From Paludibacteraceae bacterium (GTDB taxonomy: Bacteria; Bacteroidota; Bacteroidia; Bacteroidales; Paludibacteraceae): a stretch of DNA of 64,000 nt. The position numbers were made by a program, and so were the translations under genes. The stretch is taken from the NCBI GenBank assembly GCA_024399655.1, contig JAKSNP010000007.1, positions 43,552-107,551 of the forward strand. The letters are read 5' to 3'. This document shows, piece after piece, positions 1-64,000 of this stretch. The notes under the pieces were generated by a model. The model did not search any database and was not told the DNA's origin. It worked only from the letters and a program-made list of their open reading frames with translations. How positions within the stretch are numbered: the stretch's first letter is position 1; each line of letters starts with the position of its first letter.

Positions 1-773
1 TGTACCGTATATATTTCACTAAGAAGAGGTTGGATTGCTTTCCATTGATCATAACGGAAATTATCAATTACCACCACAAACACTTTTTTTCCTTCATCCA
101 ACAGCGGAAAAATCTCTTTGCGAAATATATCAGGAGAGAAGAAAGGTCGATCGGCAACGAGATTTCCTTTTGCATCAAACCATTCCTCATAATGACGCGC
201 TATGAATTTGGCGAAAGCGGCATTTGCCTGTTTGCGTTGTTGAAGAAGGATTTCACCCATAGATGAATCCGCATCTTGCAATTGGAGTTCCCATTTGGTA
301 AGCGTACGCTGAACCGCCATCCATTCATCTGCAGTGGAAGCCGTATCAATCATCCATGCGATATCCGCAAATTCCTCTCGATATGAACGATTGGTTTCAT
401 TTGCCACTATTTCACGCTCATGTATATGACGTTTGAGGCACATCAAGATCTGATTCGGATTGACCGGTTTGATAAGGTAGTCGGCAATTTTGCTACCGAT
501 TGCCTGCTCCATTATCCGTTCTTCTTCGCTCTTTGTCACCATTACAACAGGCAATTCGGGACGAAGTTCTTTAATCAATTGTAGCGTCTCCAATCCGCTC
601 ATTCCGGGCATCTGCTCATCAAGAAACACGATATCAAACTGCTCCTTTCGCACTTTATCAAGAGCATCCTGGCCACCGGGAACGGTAGTGACATCGTAAC
701 CTTTCTGATTAAGGTATATAATATACGGACGGAGCATTTCGTGCTCGTCATCAGCCCAAAGTATTCGGTTCAT
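1..773 (-). CDS. porX: PorX-type response regulator with PglZ domain (partial, C-terminus beyond window)
   Basis: About 257 N-terminal residues are visible and the gene runs off the left edge. The receiver domain occupies residues 1-120, with the acidic pair Asp8/Asp9, the phosphoacceptor Asp52 in FLDEQMPG and the conserved Lys in DYLIKPVNP. A helical linker follows. From about residue 215 the PglZ (alkaline-phosphatase-like) domain begins, with the metal-site motif VVIDNFRYDQW. This receiver-PglZ architecture is that of PorX, the regulator working with PorY and SigP to control type IX secretion genes in Porphyromonas. The ATG at 773-771 overlaps the end of the upstream RluD gene by 23 bp, so the two are cotranscribed. 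It is the third gene of the minus-strand operon starting near 2640. The PglZ catalytic core cannot be inspected here. Confidence 0.9.
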   Translation of the reverse strand, partial: MNRILWADDEHEMLRPYIIYLNQKGYDVTTVPGGQDALDKVRKEQFDIVFLDEQMPGMSGLETLQLIKELRPELPVVMVTKSEEERIMEQAIGSKIADYLIKPVNPNQILMCLKRHIHEREIVANETNRSYREEFADIAWMIDTASTADEWMAVQRTLTKWELQLQDADSSMGEILLQQRKQANAAFAKFIARHYEEWFDAKGNLVADRPFFSPDIFRKEIFPLLDEGKKVFVVVIDNFRYDQWKAIQPLLSEIYTV

Positions 774-1791
774 ATTTTCTCCATTTATCAATTACGGCTG
801 CGTAATCAGCAGGCCAATCACTATCAAAAAACATTTCTTTTCCCGTACGCGGATGCTTGAATCCAAGAGTTTTGGCATGTAGCATTTGTCGTGGACAGAG
901 TTGGAAACAATTATGAATATATTGGGCGTATTTTTGAGAACGCAATCCTTTTAAAATTTCTGTTCCACCATATTTCTCGTCTGCGAAAAGCGGGTGCCCG
1001 ATAGTTTTCATGTGGACGCGTATTTGGTGTGTTCGTCCGGTTTCGAGACGGCATTCCACGAGTGTCACATAAGGGAAACGCTCAATAACTCTCCAATGCG
1101 TAACAGCCTCTTTAGCATTAGGGTTTTCTTCAAGGTCATACACCTTATATATCGTGCGGTCGCGCGTATCGCGCGCGAGAGCTCCGTTAATTGTACCTTG
1201 CTCTTCAGAGAAAGTACCCCAAACCAATGCATTATACGTACGTTGCGTTGTATGATTGAAGAACTGAAGGGCAAGATCTGTTTTAGCTTGCGGTGTTTTG
1301 GCGACAAGCAGAAGACCACTTGTATCCTTATCTATCCGATGGACGAGCCCTATTTCGGGATTATTGATATCCAATCCCGTCTGATTGGCATTAAAATGAA
1401 ATGCCAGTGCATTAAGCAAGGTATGCTCATAATTGCCATGCCCAGGATGAACGACAAGTCCGGCTGGTTTATTCACAACAAGGAGATCCTCATCCTCATA
1501 AACAATATTGAGGGGGATATCTTCCGGAAGAATGGTATAATCGTGCGGTTCGTGATCCAGGAGGACCTGTATGGTTTGTAGAGGACGTACCTTGTAATTG
1601 CTACTAACGGGTTTGCCATCCACCCACACATGTCCGGCATCAGCAGCGTTTTGTACGCGATTGCGTGAGGTACCCGCCATGTGTTCAGTAAGGAATTTAT
1701 CAATACGCACAGGCGTCTGCCCCTTATCAACCACACATTTCCAACGCTCAAACAGCTCTTCCTCCAATATATCGTTATCCAAGTTGTCCAT
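751..1791 (-). CDS. rluD: RluA/RluD family 23S rRNA pseudouridine synthase
   Basis: 346 aa. An N-terminal S4 RNA-binding domain (about residues 25-85, TPVRIDKFLTEH) is followed by the RluA catalytic domain. The signature HRIDKDTSGLLL starts at His151, placing the catalytic Asp at 154. A second conserved block, ETGRTHQIRVH, lies near the C-terminus. Family members isomerise uridines in 23S rRNA helix 69 (RluD) or other sites, and RluD is the best guess because an S4 domain is present. The start ATG shares one base with the stop of the PASTA gene (TGATG), and the 3' end overlaps porX, so translation of the three genes is probably coupled. Exact target uridines are not deducible. Confidence 0.92.
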   Translation of the reverse strand: MDNLDNDILEEELFERWKCVVDKGQTPVRIDKFLTEHMAGTSRNRVQNAADAGHVWVDGKPVSSNYKVRPLQTIQVLLDHEPHDYTILPEDIPLNIVYEDEDLLVVNKPAGLVVHPGHGNYEHTLLNALAFHFNANQTGLDINNPEIGLVHRIDKDTSGLLLVAKTPQAKTDLALQFFNHTTQRTYNALVWGTFSEEQGTINGALARDTRDRTIYKVYDLEENPNAKEAVTHWRVIERFPYVTLVECRLETGRTHQIRVHMKTIGHPLFADEKYGGTEILKGLRSQKYAQYIHNCFQLCPRQMLHAKTLGFKHPRTGKEMFFDSDWPADYAAVIDKWRKYEPNTLG

Positions 1792-2621
1792 CAGAAGAAA
1801 TTTTCTTCGTTATCTTCGTTATCTTCGGTTACCGTTTTTTCAAGATCCATAGAAAGTTTGACACTCACGCTACTACCCTCAAGATACATCTCGTCGGCAG
1901 CGGGCGATTGAGAATAAACCACGAAACGGTCTGCATTCTCTTCGGTAACCTCAGCATCATATTCGGCAGCACCCAATGTAAGTCTATTGTTAAGCAAGAG
2001 TTGTCGCGCGTCACGTTGGTTCAGTCCTCTAAGGTCCGGTACCGGAACCATTTCCGTACCCTGTCCGAAACCTACCACTAAAATAAGATGCGTTCCTTCG
2101 GTGAGCATTTTACCTGTCTCCACGGATTGGTTGCCGCAACGGGTATCCAATATAAGATCCTTGTATTCGGAAGGTTCGTATTCAATGCTATCAACAATCA
2201 AACCGAGGGATGTAAGCATATTCTGCGCTTGACGATAACTGAGGTCATGCAATTCAGGAAGCGGTACTTGGCGACGCTGGCGCGCATTAAGCACTACATA
2301 TATCGTGCGATGACGTTTCACATGCGTCATAGGAACAGGATTTTGCTCAACAATAGTACCTAAAGGTACTTTGGATGAGAATGTGGAATCCACTACAAGA
2401 ATCTGCAATTGATTTTCGAGAACCAGTTGTTGCGCTTCCTCCAAATAGAGTCCAGTAATCTGGGGGACTTCCACTTCTACACCATGGTCGGTATATCGTT
2501 TCAGACAAAAAACGACGATGACGAGAACAAAGACGATCAAAAAGACCGCTGATAGCAAATTTACCACTAAAAAACCGAGTTTTGAGCGGTAAAAATCGGA
2601 AAATTGATGTTTTTTCGACAT
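1791..2621 (-). CDS. Membrane-anchored protein with three PASTA domains
   Basis: 276 aa from the ATG at 2621. The open frame extends to a TTG at 2630, but the predicted transcription start lies only a few bases upstream of it, so the ATG is preferred. A short cytoplasmic N-terminus is followed by one transmembrane segment (about 14-41) and three extracytoplasmic PASTA domains (about 45-110, 115-185, 190-262), each with the pattern VPDLRGL..A...L. There is no kinase domain, unlike Firmicutes PASTA kinases. Stand-alone PASTA proteins beside rluD are common in Bacteroidota. A cell-wall-sensing role is inferred from the domain only. First gene of the PASTA-rluD-porX operon. Confidence 0.85.
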   Translation of the reverse strand: MSKKHQFSDFYRSKLGFLVVNLLSAVFLIVFVLVIVVFCLKRYTDHGVEVEVPQITGLYLEEAQQLVLENQLQILVVDSTFSSKVPLGTIVEQNPVPMTHVKRHRTIYVVLNARQRRQVPLPELHDLSYRQAQNMLTSLGLIVDSIEYEPSEYKDLILDTRCGNQSVETGKMLTEGTHLILVVGFGQGTEMVPVPDLRGLNQRDARQLLLNNRLTLGAAEYDAEVTEENADRFVVYSQSPAADEMYLEGSSVSVKLSMDLEKTVTEDNEDNEENFF

Positions 2622-2640
2622 AAACTTCAAAAATTTTGTG

Positions 2641-2673
2641 CAAAATTACATTTTTTTTTGGATATATGCAAAA
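2641..2673 (-). promoter_or_regulatory. Promoter of the PASTA-rluD-porX operon
   Basis: On the minus strand a TTTG (2672-2669) is followed after exactly 20 bp by TAATTTTG (2648-2641), the Bacteroidota -33/-7 pattern. It overlaps the divergent promoter at 2657-2688 in the opposite direction. Predicted transcription start is near 2635, giving a very short leader to the ATG at 2621. Confidence 0.75.
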
Positions 2674-2688
2674 ATAAGTGTAATTTTG
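2657..2688 (+). promoter_or_regulatory. Promoter of the small Cys-rich lipoprotein
   Basis: TTTG at 2657-2660 and TAATTTTG at 2681-2688 with 20 bp between them. The leader to the ATG at 2754 is about 60 nt. The element is interleaved with the minus-strand promoter, and the two -7 boxes form a perfect 12-bp inverted repeat (TGCAAAATTACA at 2639-2650, TGTAATTTTGCA at 2679-2690). Confidence 0.75.
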
Positions 2689-2753
2689 CAGTCGATTTCG
2701 GTCGAGTAACCGAATTTATGTACAAATTAATCATTTAAAACTAGTTTTAAGTC

Positions 2754-2972
2754 ATGAAAAAAATCATGTTGGTTGCAGCTATCGCATTGTGCGCTATGAG
2801 CTGCGGTAACAAGAAGGCTGCCGAAGGCGAATGCTGCGGTGAGTGCTGCCAAGAAGAAGTTGTAGTAGTAGAAGAAGCTGCTGCTGAAGATGCAGTTGTT
2901 GAAGCTGTTGAAGAAGCTGCTGACGCTGTTGAAGCTGCTGCTGACGCTGTTGTTGAGACCGTTGCTGAATAA
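2754..2972 (+). CDS. Small Cys-rich, Ala/Glu/Val-repeat lipoprotein, unknown function
   Basis: 72 aa. The signal peptide is typical of lipoproteins, with lipobox AMSC and acylated Cys17. The mature part has a Cys-pair cluster ECCGECCQ (about 27-34), then a low-complexity acidic tail built from EEAA/DAVVE/AADAVEAA repeats, predicted helical. The tail codes for strongly negative charge with no aromatic residues. It is monocistronic, with a consensus promoter upstream and a strong terminator 25 bp downstream, which suggests high-level independent expression. Many Bacteroidota genomes carry similar short MKK..MSCGNKK lipoproteins of unknown role. The paired cysteines could bind metal or form disulfides, but this is speculation. 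Confidence 0.75.
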   Translation: MKKIMLVAAIALCAMSCGNKKAAEGECCGECCQEEVVVVEEAAAEDAVVEAVEEAADAVEAAADAVVETVAE

Positions 2973-2996
2973 TTTCGGTATACAAACTTCTCACAT

Positions 2997-3029
2997 GAGC
3001 TGCTTGATTAATCAAGCAGCTCTTTTTTT
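2997..3029 (+). terminator. Rho-independent terminator of the small lipoprotein gene
   Basis: Perfect 13-bp inverted repeat GAGCTGCTTGATT / AATCAAGCAGCTC at 2997-3022 followed by seven T residues (3023-3029). In the minus direction it could also stop read-through from the DUF4465 gene, but no T tract lies on that side. Confidence 0.9.
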
Positions 3030-3060
3030 ATCTTCATATTTATGGAATCAACGGAAAGTA

Positions 3061-3876
3061 TCAAAAAAGACGACGACCGAGCAAATCATATAACATACCG
3101 TCACGTTCAATACGCAATCCCCGAGATGTGAGCACTACCGAACCTGCAGAACCATCCCTATCCGTCTGTTGCAACGATGTAGGGACAGAAGCAGTTAAAT
3201 CATCCAGACAAAAATAAGTGGGAGTGGATAAACCATACTCATTATACTGAGAGCCGTCAAGAACAAAAGTAAGTGCATCAATCGTCCCCAAAGAAGACAA
3301 ATCGCACCAAGTCCAATTCATAAGATATTCACCATCTTTAGCCAAATAATAAACCACGGAGCCGGTAGAAACAGGTTGTTGATTCACAAAAGCCCATCCA
3401 TTAATCGTGAGCGAGATCCAATCGTCGGAGGAAAAGACATTTCCTCCCATGTGATCACCATATACAATAGCATCAGTTACCCATGTAGTATTATTGAGAT
3501 AGACTCCCTCCATCTGCATAGGTTGCGCCATAAGCACGCTATCGTAACCATACCATGAAGGATACCAGACCAAATAATTGGAACCTGAATGAGCAGCACC
3601 ACAAGCCGCATTGTAGGCATCAGCATAATAACCATAAATTGTATCTACCTGATTGCTAACGATGGAACCGGCATAGTAGTAAACTCCTCCGTAATTTGAC
3701 ACCTCCTGTTGGAAAGAGAAAACCGAACCGGAGACAAAAGCGTTGTTGGAGGTGGATGCCCAAATAGTATCCTCAGCAACAGGCGAGATTTCGGATTCTT
3801 CGAAATCTGCCACATAAGATTGCGCAAGTATGTTTACCGACAGAAACATACAAAGAAGAACAAAAGAATATTTCAT
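3061..3876 (-). CDS. Secreted DUF4465-like protein downstream of BtuB-like receptor
   Basis: 271 aa. Cleavable signal peptide (MKYSFVLLCMFLSVNILAQ), then an aromatic-rich beta domain (about 20-230) with the features of DUF4465: ADFEE start, NYLVWYP, VYLNNTTW, GWYFCLDD-like LSTPTYFCLDDLT. The last ~20 residues, RIERDGMLYDLLGRRLF, look like a short or truncated T9SS type-A C-terminal motif (YDLLGR). It lies 34 bp downstream of the TonB receptor in the same direction and is therefore probably under the cobalamin riboswitch. Surface B12-binding partners of BtuB (BtuG, BtuH) are known in Bacteroides. A similar cobalamin-capture role is inferred from context only. Confidence 0.75.
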   Translation of the reverse strand: MKYSFVLLCMFLSVNILAQSYVADFEESEISPVAEDTIWASTSNNAFVSGSVFSFQQEVSNYGGVYYYAGSIVSNQVDTIYGYYADAYNAACGAAHSGSNYLVWYPSWYGYDSVLMAQPMQMEGVYLNNTTWVTDAIVYGDHMGGNVFSSDDWISLTINGWAFVNQQPVSTGSVVYYLAKDGEYLMNWTWCDLSSLGTIDALTFVLDGSQYNEYGLSTPTYFCLDDLTASVPTSLQQTDRDGSAGSVVLTSRGLRIERDGMLYDLLGRRLF

Positions 3877-3910
3877 ATCATCAATAAATTATAATTTAAC
3901 AGAGGATGAA

Positions 3911-6010
3911 TCAATATTGAAGTGAAAGAGTGAATCGGACATTCTGCTTCGGCATCGGGAAATTTCGGATTACTTCATAATCCTGTCCGAGCAAATTATT
4001 TATCTCCAAGGTTGCTTTTAGACGCAATTGATCTTGAGCCGGTTTCGTTGAGACAGACGACTCGGGCAACGGTATACCCCAATCCGCATAAAAGCAAAGG
4101 TCGTGAGTATACCAAGGTTGTACATAATTGAAGATGATATTTTCCTGCTGGCTCCATCTTTCACCAACATAAACGAACGAATAATTAAGTCCGTATACAT
4201 CGCCTCTCCTTGAAGCCCAATCGAGTTCCAGGACGGCAGTACCGGAATGATGCGGGATATACGGGATTTGATGACCATAGTACGTATCAGACGGATTGGT
4301 TACATCTTTTGCATTCTGCCAAGTATATTGCAATTTGCCTGTTATATTCCATCTCAAAGGAAGAGCCAAACGAACAGACGTAGCCAAATCCAGACCGAAA
4401 ATCCGCACAAGTCCGAGGTTGAGCATAGTCCATCGAAACTGCTGCCCTTTGGGATATGCAATAATTTTGTCGCTTATCCGATTATAATAGAAGTCGGCAT
4501 TAATAGAGAATAGAGAAGTCCGTTCTTGAGCAGGAACGAATTTGGAGGAAAGTGCGAACGGCAACGAATATTCCAGACCGATATTGCGTTGACGAGCAAG
4601 TTCCGGTTTCAAGTCGGCATTTCCAAGGTCGGTATAGTAGAGATCGTTGAAGGTAGGATAGCGATAACTCTGTTTATAAAACGCGTTGATATAGAATTCA
4701 TGGCGATGGAAAGGACGATAATTGAAGAAGACCGCCGGAGTAAAACGCACCTGCTCTTCAATAGCAGTCATCAAAGCGGAAGCCTGAATACGGAACATAT
4801 CACGCACTTTGAAAGCCGTTGCCAAACTGAGCCAATGGCTAAAGCGGTCAAAATGTTCCGTTAATACCGGTTCCATCAATTCATCACGACGAAGTTTATT
4901 ATACTGAAAATCATAGGCCAGACTGAGTTGCCACCAATCAAAAACATGAAATTTCTGCGCCAACGACGCATAGAGTTCTTGCTGCAGATAACTGTTATCT
5001 GCAGGTAGAAGCCGCATATCCTGATTGATATAGTGTGTATAATCATTGGCATATTTAAGGTTGAACTTGATATACCATACACGTCCGACCTGCTCCTGCC
5101 ACTGAGTTTGGACGAACGCATTCCTGTCCCAAAGCCGTTCGCCATTGCTCCATACATTATTGACTATTGCTCCAGGAACCCCGCGTTCGCTTTGATAATA
5201 ATAAGCCTGAATACGCCAAAAGCCCGTAGTGCTATAATAATGATGCACCCCCATTTCAGCCCTGAAAGCGTGAACATCGCCATTTTCACGCACAGCTGTA
5301 GTATCGTAGGCTACCGATCCATCCGGCGTAAAACGAAGATAGCGGAATTTATATTTGCCGTCGGCATAAACATATTCGCCGTTTAGCGTGAGAGCAAGTC
5401 GTTCTGACAACTTTATATCCAATGAAGCCGACGGATTGACCAAGGCAAAACTTCCGCATCTCATGGAAATCCGCGCATGGACTTTTTCTCCAGGTCGGAA
5501 ATAGGGTTTTCGGCTCTGCAGATATACCGCTCCGGCACTACCCATTTCTCGAGCAGACTGAAAGATATCAGATTTTTGTCCGTTGTAGAGTCGAATCTCC
5601 TCCATCTCAGTAAGCGCGAACTTACCCAAATCGATCTGTCCGTTCTGAGCATTACCCAATTGTATACCGTTGTAAAACACCCCTACATGCTGACTTCCCA
5701 TGGAACGGACATTAATGGTTTTGATTCCCCCTACTCCGCCATAGTCTTTGAGTTGTACACCGGAGAAATAACGTAAAGCATCTGCAACCGACAAACCGCC
5801 CGATCGTTCCAATTCTTCTCCTTTGAGAGTTTGCGGGCGGATAACCTCCTGTTCGACAGCCGGTGCAGTAACAGTAACCTCCTCCACTTGAAACTGCTGA
5901 AGAATGCTATCGAGAACATGTTTTTGGTCCGGCTCAAGCGCAAACGCAGACACGCCTGCCTCCAAAGACAGGATACACAAGGTAAGCAATATGTAGATAC
6001 AACGTTTCAC
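3911..6010 (-). CDS. btuB: BtuB-like TonB-dependent outer-membrane receptor (cobalamin)
   Basis: About 700 aa. Signal peptide KRCIYILLTLCILSLEAGVSAFA, then a TonB-box-like segment EEVTVTAP, a plug domain (about 60-165, GGIKTINVRSMGSQHVGVFYNGIQLGNAQNG) and a 22-strand barrel ending in an aromatic C-terminus (FTLSLQY). No ATG is in frame. GTG codons lie at 6046, 6016 and 6010, and 6010 is chosen because it gives a classical M-K-R signal peptide and leaves room after the riboswitch. The receptor class imports cobalamin or similar chelates using TonB energy. The assignment to B12 rests on the cobalamin riboswitch directly upstream. The downstream DUF4465 gene completes the operon. Confidence 0.88.
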   Translation of the reverse strand: MKRCIYILLTLCILSLEAGVSAFALEPDQKHVLDSILQQFQVEEVTVTAPAVEQEVIRPQTLKGEELERSGGLSVADALRYFSGVQLKDYGGVGGIKTINVRSMGSQHVGVFYNGIQLGNAQNGQIDLGKFALTEMEEIRLYNGQKSDIFQSAREMGSAGAVYLQSRKPYFRPGEKVHARISMRCGSFALVNPSASLDIKLSERLALTLNGEYVYADGKYKFRYLRFTPDGSVAYDTTAVRENGDVHAFRAEMGVHHYYSTTGFWRIQAYYYQSERGVPGAIVNNVWSNGERLWDRNAFVQTQWQEQVGRVWYIKFNLKYANDYTHYINQDMRLLPADNSYLQQELYASLAQKFHVFDWWQLSLAYDFQYNKLRRDELMEPVLTEHFDRFSHWLSLATAFKVRDMFRIQASALMTAIEEQVRFTPAVFFNYRPFHRHEFYINAFYKQSYRYPTFNDLYYTDLGNADLKPELARQRNIGLEYSLPFALSSKFVPAQERTSLFSINADFYYNRISDKIIAYPKGQQFRWTMLNLGLVRIFGLDLATSVRLALPLRWNITGKLQYTWQNAKDVTNPSDTYYGHQIPYIPHHSGTAVLELDWASRRGDVYGLNYSFVYVGERWSQQENIIFNYVQPWYTHDLCFYADWGIPLPESSVSTKPAQDQLRLKATLEINNLLGQDYEVIRNFPMPKQNVRFTLSLQY

Positions 6011-6061
6011 GGTCACATGCCCTATCCCACGAAGGCTAAACGACACAAATAATCAGCAATT

Positions 6062-6202
6062 GGTCGGTCTTCTGACTTATCGCTCCATCTTTCAGGCCTT
6101 CCCGGCAGCAATCAGCCAGTGACCATAAGAAAAGAAAGATTGACTACGAATTACAGCAGCGGGTCTGTGCAGGACTTTCACCTGCTTCCCGTTACCAAAA
6201 GC
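6062..6202 (-). promoter_or_regulatory. Cobalamin (B12) riboswitch
   Basis: On the minus strand the region contains the conserved core GAAAGTCCTGCACAGACCCG, the GCTGCTGTAA segment, the GCCGGGAAGGCCTG stem and, at 6077-6062, the 3' B12 box AGTCAGAAGACCGACC. Together these are diagnostic of the adenosylcobalamin riboswitch class. It starts a few bases after the predicted promoter and ends 16-50 nt before the possible receptor starts, so control of translation initiation by the B12 box is likely; no intrinsic terminator follows. Confidence 0.95.
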
Positions 6203-6207
6203 GGGTG

Positions 6208-6238
6208 CAAAGGTACAACAATTTTATGGAATATGCAA
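6208..6238 (-). promoter_or_regulatory. Promoter of the riboswitch-btuB operon
   Basis: Minus-strand TTG (6238-6236), 20 bp, then TACCTTTG (6215-6208). The predicted start near 6202 coincides with the 5' edge of the riboswitch. Confidence 0.75.
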
Positions 6239-6642
6239 GAAAAAAAGGAAAAAACATTTTGTCACCCCCCAAAAGGGAATAATATATATGTTGGCAGTAG
6301 AAAAATGACAACATTCAGAATGGGCATAACAAGCATCATATATCAAACGAAAGCTGACTGACAGTCTGACAGGAAAAGGTATTCAACCATTCGGTGACGT
6401 TAGGTTTATCTTACGTTTATGTTACGTTTAGCTCTCGATAAAGGCACGACCGAAAAGATGTCATAAAAAAGAATACATTAAGACATACATAAAGACATAC
6501 ATAATACATAATACATATATAATATATTAGACATGCATATAAATATGTATATCGTTTCCTATAAATAACAGGCAGGTAGATGTTATAAAACAGAAACGAA
6601 AACACAAACGGCTGCGTAAAAAACACTTTTTTTGCAGAAATA
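6239..6642. other. Gene-free region between btuB and rpmH
   Basis: About 400 bp between divergent promoters with no convincing coding sequence. It holds an 11-bp triplet repeat at 6400-6432, a 40-bp sequence shared in inverted orientation with 46427-46466, a GACTGACAGTCTGACAG direct repeat near 6357-6374, and an AT-rich stretch (6475-6560) with a 12-bp repeat AAGACATACATA twice and further ATACATA copies. Confidence 0.7.
6400..6432 (+). repeat. Three tandem copies of an 11-bp unit (TTACGTTTATG family)
   Basis: Consecutive units TTAGGTTTATC, TTACGTTTATG and TTACGTTTAGC, each exactly 11 bp. The same family occurs inverted at 46438-46470. The array is intergenic and lies 210 bp upstream of the rpmH promoter. 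Confidence 0.85.
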
Positions 6643-6674
6643 TTTGGTCAATCCAAAAAAAAGCAGTACCTTTG
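6643..6674 (+). promoter_or_regulatory. rpmH promoter
   Basis: TTTG at 6643-6646, 20 bp, TACCTTTG at 6667-6674. The leader to the rpmH ATG is about 95 nt. Confidence 0.8.
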
Positions 6675-6776
6675 CACGCTTTTTCGTTTAACGGCTAACA
6701 CGAATTGGCAATATTACGAGTTAATAACCCCTAATGCCCGATAGCGATATCCGGCATACAAAAACCAAAAACAGAT

Positions 6777-6935
6777 ATGAAACGTACATTTCAACCCTCG
6801 CAACGCAAACGTCGCAACAAACACGGATTCCGTGAAAGAATGGCTACAGCAAACGGTCGTCGTGTATTGGCAGCCCGCCGCGCTCATGGTCGCAAGAAAC
6901 TGACTGTAGCTGACGAAAGACGCCACAAATATTAA
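6777..6935 (+). CDS. rpmH: 50S ribosomal protein L34
   Basis: 52 aa, beginning [18 protein letters not shown] and ending ADERRHKY. It is extremely basic, with the classic L34 core ([26 protein letters not shown]). It binds 23S rRNA in the large subunit. Length is normal for Bacteroidota, slightly longer than the 46-aa E. coli protein. It has its own promoter and terminator, so it is monocistronic. In many bacteria rpmH neighbours dnaA and oriC, but not here: the next genes are rbfA and a LolC/E permease. Confidence 0.97.
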
Positions 6936-6969
6936 TTCACCTAACCGTTGATTTAATACATAACTTATA

Positions 6970-7003
6970 GGGAAAAGAGATGCGTCTCCTTTCCCTTGTT
7001 TTG
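6970..7003 (+). terminator. Terminator after rpmH
   Basis: Stem GGGAAAAGAGA (6970-6980) pairs with TCTCCTTTCCC (6985-6995) around a TGCG loop with one A/C mismatch, followed by TTGTTTTG. Confidence 0.75.
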
Positions 7004-7065
7004 CATAAATGCAGTTGCCCCACATCAAAAACGGGGCGCAATAACGACCTAACAACCTAAAAGAA

Positions 7066-7401
7066 ATGGAAAACACACGACAACAAAAGATTGCCCGTCT
7101 GATTCAAAAAGACCTGAGTGACATATTACTGCGCTACAGCCGCAGCATGCAAGGAACGCTGATATCTGTCAGCGAAGTCAGGATATCTCCCGATTTGGCC
7201 ATTGCACATGTCTATTTGAGCGTATTTCCACAAGACAAAGTGGAATCCACGATGGCCAGGATAGAGGAAGACAGTCACAAAATCAGATTTGAGATGGGGA
7301 ATCTGGAACGCCATCAACTCAGAATTATCCCTGAACTTCACTTCCATTTGGACGAAACTATCGACAAGTTGGAACGCATAGACGAACTATTGAAACCATA
7401 A
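7066..7401 (+). CDS. rbfA: Ribosome-binding factor A
   Basis: 111 aa, the usual RbfA length. The single KH-like fold begins with TRQQKIARLIQKDLSDIL and contains the family block VSEVRISPDLAIAHVYLSVF. The C-terminus LHFHLDETIDKLERIDELL matches the conserved F..D.s...a.ri..ll helix. RbfA binds immature 30S subunits and helps 16S rRNA 5'-end maturation. The stop lies 3 bp before the GTG of the following permease, so the two are cotranscribed with xerD. No strong promoter was found immediately upstream; a stem GCCCC/GGGGC lies at about 7014-7038. Confidence 0.95.
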   Translation: MENTRQQKIARLIQKDLSDILLRYSRSMQGTLISVSEVRISPDLAIAHVYLSVFPQDKVESTMARIEEDSHKIRFEMGNLERHQLRIIPELHFHLDETIDKLERIDELLKP

Positions 7402-7404
7402 AGC

Positions 7405-8622
7405 GTGTATAGCCTGGAAGGACATATCGCATGGCGGTATTTACGCTCAAAAAAGAGCCACAATGCCATCAATATCGTATCCGGAGTGAGCGCAGTCGCT
7501 GTGGCGGTAGTGACCGCAGCGATGATTTGCGTATTGAGTGTAATGAACGGATTCGGCGATATAGTCCGGCAGATGTTTTCAGAATTCGATCCACAATTGC
7601 GTATTACGGCCGCACAAGGGAAGTACTTTTCAACCGATGACCCGCGTATTGCAGAAGTACAATCCTTACCCTATATAGACGTGTGGTGCGAGGCCGTAAA
7701 AGAAACCGCTCTGGTGGAATTCGAAAGCCATCAATTGCCGGCCGTCCTATTGGGAGTTGACAGCAACTATCAACAACTGACTCATATCGATTCCATTTTG
7801 GTGGATGGAGAATTTCAGACTTTTGACGGAGGATTCGAACGTACGGTAGTCGGTCAAGGACTAGCCTGGCAGTTGGGCGTTGGAGCGCATTTCATTCGCG
7901 GCCTGCATCTATATGCGCCCAAACGATGCGAAGAAGTGAATATGCTTCGCCCCGAACAGAATTTCAATCAATCTACCGTATTCATTTCCGCCATTTTCGC
8001 TGTCAATCAAGTGGAATATGATGATAAAATGATGTTAGTCAGTCTCCAAACGGCCCGACATCTTTTTGATTACAGCGATCAACAAGTTACGGAAATAGAT
8101 TTCAGTATTAAAGCAGGAACACAACTGCGCCATGCGAAACGAGAAATCCGCAAAATTCTGGGTGACAATTATGTTGTAGCCGACCAATATGAACAACAAG
8201 CCGATTTCTTTCGCATCCTGCGTGTGGAGAAACTGCTAACCGGTCTACTTCTCGTATTCATATTGTTGATAGCCGCCTTCAATTTGATCGGTTCGCTCAC
8301 CATGCTGATGCTGGATAAGCAGGAAGACACCCGCACTTTAAGCAATTTGGGTGCTGACGAAGCCATGATCAGAAGGATTTTTCTGTTGGAAGGTTGGATC
8401 ATATCAAGTATAGGCGCCGTTGCGGGTATTTTATTGGGATTAACGCTGTGTCTCATTCAGCAACATTTCGGTCTGCTCAAGTTGGGTTCCGGCACCGAAT
8501 ACATACTGAACGCCTACCCGGTAGCCGTCAGAGCCACGGATATATTGATTGTATTGATTATTGTAATAAGCATCGGTTTTGCCGCCGCATGGTATCCTAC
8601 ACGACATGTCAGATCTAAGTAA
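7405..8622 (+). CDS. LolC/LolE-family ABC transporter permease (FtsX-like)
   Basis: 405 aa from a GTG start 3 bp after rbfA. Topology is that of LolC/E: one N-terminal transmembrane helix (about 22-45, AVAVAVVTAAMICVLSV) followed by NGFGD, a large periplasmic MacB-like domain (about 50-265), then three C-terminal helices (about 275-300, 325-350, 375-398) within an FtsX domain. The family extracts lipoproteins from the inner membrane for transfer to the outer membrane. The partner ATPase is not in this window. In Bacteroidota a single permease of this type usually substitutes for the LolC/LolE pair. Its 3' end overlaps xerD by 17 bp. Confidence 0.88.
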   Translation: MYSLEGHIAWRYLRSKKSHNAINIVSGVSAVAVAVVTAAMICVLSVMNGFGDIVRQMFSEFDPQLRITAAQGKYFSTDDPRIAEVQSLPYIDVWCEAVKETALVEFESHQLPAVLLGVDSNYQQLTHIDSILVDGEFQTFDGGFERTVVGQGLAWQLGVGAHFIRGLHLYAPKRCEEVNMLRPEQNFNQSTVFISAIFAVNQVEYDDKMMLVSLQTARHLFDYSDQQVTEIDFSIKAGTQLRHAKREIRKILGDNYVVADQYEQQADFFRILRVEKLLTGLLLVFILLIAAFNLIGSLTMLMLDKQEDTRTLSNLGADEAMIRRIFLLEGWIISSIGAVAGILLGLTLCLIQQHFGLLKLGSGTEYILNAYPVAVRATDILIVLIIVISIGFAAAWYPTRHVRSK

Positions 8623-9490
8623 AGAATATCATATTTACTTGAAGCTGGAACGCGGATTGAGCGAAAATTCGGTAGAAGCTTACGAACAGGATATAAAGAA
8701 ATTATACGAATTTCGTAGCGATCCTGAAAAAATGCAATTCGAAGACCTACAGGATTTTTTGCATTATCAGTTTTCATCCGAAACCAATGTCCGTTCGCAA
8801 GCCCGCATCTTAAGCGGTATCAGATCTTTCTACAAATTTCTCATTTACCACCATTATCGAGAAGACGATCCCTCTGAACTATTGGAATGGCCCAAAAAGG
8901 AATTCCATATTCCTGAAGTGCTAACCGTTGAGGAAATCAATGCATTAGTGGACGCCATTGACCTCTCAAAGGCAGATGGACACCGCAACAGAGCCATCAT
9001 TGAAATGCTATACGGCAGCGGATTACGCGTAAGCGAACTGACGGAATTAAAATTGAGTTGCATGTATCGAAAGGAGGGGTATATGCTGATTCACGGCAAA
9101 GGGGATAAAGAAAGGCTAGTTCCCATATCTCCTGAAGCAGATGAATGGTTCGGATATTGGATGGAGGACCGTTCCCGATTGGATATCCATCCCGAGCACA
9201 AAGATATTGCCTTTCTGAACAGAAACGGCAAACAACTGACAAGGATGATGATATTCACCATTATCAAACGACTTGCCGCTAAAGCAGGAATTCAAAAAAC
9301 CATATCCCCCCACACCATACGCCATTCATTTGCCACTCATCTGCTTCAAAACGGAGCTGATTTGCGCATTATTCAACAACTTCTGGGACATGAAAATATA
9401 ACCACCACCGAGATATACACACACATTGATATTCAAGATTTGAAAGAGACAATTTTGAAATATCATCCGGTGAATCAAAAGAAATCATAA
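8606..9490 (+). CDS. xerD: XerC/XerD-type tyrosine site-specific recombinase
   Basis: 294 aa from the ATG at 8606; an earlier in-frame start at 8579 would extend deep into the permease gene. A SAM-like N-terminal core-binding domain (1-85) is followed by the catalytic domain. All active-site residues are visible: Arg141 (GSGLRVSEL), Lys165 (HGKGDKER), His236 and Arg239 (SPHTIRHSFATHLL), His262 (LLGHENITTTEIYTH) and nucleophile Tyr271. Length and gene position in a housekeeping operon fit the chromosome-dimer resolving XerD rather than a mobile-element integrase. No dif site was searched exhaustively. Confidence 0.93.
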   Translation: MSDLSKEYHIYLKLERGLSENSVEAYEQDIKKLYEFRSDPEKMQFEDLQDFLHYQFSSETNVRSQARILSGIRSFYKFLIYHHYREDDPSELLEWPKKEFHIPEVLTVEEINALVDAIDLSKADGHRNRAIIEMLYGSGLRVSELTELKLSCMYRKEGYMLIHGKGDKERLVPISPEADEWFGYWMEDRSRLDIHPEHKDIAFLNRNGKQLTRMMIFTIIKRLAAKAGIQKTISPHTIRHSFATHLLQNGADLRIIQQLLGHENITTTEIYTHIDIQDLKETILKYHPVNQKKS

Positions 9491-9514
9491 GAACATCCCC
9501 ATCGCATCAAGCGC

Positions 9515-11968
9515 ATGACCATAAAGAAAACACTCATATTATTTTGGTTTAGTTTCGTCAGCATATTGCTGTCGGGACAAACAACCACCATTGTGGGTGA
9601 AGTTTATGATGCAGAAACAGGTCAAGCGCTTGCGGATGTCAACTTAAGTATCCAGGGGACTCCGTACGGCAGCGCCAGTGATGATGAAGGTTTTTTTTAC
9701 ATCAAAGCGGATATAAACAAGAAAAGCACCCTGGTAGCAAGCGCCGTCGGCTATAAAACAGAACGCTTCCATATCACCCCAGGTGAGAGTCTGGCTATCG
9801 AAATAGCATTAACCGAGAAAACGACTAACCTGACCGATGTATTCGTGCTTCCGGGAAGCAATCCCGCACTTCCGCTTATGGAACGCGTAAGAGCGCATCG
9901 AAATGAAAACAACATCGCTTACTTCGGGAAAGAGGAGGCCGATACACAAACCGATGTATTAGTGAGCGATATCCAGGCCCGCCAATTGAAGAAACGAATT
10001 TGGCAAAGTTTAGAAAGCGGAATGGTATCAGAAGATGACTCGACATATCTTCTCCCCATCTATCATAGTAGTAAAAAAAACGGACAAACACAGATACAAT
10101 CGGCTATATGCGACGCAACCGGCTTCACATCATTATTGAGCGGCGTGGACGGAGCGCCTAATTTCTATCTCAATTCAATACCGTTATACGACCAATCGTT
10201 TGTTTCCCCCTTGGCATCCAATAGCAACAGTTTCTACAACTATTATCTGATTGACAGCATCCCCGCACCGATTGAGGACGATGGAATATTGAAAGAGGAT
10301 AGCAGTATGGCCCACCACGAAAGGAAGACGTATACTGTAGATTTCCGAAGCAGGAATCCTTATTATCCAACATTCAACGGGCGTATGCAAATTGATTCGC
10401 TCACATGCGCCATAATCTCCATTCATGCCGTCGTACCTCCACAAGTTTCCGCCAATTATCTAAGGAATGTAACGATAGACCAACAATTCACTTTAGAAGA
10501 CCAATTCCCGACCTTGACAGCTGCACATACCTCAATGTTATTGGATGCAGCTATTAAAGCCGACACTTCACGAACATTCCCTACCCTGCTGATTAACAGC
10601 TATGTAGAAGGCCGGAAGAACGAGCCTGATAGCCAAACGAAAGATGAATACACACACCATATCAGCGATGGAGACTCAACCGTAGCCGCGGTAAGCGAAC
10701 TTCCTTTGATACGCACCGCCAAGTTCCTGGCATATATCATCCAAACCGGTTATATACCGACAGGATCGTATATTGAAGTTGGAAAAGTGAATGAAATAAT
10801 ACGATTTACCCCACAAGAAGGTATGCGACTGGGCATTCCGTTGCGAACAAGCGAGAAATTATGGAAAAACGTGTGCCTAGAAGCCTATGCCGCATACGGA
10901 TTCAAAGACCACGGATGGAAAGGAAGCGGAATGATTCACATCAATCTGCCAACCCAACGACGCCATGTACTACACCTGAGATACACAGACGATTACACCT
11001 ATTCGGAGATTAATTATTTTAACGATTATTACCGTGAGAACGCCATGTGGTTCAAATCAATGGGTTTGACTACTGCTTTGACTCGCGGTATATACAATCT
11101 GCATGAATTGAGTTTCAATCATCAAGTCCGTCAACGGGAATTCCGTTTTTGGGCAGAAAACGATTGGAACGATATTTTGGAGCAGGACTTCTATATTTCG
11201 GTAGAACGTCGAGGCTACCAAGACCCGACAACCGAATACACACTCAGCAAATCATTCACTCATTCGGCAGTGGGTACCACCTTCCGATTAGGATTTGATG
11301 ATAGAAGAGTGGATATGTATTTCCGTCGTTTCCACACATACGGACGCCTACCGATACTGTATTTAGGCGCAGAAATAGGCAGCTACCGCACAGAGAAGAT
11401 ATCGACCTACGGCATGTACGGAAAATTGAATCTGATGTTGCGTCAAACGTTACCCTTAGGCATTATGGGAAAGTTGACCTACATTTTTGATGCAGGAATG
11501 ATTATTGGTAATGTTCCCTATCCACTACTCAACATTTTCAGCGGGAATCAATCATACGCATATGATCCCTACCGATTCACTTTGATGTATGATTATGAGT
11601 TTGCAGCCGACCGTTATATGCTATTACATACAGAATGGAACGGACGAGGTTGTCTTTTCAACCTCATTCCGGGAATACGGGCTCTGCGCTTACGAGAGCT
11701 TGTCACTTTCAAAATAGCTTGGGGAGGACTTCATGGAAGTCATTTCGATCTATTGGATACACCAGAAAAGAATATTACCACTATTGATCCTTCCTATATC
11801 GGCACACCCACTTTTCAGCCCTTAACCACCCCATATATTGAATTAGGATGCGGCATCGGGAATATTTTCAGGGTATGCGATTTACATGCAATCTGGCGTC
11901 TGACTCACCGAGACGAACCGGGAACTGCCAATTGGGGAATCCGCTTCCGCTTGATTATCGAGCAGTAA
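9515..11968 (+). CDS. DUF5686 outer-membrane protein with carboxypeptidase-regulatory-like domain
   Basis: 817 aa. Signal peptide (1-21, ending LLSGQ), then a CarboxypepD_reg-like beta-sandwich (about 23-105, VGEVYDAETGQALADVNLSIQGT..GSASDDEGFFYIKA..VGYKTERF). The DUF5686 region begins with LPLMERVRAHRNENN, and a long C-terminal beta-barrel finishes in FRLIIEQ. The family is widespread in Bacteroidota and its transport or structural role is unknown. It resembles a TonB receptor lacking a plug. It is 24 bp after xerD and ends 46 bp before the convergent sirtuin gene. Confidence 0.88.
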   Translation: MTIKKTLILFWFSFVSILLSGQTTTIVGEVYDAETGQALADVNLSIQGTPYGSASDDEGFFYIKADINKKSTLVASAVGYKTERFHITPGESLAIEIALTEKTTNLTDVFVLPGSNPALPLMERVRAHRNENNIAYFGKEEADTQTDVLVSDIQARQLKKRIWQSLESGMVSEDDSTYLLPIYHSSKKNGQTQIQSAICDATGFTSLLSGVDGAPNFYLNSIPLYDQSFVSPLASNSNSFYNYYLIDSIPAPIEDDGILKEDSSMAHHERKTYTVDFRSRNPYYPTFNGRMQIDSLTCAIISIHAVVPPQVSANYLRNVTIDQQFTLEDQFPTLTAAHTSMLLDAAIKADTSRTFPTLLINSYVEGRKNEPDSQTKDEYTHHISDGDSTVAAVSELPLIRTAKFLAYIIQTGYIPTGSYIEVGKVNEIIRFTPQEGMRLGIPLRTSEKLWKNVCLEAYAAYGFKDHGWKGSGMIHINLPTQRRHVLHLRYTDDYTYSEINYFNDYYRENAMWFKSMGLTTALTRGIYNLHELSFNHQVRQREFRFWAENDWNDILEQDFYISVERRGYQDPTTEYTLSKSFTHSAVGTTFRLGFDDRRVDMYFRRFHTYGRLPILYLGAEIGSYRTEKISTYGMYGKLNLMLRQTLPLGIMGKLTYIFDAGMIIGNVPYPLLNIFSGNQSYAYDPYRFTLMYDYEFAADRYMLLHTEWNGRGCLFNLIPGIRALRLRELVTFKIAWGGLHGSHFDLLDTPEKNITTIDPSYIGTPTFQPLTTPYIELGCGIGNIFRVCDLHAIWRLTHRDEPGTANWGIRFRLIIEQ

Positions 11969-12014
11969 AAATTGACGGACACACTCCACCACATCGCTCA
12001 AACCATCAATCCAG

Positions 12015-12719
12015 TCAATCTCCATATTGACGAATAAGCAAATCCACCACTTCAGGAACGCCTTGAGTGGCCGGCTTACGAACATGCTGCAACCTATCAC
12101 GATATGGTCCGAACTCCGGTAATCCGGGATCGACAAAATAGATAGGCGCATTCAAAGGTGCATAATGCAGCAGACTTGCTGCGGGATAGACATTGAGACT
12201 TGTACCGATAACAAGCAGGATATCAGCCTGTGAAGCGATATCACAAGCCTCTGAGAAGTAAGGAACACCTTCACCAAAGAAGACAATATATGGTCGTAAC
12301 AAACTTCCATCAGGATGGCGATCACCATAGTGCTGTTCCCAACCATCAAGAGACACGGTTGCCGTTTCGTTAATATCGGAACGCAATTTTGTAATTTCAC
12401 CATGCAGATGCGTTATGGCATGCGATCCGGCACGCTCATGCAAATCATCAATATTCTGCGTAATGATTCGGGTGTCTGGAAATGCCTGCTGCAAACGAGT
12501 AATAGCCAAATGAGCTTCGTTCGGTTTAGCATTGAGCGTATCTCGGCGACGAGCATTATAGAAATCAACACACAATCTCGGATTACGCAACCATGCCTCA
12601 TGAGTGCAAATATCTTCCACACGATATTTCTCCCAAAGGCCATCTGCATCACGGAAGGTACCCAAACCACTCTCAGCACTGATGCCGGCACCTGTAAATA
12701 CTACAATTCGTTTGTTCAT
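12015..12719 (-). CDS. cobB: Sir2-family NAD-dependent protein deacylase lacking the zinc cysteines
   Basis: 234 aa. NAD-binding GAGISAESGLGTFRD (10-24) and TQNIDDLHERAG (88-99) are intact, and the catalytic His106 sits in HLHGE. The class III pair Tyr54-x-x-Arg57 (FYNARRR), which in SIRT5 and CobB recognises negatively charged succinyl or malonyl groups, is present. The segment normally holding four zinc-binding cysteines (about 111-140, RSDINETATVSLDGWEQHYGDRHPDG) has none, so the zinc ribbon has degenerated. Such zinc-less CobB proteins occur in Bacteroidota. The gene is monocistronic with its own promoter, divergent from tsaB. Confidence 0.9.
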   Translation of the reverse strand: MNKRIVVFTGAGISAESGLGTFRDADGLWEKYRVEDICTHEAWLRNPRLCVDFYNARRRDTLNAKPNEAHLAITRLQQAFPDTRIITQNIDDLHERAGSHAITHLHGEITKLRSDINETATVSLDGWEQHYGDRHPDGSLLRPYIVFFGEGVPYFSEACDIASQADILLVIGTSLNVYPAASLLHYAPLNAPIYFVDPGLPEFGPYRDRLQHVRKPATQGVPEVVDLLIRQYGD

Positions 12720-12748
12720 ATCCTTGCCTATTTATTAATTACAAAACG

Positions 12749-12780
12749 CAAAAGTACAATATTTTTTGGATAAATCCAAA
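12749..12780 (-). promoter_or_regulatory. cobB promoter
   Basis: Minus-strand TTTG (12780-12777), 20 bp, TACTTTTG (12756-12749). The leader to the ATG at 12719 is about 25 nt. Confidence 0.78.
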
Positions 12781-12826
12781 TTTTATGGAAAAAAGTTTGT
12801 TTTTTAGCAAGCAAGTATCAATTTAA

Positions 12827-12858
12827 TTTGCATATTTCAAAAAATAAATGTATCTTTG
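12827..12858 (+). promoter_or_regulatory. tsaB-porW-priA promoter
   Basis: TTTG at 12827-12830, 20 bp, TATCTTTG at 12851-12858. Leader about 20 nt to the ATG at 12884. Confidence 0.8.
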
Positions 12859-12883
12859 CAGGCTAAATTGCGAATTATAAGAC

Positions 12884-13591
12884 ATGACCTTATTATCCAT
12901 AGAAACCTCCACACAAGTATGCTCGGCTGCATTGAGCATTGATGACAAGGTAATAGACCATCGTATAAACACAGAAGGCAGCAATCACGCTGCTCTATTG
13001 CCCGTATATATTGAGGACTTACTCCAGAAAGCAAGGGAGAAAGAACTAAAAATTGATGCGGTAGTATTAAGCGAAGGTCCCGGTAGTTATACCGGATTGC
13101 GTATCGGTACAAGCACAGCAAAAGGACTCTGCTATGGAATGGACATACCTTTATTAGTAGTTCCCACCTTGGAAATCATAGCTGCAGCTGCCTTTGATTT
13201 ACTGCCTTCAAAACGCCCCTTGGCGTTATACCCAATGATAGATGCCCGCCGTATGGAAGTTTATACTTCACGAATGGTATTAAACGATACCTTGGAAGCG
13301 GCCCCCGTTGAAGCTCGCATAATAACAGAAGAGAGCAGTCTGGAAGAAGATATGGAGGTATATTACTTCGGCGACGGCGCCGCCAAATGTCAAAAATATT
13401 TGGAACAGAATCGTGTACACCTGCTACGTGATATCATACCAGACGCTCGATATATTTGCAAACTGATCAATATGAAACAAATCTCAGGGCAAAATATAAA
13501 GAAAATAGATGGAAAGGACCTTGCCTATTTCGAGCCATTTTATTTAAAAGAATTTGTAGCCGCTCCAAGCCACATCAAAGGTCTTAATTGA
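12884..13591 (+). CDS. tsaB: tRNA threonylcarbamoyladenosine biosynthesis protein TsaB
   Basis: 235 aa. It opens with the ASKHA-fold block LLSIETSTQVCSAAL and contains the diagnostic EGPGSYTGLRIGTSTAKGLCYG motif (about 65-85). TsaB lacks the metal-binding histidines of TsaD and acts as its scaffold in the t6A37 synthesis complex. Length matches family norms. It is the first gene of an operon with porW, whose open frame begins inside the tsaB stop, and priA. Confidence 0.95.
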   Translation: MTLLSIETSTQVCSAALSIDDKVIDHRINTEGSNHAALLPVYIEDLLQKAREKELKIDAVVLSEGPGSYTGLRIGTSTAKGLCYGMDIPLLVVPTLEIIAAAAFDLLPSKRPLALYPMIDARRMEVYTSRMVLNDTLEAAPVEARIITEESSLEEDMEVYYFGDGAAKCQKYLEQNRVHLLRDIIPDARYICKLINMKQISGQNIKKIDGKDLAYFEPFYLKEFVAAPSHIKGLN

Positions 13592-13626
13592 TTAGTATCA
13601 TCCAATCATTTCCTAACAAATACTGC

Positions 13627-16374
13627 GTGAAGAAAGTTCTGACATACATACTCGTACTGACGGCTGTAATTATACAGTCAGCCTGCTCCACGCAAAAAAA
13701 CACGGCACTCTCACGGTCGTTTCATCAAACAAAGACATACTACAATATCTACTACAACGGACGGCTCAATTACGAAGAAGGATTAAAGGCCATCAATACT
13801 GCCAACCACGATGATTTTTCAGGTATACTTTGCATGTATCCCGTATCCAATCACGATGCTGCGAAAGCGTCTGCATCAAAAATGGATGTTTCAATCGAAA
13901 AATGCCGTAAGTGTATAAAATTACATTCAATTAAGAAGAAACCGCAAAAGATCAATCCAAAACGGAAGAACGATCCTCAATACAAATTGTGGTTGCAAAG
14001 CAAAGAATTCAACAACAAGATGTATTTGGCATGGTTGATGCTCGGTCAATCAGAATTTCATAAAGGAGACTTTCTTGGTGCTATAGGAACCTTCCACTAC
14101 GTAGAAAAACTATATGAAAACGATAAAGATATCGTAGCACAATGCCAACTATGGGTGGCCCGTTCATATGCAGAATTGGGTTGGTTATACGAAGCGGAAG
14201 AAGCGCTCAGCAAAGTGAACATTGACAACCTCAAACGCAAGAACCAACCTTTTTATTCAGCAGTAGCAGGTGATATCATGCTAAAACAGGCTCGCTATAA
14301 AGACGCACTTCCATTCGTTAAAATAGCACGGGAGAGTGAAAATCGCAAAGGTTACCGAGCACGATTCGAATATATATTGGGACAATTATATCAATATAAT
14401 CATCAAAATGCTGCAGCCAAGGAAGCATACAAACGCGTGACCCATCTCAATCCAGATCCCGATCTCAATTTTAACGCCAACCTGCATTACGCAGAGATGC
14501 TTGGAGATACTGTCAAAAGCGTGAAACAATTGCAAAAGTTAGCGAAATTAAAGAAAAACGAAGACAAGCAGGATCAAATATTCGGAATGATAGGCAATAT
14601 ATTTTTGGCGCGTGGAGATACCATTCAAGCGCTGAAATACTACCAAATGGCTATCGATCACAGCACACAACCCGGCCCAAATAAAGCGGCTGTACTTATA
14701 TTGGCCGGAGATCTGCATTTTGGTCAAGAAAATTACAATCAAGCCGGACCGATGTATAGCGAAGCCATTCAACTGATTACTGCCGAACACCCGGACTATA
14801 AACGCGTACGACACTTGGCAGAAGTGTTGGAAGAAGTGGTTAGCCATACAGATGTTATTACCCTGCAAGACTCTCTACAATATTTAAGCACCTTGAGCGA
14901 AGACGAACAATTAGTCATTATCAATCAAATCATAGACAGTTTAAAAGCTCAAGAGTTAGCCGACTCTCTACAAGCGATAGCAGATGCTCGTAAAGCAAGT
15001 TTGAGCACGAGTAAACCTACCGTAAATACTCTAAACATGATTGGGGGAAATAAAGGTGATAACAGCTGGTATTTCTACAACTCCCAACTGGTACAGAACG
15101 GTAGACAACAATTCAACAAAATCTGGGGTAAACGAAATCTGGAAGACGATTGGCGCCGACTGAGCAAAAGTTTGTCATCTTCATCTCCAATGATGCCAAA
15201 TAGCGATGATGAATCTGATGATTTGATACCCACTGAGCTAAATACAGATTCAACGACGACTGATGATTCTTTACAAACTGCGCTGCCCGTAAGTGATTCA
15301 AACGACCCTCACGATCCTGCCTATTATCTGCAACAAATACCTAAAAATGAAGACGATATCAGAATTTCCAACGAACTAATTGCCGAAGCACTTTTCCATC
15401 TGGTAAGCATATATCGCGACAAATTAGGAAATCAAGCACTTTCTGATTCCGCTTTTGCAGAATATTGTCGTCGATTCCCCAACAGTGAACAACTCTGCGA
15501 TTTATATTACGCCCAATATCTTAACGCCCTGCGCACACATAATGACAGCGTAGCCTCTTTATATGGAGCGGAAATAGTGCGCATCTTCCCAAATTCAGAA
15601 CAAGCACGCATAGTAAGCGACCCTGATTATTTCAATCGGCTCAAACATACGGCCGAGATGCAGGATTCGGTGTATGAAGCGACTTATTTAGCCTACCGAA
15701 ATGCGGATTTCCAAATGGTAAAGGCCAATAAGCAACTTGCAGAAGACAGTTTGTCGCTATCGCCGCTGATGCCTCGTTTTCTATTCCTAAATGCAATTGC
15801 TGTAGCAAAGACAGAAGGGCAAGATGCCTTTGTCAATTCACTCAGGGATATGGTAAACCGTTATCCCACCAATGAGTTGGGGGCAATGGCAAAAAACATG
15901 CTTGCTATGATGAATGTTGGTGCCGAAAGCAAACAAGACAACTCAGCGCCATCCACATTAGCGGAAACACGGGGAACTGTGGAACAACCGCAGGACACTA
16001 TTCCTGCTGATATAGCCTTCTCTAAAGAACGCAATGAATCATCTTATGTATTGCTAATAATTCCTACTGACGAACAAAATCTGAACCGTTTGCTCTATGA
16101 AGTGGCTCTATATAATTTTACTCAATTCCTTATCAAAGACTTCGATTTGATGCAATTACCATATCTCACTCCAGAACAATGCGCTCTGCAAGTAGCAGGA
16201 TTGGAATCTTTGGATGAAGCCGAATGGTATATATCATTGCTGAGAGCAGACAACGACATCAACGCCACTTGTTCTGAATTGGGTGTAACACTCTTACCCA
16301 TTACAGATACCAATTTCAAGATGTTAGGAAATCCGTTCAGCCCGAACGATTATCAGCATTTTATCAAACAATAA
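13627..16374 (+). CDS. porW: PorW/SprE-like TPR lipoprotein of the type IX secretion system
   Basis: 915 aa from a GTG at 13627 that gives a lipoprotein signal peptide with lipobox QSAC (Cys20); the frame opens at a TTG at 13588 inside the tsaB stop, but this would bury the signal peptide. The mature N-terminus has the PorW/SprE pattern TKTYYNIYYNGRLNYEEGL. TPR-like helical repeats follow (about 120-440 and 590-800), separated by a Ser/Asp-rich linker (about 490-560). PorW links the T9SS PorKLMN ring or motor to the outer-membrane translocon in Porphyromonas. With porX and a T9SS cargo elsewhere in the window this supports an active T9SS. Confidence 0.85.
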   Translation: MKKVLTYILVLTAVIIQSACSTQKNTALSRSFHQTKTYYNIYYNGRLNYEEGLKAINTANHDDFSGILCMYPVSNHDAAKASASKMDVSIEKCRKCIKLHSIKKKPQKINPKRKNDPQYKLWLQSKEFNNKMYLAWLMLGQSEFHKGDFLGAIGTFHYVEKLYENDKDIVAQCQLWVARSYAELGWLYEAEEALSKVNIDNLKRKNQPFYSAVAGDIMLKQARYKDALPFVKIARESENRKGYRARFEYILGQLYQYNHQNAAAKEAYKRVTHLNPDPDLNFNANLHYAEMLGDTVKSVKQLQKLAKLKKNEDKQDQIFGMIGNIFLARGDTIQALKYYQMAIDHSTQPGPNKAAVLILAGDLHFGQENYNQAGPMYSEAIQLITAEHPDYKRVRHLAEVLEEVVSHTDVITLQDSLQYLSTLSEDEQLVIINQIIDSLKAQELADSLQAIADARKASLSTSKPTVNTLNMIGGNKGDNSWYFYNSQLVQNGRQQFNKIWGKRNLEDDWRRLSKSLSSSSPMMPNSDDESDDLIPTELNTDSTTTDDSLQTALPVSDSNDPHDPAYYLQQIPKNEDDIRISNELIAEALFHLVSIYRDKLGNQALSDSAFAEYCRRFPNSEQLCDLYYAQYLNALRTHNDSVASLYGAEIVRIFPNSEQARIVSDPDYFNRLKHTAEMQDSVYEATYLAYRNADFQMVKANKQLAEDSLSLSPLMPRFLFLNAIAVAKTEGQDAFVNSLRDMVNRYPTNELGAMAKNMLAMMNVGAESKQDNSAPSTLAETRGTVEQPQDTIPADIAFSKERNESSYVLLIIPTDEQNLNRLLYEVALYNFTQFLIKDFDLMQLPYLTPEQCALQVAGLESLDEAEWYISLLRADNDINATCSELGVTLLPITDTNFKMLGNPFSPNDYQHFIKQ

Positions 16375-16383
16375 TCATTAGCC

Positions 16384-18429
16384 GTGAGCAAATGGGTAGA
16401 AATCATATTGCCTCTGGCTATCAGGAACGCCTACACTTATCGTGTTCCCGATACATTGTCATGTCCCCAACCCGGAATGAGGGTTGTAGTTCCTTTGGCA
16501 GCCAAAGAAATGGTTGGCATAGTGAATCTCGTTCAAGATGAAGCGCCTGATATTGAACCCGAAAAGATCAGAGATATAATAACGGTATTGGATTCGGAAC
16601 CCTCGGTTACGCAAAAACAATTAGATTTATGGCGATGGATAGCAAATTATTACATGTGCAACCTCGGACAAGTGATGGAAGCTGCCATTCCACGAAAATT
16701 ACAAGATAGACAATACTCGCTTGATCCTTCCATCCGAAGACGAATCAAACTACCCCAATACGAAGGTGAGACATCCCCCCTAAAGACTTTGTCTTTTGCT
16801 CAGCAGCGCGCAACAGATGAGGTAAAAACAGCCTTTCTGGAGCATCCGATAGTCATACTGCAAGGAGTGACCTCCTCCGGCAAAACCGAAGTATATATGC
16901 ATCTTATCCACGAGCAGTTGGAACAAGGGAAGCAAGTATTATATCTGGTGCCGGAAATAGCCTTGACAACCCAATTAACAGAACGGCTAAAACAGGTTTT
17001 CGGCAATAAACTATATGTATATCATTCTCGTGTAAGTGACGGACAACGAGCCGAACTCTATCGCCAAGTCCTGCAATTCACATGGGCGAAAGAAAAGGGT
17101 ACTTCCGAACCTAAGGGACAATTGATAGTAGGAGCGCGTTCCGCCGTTTTTCTCCCATTGGTCAACCCCGGATTGATTATATTGGACGAAGAGCATGAGC
17201 CGAGTTACAAGCAACAAGATCCTGCTCCCAGATACCATGCTCGCTCCGTAGCCGTTATGCTCGGCAAACAATTCGGATGTAAAGTCCTTTTAGGGACAGC
17301 CACTCCATCTGTAGATACTCTCTATAACGCAAAGAACGGAAAATACGGTCATGTACAACTGACAGAAAGATATGCCGGTATTCAATTACCTATAATTACG
17401 TTGATTGATTTGGAGCGCCAATATCATCGGCGTGAGATGTACGGACATTTCTCTGATCCATTAGTTGCTCGAATACGAGAAGAATTAAGCAAAGGGAAAC
17501 AGGTTATCCTATTTCAAAACCGCAGAGGATATGCCCCATATATCAGTTGCACCCAATGTGGACAAGTTCCCACATGTTCGGATTGCGATGTAGCGATGAC
17601 CGTCCACTTATCAGCACGGCTTCTCACTTGCCATTATTGCGGACAAACGCAACCTTTTCTTTCCCGTTGCCCTAAATGCGGAGGTGAAATGCGTATACAC
17701 GGATTCGGAACAGAAAGGTTGGAAGACGAAGTACGACAATATTTTCCTGAGGCACGTATCGCCCGTATGGACCTGGATACCACCCGCCACAAAGACGATT
17801 ATCAAACTATCATAGATGATTTTGCCGCACACAAAGTTGATATACTGATCGGTACACAATTAGTAAGCAAGGGCCTTCATTTTGACGATGTAAGTCTAGT
17901 AGCAGTATTGAATGCTGACCATCTGCTCAATCAACCTTCATTCCGGAGTTACGAACGCGCCTTTCAAATGTTGGAGCAGGTTAGCGGAAGAGCAGGGCGA
18001 CATGGAAGCAGAGGAGAAGTGATGATACAAACTTTTGATCCGGAACATCCTCTATATGCTTTACTTCAAGAACATCAAACCGATACATTCCTGAACGAGC
18101 AACTGAAAGAACGAGAATCCTTTCATCTTCCTCCTTATAGCAGGATGATAATTTTGACACTAAAACACAATCGAGAAGAACGCTTATTAAGTGCAAGCGA
18201 ATACATGCATCAACGATTGGTATATATTTTCGGGACACGTTGCTCAAATGTAATTTTACCGTCAATCACACGAATACAATCACAATATATACGACAAATT
18301 AACTTACGATTCGCTTTAGGAGAGAACATCTCGAAAGCCAAAGAAATGCTACAAACCGAAATTGACGCTTTCAGTTCACAACCTGAAGGTAAAGGAGTAA
18401 ATGTAATAGCAGATATAGATCCTTTGTAG
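16384..18429 (+). CDS. priA: Primosomal replication restart helicase PriA
   Basis: 681 aa from a GTG 9 bp after porW. An N-terminal 3'-DNA-binding domain (1-105) precedes a superfamily-2 helicase with Walker A GVTSSGKTEVY (about 160-170), Walker B/DEEH box ILDEEHE and motif VSGRAGRHGSRGEV. The zinc-binding region has paired cysteines (CTQCGQVPTCSDCD, CHYCGQ, CPKCGG). PriA reloads DnaB at stalled forks. The protein is shorter than the 732-aa E. coli enzyme but all motifs are complete. It ends the tsaB operon, with a terminator 100 bp downstream. Confidence 0.96.
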   Translation: MSKWVEIILPLAIRNAYTYRVPDTLSCPQPGMRVVVPLAAKEMVGIVNLVQDEAPDIEPEKIRDIITVLDSEPSVTQKQLDLWRWIANYYMCNLGQVMEAAIPRKLQDRQYSLDPSIRRRIKLPQYEGETSPLKTLSFAQQRATDEVKTAFLEHPIVILQGVTSSGKTEVYMHLIHEQLEQGKQVLYLVPEIALTTQLTERLKQVFGNKLYVYHSRVSDGQRAELYRQVLQFTWAKEKGTSEPKGQLIVGARSAVFLPLVNPGLIILDEEHEPSYKQQDPAPRYHARSVAVMLGKQFGCKVLLGTATPSVDTLYNAKNGKYGHVQLTERYAGIQLPIITLIDLERQYHRREMYGHFSDPLVARIREELSKGKQVILFQNRRGYAPYISCTQCGQVPTCSDCDVAMTVHLSARLLTCHYCGQTQPFLSRCPKCGGEMRIHGFGTERLEDEVRQYFPEARIARMDLDTTRHKDDYQTIIDDFAAHKVDILIGTQLVSKGLHFDDVSLVAVLNADHLLNQPSFRSYERAFQMLEQVSGRAGRHGSRGEVMIQTFDPEHPLYALLQEHQTDTFLNEQLKERESFHLPPYSRMIILTLKHNREERLLSASEYMHQRLVYIFGTRCSNVILPSITRIQSQYIRQINLRFALGENISKAKEMLQTEIDAFSSQPEGKGVNVIADIDPL

Positions 18430-18527
18430 GCATTTACTATAGCATAGCCGAGAAAATCAAGCCCATGAGAGATATTTTCTATATTGTATAAAATACAGTT
18501 CTAATAAATATAGCAACAGAAAATCAA

Positions 18528-18561
18528 GCGGTTCTTCCTTTAAGGTAGAACCGCATTTTAT
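18528..18561 (+). terminator. Terminator after priA
   Basis: Stem GCGGTTCT (18528-18535) / AGAACCGC (18547-18554) with an 11-nt loop, followed by ATTTTATTC. The sequence from 18590 to 18662 is an extremely AT-rich (TA)n-like stretch without a gene. Confidence 0.75.
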
Positions 18562-18681
18562 TCACATAAGACAGGAAATACGAATGTACACCTTATATAT
18601 ATTATTCCTTATATATTATATAGAATGGGATAAGATATATTATATATATATATATACATGTAGTTGTAGTTGAGACAAGTT

Positions 18682-19305
18682 TCAAATATTAGATGAATGA
18701 TTTGCTTCTGCAGCCGATTGAGCTTCGCGAGCAAGAGCTTTAGCATAACAAGCACGACAAAGCGGTTCGTAACTATCTGTTTCACCTAAAAGTACACGTT
18801 TCTCGGAAGCCACAAGACGATGGCTTACATACGCCAAATCTCCACAATGGACACAGATAGCATGTGTTTTGTAGACATCATCCGCAACAGCCATCAAAGC
18901 CGGCATAGGACCGAAAGGCACACCCTTGTAATCCATATCCAAACCTGCAACGATCACACGAATACCACGCGAAGCCAATTCGAGGCAGACATCCACAATA
19001 CCCGCATCGAAGAATTGGGCTTCATCAATTCCAACGACATCGATATCTGCTGTAAGCAACAAAATATTACCTGACGAATCAACAGGAGTGGACTGTATCG
19101 TATTATGATCGTGGCTGACCACATCCTCCACGCTATATCTGACATCTATTGACGGTTTGAATATTTCGACTTTCTGTTTGGCGAATTGAGCCCTTTTCAT
19201 GCGCCGAATCAATTCCTCCGTTTTGCCGGAGAACATCGAACCACAAACCACTTCAATACTTCCTCTACGGCTAACAGGGCCTTGTGTATCTCTTTCTGAA
19301 AACAT
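18682..19305 (-). CDS. tdk: Thymidine kinase
   Basis: 207 aa. Type II thymidine kinase with Walker [12 protein letters not shown] (about 22-32), Walker [12 protein letters not shown], and the zinc lasso cysteines CVHCGD and CRACY near the C-terminus. The lasso motif Y-x-S region ([19 protein letters not shown]) binds the thymidine base. It phosphorylates thymidine for salvage into dTMP. Length is normal, with a somewhat extended N-terminus ([16 protein letters not shown]). The ATG is 3 bp after the recJ stop, so it is the last gene of the floA operon. Confidence 0.96.
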
Positions 19306-19308
19306 AAT

Positions 19309-21027
19309 CTAATCCGTTTTAATATCTTGAACCATCATTTGAATGCTGGTATTGCCGTTGAATGTATTCTCATCCAATTCGTAGCATACATCCATCGGGA
19401 GTCCGTTCTGCAAATGCAAGGCAAAATCTCCTTTACCAAAAGCGATACCTTGAATTGCAGCCGTCAAATCGGTAACATCCAATTTAAGGTGTTCTCCCAT
19501 TTTCCCGACCCTTTTAGAATATCTATTATTAATGACATGACGCGTCACAAAGACGGGGCGTGGATTACCCGGCCCGAAAGGCTCCAGATGTTTAAGGATA
19601 TTGAAGAATTGTACGGAAATATCAGAGAAAGCGATTTCCGACTCCACTTCAATGGTAGGATGAAGCTGATCCTCTCGAATATGAGTAGCGACAAATTCCT
19701 CGAAACGGCGTTTGAATTCGGACAAGTCTTTTTCACGCATACTGAGACCAGCCGCGAATTGATGTCCGCCGAAATTAGTGAGCAAATCATGACACGAATC
19801 AATTGCCGTATAAATATCAAAACCACCAACCGAACGCGCAGAACCGGAAACAAGTCCATCCTCACTACGAGTCAACACGATAGTAGGACGGAAATAAGTT
19901 TCAGTCAAACGACTGGCCGCAATTCCGACTACTCCTTTATGCCAATCCGGAGAATATACCACGGTAGTGAATTTGCGTTCGTTATCAGGATCCTGACTCA
20001 ATAAAGCCAAGGCTTCATCGGTAGTTTTTGTATCATAGTCCTTTCGTTCCGTATTATAGGTATTGATATCCTGTGCTTTAGCGTCCGCTTCTTCCTCATC
20101 ATCGGTAATAAGCAATCTGACCGCTTCGGCTCCCGATTTCATACGTCCGCTGGCATTGATACGTGGCCCTATACGGAATACAAGATCAGTAATCGTTACT
20201 TTTTTGCCGTCTTCTATACCAGCCACTTTCATAATACTGCGTAAACCAACCAAAGGCGCTTGATTGATTTGCTTCAGTCCGTAATAAGCCAATACACGGT
20301 TTTCACCCGTAACTGGCACAATATCGGAAGCTATGGACATAGCCAACAAAGGAAGCAGATTCATCAGCGGTTCCAAACCGAGTCCTTTGCTCATAGCATA
20401 AGCCTGCATCAATTTGAAACCGACGCCACACCCACTCAATTCCTTGTAGGGATATGAGCAATCGTGCCTTTTCATATTAAGTACGGCTACGGCACGGGGT
20501 ATTTCATCTCCCGGAGTATGGTGATCACAGATGATTAAGTCTATTCCTTTCTGCTTGGCGTATTCCACTTTATCGACGGCTTTGATACCGCAATCCAGAG
20601 CAATGATCAGGCTACAATTAGTGGACTGCGCATAATCAATTCCTTTGAAAGAAATACCATATCCTTCGGTATAGCGGTCAGGGATATAGAAATCGAGATT
20701 GTCGGTAAGAGTACGCAACAGTTTGTAAACCAACGCCACCGCCGTCGTACCATCCACATCATAATCTCCATAAATAAGAATACGTTCGTTTTCCCTGAGT
20801 GCCAGATCAAGTCTTCCAACCGCTTTTGACATGTCCTTCATCAAGAAGGGATCATGCAGTTCGTCAAGCGAAGGACGAACATAGCTACGCGCTTCATCGG
20901 GAGTGGTAATACCACGCCTAACGAGAAGCCTAGCAGAAGCTTCGCTAATATTAAGTTGTTTGGCCAAATCCAAGCAGAGCGATTTCTGCTCAGGAGTCAA
21001 TTGCCATATATTCCAAGCGTAATCCAC
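19309..21027 (-). CDS. recJ: Single-strand DNA exonuclease RecJ
   Basis: 572 aa from a GTG at 21027 with no better ATG nearby. DHH-family motifs are intact: IYGDYDVDGTTA (about 84-95), ALDCGIK, IICDHHTPGDE, and DHHA1-domain GSARSVGGFDIY and GGHQFAAGL. The C-terminal OB-like region includes FEPFGPGNPRPVF. RecJ degrades 5'-ended single strands in recombination and mismatch repair. It is 8 bp downstream of the amidohydrolase gene and 3 bp upstream of tdk. Confidence 0.96.
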   Translation of the reverse strand: MDYAWNIWQLTPEQKSLCLDLAKQLNISEASARLLVRRGITTPDEARSYVRPSLDELHDPFLMKDMSKAVGRLDLALRENERILIYGDYDVDGTTAVALVYKLLRTLTDNLDFYIPDRYTEGYGISFKGIDYAQSTNCSLIIALDCGIKAVDKVEYAKQKGIDLIICDHHTPGDEIPRAVAVLNMKRHDCSYPYKELSGCGVGFKLMQAYAMSKGLGLEPLMNLLPLLAMSIASDIVPVTGENRVLAYYGLKQINQAPLVGLRSIMKVAGIEDGKKVTITDLVFRIGPRINASGRMKSGAEAVRLLITDDEEEADAKAQDINTYNTERKDYDTKTTDEALALLSQDPDNERKFTTVVYSPDWHKGVVGIAASRLTETYFRPTIVLTRSEDGLVSGSARSVGGFDIYTAIDSCHDLLTNFGGHQFAAGLSMREKDLSEFKRRFEEFVATHIREDQLHPTIEVESEIAFSDISVQFFNILKHLEPFGPGNPRPVFVTRHVINNRYSKRVGKMGEHLKLDVTDLTAAIQGIAFGKGDFALHLQNGLPMDVCYELDENTFNGNTSIQMMVQDIKTD

Positions 21028-21035
21028 TTTTGTTC

Positions 21036-21848
21036 TTATTGAAGAGTGAAGGGGTCAGCATCTTTCCACAAGGGCAAAACCTGACGGAAATGATGCAATT
21101 TCTCGATGTCGAACTCCGCTATACGAGTTCCCTGTTCATTATTTTTGAATTTGACAATCGGATTAAGATGCGTATCATACGCAACTGAATGGCCGTTGTA
21201 ATGCAATCCCAATCCATCATCGCCCACGGGATTAGCCGCCGCAACATAGCATTGATTTTCCGTACCTCTGGCAGCAACGAGCGCATCCCAATATGCGATT
21301 CGGATTTCAGGCCAGTTGGCGCTAACCAACAATATATCGTATTGATTGTCGTTATCGAGTCTTGCCCAAATGGGGAAACGAAGGTCGTAACAGATGAGCA
21401 TTCTCATTTTTACGCCTTTGTATTCAAAAACGGTTCTATCATGTCCAGGAGTGAAGAATTTGTCCTCACCACCGTGTGCATACAAATGGGCTTTGTCAAC
21501 TACAGTCACTTCGCCATCAGGACGGACGAAAAAGCCACGGTTGTAGAGTTGACTTTGAATTTGTTCTGCCCCATTAAGAAAAGTGTCAGTTTCTTCTTCA
21601 CAAATAAAGGAGGCCGCAATAGCGACACCCGTTTCATTGCTCAGTTTTTTAAGTCGTTGCATCGTCCTTCCATCCATCGGTTCCGCCAAATCAGGTCGGT
21701 CGGTACAAAATCCAGTAGTGAACATCTCAGGTAGCAGGGCCACATCGGCCTTGCCCTTGAGACGATGAATTCTACGCTCCGTCAAGCGGAGATTTTCTTC
21801 TTTATTTTCCCAAAGAATGGGATATTGCAAGACAGCTACTCTGAACAC
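21036..21848 (-). CDS. Carbon-nitrogen hydrolase, omega-amidase (YafV/Nit2) type
   Basis: 270 aa. The nitrilase-fold Glu-Lys-Cys triad is visible: Glu41 (ALLPEMFTTGF), Lys119 (VVDKAHLY) and Cys153 (RMLICYDLRFPIWAR). The PEMFTTGF and YDLRFP blocks are typical of the YafV/Nit2 branch, which hydrolyses alpha-ketoglutaramate and alpha-ketosuccinamate to clear transamination by-products. The gene lies 2 bp after floA and 8 bp before recJ. Substrate remains an inference from family resemblance. Confidence 0.87.
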   Translation of the reverse strand: MFRVAVLQYPILWENKEENLRLTERRIHRLKGKADVALLPEMFTTGFCTDRPDLAEPMDGRTMQRLKKLSNETGVAIAASFICEEETDTFLNGAEQIQSQLYNRGFFVRPDGEVTVVDKAHLYAHGGEDKFFTPGHDRTVFEYKGVKMRMLICYDLRFPIWARLDNDNQYDILLVSANWPEIRIAYWDALVAARGTENQCYVAAANPVGDDGLGLHYNGHSVAYDTHLNPIVKFKNNEQGTRIAEFDIEKLHHFRQVLPLWKDADPFTLQ

Positions 21849-21850
21849 GA

Positions 21851-22819
21851 TTATTTCTTCTTCTCGGGTTTACCGATAGCCTCTCTCATAGCTGTGTCAG
21901 CCTGCATATTCTGCATACGGTAATAGTCCATAATACCTAAATTGCCGTTGCGGAAAGCATCAGCCATAGCTTGCGGGACGAGAGCTTCGGCTTCAATTAC
22001 TTTAGCACGAGCTTCTTGGGCTTTAGCTTTCATTTCCTGTTCATTGGCAATAGCCATAGCGCGGCGCTCTTCGGCTTTAGCTTGCGCGATATTTTTGTCA
22101 GCTTCAGCCTGGTCCATCTGAAGTTGAGCACCGATGTTTTTACCGACATCAATATCAGCGATATCGATGGAAAGGATTTCGAAAGCGGTCCCGGCGTCAA
22201 GACCTTTAGAAAGGACGAGTTTAGAGATACTATCGGGATTCTCCAAAACGCTCTTGTGGCTATCAGCAGAACCAATAGAAGAAACGATACCTTCACCAAC
22301 ACGAGCGAGAACGGTGTCTTCACCGGCACCACCCACCAATTGACGGATGTTGGCCCGAACCGTAACACGTGCTTTTGCGATCAACTGGATACCATCTTTT
22401 GCAACAGCCGTAACAGGAGGAGTATCAATCACCTTCGGATTAACCGACATTTGAACAGCCTCAAACACATCACGACCGGCAAGATCAATAGCGGTAGCCA
22501 TTTGGAAAGGAAGTTGGATATTGGCTTTGGAAGCACTAACCAAAGCATGAACGACTCGTGTAATATGACCACCGGCCAAATAGTGAGCTTCTAAACCATC
22601 GCGTTTAACATCAGTAAGACCGGCTTTATGAGCCTCAATCAAACAATTGACAATCTGCGTAGGTGGCACCTTACGTATACGCATAAGGAAAAGTTGCACC
22701 AAAGAGATGCGCACACCGCTTACCTGGGCATTGATCCACAGCATAAACGGAACATAGTAGAAGAAAATGATTACCAACAAGGCAACCAACACTACCAAAA
22801 TTACTTCAAATACTTCCAT
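21851..22819 (-). CDS. floA: Flotillin-like membrane-microdomain protein FloA
   Basis: 322 aa. An N-terminal membrane-inserted segment (about 5-30) is followed by an SPFH/band-7 domain (about 35-210, [25 protein letters not shown]) and a C-terminal Ala/Glu-rich coiled coil (about 225-300) with EA repeats ([29 protein letters not shown]). The protein organises membrane microdomains. In Bacillus floA is paired with an NfeD protein, and here a short nfeD gene lies 230 bp upstream on the same strand. A possible weak promoter (TTTTG, about 20 bp, GCATTTTG) lies around 22912-22950. First gene of floA-amidase-recJ-tdk. Confidence 0.95.
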
Positions 22820-22988
22820 ATCAAAAACTTATTTAGTTAATATTCAATTTTTCATATCGGCTACGCGAATACTGAGGACCTGCATGCTAACCACATGAAG
22901 CAGTCTGTCGTACAAAATGCCGAATATTTATAGATTTATACAAAAGGTTAAAAACAACCGTTGAAGAATGAAGTTCATACGAGCATCC

Positions 22989-23011
22989 ACTCTCGGTTAG
23001 GTCTCGAAAAA
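22989..23011 (-). repeat. 23-bp dispersed repeat, copy 1
   Basis: On the minus strand TTTTTCGAGACCTAACCGAG + AGT, following the nfeD stop. The only other copy seen, at 44915-44937, differs at one base and follows the psd gene in the same orientation. Both begin with a T tract next to a potential hairpin. Function unknown. Confidence 0.7.
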
Positions 23012-23053
23012 GTTGATACCCCAATCAATTGGCAAAAGGGAAAAAGAAGGCGA

Positions 23054-23407
23054 TTATTGCAGTTTCTCCATTTTTTTCGCTTCCGCTTCGAGATTTTCGA
23101 TTTTTTTGCCCGGAGCAGCCAATTCGACTTTACTATCAATGGCGGTGTCAAGCGCCATTTTGTCAATGGCACGGCTTTTGATAAAAATTATGATAGAAAC
23201 CAATATCAAAAGAAGTGTAGCCGCCAAGATAAGATGTCCGGCCCAGGGATACACCGGTGCCAAGCGAACATAAGCCCAAGCAACACCAGCGATCAAGCAA
23301 ATGAAGCCAGATATACCTGCAATACCGAAACCAGGGAGCAAAAAGAGCTCCGCCAAGAGCAAAATCACTCCAAAAACCAAGAGTAAAATAACAATTAACC
23401 AGTCCAT
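23054..23407 (-). CDS. Short NfeD-like membrane protein lacking the OB domain
   Basis: 117 aa from the ATG at 23407; the frame is open further upstream but that part contains the promoter. Two or three hydrophobic segments (3-24, 28-50, 60-80) resemble the NfeD membrane module (LLLVFGVILLLAELFLLPGFGIAGISG). The family usually ends in a ~60-aa OB-fold domain. Here the tail is only a charged helix (KIENLEAEAKKMEKLQ), and no OB-like sequence is readable in any frame before floA. It may be a naturally short form or a truncation. It is linked to floA and has its own promoter. Confidence 0.8.
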   Translation of the reverse strand: MDWLIVILLLVFGVILLLAELFLLPGFGIAGISGFICLIAGVAWAYVRLAPVYPWAGHLILAATLLLILVSIIIFIKSRAIDKMALDTAIDSKVELAAPGKKIENLEAEAKKMEKLQ

Positions 23408-23434
23408 TTTTAGTAAAAAAAATATTTCAGGCTG

Positions 23435-23466
23435 CAAAAATACTAAATATTTTTGATATATACAAA
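23435..23466 (-). promoter_or_regulatory. nfeD promoter
   Basis: Minus-strand TTTG (23466-23463), 20 bp, TATTTTTG (23442-23435), leader about 25 nt. It is divergent from the topA promoter 12 bp away. Confidence 0.78.
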
Positions 23467-23478
23467 TAAAAAAATAAA

Positions 23479-23510
23479 TTTGCACAATAAAAAAAAATGT
23501 TGTACTTTTG
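23479..23510 (+). promoter_or_regulatory. topA promoter
   Basis: TTTG at 23479-23482, 20 bp, TACTTTTG at 23503-23510. The leader to the topA ATG is about 130 nt and contains no recognised riboswitch. Confidence 0.8.
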
Positions 23511-23647
23511 CAGCCCGAAAGGAAAAAGCGGTCGAAAAGTGCCTATTTACAAGCAAAGCGGAAGTAGCCAACGATTCGGTTATTACTTTCCAGCACCAAA
23601 CAGAAGATGAACCAACCATAGAAAATCGAGCATACCTTATATAATAT

Positions 23648-25963
23648 ATGAGCAAAAACTTAGTAATCGTAGAGTCCCCCGCCAAAGCCAAAACAATAGA
23701 GAAATTTCTTCACGGAGATTATCATGTATTGTCGTCACAGGGTCATATCCGTGACATCGAAGGTGTAGGACGCAACAGTATAGGTATTGATTTCAACCAC
23801 AACTACCAACCGAATTATGTAATCGATCCCGGCAAAGAATCACTAATAGCCAATTTGAAGAAAGAAGCCGCCAAAGCAGAGATGATATGGCTGGCAAGTG
23901 ATGAAGACCGTGAAGGTGAAGCCATCGCCTGGCACTTGCAGGAAGTACTGCAGTTGCCAGCCGACCGCACACGTCGAATAGCATTCCACGAAATAACGGA
24001 AACGGCGATCAAGGAAGCCATCAAACATCCTCGTCAAGTGAATTACAACATTGTGAATGCCCAACAGGCCCGTCGTGTTCTGGATAGAATCGTTGGATTT
24101 GAATTAAGTCCCGTCTTATGGCGCAAAGTGACTACGGGTTTATCTGCAGGTCGCGTCCAATCGGTAGTAGTAAGACTGATAGTGGAGCGCGAGCGTGACA
24201 TCGAGAATTTCAAAGAAACAGCACAATATCGTGTAGTTGCAGACTTCAACGGAGAAGATATAGACGGAAAAGAAGCCGTATTGCATACCGAGTTGAACCA
24301 TCGTTTCAACACCAAAGAAGAAGCCATTTCCTTTTTGGAACAATGCAGCAAGGCCGAATTCAGCATCAGTTCGATACAAACAAAGCCAACCAGCCGTCAG
24401 CCTGCATCTCCGTTCACGACCTCACTTCTTCAACAAGAAGCAGCCCGCAAGTTGAAATTCACGGTAAGCAAGACCATGCGTCTGGCTCAATCGTTGTATG
24501 AAGCCGGTAAGATAACCTATATGCGTACAGACTCGGTCAACCTTTCGTCATTGGCCATAGGTACAGCAAAAGAAACGATTATAGCCGAATACGGCGAACG
24601 CTATCATCAAGCTCGTCAGTTCCATACCTCTTCCAAAGGAGCACAAGAAGCTCACGAAGCCATTCGCCCCACCTATATCAATGTTGCTACCGCGGGTCAA
24701 ACACAAGACGAAAAACGTTTGTACGACTTGATTCGCAAACGCACATTGGCATCACAGATGGCCAACGCCGAAATAGAGAACACCCGTATTGAAGTTTCGG
24801 CTAGCGGCATACCTTATATCTTTGTAACCACAGGTGAAACGGTGCTTTTCGATGGATTCATGCGTGCCTATATTCAATCCAACGATGAAGAGCAAACAAC
24901 GGAAGCATCACTTCTGCCTCGTTTCAACGAATCTACGCCTGTAAAAACAGACGAGTTCGTTGCCAGTCAAACCTTCAGCAAGCCACCATTCCGATACAAC
25001 GAGGCGACTTTAATCAAAGCAATGGAAGAACTGGGAATCGGTCGCCCATCCACCTATAATGCCATCATCGAAACCATTCAAACGCGCCATTATGTAGAAC
25101 GCGGCAATGTAGCCGGACATCGACGCGAATATAATGTATTGACGATGCGCAACGGACGAATCAGCGACAAGATGCGTAGCGAAATTACAGGACAAGACTC
25201 ACAGAAACTGCTCTCAACCGATTTGGGACGAATCACAAACGATTTTCTGGTGGAGCAATTCCCCGACATTCTCAGTTACGATTTCACCGCCAAAGAGGAA
25301 GAGAATTTCGACCGCATAGCCACCGGTGAAGCAGAATGGGTGGAAGTGGTGGATACATTCTACAAGACATTCCATCCCGGAATAGAACGAATTCCATCAG
25401 GCAAAGTGGCCGGTCGTTTATTGGGACAAGATGCTCACGGAGCACCCGTTATTGCCAAAATAAGCAAAATCGGTCCATGCATCCAATTGGGAGATGCCGA
25501 TTGTGTAAAACCAAAATTTGTTTCGTTGAAAAAAGGACAATCAGTATTCACCATCACATTAGAAGAAGCGTTAGCGTTGTTTGAAGATGCCAAACCTCGT
25601 GTCCTAGCAACCATAGACGGAAAAGATGTGGTTGCCGGAGAAGGAAAGTACGGCCCCTATATTCGCTATGACGACCGTTTCATTTCAATTCCGAAAGGGA
25701 AGAATGCCAATGAAATGAGTGCTGCAGAAATTCGCACCTTAATCGAAGAGCATCATGATGCACACGAGCCATTGAAAGAATTTGGCGACATCAAAGTGAT
25801 GAAAGGGCGTTACGGATATTATTTAAAGACAGAAAAAGGAAATTTCCGCCTAGCTCGATCCATTGATGCCGAACACTTAACCGAAGCAGAATGCCTCAAG
25901 ATATTGGAAGATCAACATTCTTCCACACAAAGCAGCAAAAACAATAAACGGACTAAAAAATAA
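23648..25963 (+). CDS. topA: DNA topoisomerase I (type IA)
   Basis: 771 aa. N-terminal TOPRIM domain (VIVESPAKAKTIEKFLG-like start and LASDEDREGEAIAWHL), gate domains, and the active-site Tyr in ITYMRTDSVNLS (about residue 293). PPFRYNEATLIKAMEELGIGRPSTYN is a family signature. The C-terminus carries Toprim-C-rpt repeats (KYGPYIRYDDRFISIPKG and RYGYYLKTEKGNFRLA) instead of the Cys4 zinc fingers of E. coli, as usual in Bacteroidota. It relaxes negative supercoils. It heads the topA-panD-tgt-lptF/G operon, followed 6 bp later by panD. Confidence 0.97.
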   Translation: MSKNLVIVESPAKAKTIEKFLHGDYHVLSSQGHIRDIEGVGRNSIGIDFNHNYQPNYVIDPGKESLIANLKKEAAKAEMIWLASDEDREGEAIAWHLQEVLQLPADRTRRIAFHEITETAIKEAIKHPRQVNYNIVNAQQARRVLDRIVGFELSPVLWRKVTTGLSAGRVQSVVVRLIVERERDIENFKETAQYRVVADFNGEDIDGKEAVLHTELNHRFNTKEEAISFLEQCSKAEFSISSIQTKPTSRQPASPFTTSLLQQEAARKLKFTVSKTMRLAQSLYEAGKITYMRTDSVNLSSLAIGTAKETIIAEYGERYHQARQFHTSSKGAQEAHEAIRPTYINVATAGQTQDEKRLYDLIRKRTLASQMANAEIENTRIEVSASGIPYIFVTTGETVLFDGFMRAYIQSNDEEQTTEASLLPRFNESTPVKTDEFVASQTFSKPPFRYNEATLIKAMEELGIGRPSTYNAIIETIQTRHYVERGNVAGHRREYNVLTMRNGRISDKMRSEITGQDSQKLLSTDLGRITNDFLVEQFPDILSYDFTAKEEENFDRIATGEAEWVEVVDTFYKTFHPGIERIPSGKVAGRLLGQDAHGAPVIAKISKIGPCIQLGDADCVKPKFVSLKKGQSVFTITLEEALALFEDAKPRVLATIDGKDVVAGEGKYGPYIRYDDRFISIPKGKNANEMSAAEIRTLIEEHHDAHEPLKEFGDIKVMKGRYGYYLKTEKGNFRLARSIDAEHLTEAECLKILEDQHSSTQSSKNNKRTKK

Positions 25964-25969
25964 TCAATT

Positions 25970-26311
25970 ATGTTTCTTTCTATCCTCAAATCAAAAATTC
26001 ATCGCGTTCGTATTACAGAAGCCAATTTGGAATACATCGGTTCGATTACAGTGGATGAAGACCTGCTGGATGCAGCTGGAATTTTGAGCGGAGAAAAAGT
26101 ATCCGTAGTGGATGTAACCAACGGAGCCCGTCTGGAGACCTATACTATTCCCGGACGCCGTGGAAGCGGATGTATCTGCATGAACGGTGCAGCCGCACAC
26201 TTGATGCATGTGGATGACGTAATTATCATTATGGCCTATGCATTGATGACCCCCGAGGAAGCCAAGACATTCCGTCCACAAATCGTATTCCCAACAAACA
26301 ATCACCTATAA
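25970..26311 (+). CDS. panD: Aspartate 1-decarboxylase
   Basis: 113 aa pyruvoyl enzyme. The self-cleavage site is Gly24-Ser25 in [17 protein letters not shown], where Ser25 becomes the pyruvoyl group. Lys9 ([11 protein letters not shown]), the [16 protein letters not shown] block and the [12 protein letters not shown] motif are conserved. It converts aspartate to beta-alanine for pantothenate and CoA synthesis. Length is slightly below the 126 aa of E. coli. It sits 6 bp after topA and 3 bp before tgt. Confidence 0.96.
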
Positions 26312-26314
26312 GAA

Positions 26315-27445
<1,131 letters not shown>

Positions 27446-27458
27446 CAAACTCATCCGC

Positions 27459-28532
27459 ATGAAGAAACTGGATGTCTATATTATCCGTAAATTTCTCGGC
27501 ACTTTCTTCTTCTCGATAGTGCTGATATTGAGTATCGGTATCGTATTTGACATCACAGAGAAGATGGACAATTTCTATGAGTTTCAACTCTCGTTTTGGA
27601 CTGTAGTAAAGGAATATTACATTCATTTCATTCCCTACTACGCCAATATGTTTCTTCAGTTGTTCATATTTATTTCTGTAATTTTCTTCACTTCCAAACT
27701 GGCGCAAAACAGCGAAATTATCGCGATGTTATCTACGGGAATGAGTATGCAACGCCTATTTGTTCCTTATCTGATATCTGCCGGTATACTCTTTGTATTC
27801 ACCTTTATATTAGGTGGTTATGTGATTCCTCCCGCATCAGGTAAATTGCTTGATTTCACCGATAAATATGTGGATCACTTCACCACAGAAAATGCACGAA
27901 ATGTACAAATAAAAGTGGAGGAGGGAACCGTACTATATATAGAGACATTCCGTCAGCCGAACCATACGGGTTACAGGACCTCGTACGAACATTTTGAGGA
28001 TAAGACTTTAAAAATGCGAATTACAGCAGAGCGCGTTGTGTATGATACAGCCTACAATTGGCATTTTGAGAACTACACCAAACGTGAATTTGACGGTATG
28101 TACGAACACCTCAGTAAAGGGATGCGACTAGATACCATTATCCCGATGACTCCGGATGAACTTTTCATCACAGCAGAACAAGCCCAACAATTGACCAATA
28201 GTGAATTGCGCAACTATATCAAGCGCCAACGAGAACGAGGTGCAGGCAATATTCAAGCCTTTGAAACGGAGTTGCACAAACGTTATGCATCTCCAATCGG
28301 TGTATTCATTATGACTTTGTTAGGATTTACCATGAGTTGCAGAAAGGTTAGAGGAGGAATAGGCAAGAATTTGGGTATCGGAATCACCTTATCGGCAGCC
28401 TATATATTATTCTCGACCGTAAGCACCACTTTTTCTGCAAGCAAAATCATGTCGCCGTTTATGGCAGCATGGATACCCAATTTCATTTTCTTAGGAATTG
28501 GGATCTTCCTATACACCCGCGTAAGGAAATAA
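27459..28532 (+). CDS. LptF/LptG (YjgP/YjgQ) family permease
   Basis: 357 aa. Six predicted transmembrane helices in a 3+3 layout (about 15-35, 55-80, 97-120 and 275-295, 305-327, 332-353) flank a periplasmic beta-jellyroll-like domain (about 140-255). The opening MKKLDVYIIRKFLGTFFFSIVL is typical of the family. LptF and LptG, with the LptB ATPase, pull lipopolysaccharide from the inner membrane. Only one permease is present here and its partner is elsewhere. The gene begins 13 bp after tgt and converges on recX. Confidence 0.9.
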   Translation: MKKLDVYIIRKFLGTFFFSIVLILSIGIVFDITEKMDNFYEFQLSFWTVVKEYYIHFIPYYANMFLQLFIFISVIFFTSKLAQNSEIIAMLSTGMSMQRLFVPYLISAGILFVFTFILGGYVIPPASGKLLDFTDKYVDHFTTENARNVQIKVEEGTVLYIETFRQPNHTGYRTSYEHFEDKTLKMRITAERVVYDTAYNWHFENYTKREFDGMYEHLSKGMRLDTIIPMTPDELFITAEQAQQLTNSELRNYIKRQRERGAGNIQAFETELHKRYASPIGVFIMTLLGFTMSCRKVRGGIGKNLGIGITLSAAYILFSTVSTTFSASKIMSPFMAAWIPNFIFLGIGIFLYTRVRK

Positions 28533-28538
28533 TACACG

Positions 28539-28611
28539 TCCCCCTACTACCTAACAGGTTATATTACTACCTATAGAGTAGCAGAAGCACAAGTTGGATA
28601 CGCCAGGGGGA
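28539..28611. other. 73-nt imperfectly folded inverted-repeat element in a convergent gap
   Basis: Outer stem TCCCCCT (28539-28545) / AGGGGGA (28605-28611), enclosing hairpins ACCT-AAC-AGGT (28550-28560) and CTAC-7 nt-GTAG (about 28567-28581). It lies between the 3' ends of the LptF/G-like gene and recX. The T-run of an intrinsic terminator and the T-loop of a tRNA are both missing. It could be a structured transcript end for either gene. Confidence 0.45.
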
Positions 28612-28638
28612 ATGATTGCTTCTCCTATAAACGTACGA

Positions 28639-29127
28639 TCAAGATTCCGGAAGGATACGATGAATTTCATCGTATGTAAATCCCCGTTGGAGCAAGAAAC
28701 GATAAACAGAAGCGGCAGCATTATCTTTTGATTTTCCCTGCAGGCGCAACAAGCCCATCCCCAAGGATTTCCGTTTTTGATCGGCCAATTTCTTCAGATT
28801 GGCAAAATAGACGGATTCATCGATATTTTCCAGAGCAGCCGATATGACAGAAGACGGGATATTTTTTTGCTCAAGCATCAATTTTATCTTTATTCTTCCC
28901 CATCCTTGATAAGCTACTTTATCGTGAACAAAAGCAGCAGCATAACGCCCGTCATTGAGAAAATTCTGCTCATAAAGCTGCTCAATAACCTTGTCTGCCT
29001 GCTGATTGTCGGCTCCCCAAACACGCAACAATTTCAGCCGCACCTCTGAATTACAACGCTCCGCGGTAGCACAATAAGCTTGAGCCCGGCTAATCAAGCG
29101 CTCCATACACAAATCTCGGTTTTCCAT
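28639..29127 (-). CDS. recX: RecX-family regulatory protein
   Basis: 162 aa of three-helix RecX repeats: CATAERCNSEVRLKLLRVWG, FLNDGRYAAAFVHDKVAYQGWGRIKIKLML (the F.nD..fA..f...k....G...i...L signature) and SKDNAAASVYRFLLQRGFTYDEI. RecX binds RecA filaments and limits their growth. The ATG at 29127 lies inside the 3' end of prmC (38-bp overlap); an internal ATG at 29106 is possible and would reduce the overlap. Cotranscribed with prmC, convergent with the LptF/G-like gene. Confidence 0.92.
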   Translation of the reverse strand: MENRDLCMERLISRAQAYCATAERCNSEVRLKLLRVWGADNQQADKVIEQLYEQNFLNDGRYAAAFVHDKVAYQGWGRIKIKLMLEQKNIPSSVISAALENIDESVYFANLKKLADQKRKSLGMGLLRLQGKSKDNAAASVYRFLLQRGFTYDEIHRILPES

Positions 29128-29941
29128 AAATATCGTTTTTTAGTTGCACATTTTTATACCCCAAATGTTGCAGCAATTCCACCACCTGCATGCCAAAAGC
29201 TTCGTTGATTTCGAAATAGAGATGACGGCCGAGCCGCAATTCTGCAATCTTCCGATAGAAAAGTAGCGGATCGGAATCGCTCACAAACAGCGCCATAGAA
29301 GGTTCGTAATCCACAACATTAGCATCCATTGATAACCGCTCGCTTTCACAGATGTAAGGCGGATTGCTAACCACGATATCATATTGGAACTTTTCACCAT
29401 CCAAATCATGCAAAATATCCGCTTTTAAAAAAGATATAGAAACCTTGTTTTCATCGGCATTTTTTCGAGCCACATTCAAAGCCTTATCACTTTTATCAAG
29501 CGCAGAAACCGCCCATTCGGGATGATGAACCGCCAAGGCGACAGCAATACATCCGCTTCCCGTACCGATATCCAATACATGCAAGGTATTTTTCTTGTAT
29601 TCATCGGTTGTTTTTAAAGGTGAACAAGAGGAAACATTCGCCCATTTAGCAGCATCGTCTTCAATCCATTCGACCAACTCGGCTGTTTCTGGACGAGGAA
29701 TAAGCGTATCTTTAGTAACATTAAGCCTCAACCCATTCCAAAATGTATGTCCGAAAATCTGTTGGACGGGTTCATGACGGCATAATCTTTCCACAACTGA
29801 CGGCAATTGCCGATCCACTTCCCTCTCGCTGAGTTGTTGATCACGCCACTCATCCACCACCCAACGGGCAATGGCACGAGCCTCATCCAAAGGATATACA
29901 TCCTTCAAGCGATTGGTTAATATGCTCAAATATTGAAACAT
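29090..29941 (-). CDS. prmC: Peptide chain release factor N5-glutamine methyltransferase PrmC
   Basis: 283 aa from the ATG at 29941; five more codons upstream are open but would precede the predicted transcription start. A helical N-terminal domain (1-85) is followed by a Rossmann methyltransferase with DIGTGSGCIAVALA (SAM site) and the catalytic VVSNPPYICESE motif. TLIPRPETAELVEW is also diagnostic. It methylates the GGQ glutamine of RF1 and RF2. The promoter -7 box ends only 4 nt before the ATG, so the mRNA may be leaderless. Confidence 0.94.
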   Translation of the reverse strand: MFQYLSILTNRLKDVYPLDEARAIARWVVDEWRDQQLSEREVDRQLPSVVERLCRHEPVQQIFGHTFWNGLRLNVTKDTLIPRPETAELVEWIEDDAAKWANVSSCSPLKTTDEYKKNTLHVLDIGTGSGCIAVALAVHHPEWAVSALDKSDKALNVARKNADENKVSISFLKADILHDLDGEKFQYDIVVSNPPYICESERLSMDANVVDYEPSMALFVSDSDPLLFYRKIAELRLGRHLYFEINEAFGMQVVELLQHLGYKNVQLKNDIYGKPRFVYGALD

Positions 29942-29945
29942 GCTG

Positions 29946-29977
29946 CAAAAGTACAATTTATTTTTGACATTCGCAAA
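29946..29977 (-). promoter_or_regulatory. prmC-recX promoter, almost abutting the start codon
   Basis: Minus-strand TTTG (29977-29974), 20 bp, TACTTTTG (29953-29946), then CAGC and the ATG at 29941. Transcription would start at or within a few bases of the start codon. Confidence 0.75.
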
Positions 29978-30292
29978 TTATTTTGTGTATCAGCAAAAGA
30001 AAACGGCACTCCGAATCAACTCTGCAGTATAAAACAGTCATAAAAAAGCGGAAGGAAAGGAAAACGAAAACCTTCTCAATCTTAAAAATCGTATATTTTT
30101 TCGATTTGGTGATCCTATACTGACCCTATACTAACCCTATACTGACGTTTCGGAGACGTCATCCGAGCAAAATCTTAAAAATCGTATATTTTTCATCCTT
30201 TTACCCGGGGAGGAGAATCAAAGTATAAAAAGAGAAAGAATGCGGATTCAAAAAAAGCAGGGATGCGATAAGTGATAATTTTTATAAAATTA
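29978..30292. other. Gene-free region between prmC and ribD, repeat-rich
   Basis: No coding sequence is convincing. It contains two copies of a 23-bp direct repeat (30078-30100, 30171-30193), an 11-bp triplet repeat between them (30111-30143) and an inverted repeat GACGT-7 nt-ACGTC (30144-30160). The rest is A-rich (for example 30195-30290). Confidence 0.7.
30078..30193 (+). repeat. Composite element: 23-bp direct repeats flanking an 11-bp triplet and a hairpin
   Basis: The 23-bp sequence beginning AATCTTAAAAATCGTATA is present twice without mismatch (30078-30100 and 30171-30193). Inside are three 11-bp units GATCCTATACT, GACCCTATACT and AACCCTATACT (30111-30143), followed directly by GACGT TTCGGAG ACGTC, an inverted repeat. 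The composite is 116 bp long, 100 bp upstream of the ribD promoter. Confidence 0.85.
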
Positions 30293-30324
30293 TTTGGTAA
30301 ATCGGGAAAAAAGTTGTACCTTTG
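30293..30324 (+). promoter_or_regulatory. ribD operon promoter
   Basis: TTTG at 30293-30296, 20 bp, TACCTTTG at 30317-30324. Leader about 65 nt to the ATG at 30396. No FMN riboswitch features were seen in the leader. Confidence 0.8.
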
Positions 30325-30395
30325 CAAACTGTATCAAAAATTACGGGGCAAAAAAGCGCCTTAATAAACCGAAAAACATCTACAGCAAGTACAAA

Positions 30396-31418
30396 ATGAC
30401 TCAGGACGAACAATATATGGCACGGTGTTTGCAATTGGCAAAATTGGGAGCCTACTATGTAGCCCCCAATCCAATGGTAGGTGCCGTTCTGGTGGACAGC
30501 AAGGGAAAGATCATAGGCGAAGGATGGCATCAACGTTACGGCGGGCCTCATGCAGAAGTCAACTGCTTCGCTTCTGCCGAAAAGCGAGAAGATTATAGCG
30601 ATTGCACCCTGTATGTCAGTTTGGAGCCTTGCAGCCATTGGGGGAAAACGCCACCCTGCGCCTTATTATTGACCGAAAAGAAAGTGGGACGTGTAGTAGC
30701 AGGGATGTTAGATCCGAATCCTCAAGTATCGGGCAAAGGGATGTCCATTCTGCGAGAAGCAGGAATAAAAACAGAAACCGGCGTTTTAGAAAAAGAATGC
30801 AGGGAATTGAACAAACGATTTCTCTGCTTAATGGAAAAGAATCGTCCGTATGTCATTTTGAAATGGGCACAAACCAGTGACGGATATTTGGACCGTCGCC
30901 GCGAGGAAAAAGGGAACGGTCCGGTGGTCATCTCAAGCAAATTAACCAAGCAACTGGTACATAAAAAACGCGCCGAAAACATGGCGATTATGGTAGGCAC
31001 CCGTACGGCTTTGTTGGACGACCCTAAACTAAAGACGACTCATTGGAGCGGACGAAATCCATTGAGAGTAGTGACAGACAGACACCATCGACTAACAGCA
31101 AATGCCCAGATCCTGAGTCCCGATGCAGAGACAATAGTATACAGCGAGCGTACCGATTGGCCTTACATACTGAACGACCTGGCAGCACGCCATATTCATA
31201 GCATATTAGTGGAAGGCGGCAGCGAATGGCTGAACCATATTTTGAGTACGGGCATCTGGGATGAAATTCATATAGAAGAAGGGCCTCACACTTTGGCCGA
31301 ACTGACAGCAGATCAGCCGCAGCCTGTAGTAGGAGTGGCCGCTCCAAAAGCAGACATGAATCAAGCCATATGTACCCGCATGGAAAACCAACTATTATAC
31401 GAAATCCGCAAACAATGA
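30396..31418 (+). CDS. ribD: Bifunctional riboflavin deaminase/reductase RibD
   Basis: 340 aa from the ATG at 30396, chosen because it follows the promoter and gives the family N-terminus DEQYMARCLQLAKLG. The deaminase domain (1-145) has zinc-site motifs GPHAEVNCF and EPCSHWGKTPPC. The reductase domain (150-340) includes VILKWAQTSDGYL and LVEGGSEWLNHIL. It performs two steps of riboflavin synthesis, deamination and ribosyl side-chain reduction. It shares ATGA with the next gene, a SurA-like lipoprotein, and therefore heads a long operon reaching dnaG or the radical SAM gene. No other rib genes are adjacent. Confidence 0.95.
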   Translation: MTQDEQYMARCLQLAKLGAYYVAPNPMVGAVLVDSKGKIIGEGWHQRYGGPHAEVNCFASAEKREDYSDCTLYVSLEPCSHWGKTPPCALLLTEKKVGRVVAGMLDPNPQVSGKGMSILREAGIKTETGVLEKECRELNKRFLCLMEKNRPYVILKWAQTSDGYLDRRREEKGNGPVVISSKLTKQLVHKKRAENMAIMVGTRTALLDDPKLKTTHWSGRNPLRVVTDRHHRLTANAQILSPDAETIVYSERTDWPYILNDLAARHIHSILVEGGSEWLNHILSTGIWDEIHIEEGPHTLAELTADQPQPVVGVAAPKADMNQAICTRMENQLLYEIRKQ

Positions 31419-32269
31419 AAAAAACGACCTATCTGATACTGACGATGTTGCTGATGTGCGGTTGTCAATACCTTCACCACAAGCATCAGGCCGGAACGGC
31501 CGCAGAAGTGAACGGTCAGATTCTTTTACGTCAGGATCTGGATTTTATCACGCGCCAAGCCGCCACACCAGAAGACAGCGTGAGAATAGCTGAGGAATAT
31601 ATCCGTCAATGGGCCAGCAACATACTGCTCTATGACAAAGCCAGTCACGGAAGCGACCCTCAAATAGAACAATTGGTGGATGACTACCGCCGCACTTTGT
31701 ATATTCACGCATACGAAGAAGAATTGGTGAAGCAAAAAATGGACAAGACCCTACCCGACTCGCTGATTGAATCCTACTACGAAGAACATAAGGACCGTTT
31801 CGTACTGAAAGAATCCATCGTAAAGGGTATTTTGCTGGTAGTGCCGAAAGAAGTTCCTCAAGCGGACAAACTACGCCGTTGGATGCAATCCACCAAGGAA
31901 GAAGATATCGAGCATATCGAGAAATATGCCTATCAATACGCCACCGGCTACGAGTTTTTCCGCAATGAATGGCAAACGGCCAATCAATTGCTGATTCACT
32001 TGCCTTTGGAACGCAACAATCTGAATGAACTGTTGGCCAATCACAACTTTATTGAAGTGAATGATTCAACAATGACCTATTTTCTGCAAGTGTCCTCCAA
32101 GCATTCAGCAGGAGAACAAATGCCGATAGAATTCGCCCGTCCCTACATAGAAGATGTACTTCTGGCTGAACGACAAGCCACTTTCTTACGGAAACACCTT
32201 GATGCGCTTTACAATGAAGGCAGAAGATTCGGTAAAGTGAAGATATATAATCACGACAACATCGATTGA
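31415..32269 (+). CDS. Lipoprotein of the SurA/PpiC-like chaperone type
   Basis: 284 aa from the ATG overlapping the ribD stop. Lipoprotein signal peptide with lipobox LMCGC (Cys17). The mature part starts AAEVNGQILLRQDLDFITRQA, followed by a SurA-N-like helical bundle (about 45-130). A C-terminal region (about 130-250) has no clear parvulin signature. Bacteroidota commonly carry such an inactive-looking PpiC lipoprotein next to a full SurA-like protein, here 39 bp downstream. A role in outer-membrane protein folding is inferred from the neighbour. Confidence 0.75.
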   Translation: MKKTTYLILTMLLMCGCQYLHHKHQAGTAAEVNGQILLRQDLDFITRQAATPEDSVRIAEEYIRQWASNILLYDKASHGSDPQIEQLVDDYRRTLYIHAYEEELVKQKMDKTLPDSLIESYYEEHKDRFVLKESIVKGILLVVPKEVPQADKLRRWMQSTKEEDIEHIEKYAYQYATGYEFFRNEWQTANQLLIHLPLERNNLNELLANHNFIEVNDSTMTYFLQVSSKHSAGEQMPIEFARPYIEDVLLAERQATFLRKHLDALYNEGRRFGKVKIYNHDNID

Positions 32270-32308
32270 CGACAATATAATGAACGAATATAAATAAGGA
32301 AAAACAAA

Positions 32309-33655
32309 ATGCGAAAACAACTGATAACTCTAATAGCATTATTAGGTAGCGTTTGCGCCATAGCCGACAATGTAATCGACGAAGTGATATGGATAGTAGG
32401 CGATGAGGCCATCCTACGTAGTGAGGTGGAAGAAGAACGCATGCGCGCCCAATACGAAGGACAGCAGATTCCCGGAGACCCCTATTGCTTCATTCCAGAA
32501 CAGTTGGCTATACAAAAACTTTTTTTGCATCAGGCTGAATTGGACTCGATAGAAGTGAACGAAGCCACCGTAAGCCACCAAGTGGATATGCGGCTTAACT
32601 ACTTCATGTCACAAATCGGTTCGAAAGAAAAAATGGAAGAATACTTCCGCAAAAGCAGTTCGGAACTCCGTGAAGAATGGATGACCACGGTTAGGAACCA
32701 AATGATTATCCAACAGATGCAAGCCAAACTAACGGAGAATATCAAGCCCACTCCTGCAGAAATACGCCGTTTTTATCAAGGATTGAGTGAAGATTCTATT
32801 CCCATGATTCCTGCTCAAGTGGAAGTGCAGATATTGAGTTTTGAGCCAATTGTACCTCGTGAAGAGATTGACCGAGTGAAAGGCAAACTACGAGAGTTCA
32901 CAGAGCGCGTCAATAGCGGGAATGCTGATTTTGCAATGCTGGCCCGTCTCTATTCGGAAGATCCTGAAACCGCCAAACGAGGTGGTGAACTGGGATTTGT
33001 AGGGCGCGGACAATTGGTGAACGAATTTGCCGATGTGGCTTTCAACCTGACCGACCCGAAAAAAGTGAGCCGCATCGTGGAAACCGAATACGGCTATCAT
33101 ATCATTCAATTGATTGAAAAAAAAGGCGACCGGATCAACTGCCGACATATTCTCCTGCACCCGCGCATATCCGCAGCCGACAAAGTGAAAAGTCTGGAAC
33201 GTTTGGATTCGATAGGAACCATCGTGAAAGCCGGAACATTGAGCTTTGAGCAAGCTGTTATCAAATTCTCACACGACAAAGCCACCGCCATGAGCGCCGG
33301 TGTCATGACCAACCCCAATACAGGTTCGTCCCTTTTCGAATATCAGGATCTTCCCCCTGAGATTGCGCGTCAGATCTATAATTTGAACGAGGGCGATATT
33401 TCCGACGCTTTCGTAATGATGGACGAGCAGAAAAATAAAGAAGTGTGCGCTATCGTAAAACTGAAAGTGAAAAGAGACGCTCATAAAGCCAATCTAACGG
33501 ACGATTTTCAGGTGATAAAAGCAATGTTGGAGCAAAAACTGAGCGAAGAATACATCGACCAATGGATCCGCTCCAAACAGAAAGAGACCTATATCAGCAT
33601 CGATCCCAAATGGAGAGGATGCGATTTCCATTATCCGGGATGGATTCACGAATAA
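32309..33655 (+). CDS. surA: SurA-like periplasmic peptidyl-prolyl isomerase
   Basis: 448 aa. Signal peptide (1-19), SurA N-domain (about 20-150, DNVIDEVIWIVGDEAILRSEVEEER) and two parvulin domains. The first, about 168-270, is well conserved (ARLYSEDPETAKRGGELGFVGRGQLVNEFADVAF..TEYGYHIIQL). The second, about 275-385, is more diverged (RHILLHPRISAADKVKSLERLDSI..FSHDKATAMSAGVMTNP). SurA escorts outer-membrane proteins to the Bam complex. It lies between a related lipoprotein and an OstA-like gene, forming an envelope-biogenesis cluster. Confidence 0.9.
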   Translation: MRKQLITLIALLGSVCAIADNVIDEVIWIVGDEAILRSEVEEERMRAQYEGQQIPGDPYCFIPEQLAIQKLFLHQAELDSIEVNEATVSHQVDMRLNYFMSQIGSKEKMEEYFRKSSSELREEWMTTVRNQMIIQQMQAKLTENIKPTPAEIRRFYQGLSEDSIPMIPAQVEVQILSFEPIVPREEIDRVKGKLREFTERVNSGNADFAMLARLYSEDPETAKRGGELGFVGRGQLVNEFADVAFNLTDPKKVSRIVETEYGYHIIQLIEKKGDRINCRHILLHPRISAADKVKSLERLDSIGTIVKAGTLSFEQAVIKFSHDKATAMSAGVMTNPNTGSSLFEYQDLPPEIARQIYNLNEGDISDAFVMMDEQKNKEVCAIVKLKVKRDAHKANLTDDFQVIKAMLEQKLSEEYIDQWIRSKQKETYISIDPKWRGCDFHYPGWIHE

Positions 33656-33688
33656 TGATACTCAACAAGTAAAAATCAAAACCAAGAA

Positions 33689-35386
33689 TTGAAAGTCAAA
33701 ACTTACATATTGCTATCAATGGCAATGCTGATTGGATGTATTCCGACTGCATGGGCACAAGATTTGGTGTATTTGGAACACTCCGAAACGCTTAATTATG
33801 ACCAAGACCGACTGCCCGACGCTCAGATATTGAGCGGAAACGTCTGTTTCAGGCACGACAACGCTTTGATGTTTTGCGATTCGGCCTATTTCTACGAAGC
33901 TACCAACTCTTTGGACGCATTCGGCCATGTGCGATTCATACAAGGCGACACTTTGTCCGGATACGGCGACGTGATGTATTATGACGGCAACCGCAAATTC
34001 GCCAAGCTGCGCAAACACGTAAAACTGGTACACCGCGCCACCATCCTGACCACCGACAGCCTCAATTATGACCGAATTTCGGAACTGGCCTGGTACTATA
34101 CCGGCGGTCAGATAAAAGATACCGTAAGTACACTTACCTCCGTATGGGGCCAATATTATCCCCCTACCAATCAAGCCACATTCCGCAAACAAGTGCACCT
34201 GTTCAATGACGATATGGTGCTTGATGCCGACACTCTACAATACAATACGGGGACACACGTGGCCGCATTGGTATCTCCCACGGTAATCGTATATAAGGAC
34301 GAAACCACGATTTTATCCTCTAACGGATGGTATAATACAGCCACAGAACAGTCTCAACTGCTGGACCGCTCACAAATATTACATATTGACGGCAAACAAA
34401 TGACTGCCGACACCATCAATTACAACCGCAGAACCGGTTACGGACAAGGATTATCACATTTTGAATTGCGCGATACCGTTCAAAAAGGCACTTTATACGG
34501 CGACTACGGTGAATTACACGAATACGGCGACCAGCATTATGTAGGCGAACACGGCTACGTCACCCGGCACACGCTCCTGGTGGATTGGAGTAATGACACC
34601 TCTTACACCTATATCCACGCCGACAGCATATTTACTGAAGTGGTGCCGGATACGCTCATGATTATCACTCAACTGGACTCGCTGACACAAGATACAACCT
34701 ACCGCGACACCACACACCGTCAACTTAGGGCATATTATAATGTAAGAGCATACAACAAGGATTATCAGGCCGTATGCGACTCGTTGCTTTACAACGACAA
34801 AGACTCGATCGCCACCCTTTATCATTTGCCGGTATGCTGGAGCGACTCACAACAAGTGGCGGCTGACCTGATAGTAGTATATCTGAAAAACAAAACCGTT
34901 GACTACATTCATGGAATCGACAACGCCATCGCCATCAAAATGGAAGATTTCGACATGTTCGATCAAATGGCCGGCAAAGAAATGTTCGCCTATATTCGCG
35001 AGGGTGAATTAAGACAGATTGATGTAAACGGCAATGCAGAAACCGTTTTCTACCCCAAAGAAGAGGATGGATCGTATATCGGAGTTAATCGAACACAAAG
35101 CAGCAATATAAAAATGTATCTCCGCGAACAGAAAATCGACCATATCCTTTTCACCACCAGCACATCCGGCACCCTTTATCCCCTAGATCAAATGCCGGAA
35201 AACGAGAAAAAACTGCGTCCGTTCTTCTGGGCTGAAGATGTTCGTCCTACCGACCCGGACGATGTATTCCGTGTATCGAAAAAAGTAGTCCGCCCTTCCT
35301 CAGCAGCCGTATCTGCAGCCGTAGAAGAGGAGGAAGAAGATAAGCCTGCCACGCAACGGCCTGCACGCAACAAAAAGAAACATTAA
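33689..35386 (+). CDS. OstA-like (LptA/LptD-N related) protein
   Basis: 565 aa. The start is a TTG at 33689 giving the signal peptide KVKTYILLSMAMLIGCIPTAWAQ; the nearest in-frame ATG lies within the hydrophobic core. The mature part shows OstA/LptA beta-jellyroll repeats: SGNVCFRHDNALMFCDSAYFYEATNSLDAFGHVRFIQGDTLSGYGD, then similar blocks to about residue 450. A low-complexity acidic and basic tail (EEEEEDKPATQRPARNKKKH) ends the protein. The family bridges lipopolysaccharide across the periplasm. With the SurA-like neighbours it indicates outer-membrane assembly. Confidence 0.85.
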   Translation: MKVKTYILLSMAMLIGCIPTAWAQDLVYLEHSETLNYDQDRLPDAQILSGNVCFRHDNALMFCDSAYFYEATNSLDAFGHVRFIQGDTLSGYGDVMYYDGNRKFAKLRKHVKLVHRATILTTDSLNYDRISELAWYYTGGQIKDTVSTLTSVWGQYYPPTNQATFRKQVHLFNDDMVLDADTLQYNTGTHVAALVSPTVIVYKDETTILSSNGWYNTATEQSQLLDRSQILHIDGKQMTADTINYNRRTGYGQGLSHFELRDTVQKGTLYGDYGELHEYGDQHYVGEHGYVTRHTLLVDWSNDTSYTYIHADSIFTEVVPDTLMIITQLDSLTQDTTYRDTTHRQLRAYYNVRAYNKDYQAVCDSLLYNDKDSIATLYHLPVCWSDSQQVAADLIVVYLKNKTVDYIHGIDNAIAIKMEDFDMFDQMAGKEMFAYIREGELRQIDVNGNAETVFYPKEEDGSYIGVNRTQSSNIKMYLREQKIDHILFTTSTSGTLYPLDQMPENEKKLRPFFWAEDVRPTDPDDVFRVSKKVVRPSSAAVSAAVEEEEEDKPATQRPARNKKKH

Positions 35387-35419
35387 CAGGGAACAGCCCC
35401 ATACATACTATCCTAAAAC

Positions 35420-36178
35420 ATGAAAAAAATACTTTTTACCTTACTGATTTGCGCTTCTACCATCCTACTGCATGCGCAAACTTACTCCCAAGCTATCGGC
35501 ATCCAATTGGGCTATGCCAATCCCGTTTATCGTCTGAATTCACCCGATTCGCCCGAACAACAAAAAGCAAATCTTTTTCCTGACAATCTGCGCGGTGTAA
35601 AAATAGGTTTCAACTACGACGCCACCCTCATTCGCGGCTTCGGTTTGAATATGGCTATCAACTACACTTTTGCCGGCACCCAAACCAGCTGGAATGACTA
35701 TCGATTTGATATCAACGGCAAACCGATTACCAATAAAATTTATCCGTTAGATTCACGGTCACAAAAACTATATCAATCTTTGGAACTGGCCATCGATTGG
35801 CAATATAAATTCGAAATCGCTCACCATACCTGGCTGATTCTTTACACAGGACCGACCATGCAATGCGGTCTGCAGCGTATCAACAAAGATCAAATACGCT
35901 ACAAAAATCAGACCGAAATAGAAAAGGTTGAGAAAAGCAACTATTACGAGTATGAAAACGATCCCGCACACAGCTACAATCGCATCAATGTGACTTGGGG
36001 AATCGGAGTAGGATTCCAATACGGACGATATTTCATACGCGGAGGATACGATTTCGGATTGATGAATCCTTATTATTACCACAATTTCAACAAAATGGGC
36101 TATGGTTTTGACCGCAATACCCGCGGACGTCTGGATCAATGGCAAGTGAAATTGGGTATTTATATCTGGAACGACTAA
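35420..36178 (+). CDS. Outer-membrane beta-barrel protein, unknown function
   Basis: 252 aa. Signal peptide (1-19, ending LLHAQ), then alternating beta-strand pattern (IGIQLGYANP, GVKIGFNYDATLI, GLNMAINYTFAG, LILYTGPTMQCGL, VTWGIGVGFQYGRYFIRGGYDFGLMNP) ending QVKLGIYIW. The layout suits an 8- to 10-strand barrel like the porin-family or OMP_b-brl domains of Bacteroidota. A hydrophilic loop (about 145-180) is rich in charged residues. It lies between the OstA-like gene and dnaG. No specific function is recognisable. Confidence 0.75.
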   Translation: MKKILFTLLICASTILLHAQTYSQAIGIQLGYANPVYRLNSPDSPEQQKANLFPDNLRGVKIGFNYDATLIRGFGLNMAINYTFAGTQTSWNDYRFDINGKPITNKIYPLDSRSQKLYQSLELAIDWQYKFEIAHHTWLILYTGPTMQCGLQRINKDQIRYKNQTEIEKVEKSNYYEYENDPAHSYNRINVTWGIGVGFQYGRYFIRGGYDFGLMNPYYYHNFNKMGYGFDRNTRGRLDQWQVKLGIYIWND

Positions 36179-36191
36179 ACCTGCTGAAAAT

Positions 36192-38240
36192 ATGCCAAAG
36201 TATCAGATTCCACCTATGACGGTGGAGCGCATTAAAGAAGCGGCCAAAATAGAAGATATCGTAGGCGATTATGTCACTTTACGCAAACGAGGTGCCAATT
36301 TGATCGGTCTATGCCCTTTTCATGACGAGAAAACGGGTTCATTCACCGTATCACCCGCCAAAGGTATCTATAAATGTTTCGGTTGCGGTAAAGCAGGAAA
36401 TGCTATCGGCTTCCTGCAAGAAATAGAACATTGCGACTATTGGACCGCACTCAAAATGGTGGCCAAACGCTACCATATCGAAGTGGAAGAGCGCGAAATG
36501 ACACAAGAAGAAAAACAATTGCAAGACGACCGAGAAAGCATGTATATCCTGAACGAGTGGGCCAATAGTTGGTTCCAGAATCAACTTTGGGAAACTCGCG
36601 AAGGACAAGCAATTGGATTGAGTTATCTGCACGAACGCGGACTGAGAGACGACATCATTCGCAAATTTCAATTGGGTTACTCGCCAGACAAAAACCTATT
36701 GGCTATTGAAGCTATAAAACACGGCTACCAAAAACGTTATATCCTGAATGACCCGACCACCGAACCGTATATCGGTACCGGTCTATGCCTGCAAAGTGAG
36801 GATGGCCGTATGTACGACCGATTCCACTCACGCGTTATTTTCCCCTTCTTCTCTTTGGGCGGAAAAATAGCGGGATTTGCCGGACGATTGATGAAGCAAA
36901 ACGACAAAGTAGGCAAATATGTCAATTCGCCCACCTCTCCCATATTTGAGAAACATGAAGTTCTTTTCGGCCTTTATCAAGCTAAATCGGCTATCGGTCG
37001 TCTAGGATGTTGCTATCTGGTGGAGGGACAGATGGATGTCATATCAATGGTACAAGCCGGAATAGAAAATGTGGTCGCCAGCGGAGGAACTAGTCTGACC
37101 AAATATCAAATCCGAAACCTACACCGCTTCACCGAAAATATAACAGTGTTGTATGACGGCGACAAAGCGGGTATCAAAGCCGCCATACGCGGTATTGACA
37201 TGATTCTGGAAGAAGGCATCAACGTATCAGTAGTACTGTTGCCTGACGGAGAAGATCCCGATTCGTTTGCCCGTTCCCACAATGCCAACGAATTGATTGA
37301 GTTCATCAACAGAAATCAAACTGACTTTATCCGATTCAAAACACGTCTTCTGATGGATGAAGCCCAAGATGATCCTATCAAGAAATCCGGGCTTCTCCAT
37401 TCTGTAGTGGAATCCATAGCAGTTATACGGGATTCTCTTACCCGCCAGGTATATATTAAAGAGTGCGCTCACCTATTAGGATACAGAGCCGAAATTCTAG
37501 CCCGTGAAGTCAACAAAATATTACGAAACAAATACGGAAAAGGAAGCGCTCCTCAATCGGATGAAGAAAAGCCTATCCCCGAAGTGCCGGACTTAAACGA
37601 AAATACTCCCGTTGAAAACAATCCGAAACCGGCAAGTACAGATAATGACGAAATCTCCAAATTGGAAGAGCGCTACAAACAGCAATTCGAAAATATCTTG
37701 GCATTTATCATCCGCTATGGCAACCAACCGCTTCGTATTAACGGTTCTGATCAGAACATATGTATAGCTGAATACATACGCCAGGAAATGGAAGTGGATG
37801 CAGTAGTACCCAACGATCCAATACACAAAAAAATATGGGATGAATACTACGACCTTAGACAAGAAGAAGGCTTCAACGCCGAGCACTATTTCATCAACCA
37901 TGATGATAGCCAACTATGCCAATGCGTCATCAATATGCTATCTGATAAATATCAAATCAGCAAAATGTATCTCAAGCAGACGGTATCCGAAAATGTCACG
38001 ACCGAAGTGGTAGAGAACGAAGAAGCAAAAGACTTCAGCAGACAAACCACCTGCCTGCTCATGGAAATCAAGCTGACCATAGTGCAAAAAGAGATTCTAA
38101 AACTTCGAGCTGAGATATCCAGGATTCAACAAGAAGGTGACTACCAACAAGCTATGGTCCTATTAGGCCAAATGCAAGAAATACAACGAAATAAATCTAT
38201 AATCAGTCAACTGATCAACCGCGTAATAATCAAAGGATAA
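36192..38240 (+). CDS. dnaG: DNA primase DnaG
   Basis: 682 aa. The N-terminal zinc-binding domain has CPFHDEKTGSF and CFGCGKAGN. The catalytic RNAP domain and TOPRIM motif follow (YLVEGQMDVISMVQAGIENVVASGGTS, ITVLYDGDKAGIKAA, LLPDGEDPDSFAR). A linker rich in Pro/Glu (about 440-480) precedes a C-terminal helicase-interaction domain with a long coiled-coil (about 620-680). It synthesises RNA primers for replication. Length is normal for the phylum. The gene starts 13 bp after the barrel gene and is followed 11 bp later by a radical SAM gene. Confidence 0.97.
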   Translation: MPKYQIPPMTVERIKEAAKIEDIVGDYVTLRKRGANLIGLCPFHDEKTGSFTVSPAKGIYKCFGCGKAGNAIGFLQEIEHCDYWTALKMVAKRYHIEVEEREMTQEEKQLQDDRESMYILNEWANSWFQNQLWETREGQAIGLSYLHERGLRDDIIRKFQLGYSPDKNLLAIEAIKHGYQKRYILNDPTTEPYIGTGLCLQSEDGRMYDRFHSRVIFPFFSLGGKIAGFAGRLMKQNDKVGKYVNSPTSPIFEKHEVLFGLYQAKSAIGRLGCCYLVEGQMDVISMVQAGIENVVASGGTSLTKYQIRNLHRFTENITVLYDGDKAGIKAAIRGIDMILEEGINVSVVLLPDGEDPDSFARSHNANELIEFINRNQTDFIRFKTRLLMDEAQDDPIKKSGLLHSVVESIAVIRDSLTRQVYIKECAHLLGYRAEILAREVNKILRNKYGKGSAPQSDEEKPIPEVPDLNENTPVENNPKPASTDNDEISKLEERYKQQFENILAFIIRYGNQPLRINGSDQNICIAEYIRQEMEVDAVVPNDPIHKKIWDEYYDLRQEEGFNAEHYFINHDDSQLCQCVINMLSDKYQISKMYLKQTVSENVTTEVVENEEAKDFSRQTTCLLMEIKLTIVQKEILKLRAEISRIQQEGDYQQAMVLLGQMQEIQRNKSIISQLINRVIIKG

Positions 38241-38251
38241 ATTCATTAAAA

Positions 38252-39010
38252 ATGCTTTTCGATTCAATAGTATATGGCCCGATACGGTCACGCCGCCTGG
38301 GAATTTCGTTGGGTATCAACCTGATGCCTACCGATAAAAAGTTATGCACGTTCAATTGCATATATTGCGAATGCGGATTCAACACGCCTGCCTTGTATGC
38401 ACGAATTCCAACCCGAGAGAAAGTTCGGGAAGCATTGGAATCCACCCTTTCATCTATGGATATCCAACCCGATGTAATCACTTTCAGCGGAAACGGTGAG
38501 CCTACTCTTCATCCCAAATTTGCCGGCATCATTGAAGACATTATCGCTTTGCGTGACCGCTACTGCCCCAAAGCCAAAGTAAGTGTTCTCAGCAATTCCA
38601 CCCAATTGGGGCGAGAATCTGTTAGGGAAGCTCTCATGAAATGCGACAACCGTATTCTGAAACTGGATTCCGGAATCGACAGCACCATGCAATTGATTGA
38701 TCAACCTGTCAATAAAGACCTTACTGTGGCACGCATAGTGGATATGCTTAGCCCATTCAAAGGTGAATTCACTCTTCAAACCTGTTTCTTACGAGGAGAA
38801 TACAAAGGACAACGTATCGACAACACCAGCGATGCGGAATTGGAAGCATGGTATCGCCTTGTCGACCGATTGCATCCACAACAACTGATGATTTATGTGA
38901 TTGATCGCGCCACCCCTGTCGAGACGCTGGAGAAAATATCGCGCGAGGAGATGGACCGAATTGCAGCTCCCCTTATTGCCAAAGGCTACAATGTTATCGT
39001 ATCTGCATAA
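38252..39010 (+). CDS. Radical SAM protein (COG0731-like)
   Basis: 252 aa. The [4Fe-4S] cluster motif is Cys32-x3-Cys36-x2-Cys39 (CTFNCIYCECG), followed by the SAM-binding TFSGNGEPTLHP. The start MLFDSIVYGPIRSRRLG[I/L]SLGINL is the hallmark of the COG0731 family (related to wyosine-forming Tyw1). It is about 250 aa long and lacks an extra C-terminal domain. The reaction in bacteria is not known. It is the last gene of the ribD-dnaG run, followed by a terminator 18 bp downstream. Confidence 0.87.
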   Translation: MLFDSIVYGPIRSRRLGISLGINLMPTDKKLCTFNCIYCECGFNTPALYARIPTREKVREALESTLSSMDIQPDVITFSGNGEPTLHPKFAGIIEDIIALRDRYCPKAKVSVLSNSTQLGRESVREALMKCDNRILKLDSGIDSTMQLIDQPVNKDLTVARIVDMLSPFKGEFTLQTCFLRGEYKGQRIDNTSDAELEAWYRLVDRLHPQQLMIYVIDRATPVETLEKISREEMDRIAAPLIAKGYNVIVSA

Positions 39011-39027
39011 ACAGACTGTATAGAAGA

Positions 39028-39071
39028 AATAAACGGGCTCGACGATATACGCCGGGCCCGTTTATTTTAGA
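39028..39071 (+). terminator. Bidirectional terminator between the radical SAM gene and a minus-strand lipoprotein
   Basis: Stem AATAAACGGGC (39028-39038) / GCCCGTTTATT (39056-39066) with T-rich flanks on both sides, between convergent genes. Confidence 0.88.
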
Positions 39072-39109
39072 TGGCAATGAATGGCTATTTTGTTCCTTCA
39101 GAATATCAC

Positions 39110-39757
39110 TTAAAGAACTGAAATGTATACAGCCGGATAATCATCCCCCTGCTCCGTCGGCACATGACGCATCGAACAGTTGAGGGTTTTGAACGGAGTG
39201 AGACCATAAGGAGATACGCTCCAATAGGCATCCACCGAATAATATGCATGACCGGGTATTTGAGAAAGAGCTGTGATAAAATCCTCATAATTCATACCTT
39301 CAAAATCCTGATGGCGGGATTCGGAAGAGCCATATGATACATCTCCTTCTTCAAACAAACCATCGCCGAACTCGTTATCAAATTCCAGACCTACATACTT
39401 TACCCAATCTTGCAGGTCTTGTGTCTCCTGTTTCAATCGGCTATCTTCAAAAAAGGCGAAATAATGCAGTTCCACACCATCTTCTTCCCTATAGAGCACA
39501 ATCTGCTCCTTTTTCTTGGAATCGGCATTGATATCGAACGCAACATCCGAGTATTTGTTTTGCTCGGTCACGGTCCAACCCCAGATACGGAGCGAATCTA
39601 CAATTTCATCCATTCCATATTGTGTAAGCACCGCCAACTGCTCACATGTAAGAAACTTCAATTCAGAAGTTGGTTTTTCCGGCTCGGGTTCGATAAGGAA
39701 ACAAGCATTGAAAGAAAGAGCCACACAAGCCAAAAGAATAAATTTGAATGTTTTCAT
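39110..39757 (-). CDS. Hypothetical lipoprotein
   Basis: 215 aa. Lipoprotein signal peptide with lipobox FNAC (Cys19), a Pro/Glu linker (EPEPEKPTSE) and an acidic globular region (about 30-215) rich in Asp/Glu and Tyr (NKYSDVAFDINADSKKKEQIVLYREEDGVELHYFAFFEDS). No family is recognised. The gene is single, convergent with the radical SAM gene, and separated from the ABC-F gene by 85 bp. No Bacteroidota promoter with the expected spacing was found upstream. Confidence 0.65.
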   Translation of the reverse strand: MKTFKFILLACVALSFNACFLIEPEPEKPTSELKFLTCEQLAVLTQYGMDEIVDSLRIWGWTVTEQNKYSDVAFDINADSKKKEQIVLYREEDGVELHYFAFFEDSRLKQETQDLQDWVKYVGLEFDNEFGDGLFEEGDVSYGSSESRHQDFEGMNYEDFITALSQIPGHAYYSVDAYWSVSPYGLTPFKTLNCSMRHVPTEQGDDYPAVYISVL

Positions 39758-39841
39758 AATTATTTTGTATTTTCAGATTTCCATTAAAAACAGGTACATA
39801 GGTCATGTACAACCATATTGAAGCCGGCTATAGGAGAATGA

Positions 39842-41671
39842 TTATTCACTCAATTCGAGCCACCGCATTTCCGCATTGTCCAAAAGGGCGGTTAATTCTT
39901 CATAACGAGCTGAAGCCTGACGAATCTGTTCAGGGTCGGTCAATAGGCCACTCAGTTGGCTTTCCAAATCGTTTTTCTCCTTTTCCAAAAGAGGGATATC
40001 GGTTTCCAAACGCTTCAGTTCCTGTTGTTGGTTGAAACTCAGGCGTTTTTTCTTCTGAACTTCAGGTTGGGCTATTGGCTGAGCCGAAGATGGTACCGGT
40101 TTAGAAGCAGCAATCGGTTTTTCAGTAGTATCGGCCCAATCACCCACCTCGGTACGATATTGCGTGTAATTACCCGGAAAATCTTTAATCACGCCGTTAC
40201 CTTTAAACACTAACAGATGGTCAATCACTTTGTCCATGAAATAACGGTCGTGACTCACCACGATCAGACATCCTTTGAAATGCTGTAAGTAGTCCTCCAA
40301 TATATTCATCGTAGGAATATCAAGGTCGTTGGTAGGTTCGTCCAGAATCAGGAAATTGGGATTCTTCATCAACACACGACAGAGATTAAGACGTTGCTTT
40401 TCGCCTCCTGACAGTTTATCGGCATAATCATACTGCTGGGATGGGGAGAACAAAAAGTGCTGGAGAAACTGGGATGCCGTCAGGTGTTTGCCACCACCCA
40501 TATCTATTTCTTCGGCTTCGTCACGTATAATATCCAACACATGTTTCCCTTCGTTAAGAGGTAATCCTGATTGCGAGAAATAGCCGAATCTGACGGTTTG
40601 TCCTATATCAAACGAACCGGAATCGGGTTTTTCTTCGCCCAGAAGCATCTTGATAAAGGTGGTTTTGCCGGTTCCGTTGTTGCCGATCACTCCCATTTTT
40701 TCATAACGGGAGAAATTGTAATAGAAGTCACGCATGATAACCAACGGCTCGCGTCCTTCACGCTGAAACTGCTTGTTGATATAGCGCGCTTCAAATATTT
40801 TGCTTCCTATATAGGTGGACCTGTTGTCCAAACTCACTTCTTTCTGTTGTATATTCTGATGGGCACGGTCTTGCAACGTATAGAACGCATCTATCCTGCC
40901 TTTTGCTTTATGTCCGCGCGCTTGCGGCATGCGCCTCATCCATTCCAATTCGGTACGATAGAGATTTTTGGCCCGCTCGGTTTCGGCATTGAATACATCA
41001 ATCCGTTCGGCACGTTTCTCAAGATAATAGGAATAATTGCCTTGATAGGAATAGAGTTGTTGCCCGTCCAATTCCATTATCCGGTTGCATACACGGTCAA
41101 GGAAATAACGGTCGTGAGTTACCATCAACAACGCCATTGAAGAACGACGCAGAAAATCTTCCAGCCATTCCACCATACCCAAATCAAGATGGTTGGTAGG
41201 TTCGTCCAAAAGCAGCAATTCTGGTTCCTGTATCAACACCGACGCCAAAGCCACTCTTTTGAGTTGTCCTCCGGAAAGGGTTCCCACTTTTTGCTCAAGA
41301 TGACGTATTTGCAGTTTGCCCAATATCTGCTTGTATTTGGTTTCGTAATCCCATTCCTTCTGCAATTCGGTTTCGGCAGGAGCGTGCAACATACAAGCTT
41401 CCAACACCGTCATTTCGCTCGGAAATTCGGGTTTTTGCGATAGATAACCCACTCGCAAATCGCGTCGGAAAGTCACCTCACCGCAATCGGCATTCTGGTG
41501 TCGGGTAAGTATGTTCAGCAAAGTGGTCTTACCGCTTCCGTTACGCGCGATAAGAGCCACACGCTGTCCTTGCGCGATACCGAAACTGATATCACGAAAC
41601 AAGGTGCGGTCACCAAACGACTTGCTCAAGCCTTCTACCTGAAGATAGGGTTTATTGGGATTGACTGCCAT
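39842..41671 (-). CDS. ABC-F family ATPase (Uup-like)
   Basis: 609 aa with two ABC cassettes and no membrane segments. Cassette 1 has Walker A ARNGSGKTT, signature LSGGQ and LLLLDEPTNHLDLG. Cassette 2 has GNNGTGKTT, LSGGEKQR and FLILDEPTNDLDIP. A linker of about 80 residues with ARGHKAKGRIDAF lies between them, and a C-terminal coiled coil (about 520-605, QELKRLETDIPLLEKEKNDLESQL) matches Uup rather than EttA. ABC-F proteins act on ribosomes to relieve stalled translation or, for Uup, influence DNA stability. It is 60 bp downstream of the oxidoreductase gene. Confidence 0.92.
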   Translation of the reverse strand: MAVNPNKPYLQVEGLSKSFGDRTLFRDISFGIAQGQRVALIARNGSGKTTLLNILTRHQNADCGEVTFRRDLRVGYLSQKPEFPSEMTVLEACMLHAPAETELQKEWDYETKYKQILGKLQIRHLEQKVGTLSGGQLKRVALASVLIQEPELLLLDEPTNHLDLGMVEWLEDFLRRSSMALLMVTHDRYFLDRVCNRIMELDGQQLYSYQGNYSYYLEKRAERIDVFNAETERAKNLYRTELEWMRRMPQARGHKAKGRIDAFYTLQDRAHQNIQQKEVSLDNRSTYIGSKIFEARYINKQFQREGREPLVIMRDFYYNFSRYEKMGVIGNNGTGKTTFIKMLLGEEKPDSGSFDIGQTVRFGYFSQSGLPLNEGKHVLDIIRDEAEEIDMGGGKHLTASQFLQHFLFSPSQQYDYADKLSGGEKQRLNLCRVLMKNPNFLILDEPTNDLDIPTMNILEDYLQHFKGCLIVVSHDRYFMDKVIDHLLVFKGNGVIKDFPGNYTQYRTEVGDWADTTEKPIAASKPVPSSAQPIAQPEVQKKKRLSFNQQQELKRLETDIPLLEKEKNDLESQLSGLLTDPEQIRQASARYEELTALLDNAEMRWLELSE

Positions 41672-41730
41672 ATTCGTACAGAAAATCTTCCGTCAACAAC
41701 GATGCGAAACGCGAAATGGTAGAGCCAAAA

Positions 41731-43956
41731 TCACTCCGACAAATAGCGATGCATGGCACCGGCAGCCCGTCGGCCGTCTGACATAGCCAAAATAACGGTA
41801 GCACCGCCACGAACTATATCACCACCGGCAAAGATTGCAGGAATAGAAGATTGCAAAGTATCATCACCCACAACGATAGTTCCTTTTTTGGAAATTTCCA
41901 AACCGTCCACGCTACGAGGAATAAGCGGATTGGGCGAAACACCTACACTTACTATCACCAAATCTACGGGGATGGTAAGCGTTTTTCCTTCCACCGGCAC
42001 CGGACTGCGACGTCCAGAAGCGTCGGGTTCACCCAATTGCATCACCTGCAGTACGGCTTCGCAAACACGCCCGTTTTCATCTCCGTGATATTCGATAGGA
42101 TTATGCAAGGTTAGCATTTCTATCCCTTCGTCCTTGGCGTGACGCACTTCTTCTATACGGGCAGGCATTTCATCCTCCGAACGGCGATATACGATCATAG
42201 CCCGTTCCGCACCCAATCGTTTGGCCGTACGGACGGCATCCATTGCGGTATTTCCGCCTCCGATTACAGCCACATTCTTGCCGTATAGCAATGGTGTATC
42301 CGTCGTATCGGAAGAGGCGTCCATCAAATTGACTCGGGTAAGGTATTCGTTGCATGACAACACTCCGTTGAGATTCTCACCGGGGATATCCATAAATCGA
42401 GGCAGACCTGCACCCGAAGCCACGAATATTCCGGCAAAGCCCTGTTCGCGCAATTGATCCACCGTAAGGGTCTTGCCGATGATTGTATCGGTTTGGAATT
42501 GAACGCCCAAAGCTCTCAGCCCTTCTATCTCGCGATCCACAATTCTATTGGGCAGACGGAATTCGGGAATACCATATTTCAACACACCGCCTATTTCGTG
42601 CAAGGCTTCAAATACGGTAACATTATAACCATATTTGGCCATATCTCCGGCAAAAGCCAGTCCCGCAGGACCGGAACCTACTACTGCCACTTTCTTGGCA
42701 TCATCTTTCGGAGTTGCATTATGAGCCGCAACGGATACGGAATGATCGGCCACATAACGCTCCAGATAACCGATTGCTACAGGCTCATGATTCATTTTAT
42801 GATGAATACATTGCGCCTCACATTGTTTCTCCTGAGGACATACACGACCGCATACGGCAGGAAGAGTGCTGCTGGTACGAATGATATCGGCTGCAGCGGC
42901 TATATTGCCTTGCTCCACCTGATGAATGAAAGCGGGGATATTGATATTGACGGGGCATCCTTGAACACAAGTCGGATTTTTGCAGTTGAGGCAACGTTTC
43001 GCCTCCGTCATAGCCTGTTGCAAAGTCAAGCCCTGATTTACTTCGTCACGAAGCGAACGAACACGTACTTGCGGGGGCAGTTCGTTCATCTTCACACGCG
43101 GCAGAGCGGCACGCTCTTTGGCCGTAAGAGGACGAACCATTTCCTGATATTGAGCATAAGCCGCAGCCTCTTCGGGTTTGTAGGAACGGAGACGGCTCAT
43201 CATCTCGTCCCAATTCACCTGATGCGCATTAAATTCGGGACCGTCAACACATACAAAGCGCGTCTTTCCGTCAACGGTAACACGGCAAGCGCCACACATT
43301 CCCGTTCCGTCAACCATAATCGTATTCAGACTCGCATCGGTGGGGATATTGTATTTGAGTGTGGTAAGCGACACGAATTTCATCATGATAGCCGGACCGA
43401 TTGTGATGCATTTATCCACCTGTTCGCGTTGAATCACCTGCTCTACGCCTACGGTAACGACACCTTTCTGACCCATTGATCCGTCATCCGTCATAACAAT
43501 CACCTCGTCGGAAACACGAGCCAGTTCGTCCTGAAGGATAATCAGTTCTGCCGTACGGGCGGCCAATACGGTAATCACACGGTTACCTGCCTTATGCAAA
43601 GCCTCGGCGATAGGCAACATAGGCGCAGCACCTACACCGCCACAGGCACAAACCACGGTGCCGAACTTGCGGATATCGGTTGCTTTGCCCAACGGACCTA
43701 CCACATCATGAAGTTGATCTCCGGGATTGAGCGCACACAGTTTGGAGGAAGACACACCTATCCGTTGAGCCACCAAAGTGATAGTCCCTTTTTCGATATC
43801 TGCATTGGCGATAGTAAGCGGCATGCGCTCGCTATGATCGTCCACACGAACGATTACAAAATGACCCGGACGGCGACTGCGTGCAATCAGCGGAGCCTCC
43901 AATACCAGTTCCACCACATTGTCGGAGAAAAAACGTTTCGATATTACAGTATTCAT
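41731..43956 (-). CDS. Fused ferredoxin-NADP reductase / glutamate-synthase-small-subunit-like oxidoreductase
   Basis: 741 aa fusion. Residues 1-270 form a DHODB-electron-transfer (PyrK/SudB/NfnA)-like module with FAD/NAD motifs (GGVGAAPMLPIAEALH) and a C-terminal iron-sulfur cysteine set (DGTGMCGACRVTV..RFVCVDGP). Residues 280-741 are a GltD/SudA/NfnB-like module with cysteine clusters (CLNCKNPTCVQGCP, CGRVCPQEKQCEAQC), GSGPAGLAFAGDMAKYG, GGGNTAMDA and the terminal GGDIVRGGATVILAM. Relatives oxidise or bifurcate electrons between NADPH, NADH and ferredoxin. No glutamate synthase large subunit lies nearby, which favours an Nfn-like role over glutamate synthesis. Confidence 0.9.
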   Translation of the reverse strand: MNTVISKRFFSDNVVELVLEAPLIARSRRPGHFVIVRVDDHSERMPLTIANADIEKGTITLVAQRIGVSSSKLCALNPGDQLHDVVGPLGKATDIRKFGTVVCACGGVGAAPMLPIAEALHKAGNRVITVLAARTAELIILQDELARVSDEVIVMTDDGSMGQKGVVTVGVEQVIQREQVDKCITIGPAIMMKFVSLTTLKYNIPTDASLNTIMVDGTGMCGACRVTVDGKTRFVCVDGPEFNAHQVNWDEMMSRLRSYKPEEAAAYAQYQEMVRPLTAKERAALPRVKMNELPPQVRVRSLRDEVNQGLTLQQAMTEAKRCLNCKNPTCVQGCPVNINIPAFIHQVEQGNIAAAADIIRTSSTLPAVCGRVCPQEKQCEAQCIHHKMNHEPVAIGYLERYVADHSVSVAAHNATPKDDAKKVAVVGSGPAGLAFAGDMAKYGYNVTVFEALHEIGGVLKYGIPEFRLPNRIVDREIEGLRALGVQFQTDTIIGKTLTVDQLREQGFAGIFVASGAGLPRFMDIPGENLNGVLSCNEYLTRVNLMDASSDTTDTPLLYGKNVAVIGGGNTAMDAVRTAKRLGAERAMIVYRRSEDEMPARIEEVRHAKDEGIEMLTLHNPIEYHGDENGRVCEAVLQVMQLGEPDASGRRSPVPVEGKTLTIPVDLVIVSVGVSPNPLIPRSVDGLEISKKGTIVVGDDTLQSSIPAIFAGGDIVRGGATVILAMSDGRRAAGAMHRYLSE

Positions 43957-43994
43957 AATTTGACAGTCAAAAAAATAATATTATCCCCCCTTTA

Positions 43995-44873
43995 TCAGAA
44001 ATATTTGGTTTCCTCGCCTTGAATGGAGGTAAGCAGGTTGTTGGCCAGACGGCTGGCACCAAAACGGAAACTTGAATTATTGAGCCATTCGTCACCCAAC
44101 AAGTGGCGCACGAGCGTAAAATGCTGTACGGCTTCATCGGTAGTGGAAACGCCTCCTGCCGGTTTGTAGCAAATCTTCTCACCCGTCTGTTCGTACCAGG
44201 CTTTGATGGCAGAGCACATCACGAATGTGGCTTCCGGAGTGGCGTTTACGTTGATTTTACCTGTGGATGTTTTGATAAAGTCGGCTCCGGCAGCCATAGC
44301 CAATACAGCGGCTCTCCAGATATTGGCGGCCGTTTTGAGCGCGCCCGTTTCCAGTATCACTTTCAGCCGCGCTCCACGGATAGCGGCTTTTATCTCGCTG
44401 ATTTCGTCAGCCACTTCTTCGTATCTGCCTTCCAGGAATTTGCCCACCGACAGAACGATATCTATTTCGGTGGCACCGGCCTGTACGGCCAAAGCAGCTT
44501 CGGCCACTTTCACTTCGATAAAGGTTTGCGAAGCGGGAAAACCTCCCGCTACGGCTGCAATTCCGATAGGAGCGGTAAGGTTGGCTTTGGCCGTTTCCAC
44601 CAAGGCGGGATATACGCACATGGCGGCCACATTCTTCAATCCCGGGAAAGCGGCTTCAAACTGATTCACCTTACGGGCCATGGTTGCCACTTTTTCGGTG
44701 GTATCGTCCCCGTTAAGGGTGGTGAGGTCTATCTGTGAGAGGCATTGGATCCACACCTCGCGGTTGTTGTTTTCATCGTAATGTCGACTGAGGATTTCAG
44801 CCGTTTTCTGCTTCACTTCGTCATCGGTCAGCGTAAAAGGATACGCTGCAAACAATTCTTCAAATTTCGTCAT
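43995..44873 (-). CDS. deoC: Deoxyribose-phosphate aldolase
   Basis: 292 aa class I aldolase. The Schiff-base lysine is in FIKTSTGK, and the second catalytic Lys is in EKICYKPAGGVS. An N-terminal helical extension (1-70) precedes the TIM barrel (AAMCVYPALVETAKANLTA, GFPASQTFIEVKVAEAALAVQAGATEIDIVLSVG). It splits deoxyribose-5-phosphate into acetaldehyde and glyceraldehyde-3-phosphate. Salvage of deoxynucleosides pairs functionally with tdk 25 kb away, but no other deo gene is adjacent. Preceded by the 23-bp dispersed repeat. Confidence 0.95.
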   Translation of the reverse strand: MTKFEELFAAYPFTLTDDEVKQKTAEILSRHYDENNNREVWIQCLSQIDLTTLNGDDTTEKVATMARKVNQFEAAFPGLKNVAAMCVYPALVETAKANLTAPIGIAAVAGGFPASQTFIEVKVAEAALAVQAGATEIDIVLSVGKFLEGRYEEVADEISEIKAAIRGARLKVILETGALKTAANIWRAAVLAMAAGADFIKTSTGKINVNATPEATFVMCSAIKAWYEQTGEKICYKPAGGVSTTDEAVQHFTLVRHLLGDEWLNNSSFRFGASRLANNLLTSIQGEETKYF

Positions 44874-44914
44874 ATAGTTTTTTTAACTTAAATACTACAC
44901 CTGTTTTATGACTT

Positions 44915-44937
44915 ACTCTCGATTAGGTCTCGAAAAA
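44915..44937 (-). repeat. 23-bp dispersed repeat, copy 2
   Basis: On the minus strand TTTTTCGAGACCTAATCGAG + AGT. It differs from the copy at 22989-23011 at one base. The copy follows a potential psd terminator hairpin (CTTGTTTT/AAAGACAAG region, about 44938-44962) and forms part of its T tract. Confidence 0.7.
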
Positions 44938-44967
44938 TCTTGTCTTTTTCAAAGGCAAAACAAGGAA

Positions 44968-45636
44968 TCAATCGGCCAAACGACCAATAATCGTTTCGTT
45001 GCCCCTAACCGATTCGCCTACAGCCACATACATCTCGGTATCGAGCGGCAGATAGAGATCCACACGCGAACCCAGCTTGATAAAGCCCATGTGGCGGTTG
45101 CGATGGCTCTGCTGCCCGGGCTTGGCATAAGTTACTATTCTACGGGCCATGGCTCCGGCCACCTGTCTCACGGCCACTTTCACCTTGTCCGGCGTTTCAA
45201 TCACCACCAACGAGCGCTCGTTCTCCGTACTCGACTTGGGCAACCAGGCGCCTTTGTGACGACCTTTCTGATGTTCGCTCACCAGAATTTCACCTTCAAT
45301 CGGATACCAGTTGGCATGCACATTGAAAGGCGACATGAAAATGGACACCTGCAAACGGCGCTCGTGGAAATACTCGTTCTCTTCTGTCGGCTCCACCACC
45401 ACCACTCGTCCGTCGGCTGGAGCGATGAGGAATTTGGGATCGTCCACTTCCAAAACGCGCACGGGATTACGGAAGAAATAGGTGACGAACACCAATAAAA
45501 CTGCCGTCAGAATCAACGTAATGGCCAACACCCAATGCGGTACAAATAGGAATATGACCACATTGATGATGAGCAACAAAAGGGTAAGACTGATGATTTC
45601 ATTACGTCCTTCGCGATGTATATGAGGTCGGTTCAT
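44968..45636 (-). CDS. psd: Phosphatidylserine decarboxylase (short type)
   Basis: 222 aa. Two N-terminal transmembrane helices (about 14-34 and 36-52) are followed by the catalytic domain with APADGRVV, FMSPFNVHANWYPI and the self-cleavage Gly-Ser in HMGFIKLGSRVDLYLP, where Ser becomes the pyruvoyl group. This is the short, archaetidylserine-decarboxylase-like form usual in Bacteroidota. It makes phosphatidylethanolamine, the main membrane phospholipid. It starts 50 bp after the SRPBCC gene. No phosphatidylserine synthase gene was seen adjacent. Confidence 0.94.
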   Translation of the reverse strand: MNRPHIHREGRNEIISLTLLLLIINVVIFLFVPHWVLAITLILTAVLLVFVTYFFRNPVRVLEVDDPKFLIAPADGRVVVVEPTEENEYFHERRLQVSIFMSPFNVHANWYPIEGEILVSEHQKGRHKGAWLPKSSTENERSLVVIETPDKVKVAVRQVAGAMARRIVTYAKPGQQSHRNRHMGFIKLGSRVDLYLPLDTEMYVAVGESVRGNETIIGRLAD

Positions 45637-45686
45637 ATCTATAGGATTTTTATGGTTAATCTGTCAAAAAATCTTTCTGCATCCGC

Positions 45687-46118
45687 CTACAGCCATTGGG
45701 CATACGGGAATTGGGTGAGCATATCGGCAGCATCATCCAGCCCTTTCTGGATTTTTTTCTCCAGCATCATCCTGAACATCATCGGGATATCGGCTTTCAA
45801 CGTAAGACGAAGACGGGTATCCGCAGGGGTCACCTGCTTGAGTTGTATCCAGAAATTCATTTGCATCGGCAGATTGTCACAACCGAATTTCAAAGTGTCA
45901 TCGGGAATACGGTCAACGATTCTCACCGTTATTTTTTGCCCCAGTCCGTCCACCTTCAGACGGATGAAGTCCTCCCCCGCCTCCAGTTCTTGAATCTTGT
46001 CCTGAGGAATACGGTCGCGAACCTTGTTGATATTGTCAAGATTGCCCAATACGGAATATATGGTATGAGCATCACAGGGAACGGATGTCACATGACTTTC
46101 ATATTTGCTTTCTGCCAT
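45687..46118 (-). CDS. SRPBCC-family protein
   Basis: 143 aa. START/Bet v1-like fold pattern: KYESHVTSVPCDAHTIYSVLGNLDNI, a central VDGLGQKITVRIVDRIPDDTLKFG sheet and a long C-terminal helix (ADIPMMFRMMLEKKIQKGLDDAADMLTQFPY). Such proteins bind hydrophobic ligands; the specific ligand is unknown. Adjacency to psd suggests a link with lipids, by context only. It is the promoter-proximal gene of SRPBCC-psd-deoC-oxidoreductase. Confidence 0.8.
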   Translation of the reverse strand: MAESKYESHVTSVPCDAHTIYSVLGNLDNINKVRDRIPQDKIQELEAGEDFIRLKVDGLGQKITVRIVDRIPDDTLKFGCDNLPMQMNFWIQLKQVTPADTRLRLTLKADIPMMFRMMLEKKIQKGLDDAADMLTQFPYAQWL

Positions 46119-46156
46119 AAACGGTTTCTTTTTTAGTTGGTTTCTGATTTAAGCGG

Positions 46157-46188
46157 CAAAGTTACAACAAAAATCCGAAATATGCAAA
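46157..46188 (-). promoter_or_regulatory. Promoter of SRPBCC-psd-deoC run
   Basis: Minus-strand TTTG (46188-46185), 20 bp, TAACTTTG (46164-46157), leader about 30 nt. Confidence 0.8.
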
Positions 46189-46549
46189 TTTATTTATAAA
46201 ATAAATACTATTTACCTGAATTTTATTCACAATCGGCCATCTGCCATACACGAACAGACAGGGTTGACCTGCGAATTTCCTGACGCGAAACCCGCTGTTG
46301 AAATATAATTCCGAATAGAAAAAAATCAGAAATCCGCATATCCGCCGGCAACCTATTTCCAGCACCTGCAATCACATTGTTTCCTCACCTTCCGCACTAT
46401 CTGACATACGTATTTTTCCCACCCTGCTTTATCGAGAGCTAAACGTAACATAAACGTAACATAAACGAAGGGTCACAAACCTTTGCACAGAGGCTGTCAA
46501 TCGCCCTCAATCGATATACGATGCCCGTTATTTTTTGCCACCAACAAAA
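46189..46549. other. Gene-free region between SRPBCC gene and a lipoprotein gene
   Basis: About 360 bp without a convincing gene. It contains the 11-bp triplet repeat and the 40-bp sequence shared with 6404-6443. The remainder (46189-46420) shows no repeat or recognised motif. Confidence 0.65.
46427..46470 (+). repeat. 40-bp dispersed sequence with three 11-bp units, inverted copy of the 6.4-kb element
   Basis: Positions 46427-46466 match the reverse complement of 6404-6443 with 39 of 40 identities (33 consecutive). Units of 11 bp are GCTAAACGTAA, CATAAACGTAA and CATAAACGAAG (46438-46470). The similarity stops abruptly on both sides. Confidence 0.88.
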
Positions 46550-47260
46550 TTATTGGATATGGTGTTTTTGACGGTATTTTTCGATACGCAGATTACAGAG
46601 ACGGATAGTATGTTCCATCTCGGCGATATCGGCCATCAGCCGGGCCAACTGATAAGTTTCGCTCAAGGCCTTTTTCTCGTCAGCCGTCAGATAATAAACG
46701 GCCTTACGGTCGCCTTTGGCCGTCACTTTGATGCGCTGGTCCTGATTGGATTCTATAAAACGCAGGATATTGATGGCATCGTCGCCTATTACCGACAGAA
46801 TTTCGTGAACCCCTTCCACTTCAAAAGAATGGTTTTGGCCTTCGGCCTCCACATACAAATCGTTGACCGACAGGTTGATATAATGTTGATGGATAGCCGC
46901 CGAACCGTAGAAATAACTTTGTACTGCCGTCTGGCGGTCATCGGATACATAGGCCTGCAAAAAACAACGTTGTGAATTGCTCGAAGTGGCCAGCAATTTA
47001 TGCACATAGTGCCCGTGATCCTCATAACTTTCGTTCTTCTCATAGCGGAAAGATTTCATCAGCGGTTCCACCTCCGGCATCAGCGTTTGCAGAAGCGAAT
47101 CGGCATAATGAAGCGTCTGTCCGGCCTGGATATATGCTAGACTGTCGCGTTCGTTTTTCTCCGCACGCATCTGTTCCACTTTGGATGGACGTTTGTGGCA
47201 GGAGGTGCATAGCACCAAAGCGGGCAGGAAGACCAAAATAAGCAGTTTTTGTATGTTCAT
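46550..47260 (-). CDS. Hypothetical lipoprotein
   Basis: 236 aa. Lipobox LCTSC with Cys21. The mature part begins with a charged helix (RPSKVEQMRAEKNERDSLAYIQAGQTLHYADSLLQTLMPEVEPLMKSF), then a beta-like middle (CFLQAYVSDDRQTAVQSYFYGSAAIHQHYINLSV) and a C-terminal coiled coil (about 185-230). No named family was recognised. A candidate -7 box TAACTTTG lies on the minus strand at 47316-47309 with only a poor -33 element. It is divergent from the abundant OmpA/TPR lipoprotein gene. Confidence 0.68.
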   Translation of the reverse strand: MNIQKLLILVFLPALVLCTSCHKRPSKVEQMRAEKNERDSLAYIQAGQTLHYADSLLQTLMPEVEPLMKSFRYEKNESYEDHGHYVHKLLATSSNSQRCFLQAYVSDDRQTAVQSYFYGSAAIHQHYINLSVNDLYVEAEGQNHSFEVEGVHEILSVIGDDAINILRFIESNQDQRIKVTAKGDRKAVYYLTADEKKALSETYQLARLMADIAEMEHTIRLCNLRIEKYRQKHHIQ

Positions 47261-47355
47261 TTTTCAGACAATTAGCGGGTTTCTTCTGTTTTTAGTTCAA
47301 AAACGCTGCAAAGTTACACAAAAATATTGAAAAAACGAAAAAAAAATGCGGGAAA

Positions 47356-47387
47356 TTTGCATGAAATAAAAAATTTTTGTACCTTTG
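47356..47387 (+). promoter_or_regulatory. Promoter of OmpA/TPR lipoprotein-mutL operon
   Basis: TTTG at 47356-47359, 20 bp, TACCTTTG at 47380-47387. The leader to the ATG at 47474 is about 80 nt. Confidence 0.8.
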
Positions 47388-47473
47388 CAGCCGATATGGT
47401 GTGTTTTGACCATAAATTCAGGCAAAGCAAGCATATAAAACATATAACAATTAATACAAATCAACTAACACGT

Positions 47474-49159
47474 ATGAAAAAAAGTTTCTTTTTTCTGACG
47501 ATGGCAGTAGCACTTTTGCTCTCGTCGTGTAATGAGCCGGTTCAGCCGGATCAGATTCAAGTGAATCCCAGCCCCCTGCAGGTGAAAGCAGGTCGTGTAA
47601 CCGCTGAGATGAAGGGTACCTTCCCCGAGAAGAAATTCGTAAGAAGAGGTGTCCTGGTAGTTACCCCCGTGTTGAAATACAACGGCAAGGAAATGGTGGG
47701 TGACCCTGTTACCTATGTAGGTGAAAAAGTAAAAGAAAACGGTAAAGTGGTTGACTACGCTAAAGGCGGTACCTACAGCCAATCCATCAACTTCCCCTAC
47801 GAAGAGGATATGGCCGTATGCGAACTCTATCTCCGCTTCGAAGCTCGCAAACGCAACAAAACTTATGATGTGCCCGACCTGAAGATTGCCGACGGTATCG
47901 TTACCACCGCCATGCTTGCTGACGCCAGCAACGTTCCCGGCCAAGTTACCGGCGACAAATTCCAACGCACCATCCAAGAGATGCAGGAAGCTGACATCAT
48001 GTTCCTTATTTCGCAATCCACTCTCCGTTCGTCCGAAACCGGCAGCCAAGCTGTAAAAGACCTCTGCAACGCCATCAAAGACGCTAACAACAACGAGAAG
48101 AAAGCCATCAACAACCTCGAGGTAGCCGGCTACGCCAGCCCCGATGGAGGTATGGAGCTCAACACTCGTCTGGCAGAAGAACGTCAAGCAAAAGCTCAAA
48201 AGTTCCTCCAGGACAACATGAAGAAGAACAAAGTGAAATCCGATATCCAGGCCAACATGACTTCTGAGGACTGGGAAGGTTTCCAAGCCGCTATGGAAAA
48301 CAGCAACATCCAGGACAAAGACCTCGTTCTCCGCGTCCTCTCGATGTATGAAGATCCCGAAGAGCGTGAAGCACAAATCAAAAACCTGAGCAACGTATAT
48401 CGCACCATCGCTGACGATGTTCTGCCCGCTCTGCGCCGCAGCCGTCTGATCCTGACCACCGATATCATCGGCCGTTCTGACGAAGAAATCACCGACGCTG
48501 TCAAGAACGATCCCGCTGCCCTCAATGTAGAAGAACTCCTCTACGCCGCCACCCTTACCAACAACCAGGCTGAGAAGATGGATATCTACAAACAGGTTAC
48601 CACCCAATTCCCCGACGACTATCGCGGATGGAACAACCTGGGTCTCTCCTATATGAAAGAAGGCAATGTGGCTGAAGCACGTCGCTGCTACACCAAAGCG
48701 CTGGAAATCGCTCCCGACAACGCTGATGTCAACTACAACGCCGCTATCGCCGCTATGGCTGACAACGATGTTGACAAAGCTCAACAATACCTCGGCAAAG
48801 CTGCCGGCACCAAGGGTGACCTCAACACCGCCATGGGTACTTATTACACCCAAACCGGTGACTACCAGAAAGCCAAAACCGCTTACGCTGAAAGCGCAAG
48901 CAACAACGCTGCCGTTCAACAGATCCTCAACGAGGATTATGCTGCCGCTCGCAAAACTTTGGCTGCCGTAGCTGAACCCGATGCTACCACCGCTTATCTG
49001 CAAGCTATCGTAGGTGCCCGCACCAACGACCGCGAAGCCGTTTACAGCAACCTCCGTACCGCTATCGAACGCAACGCCAAAATGAAAACTCGCGCTCAGA
49101 AAGATATCGAATTCTCGAAGTTCGCTGAAGACGAAACCTTCCAAAGCATCATTAAATAA
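47474..49159 (+). CDS. Large lipoprotein with OmpA-like and TPR regions
   Basis: 561 aa from the ATG at 47474, which follows the promoter and gives a lipoprotein signal peptide (lipobox LSSC, Cys19). A beta-rich N-terminal domain (about 25-190) precedes an OmpA-like segment (about 230-270, NNLEVAGYASPDGGMELNTRLAEERQAKAQKFL), where OmpA proteins bind peptidoglycan. TPR repeats occupy about 350-520 (DYRGWNNLGLSYMKEGNVAEARRCYTKALEIAPDNADVNYN). Codons are strongly biased to GCC, AAC, CTC and GAA relative to neighbours, suggesting very high expression. It resembles abundant surface lipoproteins of Bacteroidales; the exact role is unknown. Confidence 0.82.
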   Translation: MKKSFFFLTMAVALLLSSCNEPVQPDQIQVNPSPLQVKAGRVTAEMKGTFPEKKFVRRGVLVVTPVLKYNGKEMVGDPVTYVGEKVKENGKVVDYAKGGTYSQSINFPYEEDMAVCELYLRFEARKRNKTYDVPDLKIADGIVTTAMLADASNVPGQVTGDKFQRTIQEMQEADIMFLISQSTLRSSETGSQAVKDLCNAIKDANNNEKKAINNLEVAGYASPDGGMELNTRLAEERQAKAQKFLQDNMKKNKVKSDIQANMTSEDWEGFQAAMENSNIQDKDLVLRVLSMYEDPEEREAQIKNLSNVYRTIADDVLPALRRSRLILTTDIIGRSDEEITDAVKNDPAALNVEELLYAATLTNNQAEKMDIYKQVTTQFPDDYRGWNNLGLSYMKEGNVAEARRCYTKALEIAPDNADVNYNAAIAAMADNDVDKAQQYLGKAAGTKGDLNTAMGTYYTQTGDYQKAKTAYAESASNNAAVQQILNEDYAAARKTLAAVAEPDATTAYLQAIVGARTNDREAVYSNLRTAIERNAKMKTRAQKDIEFSKFAEDETFQSIIK

Positions 49160-49392
49160 TGTCTATTCTGTTCCCAAAGGTACAGAAACCCCGTGAATGG
49201 GACTACCGCCCCATTTACTATGATGAGGAAAAAGAGGCGCGCAAGCAAAAACTTGCGCGCCTTCATCACGGGTCGTTTCGTGAAGAACACGAGAAGAACA
49301 TGAGCACTCTCCAGCAGAAGAACAAATCCAAACTCGTCTTCTGGCTTGCTCTGCTCGGATTGGCTATACTGCTCTATCTCTTTCTTCGTTAA
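49159..49392 (+). CDS. Small single-span membrane protein
   Basis: 77 aa. Basic and charged N-terminal two thirds (PREWDYRPIYYDEEKEARKQKLARLHHG) and a C-terminal transmembrane helix (about 59-76, LVFWLALLGLAILLYLFL) ending in Arg. Its ATG overlaps the preceding stop (TAATG), so it is translationally coupled to the abundant lipoprotein, and mutL follows 15 bp later. Similar short proteins upstream of mutL occur in Bacteroidota with no known function. Confidence 0.75.
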   Translation: MSILFPKVQKPREWDYRPIYYDEEKEARKQKLARLHHGSFREEHEKNMSTLQQKNKSKLVFWLALLGLAILLYLFLR

Positions 49393-49407
49393 TCCGCTCC
49401 ACGCTCT

Positions 49408-51258
49408 ATGGATATAGTCCATCTGCTTCCTGATAATGTAGCCAACCAGATTGCCGCCGGCGAGGTGATTCAACGCCCCGCCTCGTGTCTGAAAGAACTG
49501 GTTGAAAATTCGCTTGACGCCGGCGCCACCCGTATAGATATAATCATACGCGATGCCGGCCGCACCCTGCTGCAAGTGATCGACAACGGCAGCGGCATGA
49601 GCGAAACGGATGCACGTATGGCCATGGAGCGACACGCTACATCCAAAATCCACGAGGCTGCTGACCTCTTCCGCCTTACTACCAACGGCTTCAGGGGAGA
49701 AGCCCTGGCATCCATCTGCGCCGTAGCTCAAATCGAAGTGCTTACACGTCGCGCGGAAGACGAAGTGGGCACCGTACTCGAAATCAGCGGTTCGGAAGTA
49801 ACACGGCAGGAACCCGCATCCTGCCCTGTTGGAACCAATTTCAAGGTGAAGAACCTCTTCTTCAATGTGCCCGTACGCCGCAAATTCTTGAAAACCGACC
49901 AGACCGAGATGCGCAATATCCTGCAGGAATTCTACCGGATCGTGCTGGTCTATCCCAAAGTGCAGTTCACACTCATCAGTCAGGATGAAATCATCTGGGA
50001 ACTGCCAGCCGGAACCGAAAAACAACGTATCGAACAGCTGTTCGGCCACGGCAACAAATCGTTCACCGGACAATTGGTGGACATAAAAGTGGATACCGAA
50101 ATCATATCCATACGCGGATTTGTAGGCAAACCCGAATCCGCCAACCGACAACCTCAACAATACTTCTTCGTGAACGGACGCTATATGAGGCATCCGTATT
50201 TCCACAAAGCGGTGATGAACGCCTATTCCGGCATGCTGACCGGAGACGCCACCCCCTCCTATTTCATCTATTTCGCACTCAATCCGTCGGCCATTGATGT
50301 CAACATCCACCCTACCAAAACCGAAATCAAATTTCAGGACGAACAGTTGATTTTCCCTATTCTGCTGGCTGCAGTACGCGAAGCGCTGGGCAAATTCAAT
50401 GTAGCCCCCTCGCTTGATTTTGACACGGAAGGTCGCATCGAAATGCCTGTTCACACATCCGCCACCGACACCAAACTGCATATCCCCGTCATTTCCAACG
50501 GAACCGACTATAATCCGTTCCACACCCGCAATACGGACTATCGCCCCTCGGTAAACAGCTATCCCGCTTCCGTATCCTCCCGATCCCTGCCGGAGCCACC
50601 GGCGGATTCAATAGCACCCCTATCGGCTGCAACCGATACGGTCAATCCTGCTCCGTCGATGGCCGAACCGCCTGCCCCCACTCTTTTTGATCCGGGACAA
50701 GCCACCGGCGAACCCCTGCAATATGCCCAACGATATATCATGCTGCCCGCTACGGGCGGATTGATGCTCATCGATCAGCATCGCGCGCATGCATGCGTAC
50801 TTTATTCTATTTATATGCAGCAGATTTCCATGCGACAGGGTACACGCCAGCAACTGCTTTTCCCCGATATCTGGGAAGTGAACCGCGACGATGCTCAACA
50901 CGTGCTGCAACTGATTGAAGACCTGAGTTACGTGGGCTTCGAACTGGAACAGATTTCGCCCAACGCATTTTCGATATCGGCCGTTCCTTCCCTGCTGAGC
51001 GGTAAAGACGCCACCGGCGCCTTGAAGCAGATTTTGGAACAGACGCAAGATTCCGAATCCATCCGTCAGCAATGGCAACAACGCATCGCATGGTCGTTGG
51101 CCAAAGCATCGGCTATCACGGCCAAAACCATGACCCAACACGAGATGCAGAACCTGCTTGACCAGCTTTGGAAACTGCCTTCCTACCACTACACACCCGA
51201 CGGGCAAACCGTAGTGACGATGCTGACAGATGAGGAAATAATACGACGTTTTAGATAA
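49408..51258 (+). CDS. mutL: DNA mismatch repair protein MutL
   Basis: 616 aa. The N-terminal GHKL ATPase has [22 protein letters not shown] and [13 protein letters not shown] Pro/Ser-rich linker (about 345-430) leads to the C-terminal dimerisation domain. The position of the endonuclease motif DQHA(x)2E(x)4E reads [12 protein letters not shown], so both glutamates are replaced, and the second metal motif near the end reads YTPDGQTVV. This suggests a non-nicking MutL, more like the E. coli type even though no Dam/MutH is known here. Otherwise complete. Confidence 0.95.
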
Positions 51259-51303
51259 AAATGATGTTTTTTATTTATTTCTTCCACAATTTACGGTCAA
51301 AAA

Positions 51304-51335
51304 TTTGCATATTCCAAAAAAAAGTTGTTACTTTG
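51304..51335 (+). promoter_or_regulatory. acpP-fabF promoter
   Basis: TTTG at 51304-51307, 20 bp, TTACTTTG at 51328-51335 (one mismatch from TAnnTTTG). Leader about 60 nt. Confidence 0.7.
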
Positions 51336-51397
51336 CACTCGATTTTGTAAAGTGGGTGGATAAGAACAGAAACAATAACTTAAATATTCAAACAATT

Positions 51398-51634
51398 ATG
51401 TCAGAAATTGAACAAAAAGTAAGAGCTATTATCGTGGATAAGCTTGGCGTGGAAGAATCACAGGTTACTTTGGAAGCCGGTTTTGCGGCTGACCTGAATG
51501 CTGATTCGTTGGATACCGTTGAGTTGATTATGGATTTCGAGAAAGAGTTCACGATCACCATTCCTGATGAGGATACCCAGAAGATTGTGACTGTAGGTGA
51601 TGCAGTGGCTTATATCGAAAAAGCGCTTGCTTAA
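51398..51634 (+). CDS. acpP: Acyl carrier protein
   Basis: 78 aa, highly acidic four-helix protein. The phosphopantetheine attachment Ser37 lies in [13 protein letters not shown]. The start [18 protein letters not shown] is standard, and the frame's upstream extension is rejected because it covers the promoter. It carries growing fatty acyl chains. A hairpin (TACGAGTC/GACTCGTA, 51661-51695) separates it from fabF without a T tract, which may tune the higher expression of acpP over fabF. Confidence 0.97.
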
Positions 51635-51660
51635 ATCAGAATCAGAACTGAATTAACCCA

Positions 51661-51695
51661 TACGAGTCTGCGGCAATATTGATCGTGGACTCGTA
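51661..51695 (+). other. Hairpin between acpP and fabF
   Basis: Stem TACGAGTC (51661-51668) / GACTCGTA (51688-51695), 19-nt loop, no following T run. It could protect the acpP 3' end after processing or attenuate fabF transcription. Confidence 0.55.
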
Positions 51696-51724
51696 CGTTG
51701 TAAATATCAATATACATATATAAT

Positions 51725-52984
51725 ATGGAACTGAAGCGAGTAGTGGTGACGGGGTTAGGAGCAATCACTCCCCTGGGTCACAACGTGCCGGACACCTGGC
51801 AAGCTATGATCGACGGGATTAGCGGGATAGATGAAATCAAGGGATTTGATGCCACGCTATTCAAAACGCATTTCGCAGCAGAGGTGAAAGATTGGGATAT
51901 CCAATCGATGCTTGACCGCAAAGAAGCGCGCAAGATGGACCGTTATGCCCAATTTGCCGTATGGAGTGCGCGTGAAGCCCTGCAGGACGCGGCACTTGAT
52001 CTGGATAAGGAAGACCGTGAACGCATCGGCGTGATTTGGGGAACCGGAATGGGCGGATTGATCGCATTTGAAGAGGACTCGATGGGTTATGCACGCGGCG
52101 ACGGAACTCCACGCTTCAATCCCTTCTATATTCCCAAAAGCATCACCAATATGGGTGCAGGCCATATATCGCTGGTGTTCGGATTGAAAGGTCCGAACTA
52201 CGCCACCACTTCGGCCTGCTCCAGTTCGGGTCACGCCATAGCAGCTGCCTTTGATGCCATCCGCTTGGGGCGTGCTTCCGTGATACTCACCGGCGGCAGC
52301 GATGCCGACGTCACTTATTCGGGCATCGGAGGATTCAACTCCCTGCGCGCCATTTCCACCCGCAACGACAGTCCCTCATCCGCATCACGCCCCTTCTCCG
52401 CATCACGCGACGGATTTGTATTGGGTGAAGGCGGGGGATGCCTTATATTGGAAGAATATCAACACGCCGTCGATCGCGGCGCCAAGATCTACGCCGAAAT
52501 GGCAGGTGCCGGATTAAATGCCGACGCCTACCACATGACGGCTCCCGATCCGGAAGGTAAAGGGGCTGCCGCAGCCATGCGCCTGGCCTTGCAGGACGCT
52601 TGCCTTACGCCGGCCGACATCGACTATATCAACGCACACGGCACCAGTACCCCCTTGGGCGATGTGGCCGAAGTGAAAGCCATTCAGCAGGTGTGGGGCG
52701 AAGATGCCTACCGGCTCAATATATCTTCCACCAAATCAATGACGGGTCACCTGCTGGGAGCCACCGGAGCGGTGGAAGCCATAGCCTCCGTACTGGCCGT
52801 AAAGAACGATATAGTGCCCCCCACTATCAGCCATGCTGCAGACGATGAGGACCCCGCTATCGACTATCGACTCAATTTCACCTTCAATCAGGCGCAAAAA
52901 CGAAAAGTTCGCGCCGCCATGTCGAATACCTTCGGCTTCGGCGGACACAACGCCTGCCTGATTTTCCGCAAATTTACCGACTAA
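51725..52984 (+). CDS. fabF: 3-oxoacyl-[acyl-carrier-protein] synthase II (FabF)
   Basis: 419 aa thiolase-fold condensing enzyme. The Cys-His-His triad is in [22 protein letters not shown] and [13 protein letters not shown]. The start [15 protein letters not shown] is typical. It elongates acyl-ACP with malonyl-ACP. It follows acpP by 90 bp, the usual acpP-fabF pairing; rnc often follows in Bacteroidota, but asd follows here instead. Confidence 0.96.
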
Positions 52985-53007
52985 CCCTCCAAAAACATCC
53001 TTGCCGT

Positions 53008-54009
53008 ATGAAAATAGCTATCGTAGGAGCGTCAGGAGCAGTAGGTCAGGAACTACTGCTCACCTTGGCTCAACGCCGTTTCCCTGTCACCGAATTGCGT
53101 CTTTTCGGCTCTGCCCGCAGCGCGGGACGCACCTATCAATGGATGGATCGCAGCCTCGTAGTGGAGCAACTGCAACATGGTGACCAATTCCGCGATATAG
53201 ACATAGCTTTTGTATCGGCAGGAGGAGATGTAAGTCGCGAATACGCCGACGATATCACCCGCTACGGAGCCGTGATGATCGATAATTCGTCCGCCTTCCG
53301 CATGGATAAGGATGTGCCTCTGGTGATACCCGAAATCAATCCGGAAGATGCACAATCCGCACCGCGACGCATCATCGCCAATCCCAATTGCTCCACCATC
53401 GTCATGGCGTTGCCCCTGTGGGCTATCCACCGTATCAGTCCGATCCGCCGCATCCACGTCAGCACCTATCAGGCTGCATCCGGAGCCGGCGCTCAAGCCA
53501 TGCAGGAACTGCAGGATCAATACGCCGCCATCGCCCGTGGCGAAAGCGAGGTGAAAGTGGAGAAATTCGCCTACCAGTTAGCCTATAATCTGATTCCTCA
53601 TATCGATGTATTCACCGACAACGATTATACCCGCGAGGAGATGAAGATGCACAACGAAACCCGCAAGATTTTTCATGCCGACCTCAGCGTGTCGGCCACA
53701 TGCGTCCGTGTTCCTTCACTCCGTTGCCATTCGGAATCGGTGTGGGTGGAAACCGAGCAACCCGTCACTCCCGAGCAGGCCCGTGAAGCCATCCGCCGTA
53801 TGCAGGGCTGCAGCATCCTGGATAATCCGGCGGCCAAAGAATACCCGATGCCCCTTTTCCTGAGCGGTAAGGACGACGTGTACGTAGGCCGCATCCGTCA
53901 GGATCTTACCCATCCCTGCGGAATCACCTTCTTCTGCGTGAGCGACCAGATCCGCAAAGGAGCGGCCCTCAATGCCGTACAGATTGCAGAAACCCTGTTG
54001 AAGAAATAA
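53008..54009 (+). CDS. asd: Aspartate-semialdehyde dehydrogenase
   Basis: 333 aa. The N-terminal GASGAVGQ nucleotide-binding loop (7-14) is followed by active-site Cys128 in [13 protein letters not shown], and HSESVWVE near residue 240 contributes the substrate-binding region. It makes the branch-point precursor for lysine, diaminopimelate, threonine and methionine. It starts 23 bp after fabF and is followed 3 bp later by the U32 gene. Codon bias is GC-richer than earlier genes. Confidence 0.96.
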
Positions 54010-54012
54010 ACA

Positions 54013-55275
54013 ATGCCAAACGATATCGAAATTATGGCCCCTGTGGGCTGCTGGGAAAGTCTCAGCGCCGCCATCCAAGCCGGAGCCACCAGCGTCTACT
54101 TCGGCATCGAGCACCTGAATATGCGTGCCCGCTCGTCCGCCAATTTCACCACCGACGACCTCCACAAGATAGTGGATATATGCCGTGAAGCGGGTGTAAA
54201 AACCTACCTCACCCTCAATACGGTGATGTATCCCGAAGACCTGCCTTTGATGCGCGAGATAGTGGATCATGCCAAATCGGCCGGACTGGATGCCATCATA
54301 GCCAGCGACATAGCTGTGCTTGAATACGCCCACTCTACGGGCGTGGAGGTGCATCTTAGCACCCAACTCAATATAGCCAATACCGAAGCCCTCAAGTTCT
54401 ACGCCCGCTATGCGGATGTGGTAGTGCTGGCCAGGGAATTGAATATGGAGCAGGTGGCGTCTATTCATCGTGACATTCTGGAGCAGGATATACGCGGTCC
54501 GAAGGGAGAACTCATCCGCATCGAGATGTTCTGCCACGGAGCCCTCTGCATGGCCGTAAGCGGCAAATGCTACCTCAGTCTCAACAACCTGGGCGCCAGC
54601 GCCAATCGCGGAGCTTGCATGCAGGTTTGCCGCAGAGGATATATAGTGAAGGATAAAGAAAGCGATCTGGAACTGGAGGTGGACAACCAATATATCATGT
54701 CGCCCAAGGACCTGAAGACCATCCATTTCCTCAATCGGATGCTGGATGCGGGCGTAAGGGTGCTGAAGATAGAAGGCCGCGCCCGCGGAGCCGAATACGT
54801 GCAGACTGTGGTTACCTGCTACAAGGAAGCCGTTAGCGCCTGGCAACGGGGCGAATACGCCACACCCGCCATCGAAAGCCGGATTGAGGATTGGAACAAC
54901 CGCCTGGCCACCGTATTCAACCGCGGTTTCTGGGACGGCTACTACCAAGGTCAACGCCTGGGCGAATGGACCCACCGATACGGCAGCCGCGCCACCCGCA
55001 AAAAAGTGTATGTGGGACGATGCACCAACGTGTTCAAAAAACTGAGCGTAGCCGAATTCTATATCGAAGCGGTAGAGCAGTTGAAAGAAGGGGACGATTT
55101 GCTGATTACGGGCGAAACTACGGGCGTTCTGCAGCTTCCCGCCCACGAGATGCATAATGCCAAAGGCGACCCCACCGAAGTGGCTAGGAAAGGCGAATTT
55201 TTCAGTCTGAAAACCGAACAACCCGTTCATCGCGGCGACCGCCTTTTCCTTTGGCAGGAGCAGGAAGACAATTGA
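54013..55275 (+). CDS. U32-family peptidase-like protein (tRNA hydroxylation, TrhP/RlhA group)
   Basis: 420 aa. Start EIMAPVGCWESLSAAIQAGATSVYFG matches the U32 pattern (PAG..E....A..gGAD.vY.G). The four iron-sulfur cysteines typical of the family are in CHGALCMAVSGKCYLS and NRGACMQVCRRGY. KDLKTIHFLNRMLDAGVRVLKIEGRARGAEYV is the second signature, and a C-terminal domain (about 340-420) is present. U32 relatives (TrhP, RlhA, UbiU/V) hydroxylate RNA or ubiquinone rather than cleave peptides; the substrate here is not assigned. Ends the fabF-asd run. Confidence 0.88.
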   Translation: MPNDIEIMAPVGCWESLSAAIQAGATSVYFGIEHLNMRARSSANFTTDDLHKIVDICREAGVKTYLTLNTVMYPEDLPLMREIVDHAKSAGLDAIIASDIAVLEYAHSTGVEVHLSTQLNIANTEALKFYARYADVVVLARELNMEQVASIHRDILEQDIRGPKGELIRIEMFCHGALCMAVSGKCYLSLNNLGASANRGACMQVCRRGYIVKDKESDLELEVDNQYIMSPKDLKTIHFLNRMLDAGVRVLKIEGRARGAEYVQTVVTCYKEAVSAWQRGEYATPAIESRIEDWNNRLATVFNRGFWDGYYQGQRLGEWTHRYGSRATRKKVYVGRCTNVFKKLSVAEFYIEAVEQLKEGDDLLITGETTGVLQLPAHEMHNAKGDPTEVARKGEFFSLKTEQPVHRGDRLFLWQEQEDN

Positions 55276-55372
55276 CGAAAGCCATGCCCCGTTGCGGCAA
55301 CTGATTGAATTATTGAATTATTGACTGATTGATTTAACATATGACTTGACAGGCTATCAATCAACAATCACC

Positions 55373-55403
55373 AATAAACAATAAACAATAAACAATAAAC
55401 AAT
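55373..55403 (+). repeat. (AATAAAC)4 heptamer tandem repeat
   Basis: Four perfect AATAAAC units plus AAT at 55373-55403, between the U32 gene and the ssrA terminator. The preceding 55303-55335 is a low-complexity TTGAATT/ATTGACTG stretch similar to 63745-63774. Confidence 0.85.
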
Positions 55404-55406
55404 ATC

Positions 55407-55435
55407 AAAAGCGCTTGGATTCACCAAGCGCTTTT
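55407..55435. terminator. Bidirectional terminator of the U32 gene and ssrA
   Basis: Stem AAAAGCGCTTGG (55407-55418) / CCAAGCGCTTTT (55424-55435) with an ATTCA loop; A and T runs flank both arms, so it works in either direction between convergent transcripts. Confidence 0.9.
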
Positions 55436-55446
55436 GACTCTTAAGG

Positions 55447-55838
55447 GGTGGAGATAGCGGGATTCGAACCCGCGTCCAAACAGGGAACACATAAGCTTTC
55501 TACATGCTTATTTCGGCCTTCATTTTCGTCCGATAGCAAGACCCGAACCACCTACTACCGGCTTATCTGTTAAACTTTCATTGCTGCATCACAGCCTACA
55601 GCAACTAACTTCACCATTTCCGCGCCACTATATCCATTCAGCCGTGAAGTTTGGCTTGGAGTGACGTCTCGTCCCAACGCCTTGCATCGGGAAAAAGCGA
55701 TCCTACTATGCTTCAGATCAAGCAGCGAGAGCTACATTGTTGTTGCCAGTTATTGGTTTGGATAAGGATTAACGAGCGTTACCCGTGCTCGACATGCTTA
55801 CTTATCCATCCTGCCTGCTGTCAAAACCATCTATCCCC
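55447..55838 (-). ncRNA. ssrA: tmRNA (ssrA)
   Basis: About 392 nt. The tRNA-like acceptor stem pairs GGGGATA (55838-55832) with TATCTCC (55456-55450). The T arm carries GGTTCGAATCC next to the 3' end, and CCA is only partly encoded (ACC). The tag reading frame at 55747-55718 is GGC AAC AAC AAT GTA GCT CTC GCT GCT TGA, giving GNNNVALAA after the charged alanine. The ALAA end is the ClpXP-recognised degron type. It rescues stalled ribosomes. One-piece, not permuted. Promoter and terminator are both recognisable. Confidence 0.96.
55718..55747 (-). other. tmRNA proteolysis-tag reading frame (GNNNVALAA)
   Basis: The resume codon is GGC at 55747-55745 and the stop is TGA at 55720-55718. The nine-residue tag resembles the GENNYALAA type reported for Bacteroidales, with Asn-Asn-Val in place of Glu-Asn/Tyr positions. 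Confidence 0.8.
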
Positions 55839-55848
55839 TTTCAGGCTG

Positions 55849-55880
55849 CAAAAGTACAACCTTTTTTTGATATAACCAAA
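55849..55880 (-). promoter_or_regulatory. ssrA promoter
   Basis: Minus-strand TTTG (55880-55877), 20 bp, TACTTTTG (55856-55849). The mature 5' end at 55838 is 10 nt downstream of the -7 box. Confidence 0.8.
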
Positions 55881-56256
55881 TTTTAGAGCAAAAAAAATCG
55901 GTCAGTCCTCTCGTATCACCCCTATCTGATTACAAATCACAAATCACCAATTCTTCATTCTGAATCCTGAATTCTGAATAGACTTTAAAGCTTTGCACAT
56001 GCAAAAACAAAATTCGATACTTTTGACTTTTTACCCCCTCTTAATAGTTATCATACTGATCTTAGTTGAGTGGAGAGAGGAGAATGCACAATGAAGAATT
56101 GGTGATTGGTAATTTAACATTGACCTTAACGTTAACCTTAACTATTTGTTATTGGTGATTGGCGATTTGGCGCATAGAATACAAAAATAGCCCGCCACAA
56201 ATCGGCGGGCTATAATCAGTCAATAATTCAATCAGTCAAATAGGCCGCTTGCGGCA
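55881..56256. other. Gene-free region between ssrA and the giant T9SS gene
   Basis: About 375 bp without a gene. It has short echoing motifs: ACAAATC repeats (55934-55946), a TTCTGAAT/CCTGAATTCTGAAT run (55957-55978) and ACCTTAACGTTAACCTTAACT (56122-56142). An ATTGACTGATT-like stretch (56214-56240) lies in reverse orientation. Confidence 0.6.
56189..56216 (-). terminator. Terminator of the giant T9SS-cargo gene
   Basis: Stem AGCCCGCC (56189-56196) / GGCGGGCT (56204-56211), followed in the minus direction by ATTTTTGT (56188-56181). Confidence 0.85.
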
Positions 56257-59200
56257 TTATTTGATTATACTGCGGACAACGCGCTTGCCGGCGGGAGTGG
56301 TCACCTCGAAGAGAGCGACACCTTGCGGCAGAGCGAGCGTAGCGCTGGTGCTGTTGGGCGCGATATGGGCGATCACACGACCGGCCAGGTCGTAAGCCAC
56401 GATATCGGTCATCGAAAGATCGCAGAACAAGGTGGCGTGACCGGCATGCGAATTATATACATCCAGATTCCAGTCGGTGACATAGGTCTCCAGGGCTTTC
56501 TCATCGTCTTCCACTTCATCCAAAGCGGTGGGCACGGTAGGATCATCCGAAGAACCGCCTACGATATAATAACGCAATTCGTGGTTGTCGGGGCAATCCA
56601 GCTCGTAAGTGATACCGTCGTAGATTGGATAATAGAGGTCAGTTTGCTGGTCGTAGAGCCATACGTATTCGGGCCAATCCTTCGAGAGGTTGAAATAAAC
56701 CTTAATGGTAGGCGTAGCATAGGTGGCATCTATCATGAAGAGCAGCGGAACATGGTTGATCCATTCACGTACATCGGCAATCAGGGCCACATCTCCCGCC
56801 AGGGTGTAGACATTCATCGGCGTAGCCATCTGACTGATATCCACGTTGGGCGAATAGATGAACTTGGCGTCCTCTTCATCCACATAAGCGTCGTCGGCCA
56901 AACTGTTGAGGCAGAGGCGCATCGAGGAACCGCCGTTGTCATTGTACATATAGATATTCATTACATCGCTATGCAGGTAGCCTGTACGTACGCCGTTGTT
57001 GCGGCGCGGAGCCTGACTGGGATTGAGGGGCACGACGGGACGGTTCATATCCGTTTTCAATACCAGATGATTCTTGCGGAGCACCACGTCGAGTTCGGTG
57101 TCGGCTGCGGTAGCCTTAATCAAGGCGCTGCGCATCGGAGCGAGATAGCGGGTTTGGGGCTGATCGGCCGAAGCGGGAGTAGCACCCACCCATTCGCTTT
57201 CCTCAGCATAGTAGAAGGTGGTGGAAAGGCCGTTGTCCGTCAACATCTGTTGCATATCGATATAGGCCATAGTGGGGTTACCGAAGAGGAACCATTGGTC
57301 GGCTGTAGCGTTGGTGAGGTGGAAGGTCTGCGTGCTGTCCTGACCGGTGAAGGTAAGGGCCAGACGGTTGGAACCGGTACGGTCGATCGTTTCAGTCACC
57401 ACATCCGTCTCATCACCGTAGCGCGAATAGGTGTAGGCCGTTTCGGTTTTGGGCAGACGAACGTTCATCTGCAGGCGATTTTCAGCGGTTCCGTAACTAT
57501 AGTTGGGACCGTAGCTCAATACGGAGAATCCTTTACCGGGTGCGATGGATTCCACCATGCTGTTGGTGGGAGTCCATTGGCTGGCGCGGCCCAACGATTC
57601 GCTTACATTTCCGTCGACGCCTACCTGACCTACCGTCCGGTTGTAGTAAGAAGCCCAGAAGTGGTTGCCTGCAGCCGTACCACGTACGTAATCAAGCGGA
57701 GCGGCTTTGCATATATCATCATCTTCGTCCAAGGCTTGATACATATCGCCCGAATAGAAGGAGTTGAACGGCGTAGAAACGCCAATCCAATCGGCAGCGG
57801 GATAAGCGAGCACGGCGCTGGCATCCTGATAACTGAGATTCTCCTGACGCAGCATCTTGGCATAGCCTTCAAAGTGGATATGTTTGCATACATTCGGCTT
57901 GAAGTGGGCATCAATGCTCAGCAAATTGCCGGAGATATACGGATAAAGCGACTCTTCAGCCAGTTTGGGGATGATCACCACGGTGTGCTTCATCGGTACA
58001 TAACCGTGATCAAGCGTTTTGCCATTGACGATACAACGCCAGTTGTCGTCGTCCGACCAGTCGTTATACTCATTTCCCTTAGGTGACCATAGCATCGTAT
58101 CGGGCACCACGACAAGGGTGAAATAAGCCTCGCCGATAGGACAGAAATCTGGCAATTGCGCTTGGAAAGTAGTGGTCATCATATTGGTTTTGAACGTATA
58201 TTCATAACCCGGGCGCATCGTATCGGTATTGGCCACTTGCCATCCAGGATGACCATCTGTCCATACTATATGTCCATCTGTAGCAGCAGCATTGTCTTCA
58301 TCATGACGCTGTATATTGGCGTCCACACGAGCAGCATCCACGGGACGGAACACTATACTGTCACCCGGCTGATAATAGGCGGCTGCGCTGGCATCCTGAT
58401 AGATACGGTCCTGATAATAACGGAGAGATACGGTACTTCCCTGTTCCATCTTCTTCTTGAGCACCGGATCTGTGGTAGCGAACAGACGGGTTGAGTCGTA
58501 ACCGAGCACTACGTTTTGGATATCGGATACGGGCACTTTCAACATACGGTTGGCATCGTAAGCCGACGCACGTACAGCCGGAATTTGCGAACGTTGCTCT
58601 TCCGTCATTGATTCCAACGGTACTGTACTGAGATTGAGAATATATTGTGATTCCGGAGTATGGAAAGCCACGAAAATAGGTTCGTCACAAACCAGAAGAG
58701 AATCTCCATCCTCGCTTATACCGGTGTTGGGGATAGGATATACCCATGTGTACAAATCCTGACCGGCGCCCATATAGAATTTCTGTTCAGAAGCATTCAA
58801 CAGAAGGAGATTATTATTGACTAAGTACATTATCACATCGTAATAATCCTCATTGTTGAAACCTTCGCGCACCAACAGGTTGGCATTGCTTACTTCTCTA
58901 TTGGGGTTGTGGGCTTTGGAGGTCTGGTCGGTTTCGCTATCGGCGCGGCGCAAATCCGTCAAAGCCGAACGAACCACAGTACGACTATAATGATAGTAGG
59001 CTTCAAATTCCGAATCTGCCTGACTCCGCTGAGCATCAGTAGCGGCAGGAGTTAAACCTTCCAAATATACATTATCCGATGCAATACCTATCAGCCAATC
59101 TGCCGAGCATGTTCCTTTGGTCACTTCTCCTTCAATATCCAGGTTGCTCACATCCATACTCAAACCGACTACACCATTCGCACATTGGTTATTCTCATTA

Positions 59201-62200
59201 TCGGGCAGAGCCTCGCCTTCAAACTTAATACCGGTCTGCTTGGATACGTTCAACTGAGTGGTCATAGCACATTCTGCATGGTCCAAATCTTTAGCTTCGG
59301 AAGCCATACGTATCAAATATATATTGGAAGCGCTCATACCGCCAAGCGTATGAACAAGATAAAGTATCCAGTGGTCCTGACCGCCTACGGTCTCCTTTAC
59401 AAAACCTTTGAGCGGGCGCGAGTAATCGCCATTGGCATATTCTGTTTGCAGGAGAGATATGAACTCGCTGGCACTTTCATAAACCATTTCCGGATTTGAT
59501 ACCGACGGATTATAAGTCTTGGCAGGAATGTTCAGTTTACCATAAGTTAGCGTTTCGTCAGAAGTGCTCGGCTCGTAGAAATATCCTCCGCTGGGAGACA
59601 GTTTGGTAGCGCGTGTAGCATTGTACAAGTCATAATAGAGCGACTTGCCGGCCCAACGTTCCTCATCCAAACTCATATAGTCAAGACGAATAACGGAAAT
59701 GATAGAGTCAGTAGCCTTACAGGAGGTGCTGACCTGATAACTGGTCAATGCAAGACGGCTGGCATACAAGCGGAACTCATCCACCATAAAATCGTTAGAT
59801 TGACTACTTTCTGCAAAGTTGTAGAGCGACACACGCACCTGGTTGTAGTCCTTGGCACTCTCCAAGGGGAAACGCACCTGTTGCCAGCCGGAGGCCTTTG
59901 CCAATTTACCAACCATGAATACACCTACGTCTTCCCAATCCTCGTTATCGGCATTACGGCCCTGCACGTTGAAACGGAAAATAGGGTCAGCGCCAGAATA
60001 GTTGGATGGACATACGTTATTAATCCATGCCGAGCAATACATCAATTGGCCGGAGCAGATTTTGGTTTTGGCATCGATGCTGACCACCATACCGGGCTCC
60101 ATCATACCGTCCACATACAATGAATAGTCGTTAGCCTTACCTCCGTAACTCTCTCCCTTAGCAAAATCCTCATTTATAGCATTCACCAAAACATACTGAC
60201 CATAGTATGGAAAATCACTTGATGTTCCGGTTTGGTAACGTCCGGGATAACCATTTACCCAATGTTGGTCATAATAGTGCCCGTAGGATGCATCTTCCCA
60301 GGCCAGATGTACAGGAGCGAATTGCCGATGATAGGATGTAGGCTTATACCCGTAGTTGAAATCGTTGTACGACATGCTGATATAATCCCGCTCAATATCC
60401 TGCGCGGTAACCAAAGCATCGGTTGACGGACCGCATTCAGCGGGATCAATTACAGTAACATTGAAACGCGCCAGATTAATCTCCGTACTACCATCCACAT
60501 AGCGCAAATAATAGGTGCTTTTACCTTTTTGGTGTCTATGGATAGTCAACAGGTCGGAAATAATATAAGACGGACCTATCTGTTCATCATCACGCCACCA
60601 TTGTACCTTGTTGCCATCTATTTTAGTAAGTTGATGACTCTGATTCCAATAGTAGTAGCATTTCTCCGATTCATCCTGATAGGTATTTTTATAACGGAAA
60701 TTCGTTTCCAGATACACATCCCTGCCATAAGGAATCACATAGTTGTGCTCTTCGTAATAATTGCCGGTTTTGCGACCTCCGGTGCATTTTGTCAATGAGT
60801 CAGCTATTACGGATGCCGGAATACAATGATACACCAAACGATATTGCAATGTGGGTTCTTTCACCGTAGTGCTATTATCCGTATAGTCGGTACAGTCACT
60901 CATATCGCAAGCGATAATATGAGTCTGGCCGTCATTCCATGCGTCAATCGAGCGAGGATAGACCTCGCCTTTATGGGTGGCATACAAACCGAAATGAGCA
61001 TCCGTCAAACCTCCGTAATCACGCCATTTGAATCCGGCCGGATCTGTATTGTATTCAGGATTGAGATTAGTTTCGTAATCATACCAACGGACATAAGCCG
61101 GGAAGGTCTGCCCCGGAACAAGCAGCCTCAACACTTCTCCGGGTGTATAGTAAACCGTTTTGTGGTATTCATGCACTTTCTGACGTCCTTGAGCATCCAG
61201 GCTGACATCACCTTTACCGATATTGGGAACGAACTTTTGGCCGTATTCTCCGGACGGTGATGTTTGGGTTACCCATGCTTGGCATATGCCGCTACTATAG
61301 GTTTTGCCGTTTACAGTATAGGAAAAAGAAGAATTCAGACGGGCGCTCCTACTCAGGTTACCGCCATTAACAGTAGTTGTCAACGTCAGCGTGTTGCCGG
61401 ACAGATTGGTACCTGTGCCGCTGGGGGAAACAGTCAACCAAGTTGGCTGTACACCATTGTCATTATCAAGGGGCGAGATGGTGTATTGTATATTATTGTT
61501 CGGATCGGTTAGATCAATCTCCTCAGCTGATGGCAAACGGTTAATCTCAAAATTTTCCTTCAGACCGCTGGTAGCGAAATAGAAAAGACGGGCATCTTTC
61601 AATTTCATTGAAATATTCATCGTTTTGGTTCCACCGGCTGCAGTAAATACAAATGTAGAGGGAGACATCTGCACATCCAACCCCTCGACATCTTCATATA
61701 CGATGGCCAATCGTTTGGCCTCACAAGTGGCAGTCACAGGTTTACTGTTGACGGTTGCTGTGGCCACTATGCGGTCTACATAGTCACTCACTCCACCCAC
61801 CGAGCGCTCAGCCAAGGGACTATTGCCATTAGGAGTAAGTGTAAACTGCCATACGTTACGTCCTTCCACTTGTGCGATCTGAGGCGTGCTCATAGTCATC
61901 ATCGCCGTACCATTGTCAGACGAAACCGTGGACAATCCATTGCTTTCCCAAGAGAAGGTAGGGATAATACCTTGATTATAGAGCACCTGAGCATCCGTTT
62001 CCGTATCATCATCTGAGGAGCTGCTGCCACTGGTGTAGATTCGGGTAGTAGTATTCGATTTGTTGTAATAATACTCAGACGGAGAACTGGTAGAATAAGA
62101 GAGCAGACAGTTGACGGTTTGAGCCGGAGTACTTACATTCAAGGCATCATTCTGGAAACCGAAGGAATATGCCGACAATTCAAAAGACATGGCCAAACCC

Positions 62201-62823
62201 TTTACCTGACTTTCAGCCTTATGTTCTCCCCAAACTTGAATGCGCAAGTTTCCACTTATATTATATATATCAGTGTTAGCTGCATGAGAATTTTGATAAA
62301 TAAAAGAAGCATTATCTTTATTCCAATGCAGATAATACGTGGCATCAGATCCACCACTGCGTTTACCATTGTATTGCAATTCTACAAATTTCAGATACTC
62401 ATTTTGAGATGAAGCCGAATAATTAGTAAACGACAAAACGTTTATTCCTTGAGGAGATGTTGACATTGTCAGCGTACATCCGTCATACTGACCCGGCACA
62501 AAATAAAGATATTTCTGCAAACCTAAGTTTTTTAATTGAACCTGGCCATTAACTATCTTATATTCCCATAATGCATAAACAGAAGGAGTACTCAATGTCA
62601 CAATATTTCCTTTGGCATCAACAGCCATATAGTGTGTTGTTGACAACTCCCTCAAAACATTTTTTTGCTGACTTTGGCTCCACTCTACTGTGGTCTCTAC
62701 AGACTGTATTGTCACAATCGAGCCGCTGGGGATGTCAGTAACTTTCACATTTGTACCTGTAGCTGCGAAGGCAGACACACACGTGCACGCGAAAAAAAAT
62801 AAAACAAAAAATATCTTTTTCAT
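56257..62823 (-). CDS. Giant secreted T9SS cargo protein (type A sorting domain)
   Basis: 2188 aa from the ATG at 62823, chosen because it opens a clear signal peptide MKKIFFVLFFFACTCVSAFA; upstream codons to 62874 are open but lack one. The length is mostly beta-rich, with aromatic and Thr/Ser/Asn-rich blocks. A region near residues 900-1050 (VRVSLYNFAESSQSNDFMVDEFRLYAS) resembles a jelly-roll or carbohydrate-binding sandwich, but no catalytic motif was found. The last ~70 residues match the T9SS type A C-terminal domain (MTDIVAYDLAGRVIAHI, LPQGVALFEVTTPAGKRVVRSIIK), which directs export and surface attachment. It starts 40 bp downstream of the small PVGD protein and probably shares its transcript. 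Confidence 0.85.
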   Translation of the reverse strand: MKKIFFVLFFFACTCVSAFAATGTNVKVTDIPSGSIVTIQSVETTVEWSQSQQKNVLRELSTTHYMAVDAKGNIVTLSTPSVYALWEYKIVNGQVQLKNLGLQKYLYFVPGQYDGCTLTMSTSPQGINVLSFTNYSASSQNEYLKFVELQYNGKRSGGSDATYYLHWNKDNASFIYQNSHAANTDIYNISGNLRIQVWGEHKAESQVKGLAMSFELSAYSFGFQNDALNVSTPAQTVNCLLSYSTSSPSEYYYNKSNTTTRIYTSGSSSSDDDTETDAQVLYNQGIIPTFSWESNGLSTVSSDNGTAMMTMSTPQIAQVEGRNVWQFTLTPNGNSPLAERSVGGVSDYVDRIVATATVNSKPVTATCEAKRLAIVYEDVEGLDVQMSPSTFVFTAAGGTKTMNISMKLKDARLFYFATSGLKENFEINRLPSAEEIDLTDPNNNIQYTISPLDNDNGVQPTWLTVSPSGTGTNLSGNTLTLTTTVNGGNLSRSARLNSSFSYTVNGKTYSSGICQAWVTQTSPSGEYGQKFVPNIGKGDVSLDAQGRQKVHEYHKTVYYTPGEVLRLLVPGQTFPAYVRWYDYETNLNPEYNTDPAGFKWRDYGGLTDAHFGLYATHKGEVYPRSIDAWNDGQTHIIACDMSDCTDYTDNSTTVKEPTLQYRLVYHCIPASVIADSLTKCTGGRKTGNYYEEHNYVIPYGRDVYLETNFRYKNTYQDESEKCYYYWNQSHQLTKIDGNKVQWWRDDEQIGPSYIISDLLTIHRHQKGKSTYYLRYVDGSTEINLARFNVTVIDPAECGPSTDALVTAQDIERDYISMSYNDFNYGYKPTSYHRQFAPVHLAWEDASYGHYYDQHWVNGYPGRYQTGTSSDFPYYGQYVLVNAINEDFAKGESYGGKANDYSLYVDGMMEPGMVVSIDAKTKICSGQLMYCSAWINNVCPSNYSGADPIFRFNVQGRNADNEDWEDVGVFMVGKLAKASGWQQVRFPLESAKDYNQVRVSLYNFAESSQSNDFMVDEFRLYASRLALTSYQVSTSCKATDSIISVIRLDYMSLDEERWAGKSLYYDLYNATRATKLSPSGGYFYEPSTSDETLTYGKLNIPAKTYNPSVSNPEMVYESASEFISLLQTEYANGDYSRPLKGFVKETVGGQDHWILYLVHTLGGMSASNIYLIRMASEAKDLDHAECAMTTQLNVSKQTGIKFEGEALPDNENNQCANGVVGLSMDVSNLDIEGEVTKGTCSADWLIGIASDNVYLEGLTPAATDAQRSQADSEFEAYYHYSRTVVRSALTDLRRADSETDQTSKAHNPNREVSNANLLVREGFNNEDYYDVIMYLVNNNLLLLNASEQKFYMGAGQDLYTWVYPIPNTGISEDGDSLLVCDEPIFVAFHTPESQYILNLSTVPLESMTEEQRSQIPAVRASAYDANRMLKVPVSDIQNVVLGYDSTRLFATTDPVLKKKMEQGSTVSLRYYQDRIYQDASAAAYYQPGDSIVFRPVDAARVDANIQRHDEDNAAATDGHIVWTDGHPGWQVANTDTMRPGYEYTFKTNMMTTTFQAQLPDFCPIGEAYFTLVVVPDTMLWSPKGNEYNDWSDDDNWRCIVNGKTLDHGYVPMKHTVVIIPKLAEESLYPYISGNLLSIDAHFKPNVCKHIHFEGYAKMLRQENLSYQDASAVLAYPAADWIGVSTPFNSFYSGDMYQALDEDDDICKAAPLDYVRGTAAGNHFWASYYNRTVGQVGVDGNVSESLGRASQWTPTNSMVESIAPGKGFSVLSYGPNYSYGTAENRLQMNVRLPKTETAYTYSRYGDETDVVTETIDRTGSNRLALTFTGQDSTQTFHLTNATADQWFLFGNPTMAYIDMQQMLTDNGLSTTFYYAEESEWVGATPASADQPQTRYLAPMRSALIKATAADTELDVVLRKNHLVLKTDMNRPVVPLNPSQAPRRNNGVRTGYLHSDVMNIYMYNDNGGSSMRLCLNSLADDAYVDEEDAKFIYSPNVDISQMATPMNVYTLAGDVALIADVREWINHVPLLFMIDATYATPTIKVYFNLSKDWPEYVWLYDQQTDLYYPIYDGITYELDCPDNHELRYYIVGGSSDDPTVPTALDEVEDDEKALETYVTDWNLDVYNSHAGHATLFCDLSMTDIVAYDLAGRVIAHIAPNSTSATLALPQGVALFEVTTPAGKRVVRSIIK

Positions 62824-62863
62824 ATTAGTTTGTATATTCATAGAATAAAAAAGAAAAGGGATT

Positions 62864-63406
62864 TTATTTCTCAATCGAAGATTGATGACGTTTGCGCCAT
62901 TTCACTACTACATAAAGCATCGACATCAACAGAAGCGGCAATACGGCATCGCCTACAGGCAATACACCGATTTCGTTGCCGAGACCCGGATTGTTAGGAT
63001 CGATAATGATGATATGATTGGGACCATTGGGACCGCCTTGCTCGGCATCGAACGACTTGCCCGAGGTCTGATCATCAAACACATCGTTCATGATATGCCA
63101 GGCATCCAGCGAGCCACGAGCTGCAAACACCCCGTTTCGAGGCTGCAACTCATCGTGGATGGAGTAAGCGCTTACCGACCCTCCATCCGAGGAAAGCCAA
63201 TCGTTGTTTGACTGGTCGTAATCCCACCCCGAAGAAAGAGGGGCGGCGGACAGACCGTTAGAAGATCCGAACGGATCGCTGGCTATGCTGCCGAACGGCG
63301 TTTCACTTCCCCACTCCGAAATAGAAGAAGAAGTATACACACCGGCAAATACTACACCAATATGGCATAGCATCAGCATAACACCGAGTACTATTTTCTT
63401 ATACAT
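62864..63406 (-). CDS. Small secreted protein with PVGD-transmembrane-KWRKR tail (putative sorting signal)
   Basis: 180 aa. Signal peptide (1-21, ending VVFAG), then a low-complexity Ser/Gly/Asp-rich mature part (TSSSISEWGSETPFGSIASDPFGSSNG) with a middle block NGVFAARGSLDAWHIMNDVF. The C-terminus has a Pro-Val-Gly-Asp motif (about 150-153), a 20-residue hydrophobic helix and a basic end WRKRHQSSIEK. This tripartite arrangement resembles exosortase/rhombosortase-type or Bacteroidota PID-CTERM-like sorting signals, but the family is not firmly identified. It is located directly upstream of the giant T9SS cargo; shared function is inferred from that. Confidence 0.7.
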   Translation of the reverse strand: MYKKIVLGVMLMLCHIGVVFAGVYTSSSISEWGSETPFGSIASDPFGSSNGLSAAPLSSGWDYDQSNNDWLSSDGGSVSAYSIHDELQPRNGVFAARGSLDAWHIMNDVFDDQTSGKSFDAEQGGPNGPNHIIIIDPNNPGLGNEIGVLPVGDAVLPLLLMSMLYVVVKWRKRHQSSIEK

Positions 63407-63660
63407 ATTCTACAACACGCTATCGAAATCACTTGGATTTCAGATACTTAATTAAGTTAGTCGTCAGATAGACGCTTTCCGACCCATAGGGAGTCCTTCG
63501 CCTACAAACGACAAATTACGGAATTATATTTGCAAAAACCATGCTAAAAATCGCAATTATCAATAAAGAAAGATAATTTATGCATAAAAAACGATATTTT
63601 TACACAAACAAGCTGCATTTTTAGCATTTTTTAACTCGATCACACAATACGAGATTAGCC
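63407..63660 (-). promoter_or_regulatory. Structured leader and candidate promoter of the PVGD-giant operon
   Basis: A weak promoter, TTTG (63536-63533), 20 bp, GTCGTTTG (63512-63505), would give a ~90-nt leader. Within it the minus strand can fold GAAATC/GATTTC (63425-63441), the palindrome ACTTAATTAAGT (63446-63457), CGTC/GACG (63462-63474) and a bulged GACCC/GGGAGTC hairpin (63481-63495). No known riboswitch motif was recognised. The part from 63540 to 63660 is AT-rich without features. Confidence 0.45.
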
Positions 63661-63693
63661 GAGAGTCTCCCGACACTCTCCCGACAGTCTCAC
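63661..63693 (+). repeat. Three tandem copies of an 11-bp unit (GACAGTCTCCC family)
   Basis: Units GAGAGTCTCCC, GACACTCTCCC and GACAGTCTCAC, each 11 bp (63661-63671, 63672-63682, 63683-63693). GC-rich in an otherwise AT-rich intergenic region. Confidence 0.85.
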
Positions 63694-63705
63694 CCACCCC
63701 GCCAG

Positions 63706-63738
63706 CCGTATACGATCCGTATACTGTCCGTATAGGAT
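63706..63738 (+). repeat. Three tandem copies of an 11-bp unit (CCGTATACTGT family)
   Basis: Units CCGTATACGAT, CCGTATACTGT and CCGTATAGGAT at 63706-63716, 63717-63727 and 63728-63738. It is 12 bp downstream of another 11-bp triplet with a different unit, and resembles the 30111 family (CCTATACT core). Confidence 0.85.
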
Positions 63739-63794
63739 GACAACTTGAATGATTGAATGATTGACTGATTGATTATTTAACGAGAACGAGAACC

Positions 63795-63930
63795 GTTAAG
63801 TGTTAAGTGTTAAGTGTTAAGTCGATGCAATTTTAATTTGCAATGGTCCCGAGAAGAGAGACGCTCACGTGCACGCGCGAAAAGCACATTCATTTGCAAA
63901 TTCGCTTACACTTAACACTTAACACTTAAC
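63795..63930. repeat. 136-bp inverted-repeat element built from GTTAAGT / ACTTAAC heptamer arrays
   Basis: Four GTTAAGT units (63795-63822) and three ACTTAAC units (63910-63930) are exact reverse complements. The inverted symmetry continues inward: TTTAATTTGCAATG (63830-63843) against CATTTGCAAATT (63891-63902) with a small insertion. The 87-bp centre includes a GC-rich stretch (CTCACGTGCACGCGCG near 63865-63880). No coding sequence. It resembles a MITE-like or strong hairpin-forming element. Confidence 0.8.
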
Positions 63931-64000
63931 ACCTTTATCTTTACTATGTCTTAAACTGAATAAGGTTTACTCATAAAATGTTCAATTTTTAAGATTTTAG
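63931..64000. other. Right-edge sequence without recognised features
   Basis: AT-rich 70 bp running to the window end. No gene start, repeat or terminator was identified, and the next gene is outside. Confidence 0.5.

What the first reader, a model, noticed from the sequence alone, without database searches (positions are those of the whole stretch)
6400..63738. Recurring intergenic 11-bp x 3 tandem arrays with a different unit at nearly every site
Seen in sequence: five intergenic positions (6400-6432, 30111-30143, 46438-46470, 63661-63693, 63706-63738) each hold exactly three consecutive units of exactly 11 bp, about one helical turn. The unit is nearly identical only between 6400 and 46438; elsewhere it differs (TTACGTTTATG, GACCCTATACT, GACAGTCTCCC, CCGTATACTGT), with a loose shared CCTATACT/CCGTATACT core at 30111 and 63706. 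All are outside genes. Equal copy number and equal period with different sequence is not what a fixed transcription-factor site gives, nor ordinary slippage, which would vary copy number. It may mark a process that builds helical-phase arrays, or a fast-evolving DNA-binding family (PhoB/OmpR-type regulators use 11-bp direct repeats).
Basis: seen in the sequence. Interest (0 to 1): 0.72.

Follow-up and report, generated by a model that had tools for sequence, protein, structure and literature searches.

The report
Dispersed triple 11-bp repeat elements
A genus of uncultured bacteria carries scattered short DNA elements built of about three 11-letter repeats, usually between genes but sometimes inside linkers of essential proteins, and the repeat sequence changes between families and species while the 11-letter spacing stays, which looks like a little-known kind of very small mobile DNA.

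Summary
All five arrays are real, non-coding and part of a period-11 excess: in a 0.85-Mb sample of the host genome 40 arrays reach 80% (period 10: 9; 12: 2; 13: 0), and 39 of 40 arrays found with at least three units have just three. 802 kb of other Bacteroidota has none. Units are not different at every site: they form a few dispersed families. The family at 6400 and 46438 has 31 places here and none in 30 relatives; another (GACYGTCGGTT) is in 80 of 178 genomes of the genus and 0 of 180 of 32 other genera of the family. One leader (TGACGTYAGCCTT) precedes different units in different species, in register. Arrays mostly lie between genes without promoter preference, but some sit in frame in linkers of isoleucyl-tRNA synthetase and an ABC-F ATPase, in all three frames, with different units at one site; a sister genus keeps a 15-aa linker (26 of 26 parsed). 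This fits small non-autonomous mobile or dispersed repeats (works like BrickBuilt or RPE, is neither), not a PhoB-type site. No mobilising enzyme, clean empty site or target duplication was found, so mobility is inferred.

The parts
6391..6443 (+).
   Evidence: the end motif (2 mismatches allowed) has 31 places in the own genome and 0 in 30 relatives; weaker similarity over about 200 bp in many copies
46427..46476 (-).
30110..30146 (+). Family B array (CCTATACTGAC x3) in the divergent region between a prmC-like methyltransferase gene and ribD
   Evidence: a 17-mer of this family (3 mismatches allowed) has 25 partly overlapping hits in the own genome against 9 for the reversed control
30078..30196 (+). 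Stretch with two direct copies of AATCTTAAAAATCGTATATTTTT, one on each side of the family B array
   Evidence: a motif of it has 10 copies in the genome sample and 0 in the reversed control
63659..63693 (+). Family C-like array (CCGACASTCTC x3)
63702..63738 (+). Family B array (CCGTATACNGT x3) just after the C-like array; a C-like and a B array lie close together elsewhere too (L037, L038, L045, L046)
22989..23007 (+). Two-unit relative of the family A end (ACTCTCGGTTAGGTCTCGA), 11-bp frame
44915..44933 (+). Two-unit relative of the family A end (ACTCTCGATTAGGTCTCGA), 11-bp frame

Best explanation
The arrays are copies of very small, non-autonomous dispersed elements of one Bacteroidales genus: a short leader, about three 11-bp units and a short tail, roughly 45-65 bp (family A has weaker similarity over about 200 bp). 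Shown: specific period and, in this genome, copy number; dispersal in many copies; restriction of family C to the genus among the genomes searched; one leader with different units; presence scattered over the IleRS tree at a permissive in-frame linker. Inferred: they are copied or moved by a trans-acting DNA-binding protein that reads units one helical turn apart, so spacing and number are held while unit sequence drifts together with the protein, giving parallel families; copies survive where they do no harm, that is between genes and in linkers. In families C and A one strand has no stop codon in any frame, and since 11 is not a multiple of 3 every frame reads the same peptide repeat, which would help survival inside genes; families B and D have stops on both strands, so this is not general. 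No host function is needed.
For: Period and copy number. Dispersal: 31 family A places in the own genome; up to 18 partly overlapping family C hits per genome. Genus restriction: 80 of 178 genomes of the genus (own genome included, which lacks this variant), 0 of 180 in 32 other genera of the family, reversed-pattern control 0 of 358; 0 period-11 arrays in 101 kb of one sister genus against 26 in 338 kb of this genus; 0 in 802 kb of other Bacteroidota. Unit swap behind one leader: of 28 places of TGACGTYAGCCTT, 13 (9 genomes) continue in register with GACYGTCGGTT-like units, 2 (G002, G004) with ATSTTATGCTT units and 13 with unrelated sequence; G000 has TGACGTTAGGTTT then ATGTTACGTTT. Permissive sites: in the IleRS linker 12 of 31 parsed species hold an 11-bp array (15 of 22 or better) with at least five unit sequences, two of the 31 having been chosen because they had one; a further, unparsed locus (G062) has about six units. 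On the tree family C needs 5 changes (at least 4 forced by well-supported branches) and other units 7 (at least 4). All three frames occur at IleRS and at ABC-F, judged by eye. Sister-genus linker 15 aa in 26 of 26 parsed of 30.
Against: No clean empty-versus-filled orthologous site and no target duplication was seen (the nine ribD-locus arrays had no spanning homologue, and the IleRS and ABC-F comparisons differ over much of the linker). No mobilising gene was identified or searched for. No inverted ends shared by the two family A copies of the window. The IleRS linker also holds period 7, 8 and 9 repeats in other species (by eye), so it may be a general tandem-repeat sink. ABC-F tree support is weak: only 2 changes are forced, and some ABC-F copies look inherited (G034, G046, G053; G002, G004). 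Copy number varies in relatives, and two species of the genus (G014, G017) show little or no period-11 excess.
Confidence: 0.55

Rival explanations
1. Local tandem duplication with a bias to 11 bp, in a genus prone to tandem repeats at unconstrained sites; spread of a unit between sites by occasional recombination or template switching, without a dedicated enzyme.
For: Periods 7 and 8 are also above the shuffle and period-7 arrays are often inside predicted genes in relatives (43 of 95); the IleRS linker holds several periods; unit number or letters change between close species; G045 has a one-unit remnant where its relative G100 has three units.
Against: Period-11 copy number peaks at 3-3.5 in this genome while periods 8, 9, 10 and 12 are commonest at 2-2.5; unit differences by position and leaders recur across copies; periods 12 and 13 are not enriched and period 10 only slightly.
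Confidence: 0.27
2. Binding sites of a nucleoid or regulatory protein family whose specificity evolves fast, with the protein touching the same face of the helix in each unit.
For: One-turn spacing, three units, conserved core with diverged flanks in some family A copies; family C orientation bias: the tail side faces the 3' end of the neighbouring gene in 29 of 40 placed arrays against 43% expected.
Against: No promoter preference; 8 of 34 arrays outside genes in G000 and 9 of 44 in relatives with both neighbours called lie between convergent genes; in-frame copies inside IleRS, ABC-F and other genes; most searched genomes of the genus lack the family A leader pattern (145 of 151) and more than half lack the family C pattern (98 of 178).
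Confidence: 0.13
3. RNA-level elements (terminators, attenuators or Rho loading sites) at gene ends.
For: 8 of 9 sites of the CTTATGTTATG family begin between 12 bp before and 24 bp after a called gene end; mild folding tendency of family C, mean z -1.75 over 80 folds of 40 elements against mononucleotide shuffles.
Against: Of the window stretches folded, 6380-6450 and 30100-30160 fold no better than shuffles on either strand; only 46430-46490 + (z -2.0, other strand not folded) and 63650-63745 + (z -2.4) do. Arrays also occur between divergent genes and inside open reading frames.
Confidence: 0.05

Closest known systems
BrickBuilt MITE of Porphyromonas gingivalis (Klein 2015, PMC4596501; 12 passages seen, part of the abstract among them)
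   Same: Same order of bacteria; dispersed copies made of a leader, a tandem minisatellite and a tail.
   Different: 23-nt unit, varying copy number, terminal inverted repeats, always intergenic, one family; here 11 bp, mostly three units, no inverted ends seen, several families, sometimes in frame inside genes.
Rickettsia palindromic elements (via review PMC10969869; passages seen)
   Same: Short repeats spread through a genome and inserted in frame in unrelated genes.
   Different: About 150 bp and palindromic; here about 45-65 bp of direct repeats.
REPs and REPINs with RAYT transposases (PMC3116915; 12 passages seen)
   Same: Miniature dispersed elements, several sequence families per genome, proposed co-evolution with a trans-acting enzyme.
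   Different: Palindromic and extragenic by definition; no RAYT link was tested here.
Tandem heptamers (STRR) and very small mobile repeats of cyanobacteria (Elhai 2008 seen only as a reference; not held; content recalled)
   Same: Intergenic tandem arrays with fixed period and varied sequence beside tiny mobile repeats.
   Different: Period 7 and unrelated organisms.
PhoB/OmpR-type 11-bp direct repeats (recalled; one search was a listing only)
   Same: Unit length and head-to-tail order.
   Different: Regulator sites lie in promoters and keep one sequence.

Membership tests
BrickBuilt-type MITE with minisatellite | Leader, tandem repeat, tail; dispersed copies | tested here: met
BrickBuilt-type MITE with minisatellite | Terminal inverted repeats | tested here: inconclusive
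   inverted-repeat search on the two window copies of family A found no pair common to both; none seen by eye in the consensus of 71 family C or 19 family A copies, but exact ends are unknown
BrickBuilt-type MITE with minisatellite | Strictly intergenic | tested here: not met
   in-frame copies in IleRS and ABC-F, although 87 of 91 arrays in the unselected stretches are outside predicted genes
Rickettsia palindromic element | In-frame insertion in unrelated coding genes | tested here: met
   (family C and some other units); insertion itself is inferred, no empty site seen
Rickettsia palindromic element | Palindromic element of about 150 bp | tested here: not met
   direct repeats of about 45-65 bp; families A and B show little hairpin excess, family C a mild one
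REPIN/RAYT | Inverted REP pair | tested here: not met
   units are head to tail
REPIN/RAYT | RAYT transposase in the genome | not tested
PhoB/OmpR-type binding site | Two or more 11-bp direct repeats | tested here: met
PhoB/OmpR-type binding site | Location upstream of regulated genes | tested here: not met
PhoB/OmpR-type binding site | Unit conserved for one regulator across relatives | tested here: inconclusive
   the family C core GACYGTCG is shared by many genomes of the genus; the family A end motif was found in one species only, its leader pattern in 6 of 151

The most novel reading that the evidence does not exclude
A new class of very small mobile DNA whose recognition unit is a triple of helically phased 11-bp direct repeats, in which the unit sequence is replaced in concert behind a conserved leader, so that parallel element families and their unseen mobilisers diverge while the geometry stays fixed; one-strand stop-free, frame-indifferent repeats let some families enter essential genes.
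Probability: 0.3. Interest if true: 0.8.

Novelty: new variant of a known kind. Interest (0 to 1): 0.62.

Why it matters
It would show that bacterial miniature mobile DNA can be organised as direct helical-turn repeats rather than palindromes, and it gives a natural series in which element sequence changes while geometry does not, a direct way to look for a co-evolving recognition protein. It also shows essential enzymes such as isoleucyl-tRNA synthetase carrying repeat-derived peptides at one loop in many species of a genus.

Tried and rejected
Rfam scan of the window found only tmRNA and a cobalamin riboswitch, nothing at the arrays. Viral contigs: no exact family C 22-mer; 15 scattered exact hits of a 16-mer of family A, taken as chance and not inspected. 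A test for preference for 3' gene ends over all arrays gave no clear signal (the 60-aa ORF caller there put 29 of 99 arrays inside called ORFs, many of them doubtful). Family C context: one search listed 80 strand-wise runs, of which some are the two strands of one array; recounted as 66 distinct arrays (one search had used the 80 runs and gave 32 of 46). One search used wrong genome totals (189 and 169 instead of 178 and 180) for one test, not quoted here. Rho loading (YC every 11 nt) was considered and dropped because family A units lack YC on the sense strand considered. Position conservation at ribD: 3 of 30 loci (own included) have an array at 18 of 22 or better upstream of ribD, two more at 15-16 of 22, which is not more than array density suggests (rough estimate, no test); that the upstream gene is prmC was checked only in the window. 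Clean empty sites were sought and not found. A wide spacing of family A copies was noticed but not tested. The fold of L416 used wrong coordinates and says nothing about the array. Literature searches without a description of this: (listings only).

Full report
Observation. The five arrays were read directly and measured. Each has three 11-bp units that agree at 7-10 of 11 positions, and each lies outside the genes predicted. 6400 and 46438 are the same element in opposite orientation and share more than the array. In the window, period 11 gives these five plus one AT-rich array, while periods 10, 13 and 15-20 give none and period 7 gives 24.

Genome scale. The window lies in contig C12 of a 1,408,189-base, 14-contig assembly rated 75% complete. 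I sampled 40 stretches plus the window, 846,904 bases. At 80% over three copies the counts for periods 7 to 14 are 20, 21, 5, 9, 40, 2, 0, 8; one Markov shuffle gives 4, 5, 0, 0, 0, 0, 0, 0; 77 loci of other Bacteroidota (802 kb) give 44, 12, 2, 0, 0, 2, 0, 8. Of the 40 period-11 arrays at 18 of 22 matches, 39 are outside predicted genes and 39 have 3.0 copies, the scan requiring at least three. Counting from two copies upwards in intergenic DNA, period 11 peaks at 3-3.5 copies (31 of 46 arrays), while periods 8, 9 and 12 are commonest at two copies and period 10 at 2-2.5; period 13 has four arrays only. In relatives the period-11 copy number is broader, 2 to 13.5 units.

Families, not singletons. 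Listing the arrays shows recurring units: A, TTTATGTTACG with end TTTAGSTCTCGATAAAG; B, CCKTATACTGA; C, GACTGTCGGTC and a variant with GTCTC; D, AACCCTTCTCT. A 23-bp pattern of A (2 mismatches) has 31 places in this genome and none in 30 relatives, 18 of them of the genus. Of 19 aligned A copies most show weaker similarity over about 200 bp, and some share the core only. C-like and B arrays recur close together, as at 63659-63738.

Relatives. The nearest named genomes by RibD are two Paludibacteraceae MAGs from horse faeces and a Bacteroidales MAG, UBA1735 (56-60% identity), so the genus is probably an uncultured member of Paludibacteraceae (inference). One of these (L177) carries a tandem array of GTCGGTCGACT units. 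Samples of six species of the genus gave period-11 counts at 75% of 3 (G017, 220 kb), 18 (G011, 180 kb), 12 (G052, 100 kb), 12 (G002, 180 kb), 2 (G014, 120 kb) and 6 (G005, 63 kb); G017 and G014 therefore show little or no excess. Units differ between species, for example TTATTTGGTGA in G011 and AAGGGTAACGC in G052.

A shared element. Family C is widespread: with 3 mismatches allowed 65 of 151 genomes of the genus have it, control 1 genome; a stricter pattern is in 80 of 178 and in 0 of 180 genomes of 32 other genera of the family, control 0 of 358 (genus totals counted from its table). Its consensus over 71 copies is TGACGTTAGCCTT, GACTGTCGGTT, GACCGTCGGTT, GACCGTCG, GGATTG, with weak conservation in the tail; 48 of 71 have three units, 15 four; an independent count of 66 distinct arrays gives 42 and 16. 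The leader TGACGTYAGCCTT alone has 28 places in 22 of 151 genomes: 13 (9 genomes) are followed in register by family C units, 2 (G002, G004) by ATSTTATGCTT units, and 13 by sequence without the array that looks like coding chance matches. In G000 the corresponding sequence is TGACGTTAGGTTT followed by ATGTTACGTTT. So the leader is kept while the unit is replaced, keeping the 11-bp register. A pattern for leader plus A-like unit occurs in 6 of 151 genomes, 22 hits in G000 and 8 in the others together, all reversed controls 0.

Close pair. G002 and G004 are about 80-95% identical over the compared loci. At three orthologous sites they differ in unit number or unit letters, for instance 3 against 4 units. 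Of nine loci of this family, eight have a called gene ending between 12 bp inside and 24 bp before the array; the ninth (L270) has a close stop codon by eye only.

Inside genes. Several family C runs from relatives lie inside open frames (23 of 66 distinct arrays are inside genes as called, some of these calls doubtful): IleRS, ABC-F ATPase, 2-oxoacid-ferredoxin oxidoreductase, an M16 peptidase and an aroA-glycosyltransferase junction (names by resemblance of the translated sequence, not by a family search). These loci were found by searching for the array, so they say nothing about how common this is; in the unselected stretches 87 of 91 arrays are outside genes. The IleRS linker between YANVD and EIDRW was compared in 31 species: 29 parsed of the 30 best-scoring loci out of 60 genomes with a match, plus two loci chosen because they carry the array; the query itself carried the array. 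Length runs from 12 to 30 residues. Twelve of 31 (10 of the 29 not chosen) have an 11-bp array at 15 of 22 or better, with units such as CCGACGGTCAA, ACCGAGAGATG, ATCGGAAGCTC, ACGACTCGAAA and a GACACGGACTC-like one, and the unparsed G062 locus has about six family C units. Others hold period 7, 8 or 9 repeats, by eye. G000 itself has a 15-residue linker without array. In the sister genus g30 the linker is 15 residues in 26 of 26 parsed of 30 loci, best period-11 score 9 of 22. On the IleRS tree family C needs 5 changes (at least 4 forced) and other 11-bp arrays 7 (at least 4), no fewer than with shuffled labels; the bootstrap had not settled. In ABC-F 10 of 26 parsed loci have family C (8 of 24 not chosen); 8 changes are needed but only 2 are forced because support is weak. 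Judged by the leader, the element is read in all three frames at both sites (by eye). The strand found as sense in these genes has no stop in any frame in the family C repeat; the other strand has one in each 33 bases.

Position and orientation. Among arrays outside genes, the orientation types of the neighbouring genes are about as expected from intergenic DNA; no promoter bias. Family C arrays face the 3' end of the neighbouring gene with their tail in 29 of 40 placed cases against 43% expected (p 0.0003), 17 against 4 in tandem contexts; 23 of 66 were left out as inside called genes and 3 for lack of a right-hand gene. This fits either a stop-free orientation in or near genes or a role at gene ends.

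Reading. The data fit small dispersed elements that keep geometry and change sequence, surviving at harmless sites. A general tandem-repeat tendency of the genus (periods 7 and 8) is real and may supply part of the process. What moves or copies them is not known: no clean empty site or target duplication was found, and no enzyme was searched for. A regulator-site explanation is disfavoured by location. Papers seen here in passages describe close analogues; no account of such arrays appeared in the searches listed under Tried and rejected.

Noticed in passing
window 6045-6214 (-) and 3911-6046 (-): Cobalamin riboswitch (Rfam RF00174) directly upstream of a TonB-dependent receptor gene; the 6400 array lies about 190 bp upstream of it.
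   Followed up: no
window 55446-55838 (-): tmRNA gene.
   Followed up: no
window 30080 and 30173: AATCTTAAAAATCGTATATTTTT occurs as direct copies on both sides of the family B array; a motif of it has 10 copies in the genome sample and 0 in the reversed control, and similar sequence stands near several family D arrays (by eye).
   Followed up: partly
window 55304-55404, 63745-63822, 63908-63932: Period 7 and 8 tandem repeats, two of them (GTTAAGT and ACACTTA) inverted relative to each other; in sampled relatives 43 of 95 period-7 arrays lie inside predicted genes.
   Followed up: partly
IleRS linker in species of the genus, e.g. L390, L409, L386, L397: The linker turns over between related species and fills with repeats of period 7, 8, 9 or 11, in frame (periods other than 11 by eye).
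   Followed up: partly
L258, L259, L265-L267, L270, L272, L273, L277 (G002, G004): Arrays of CTTATGTTATG begin at or close to a stop codon, in two or three cases apparently supplying it.
   Followed up: partly
own genome, family A places: Neighbouring family A places on a contig are never closer than about 10 kb; not tested against chance.
   Followed up: no
window 56257-62778 (-): A 2173-residue open frame with only a sub-threshold BACON-like match in Pfam.
   Followed up: no
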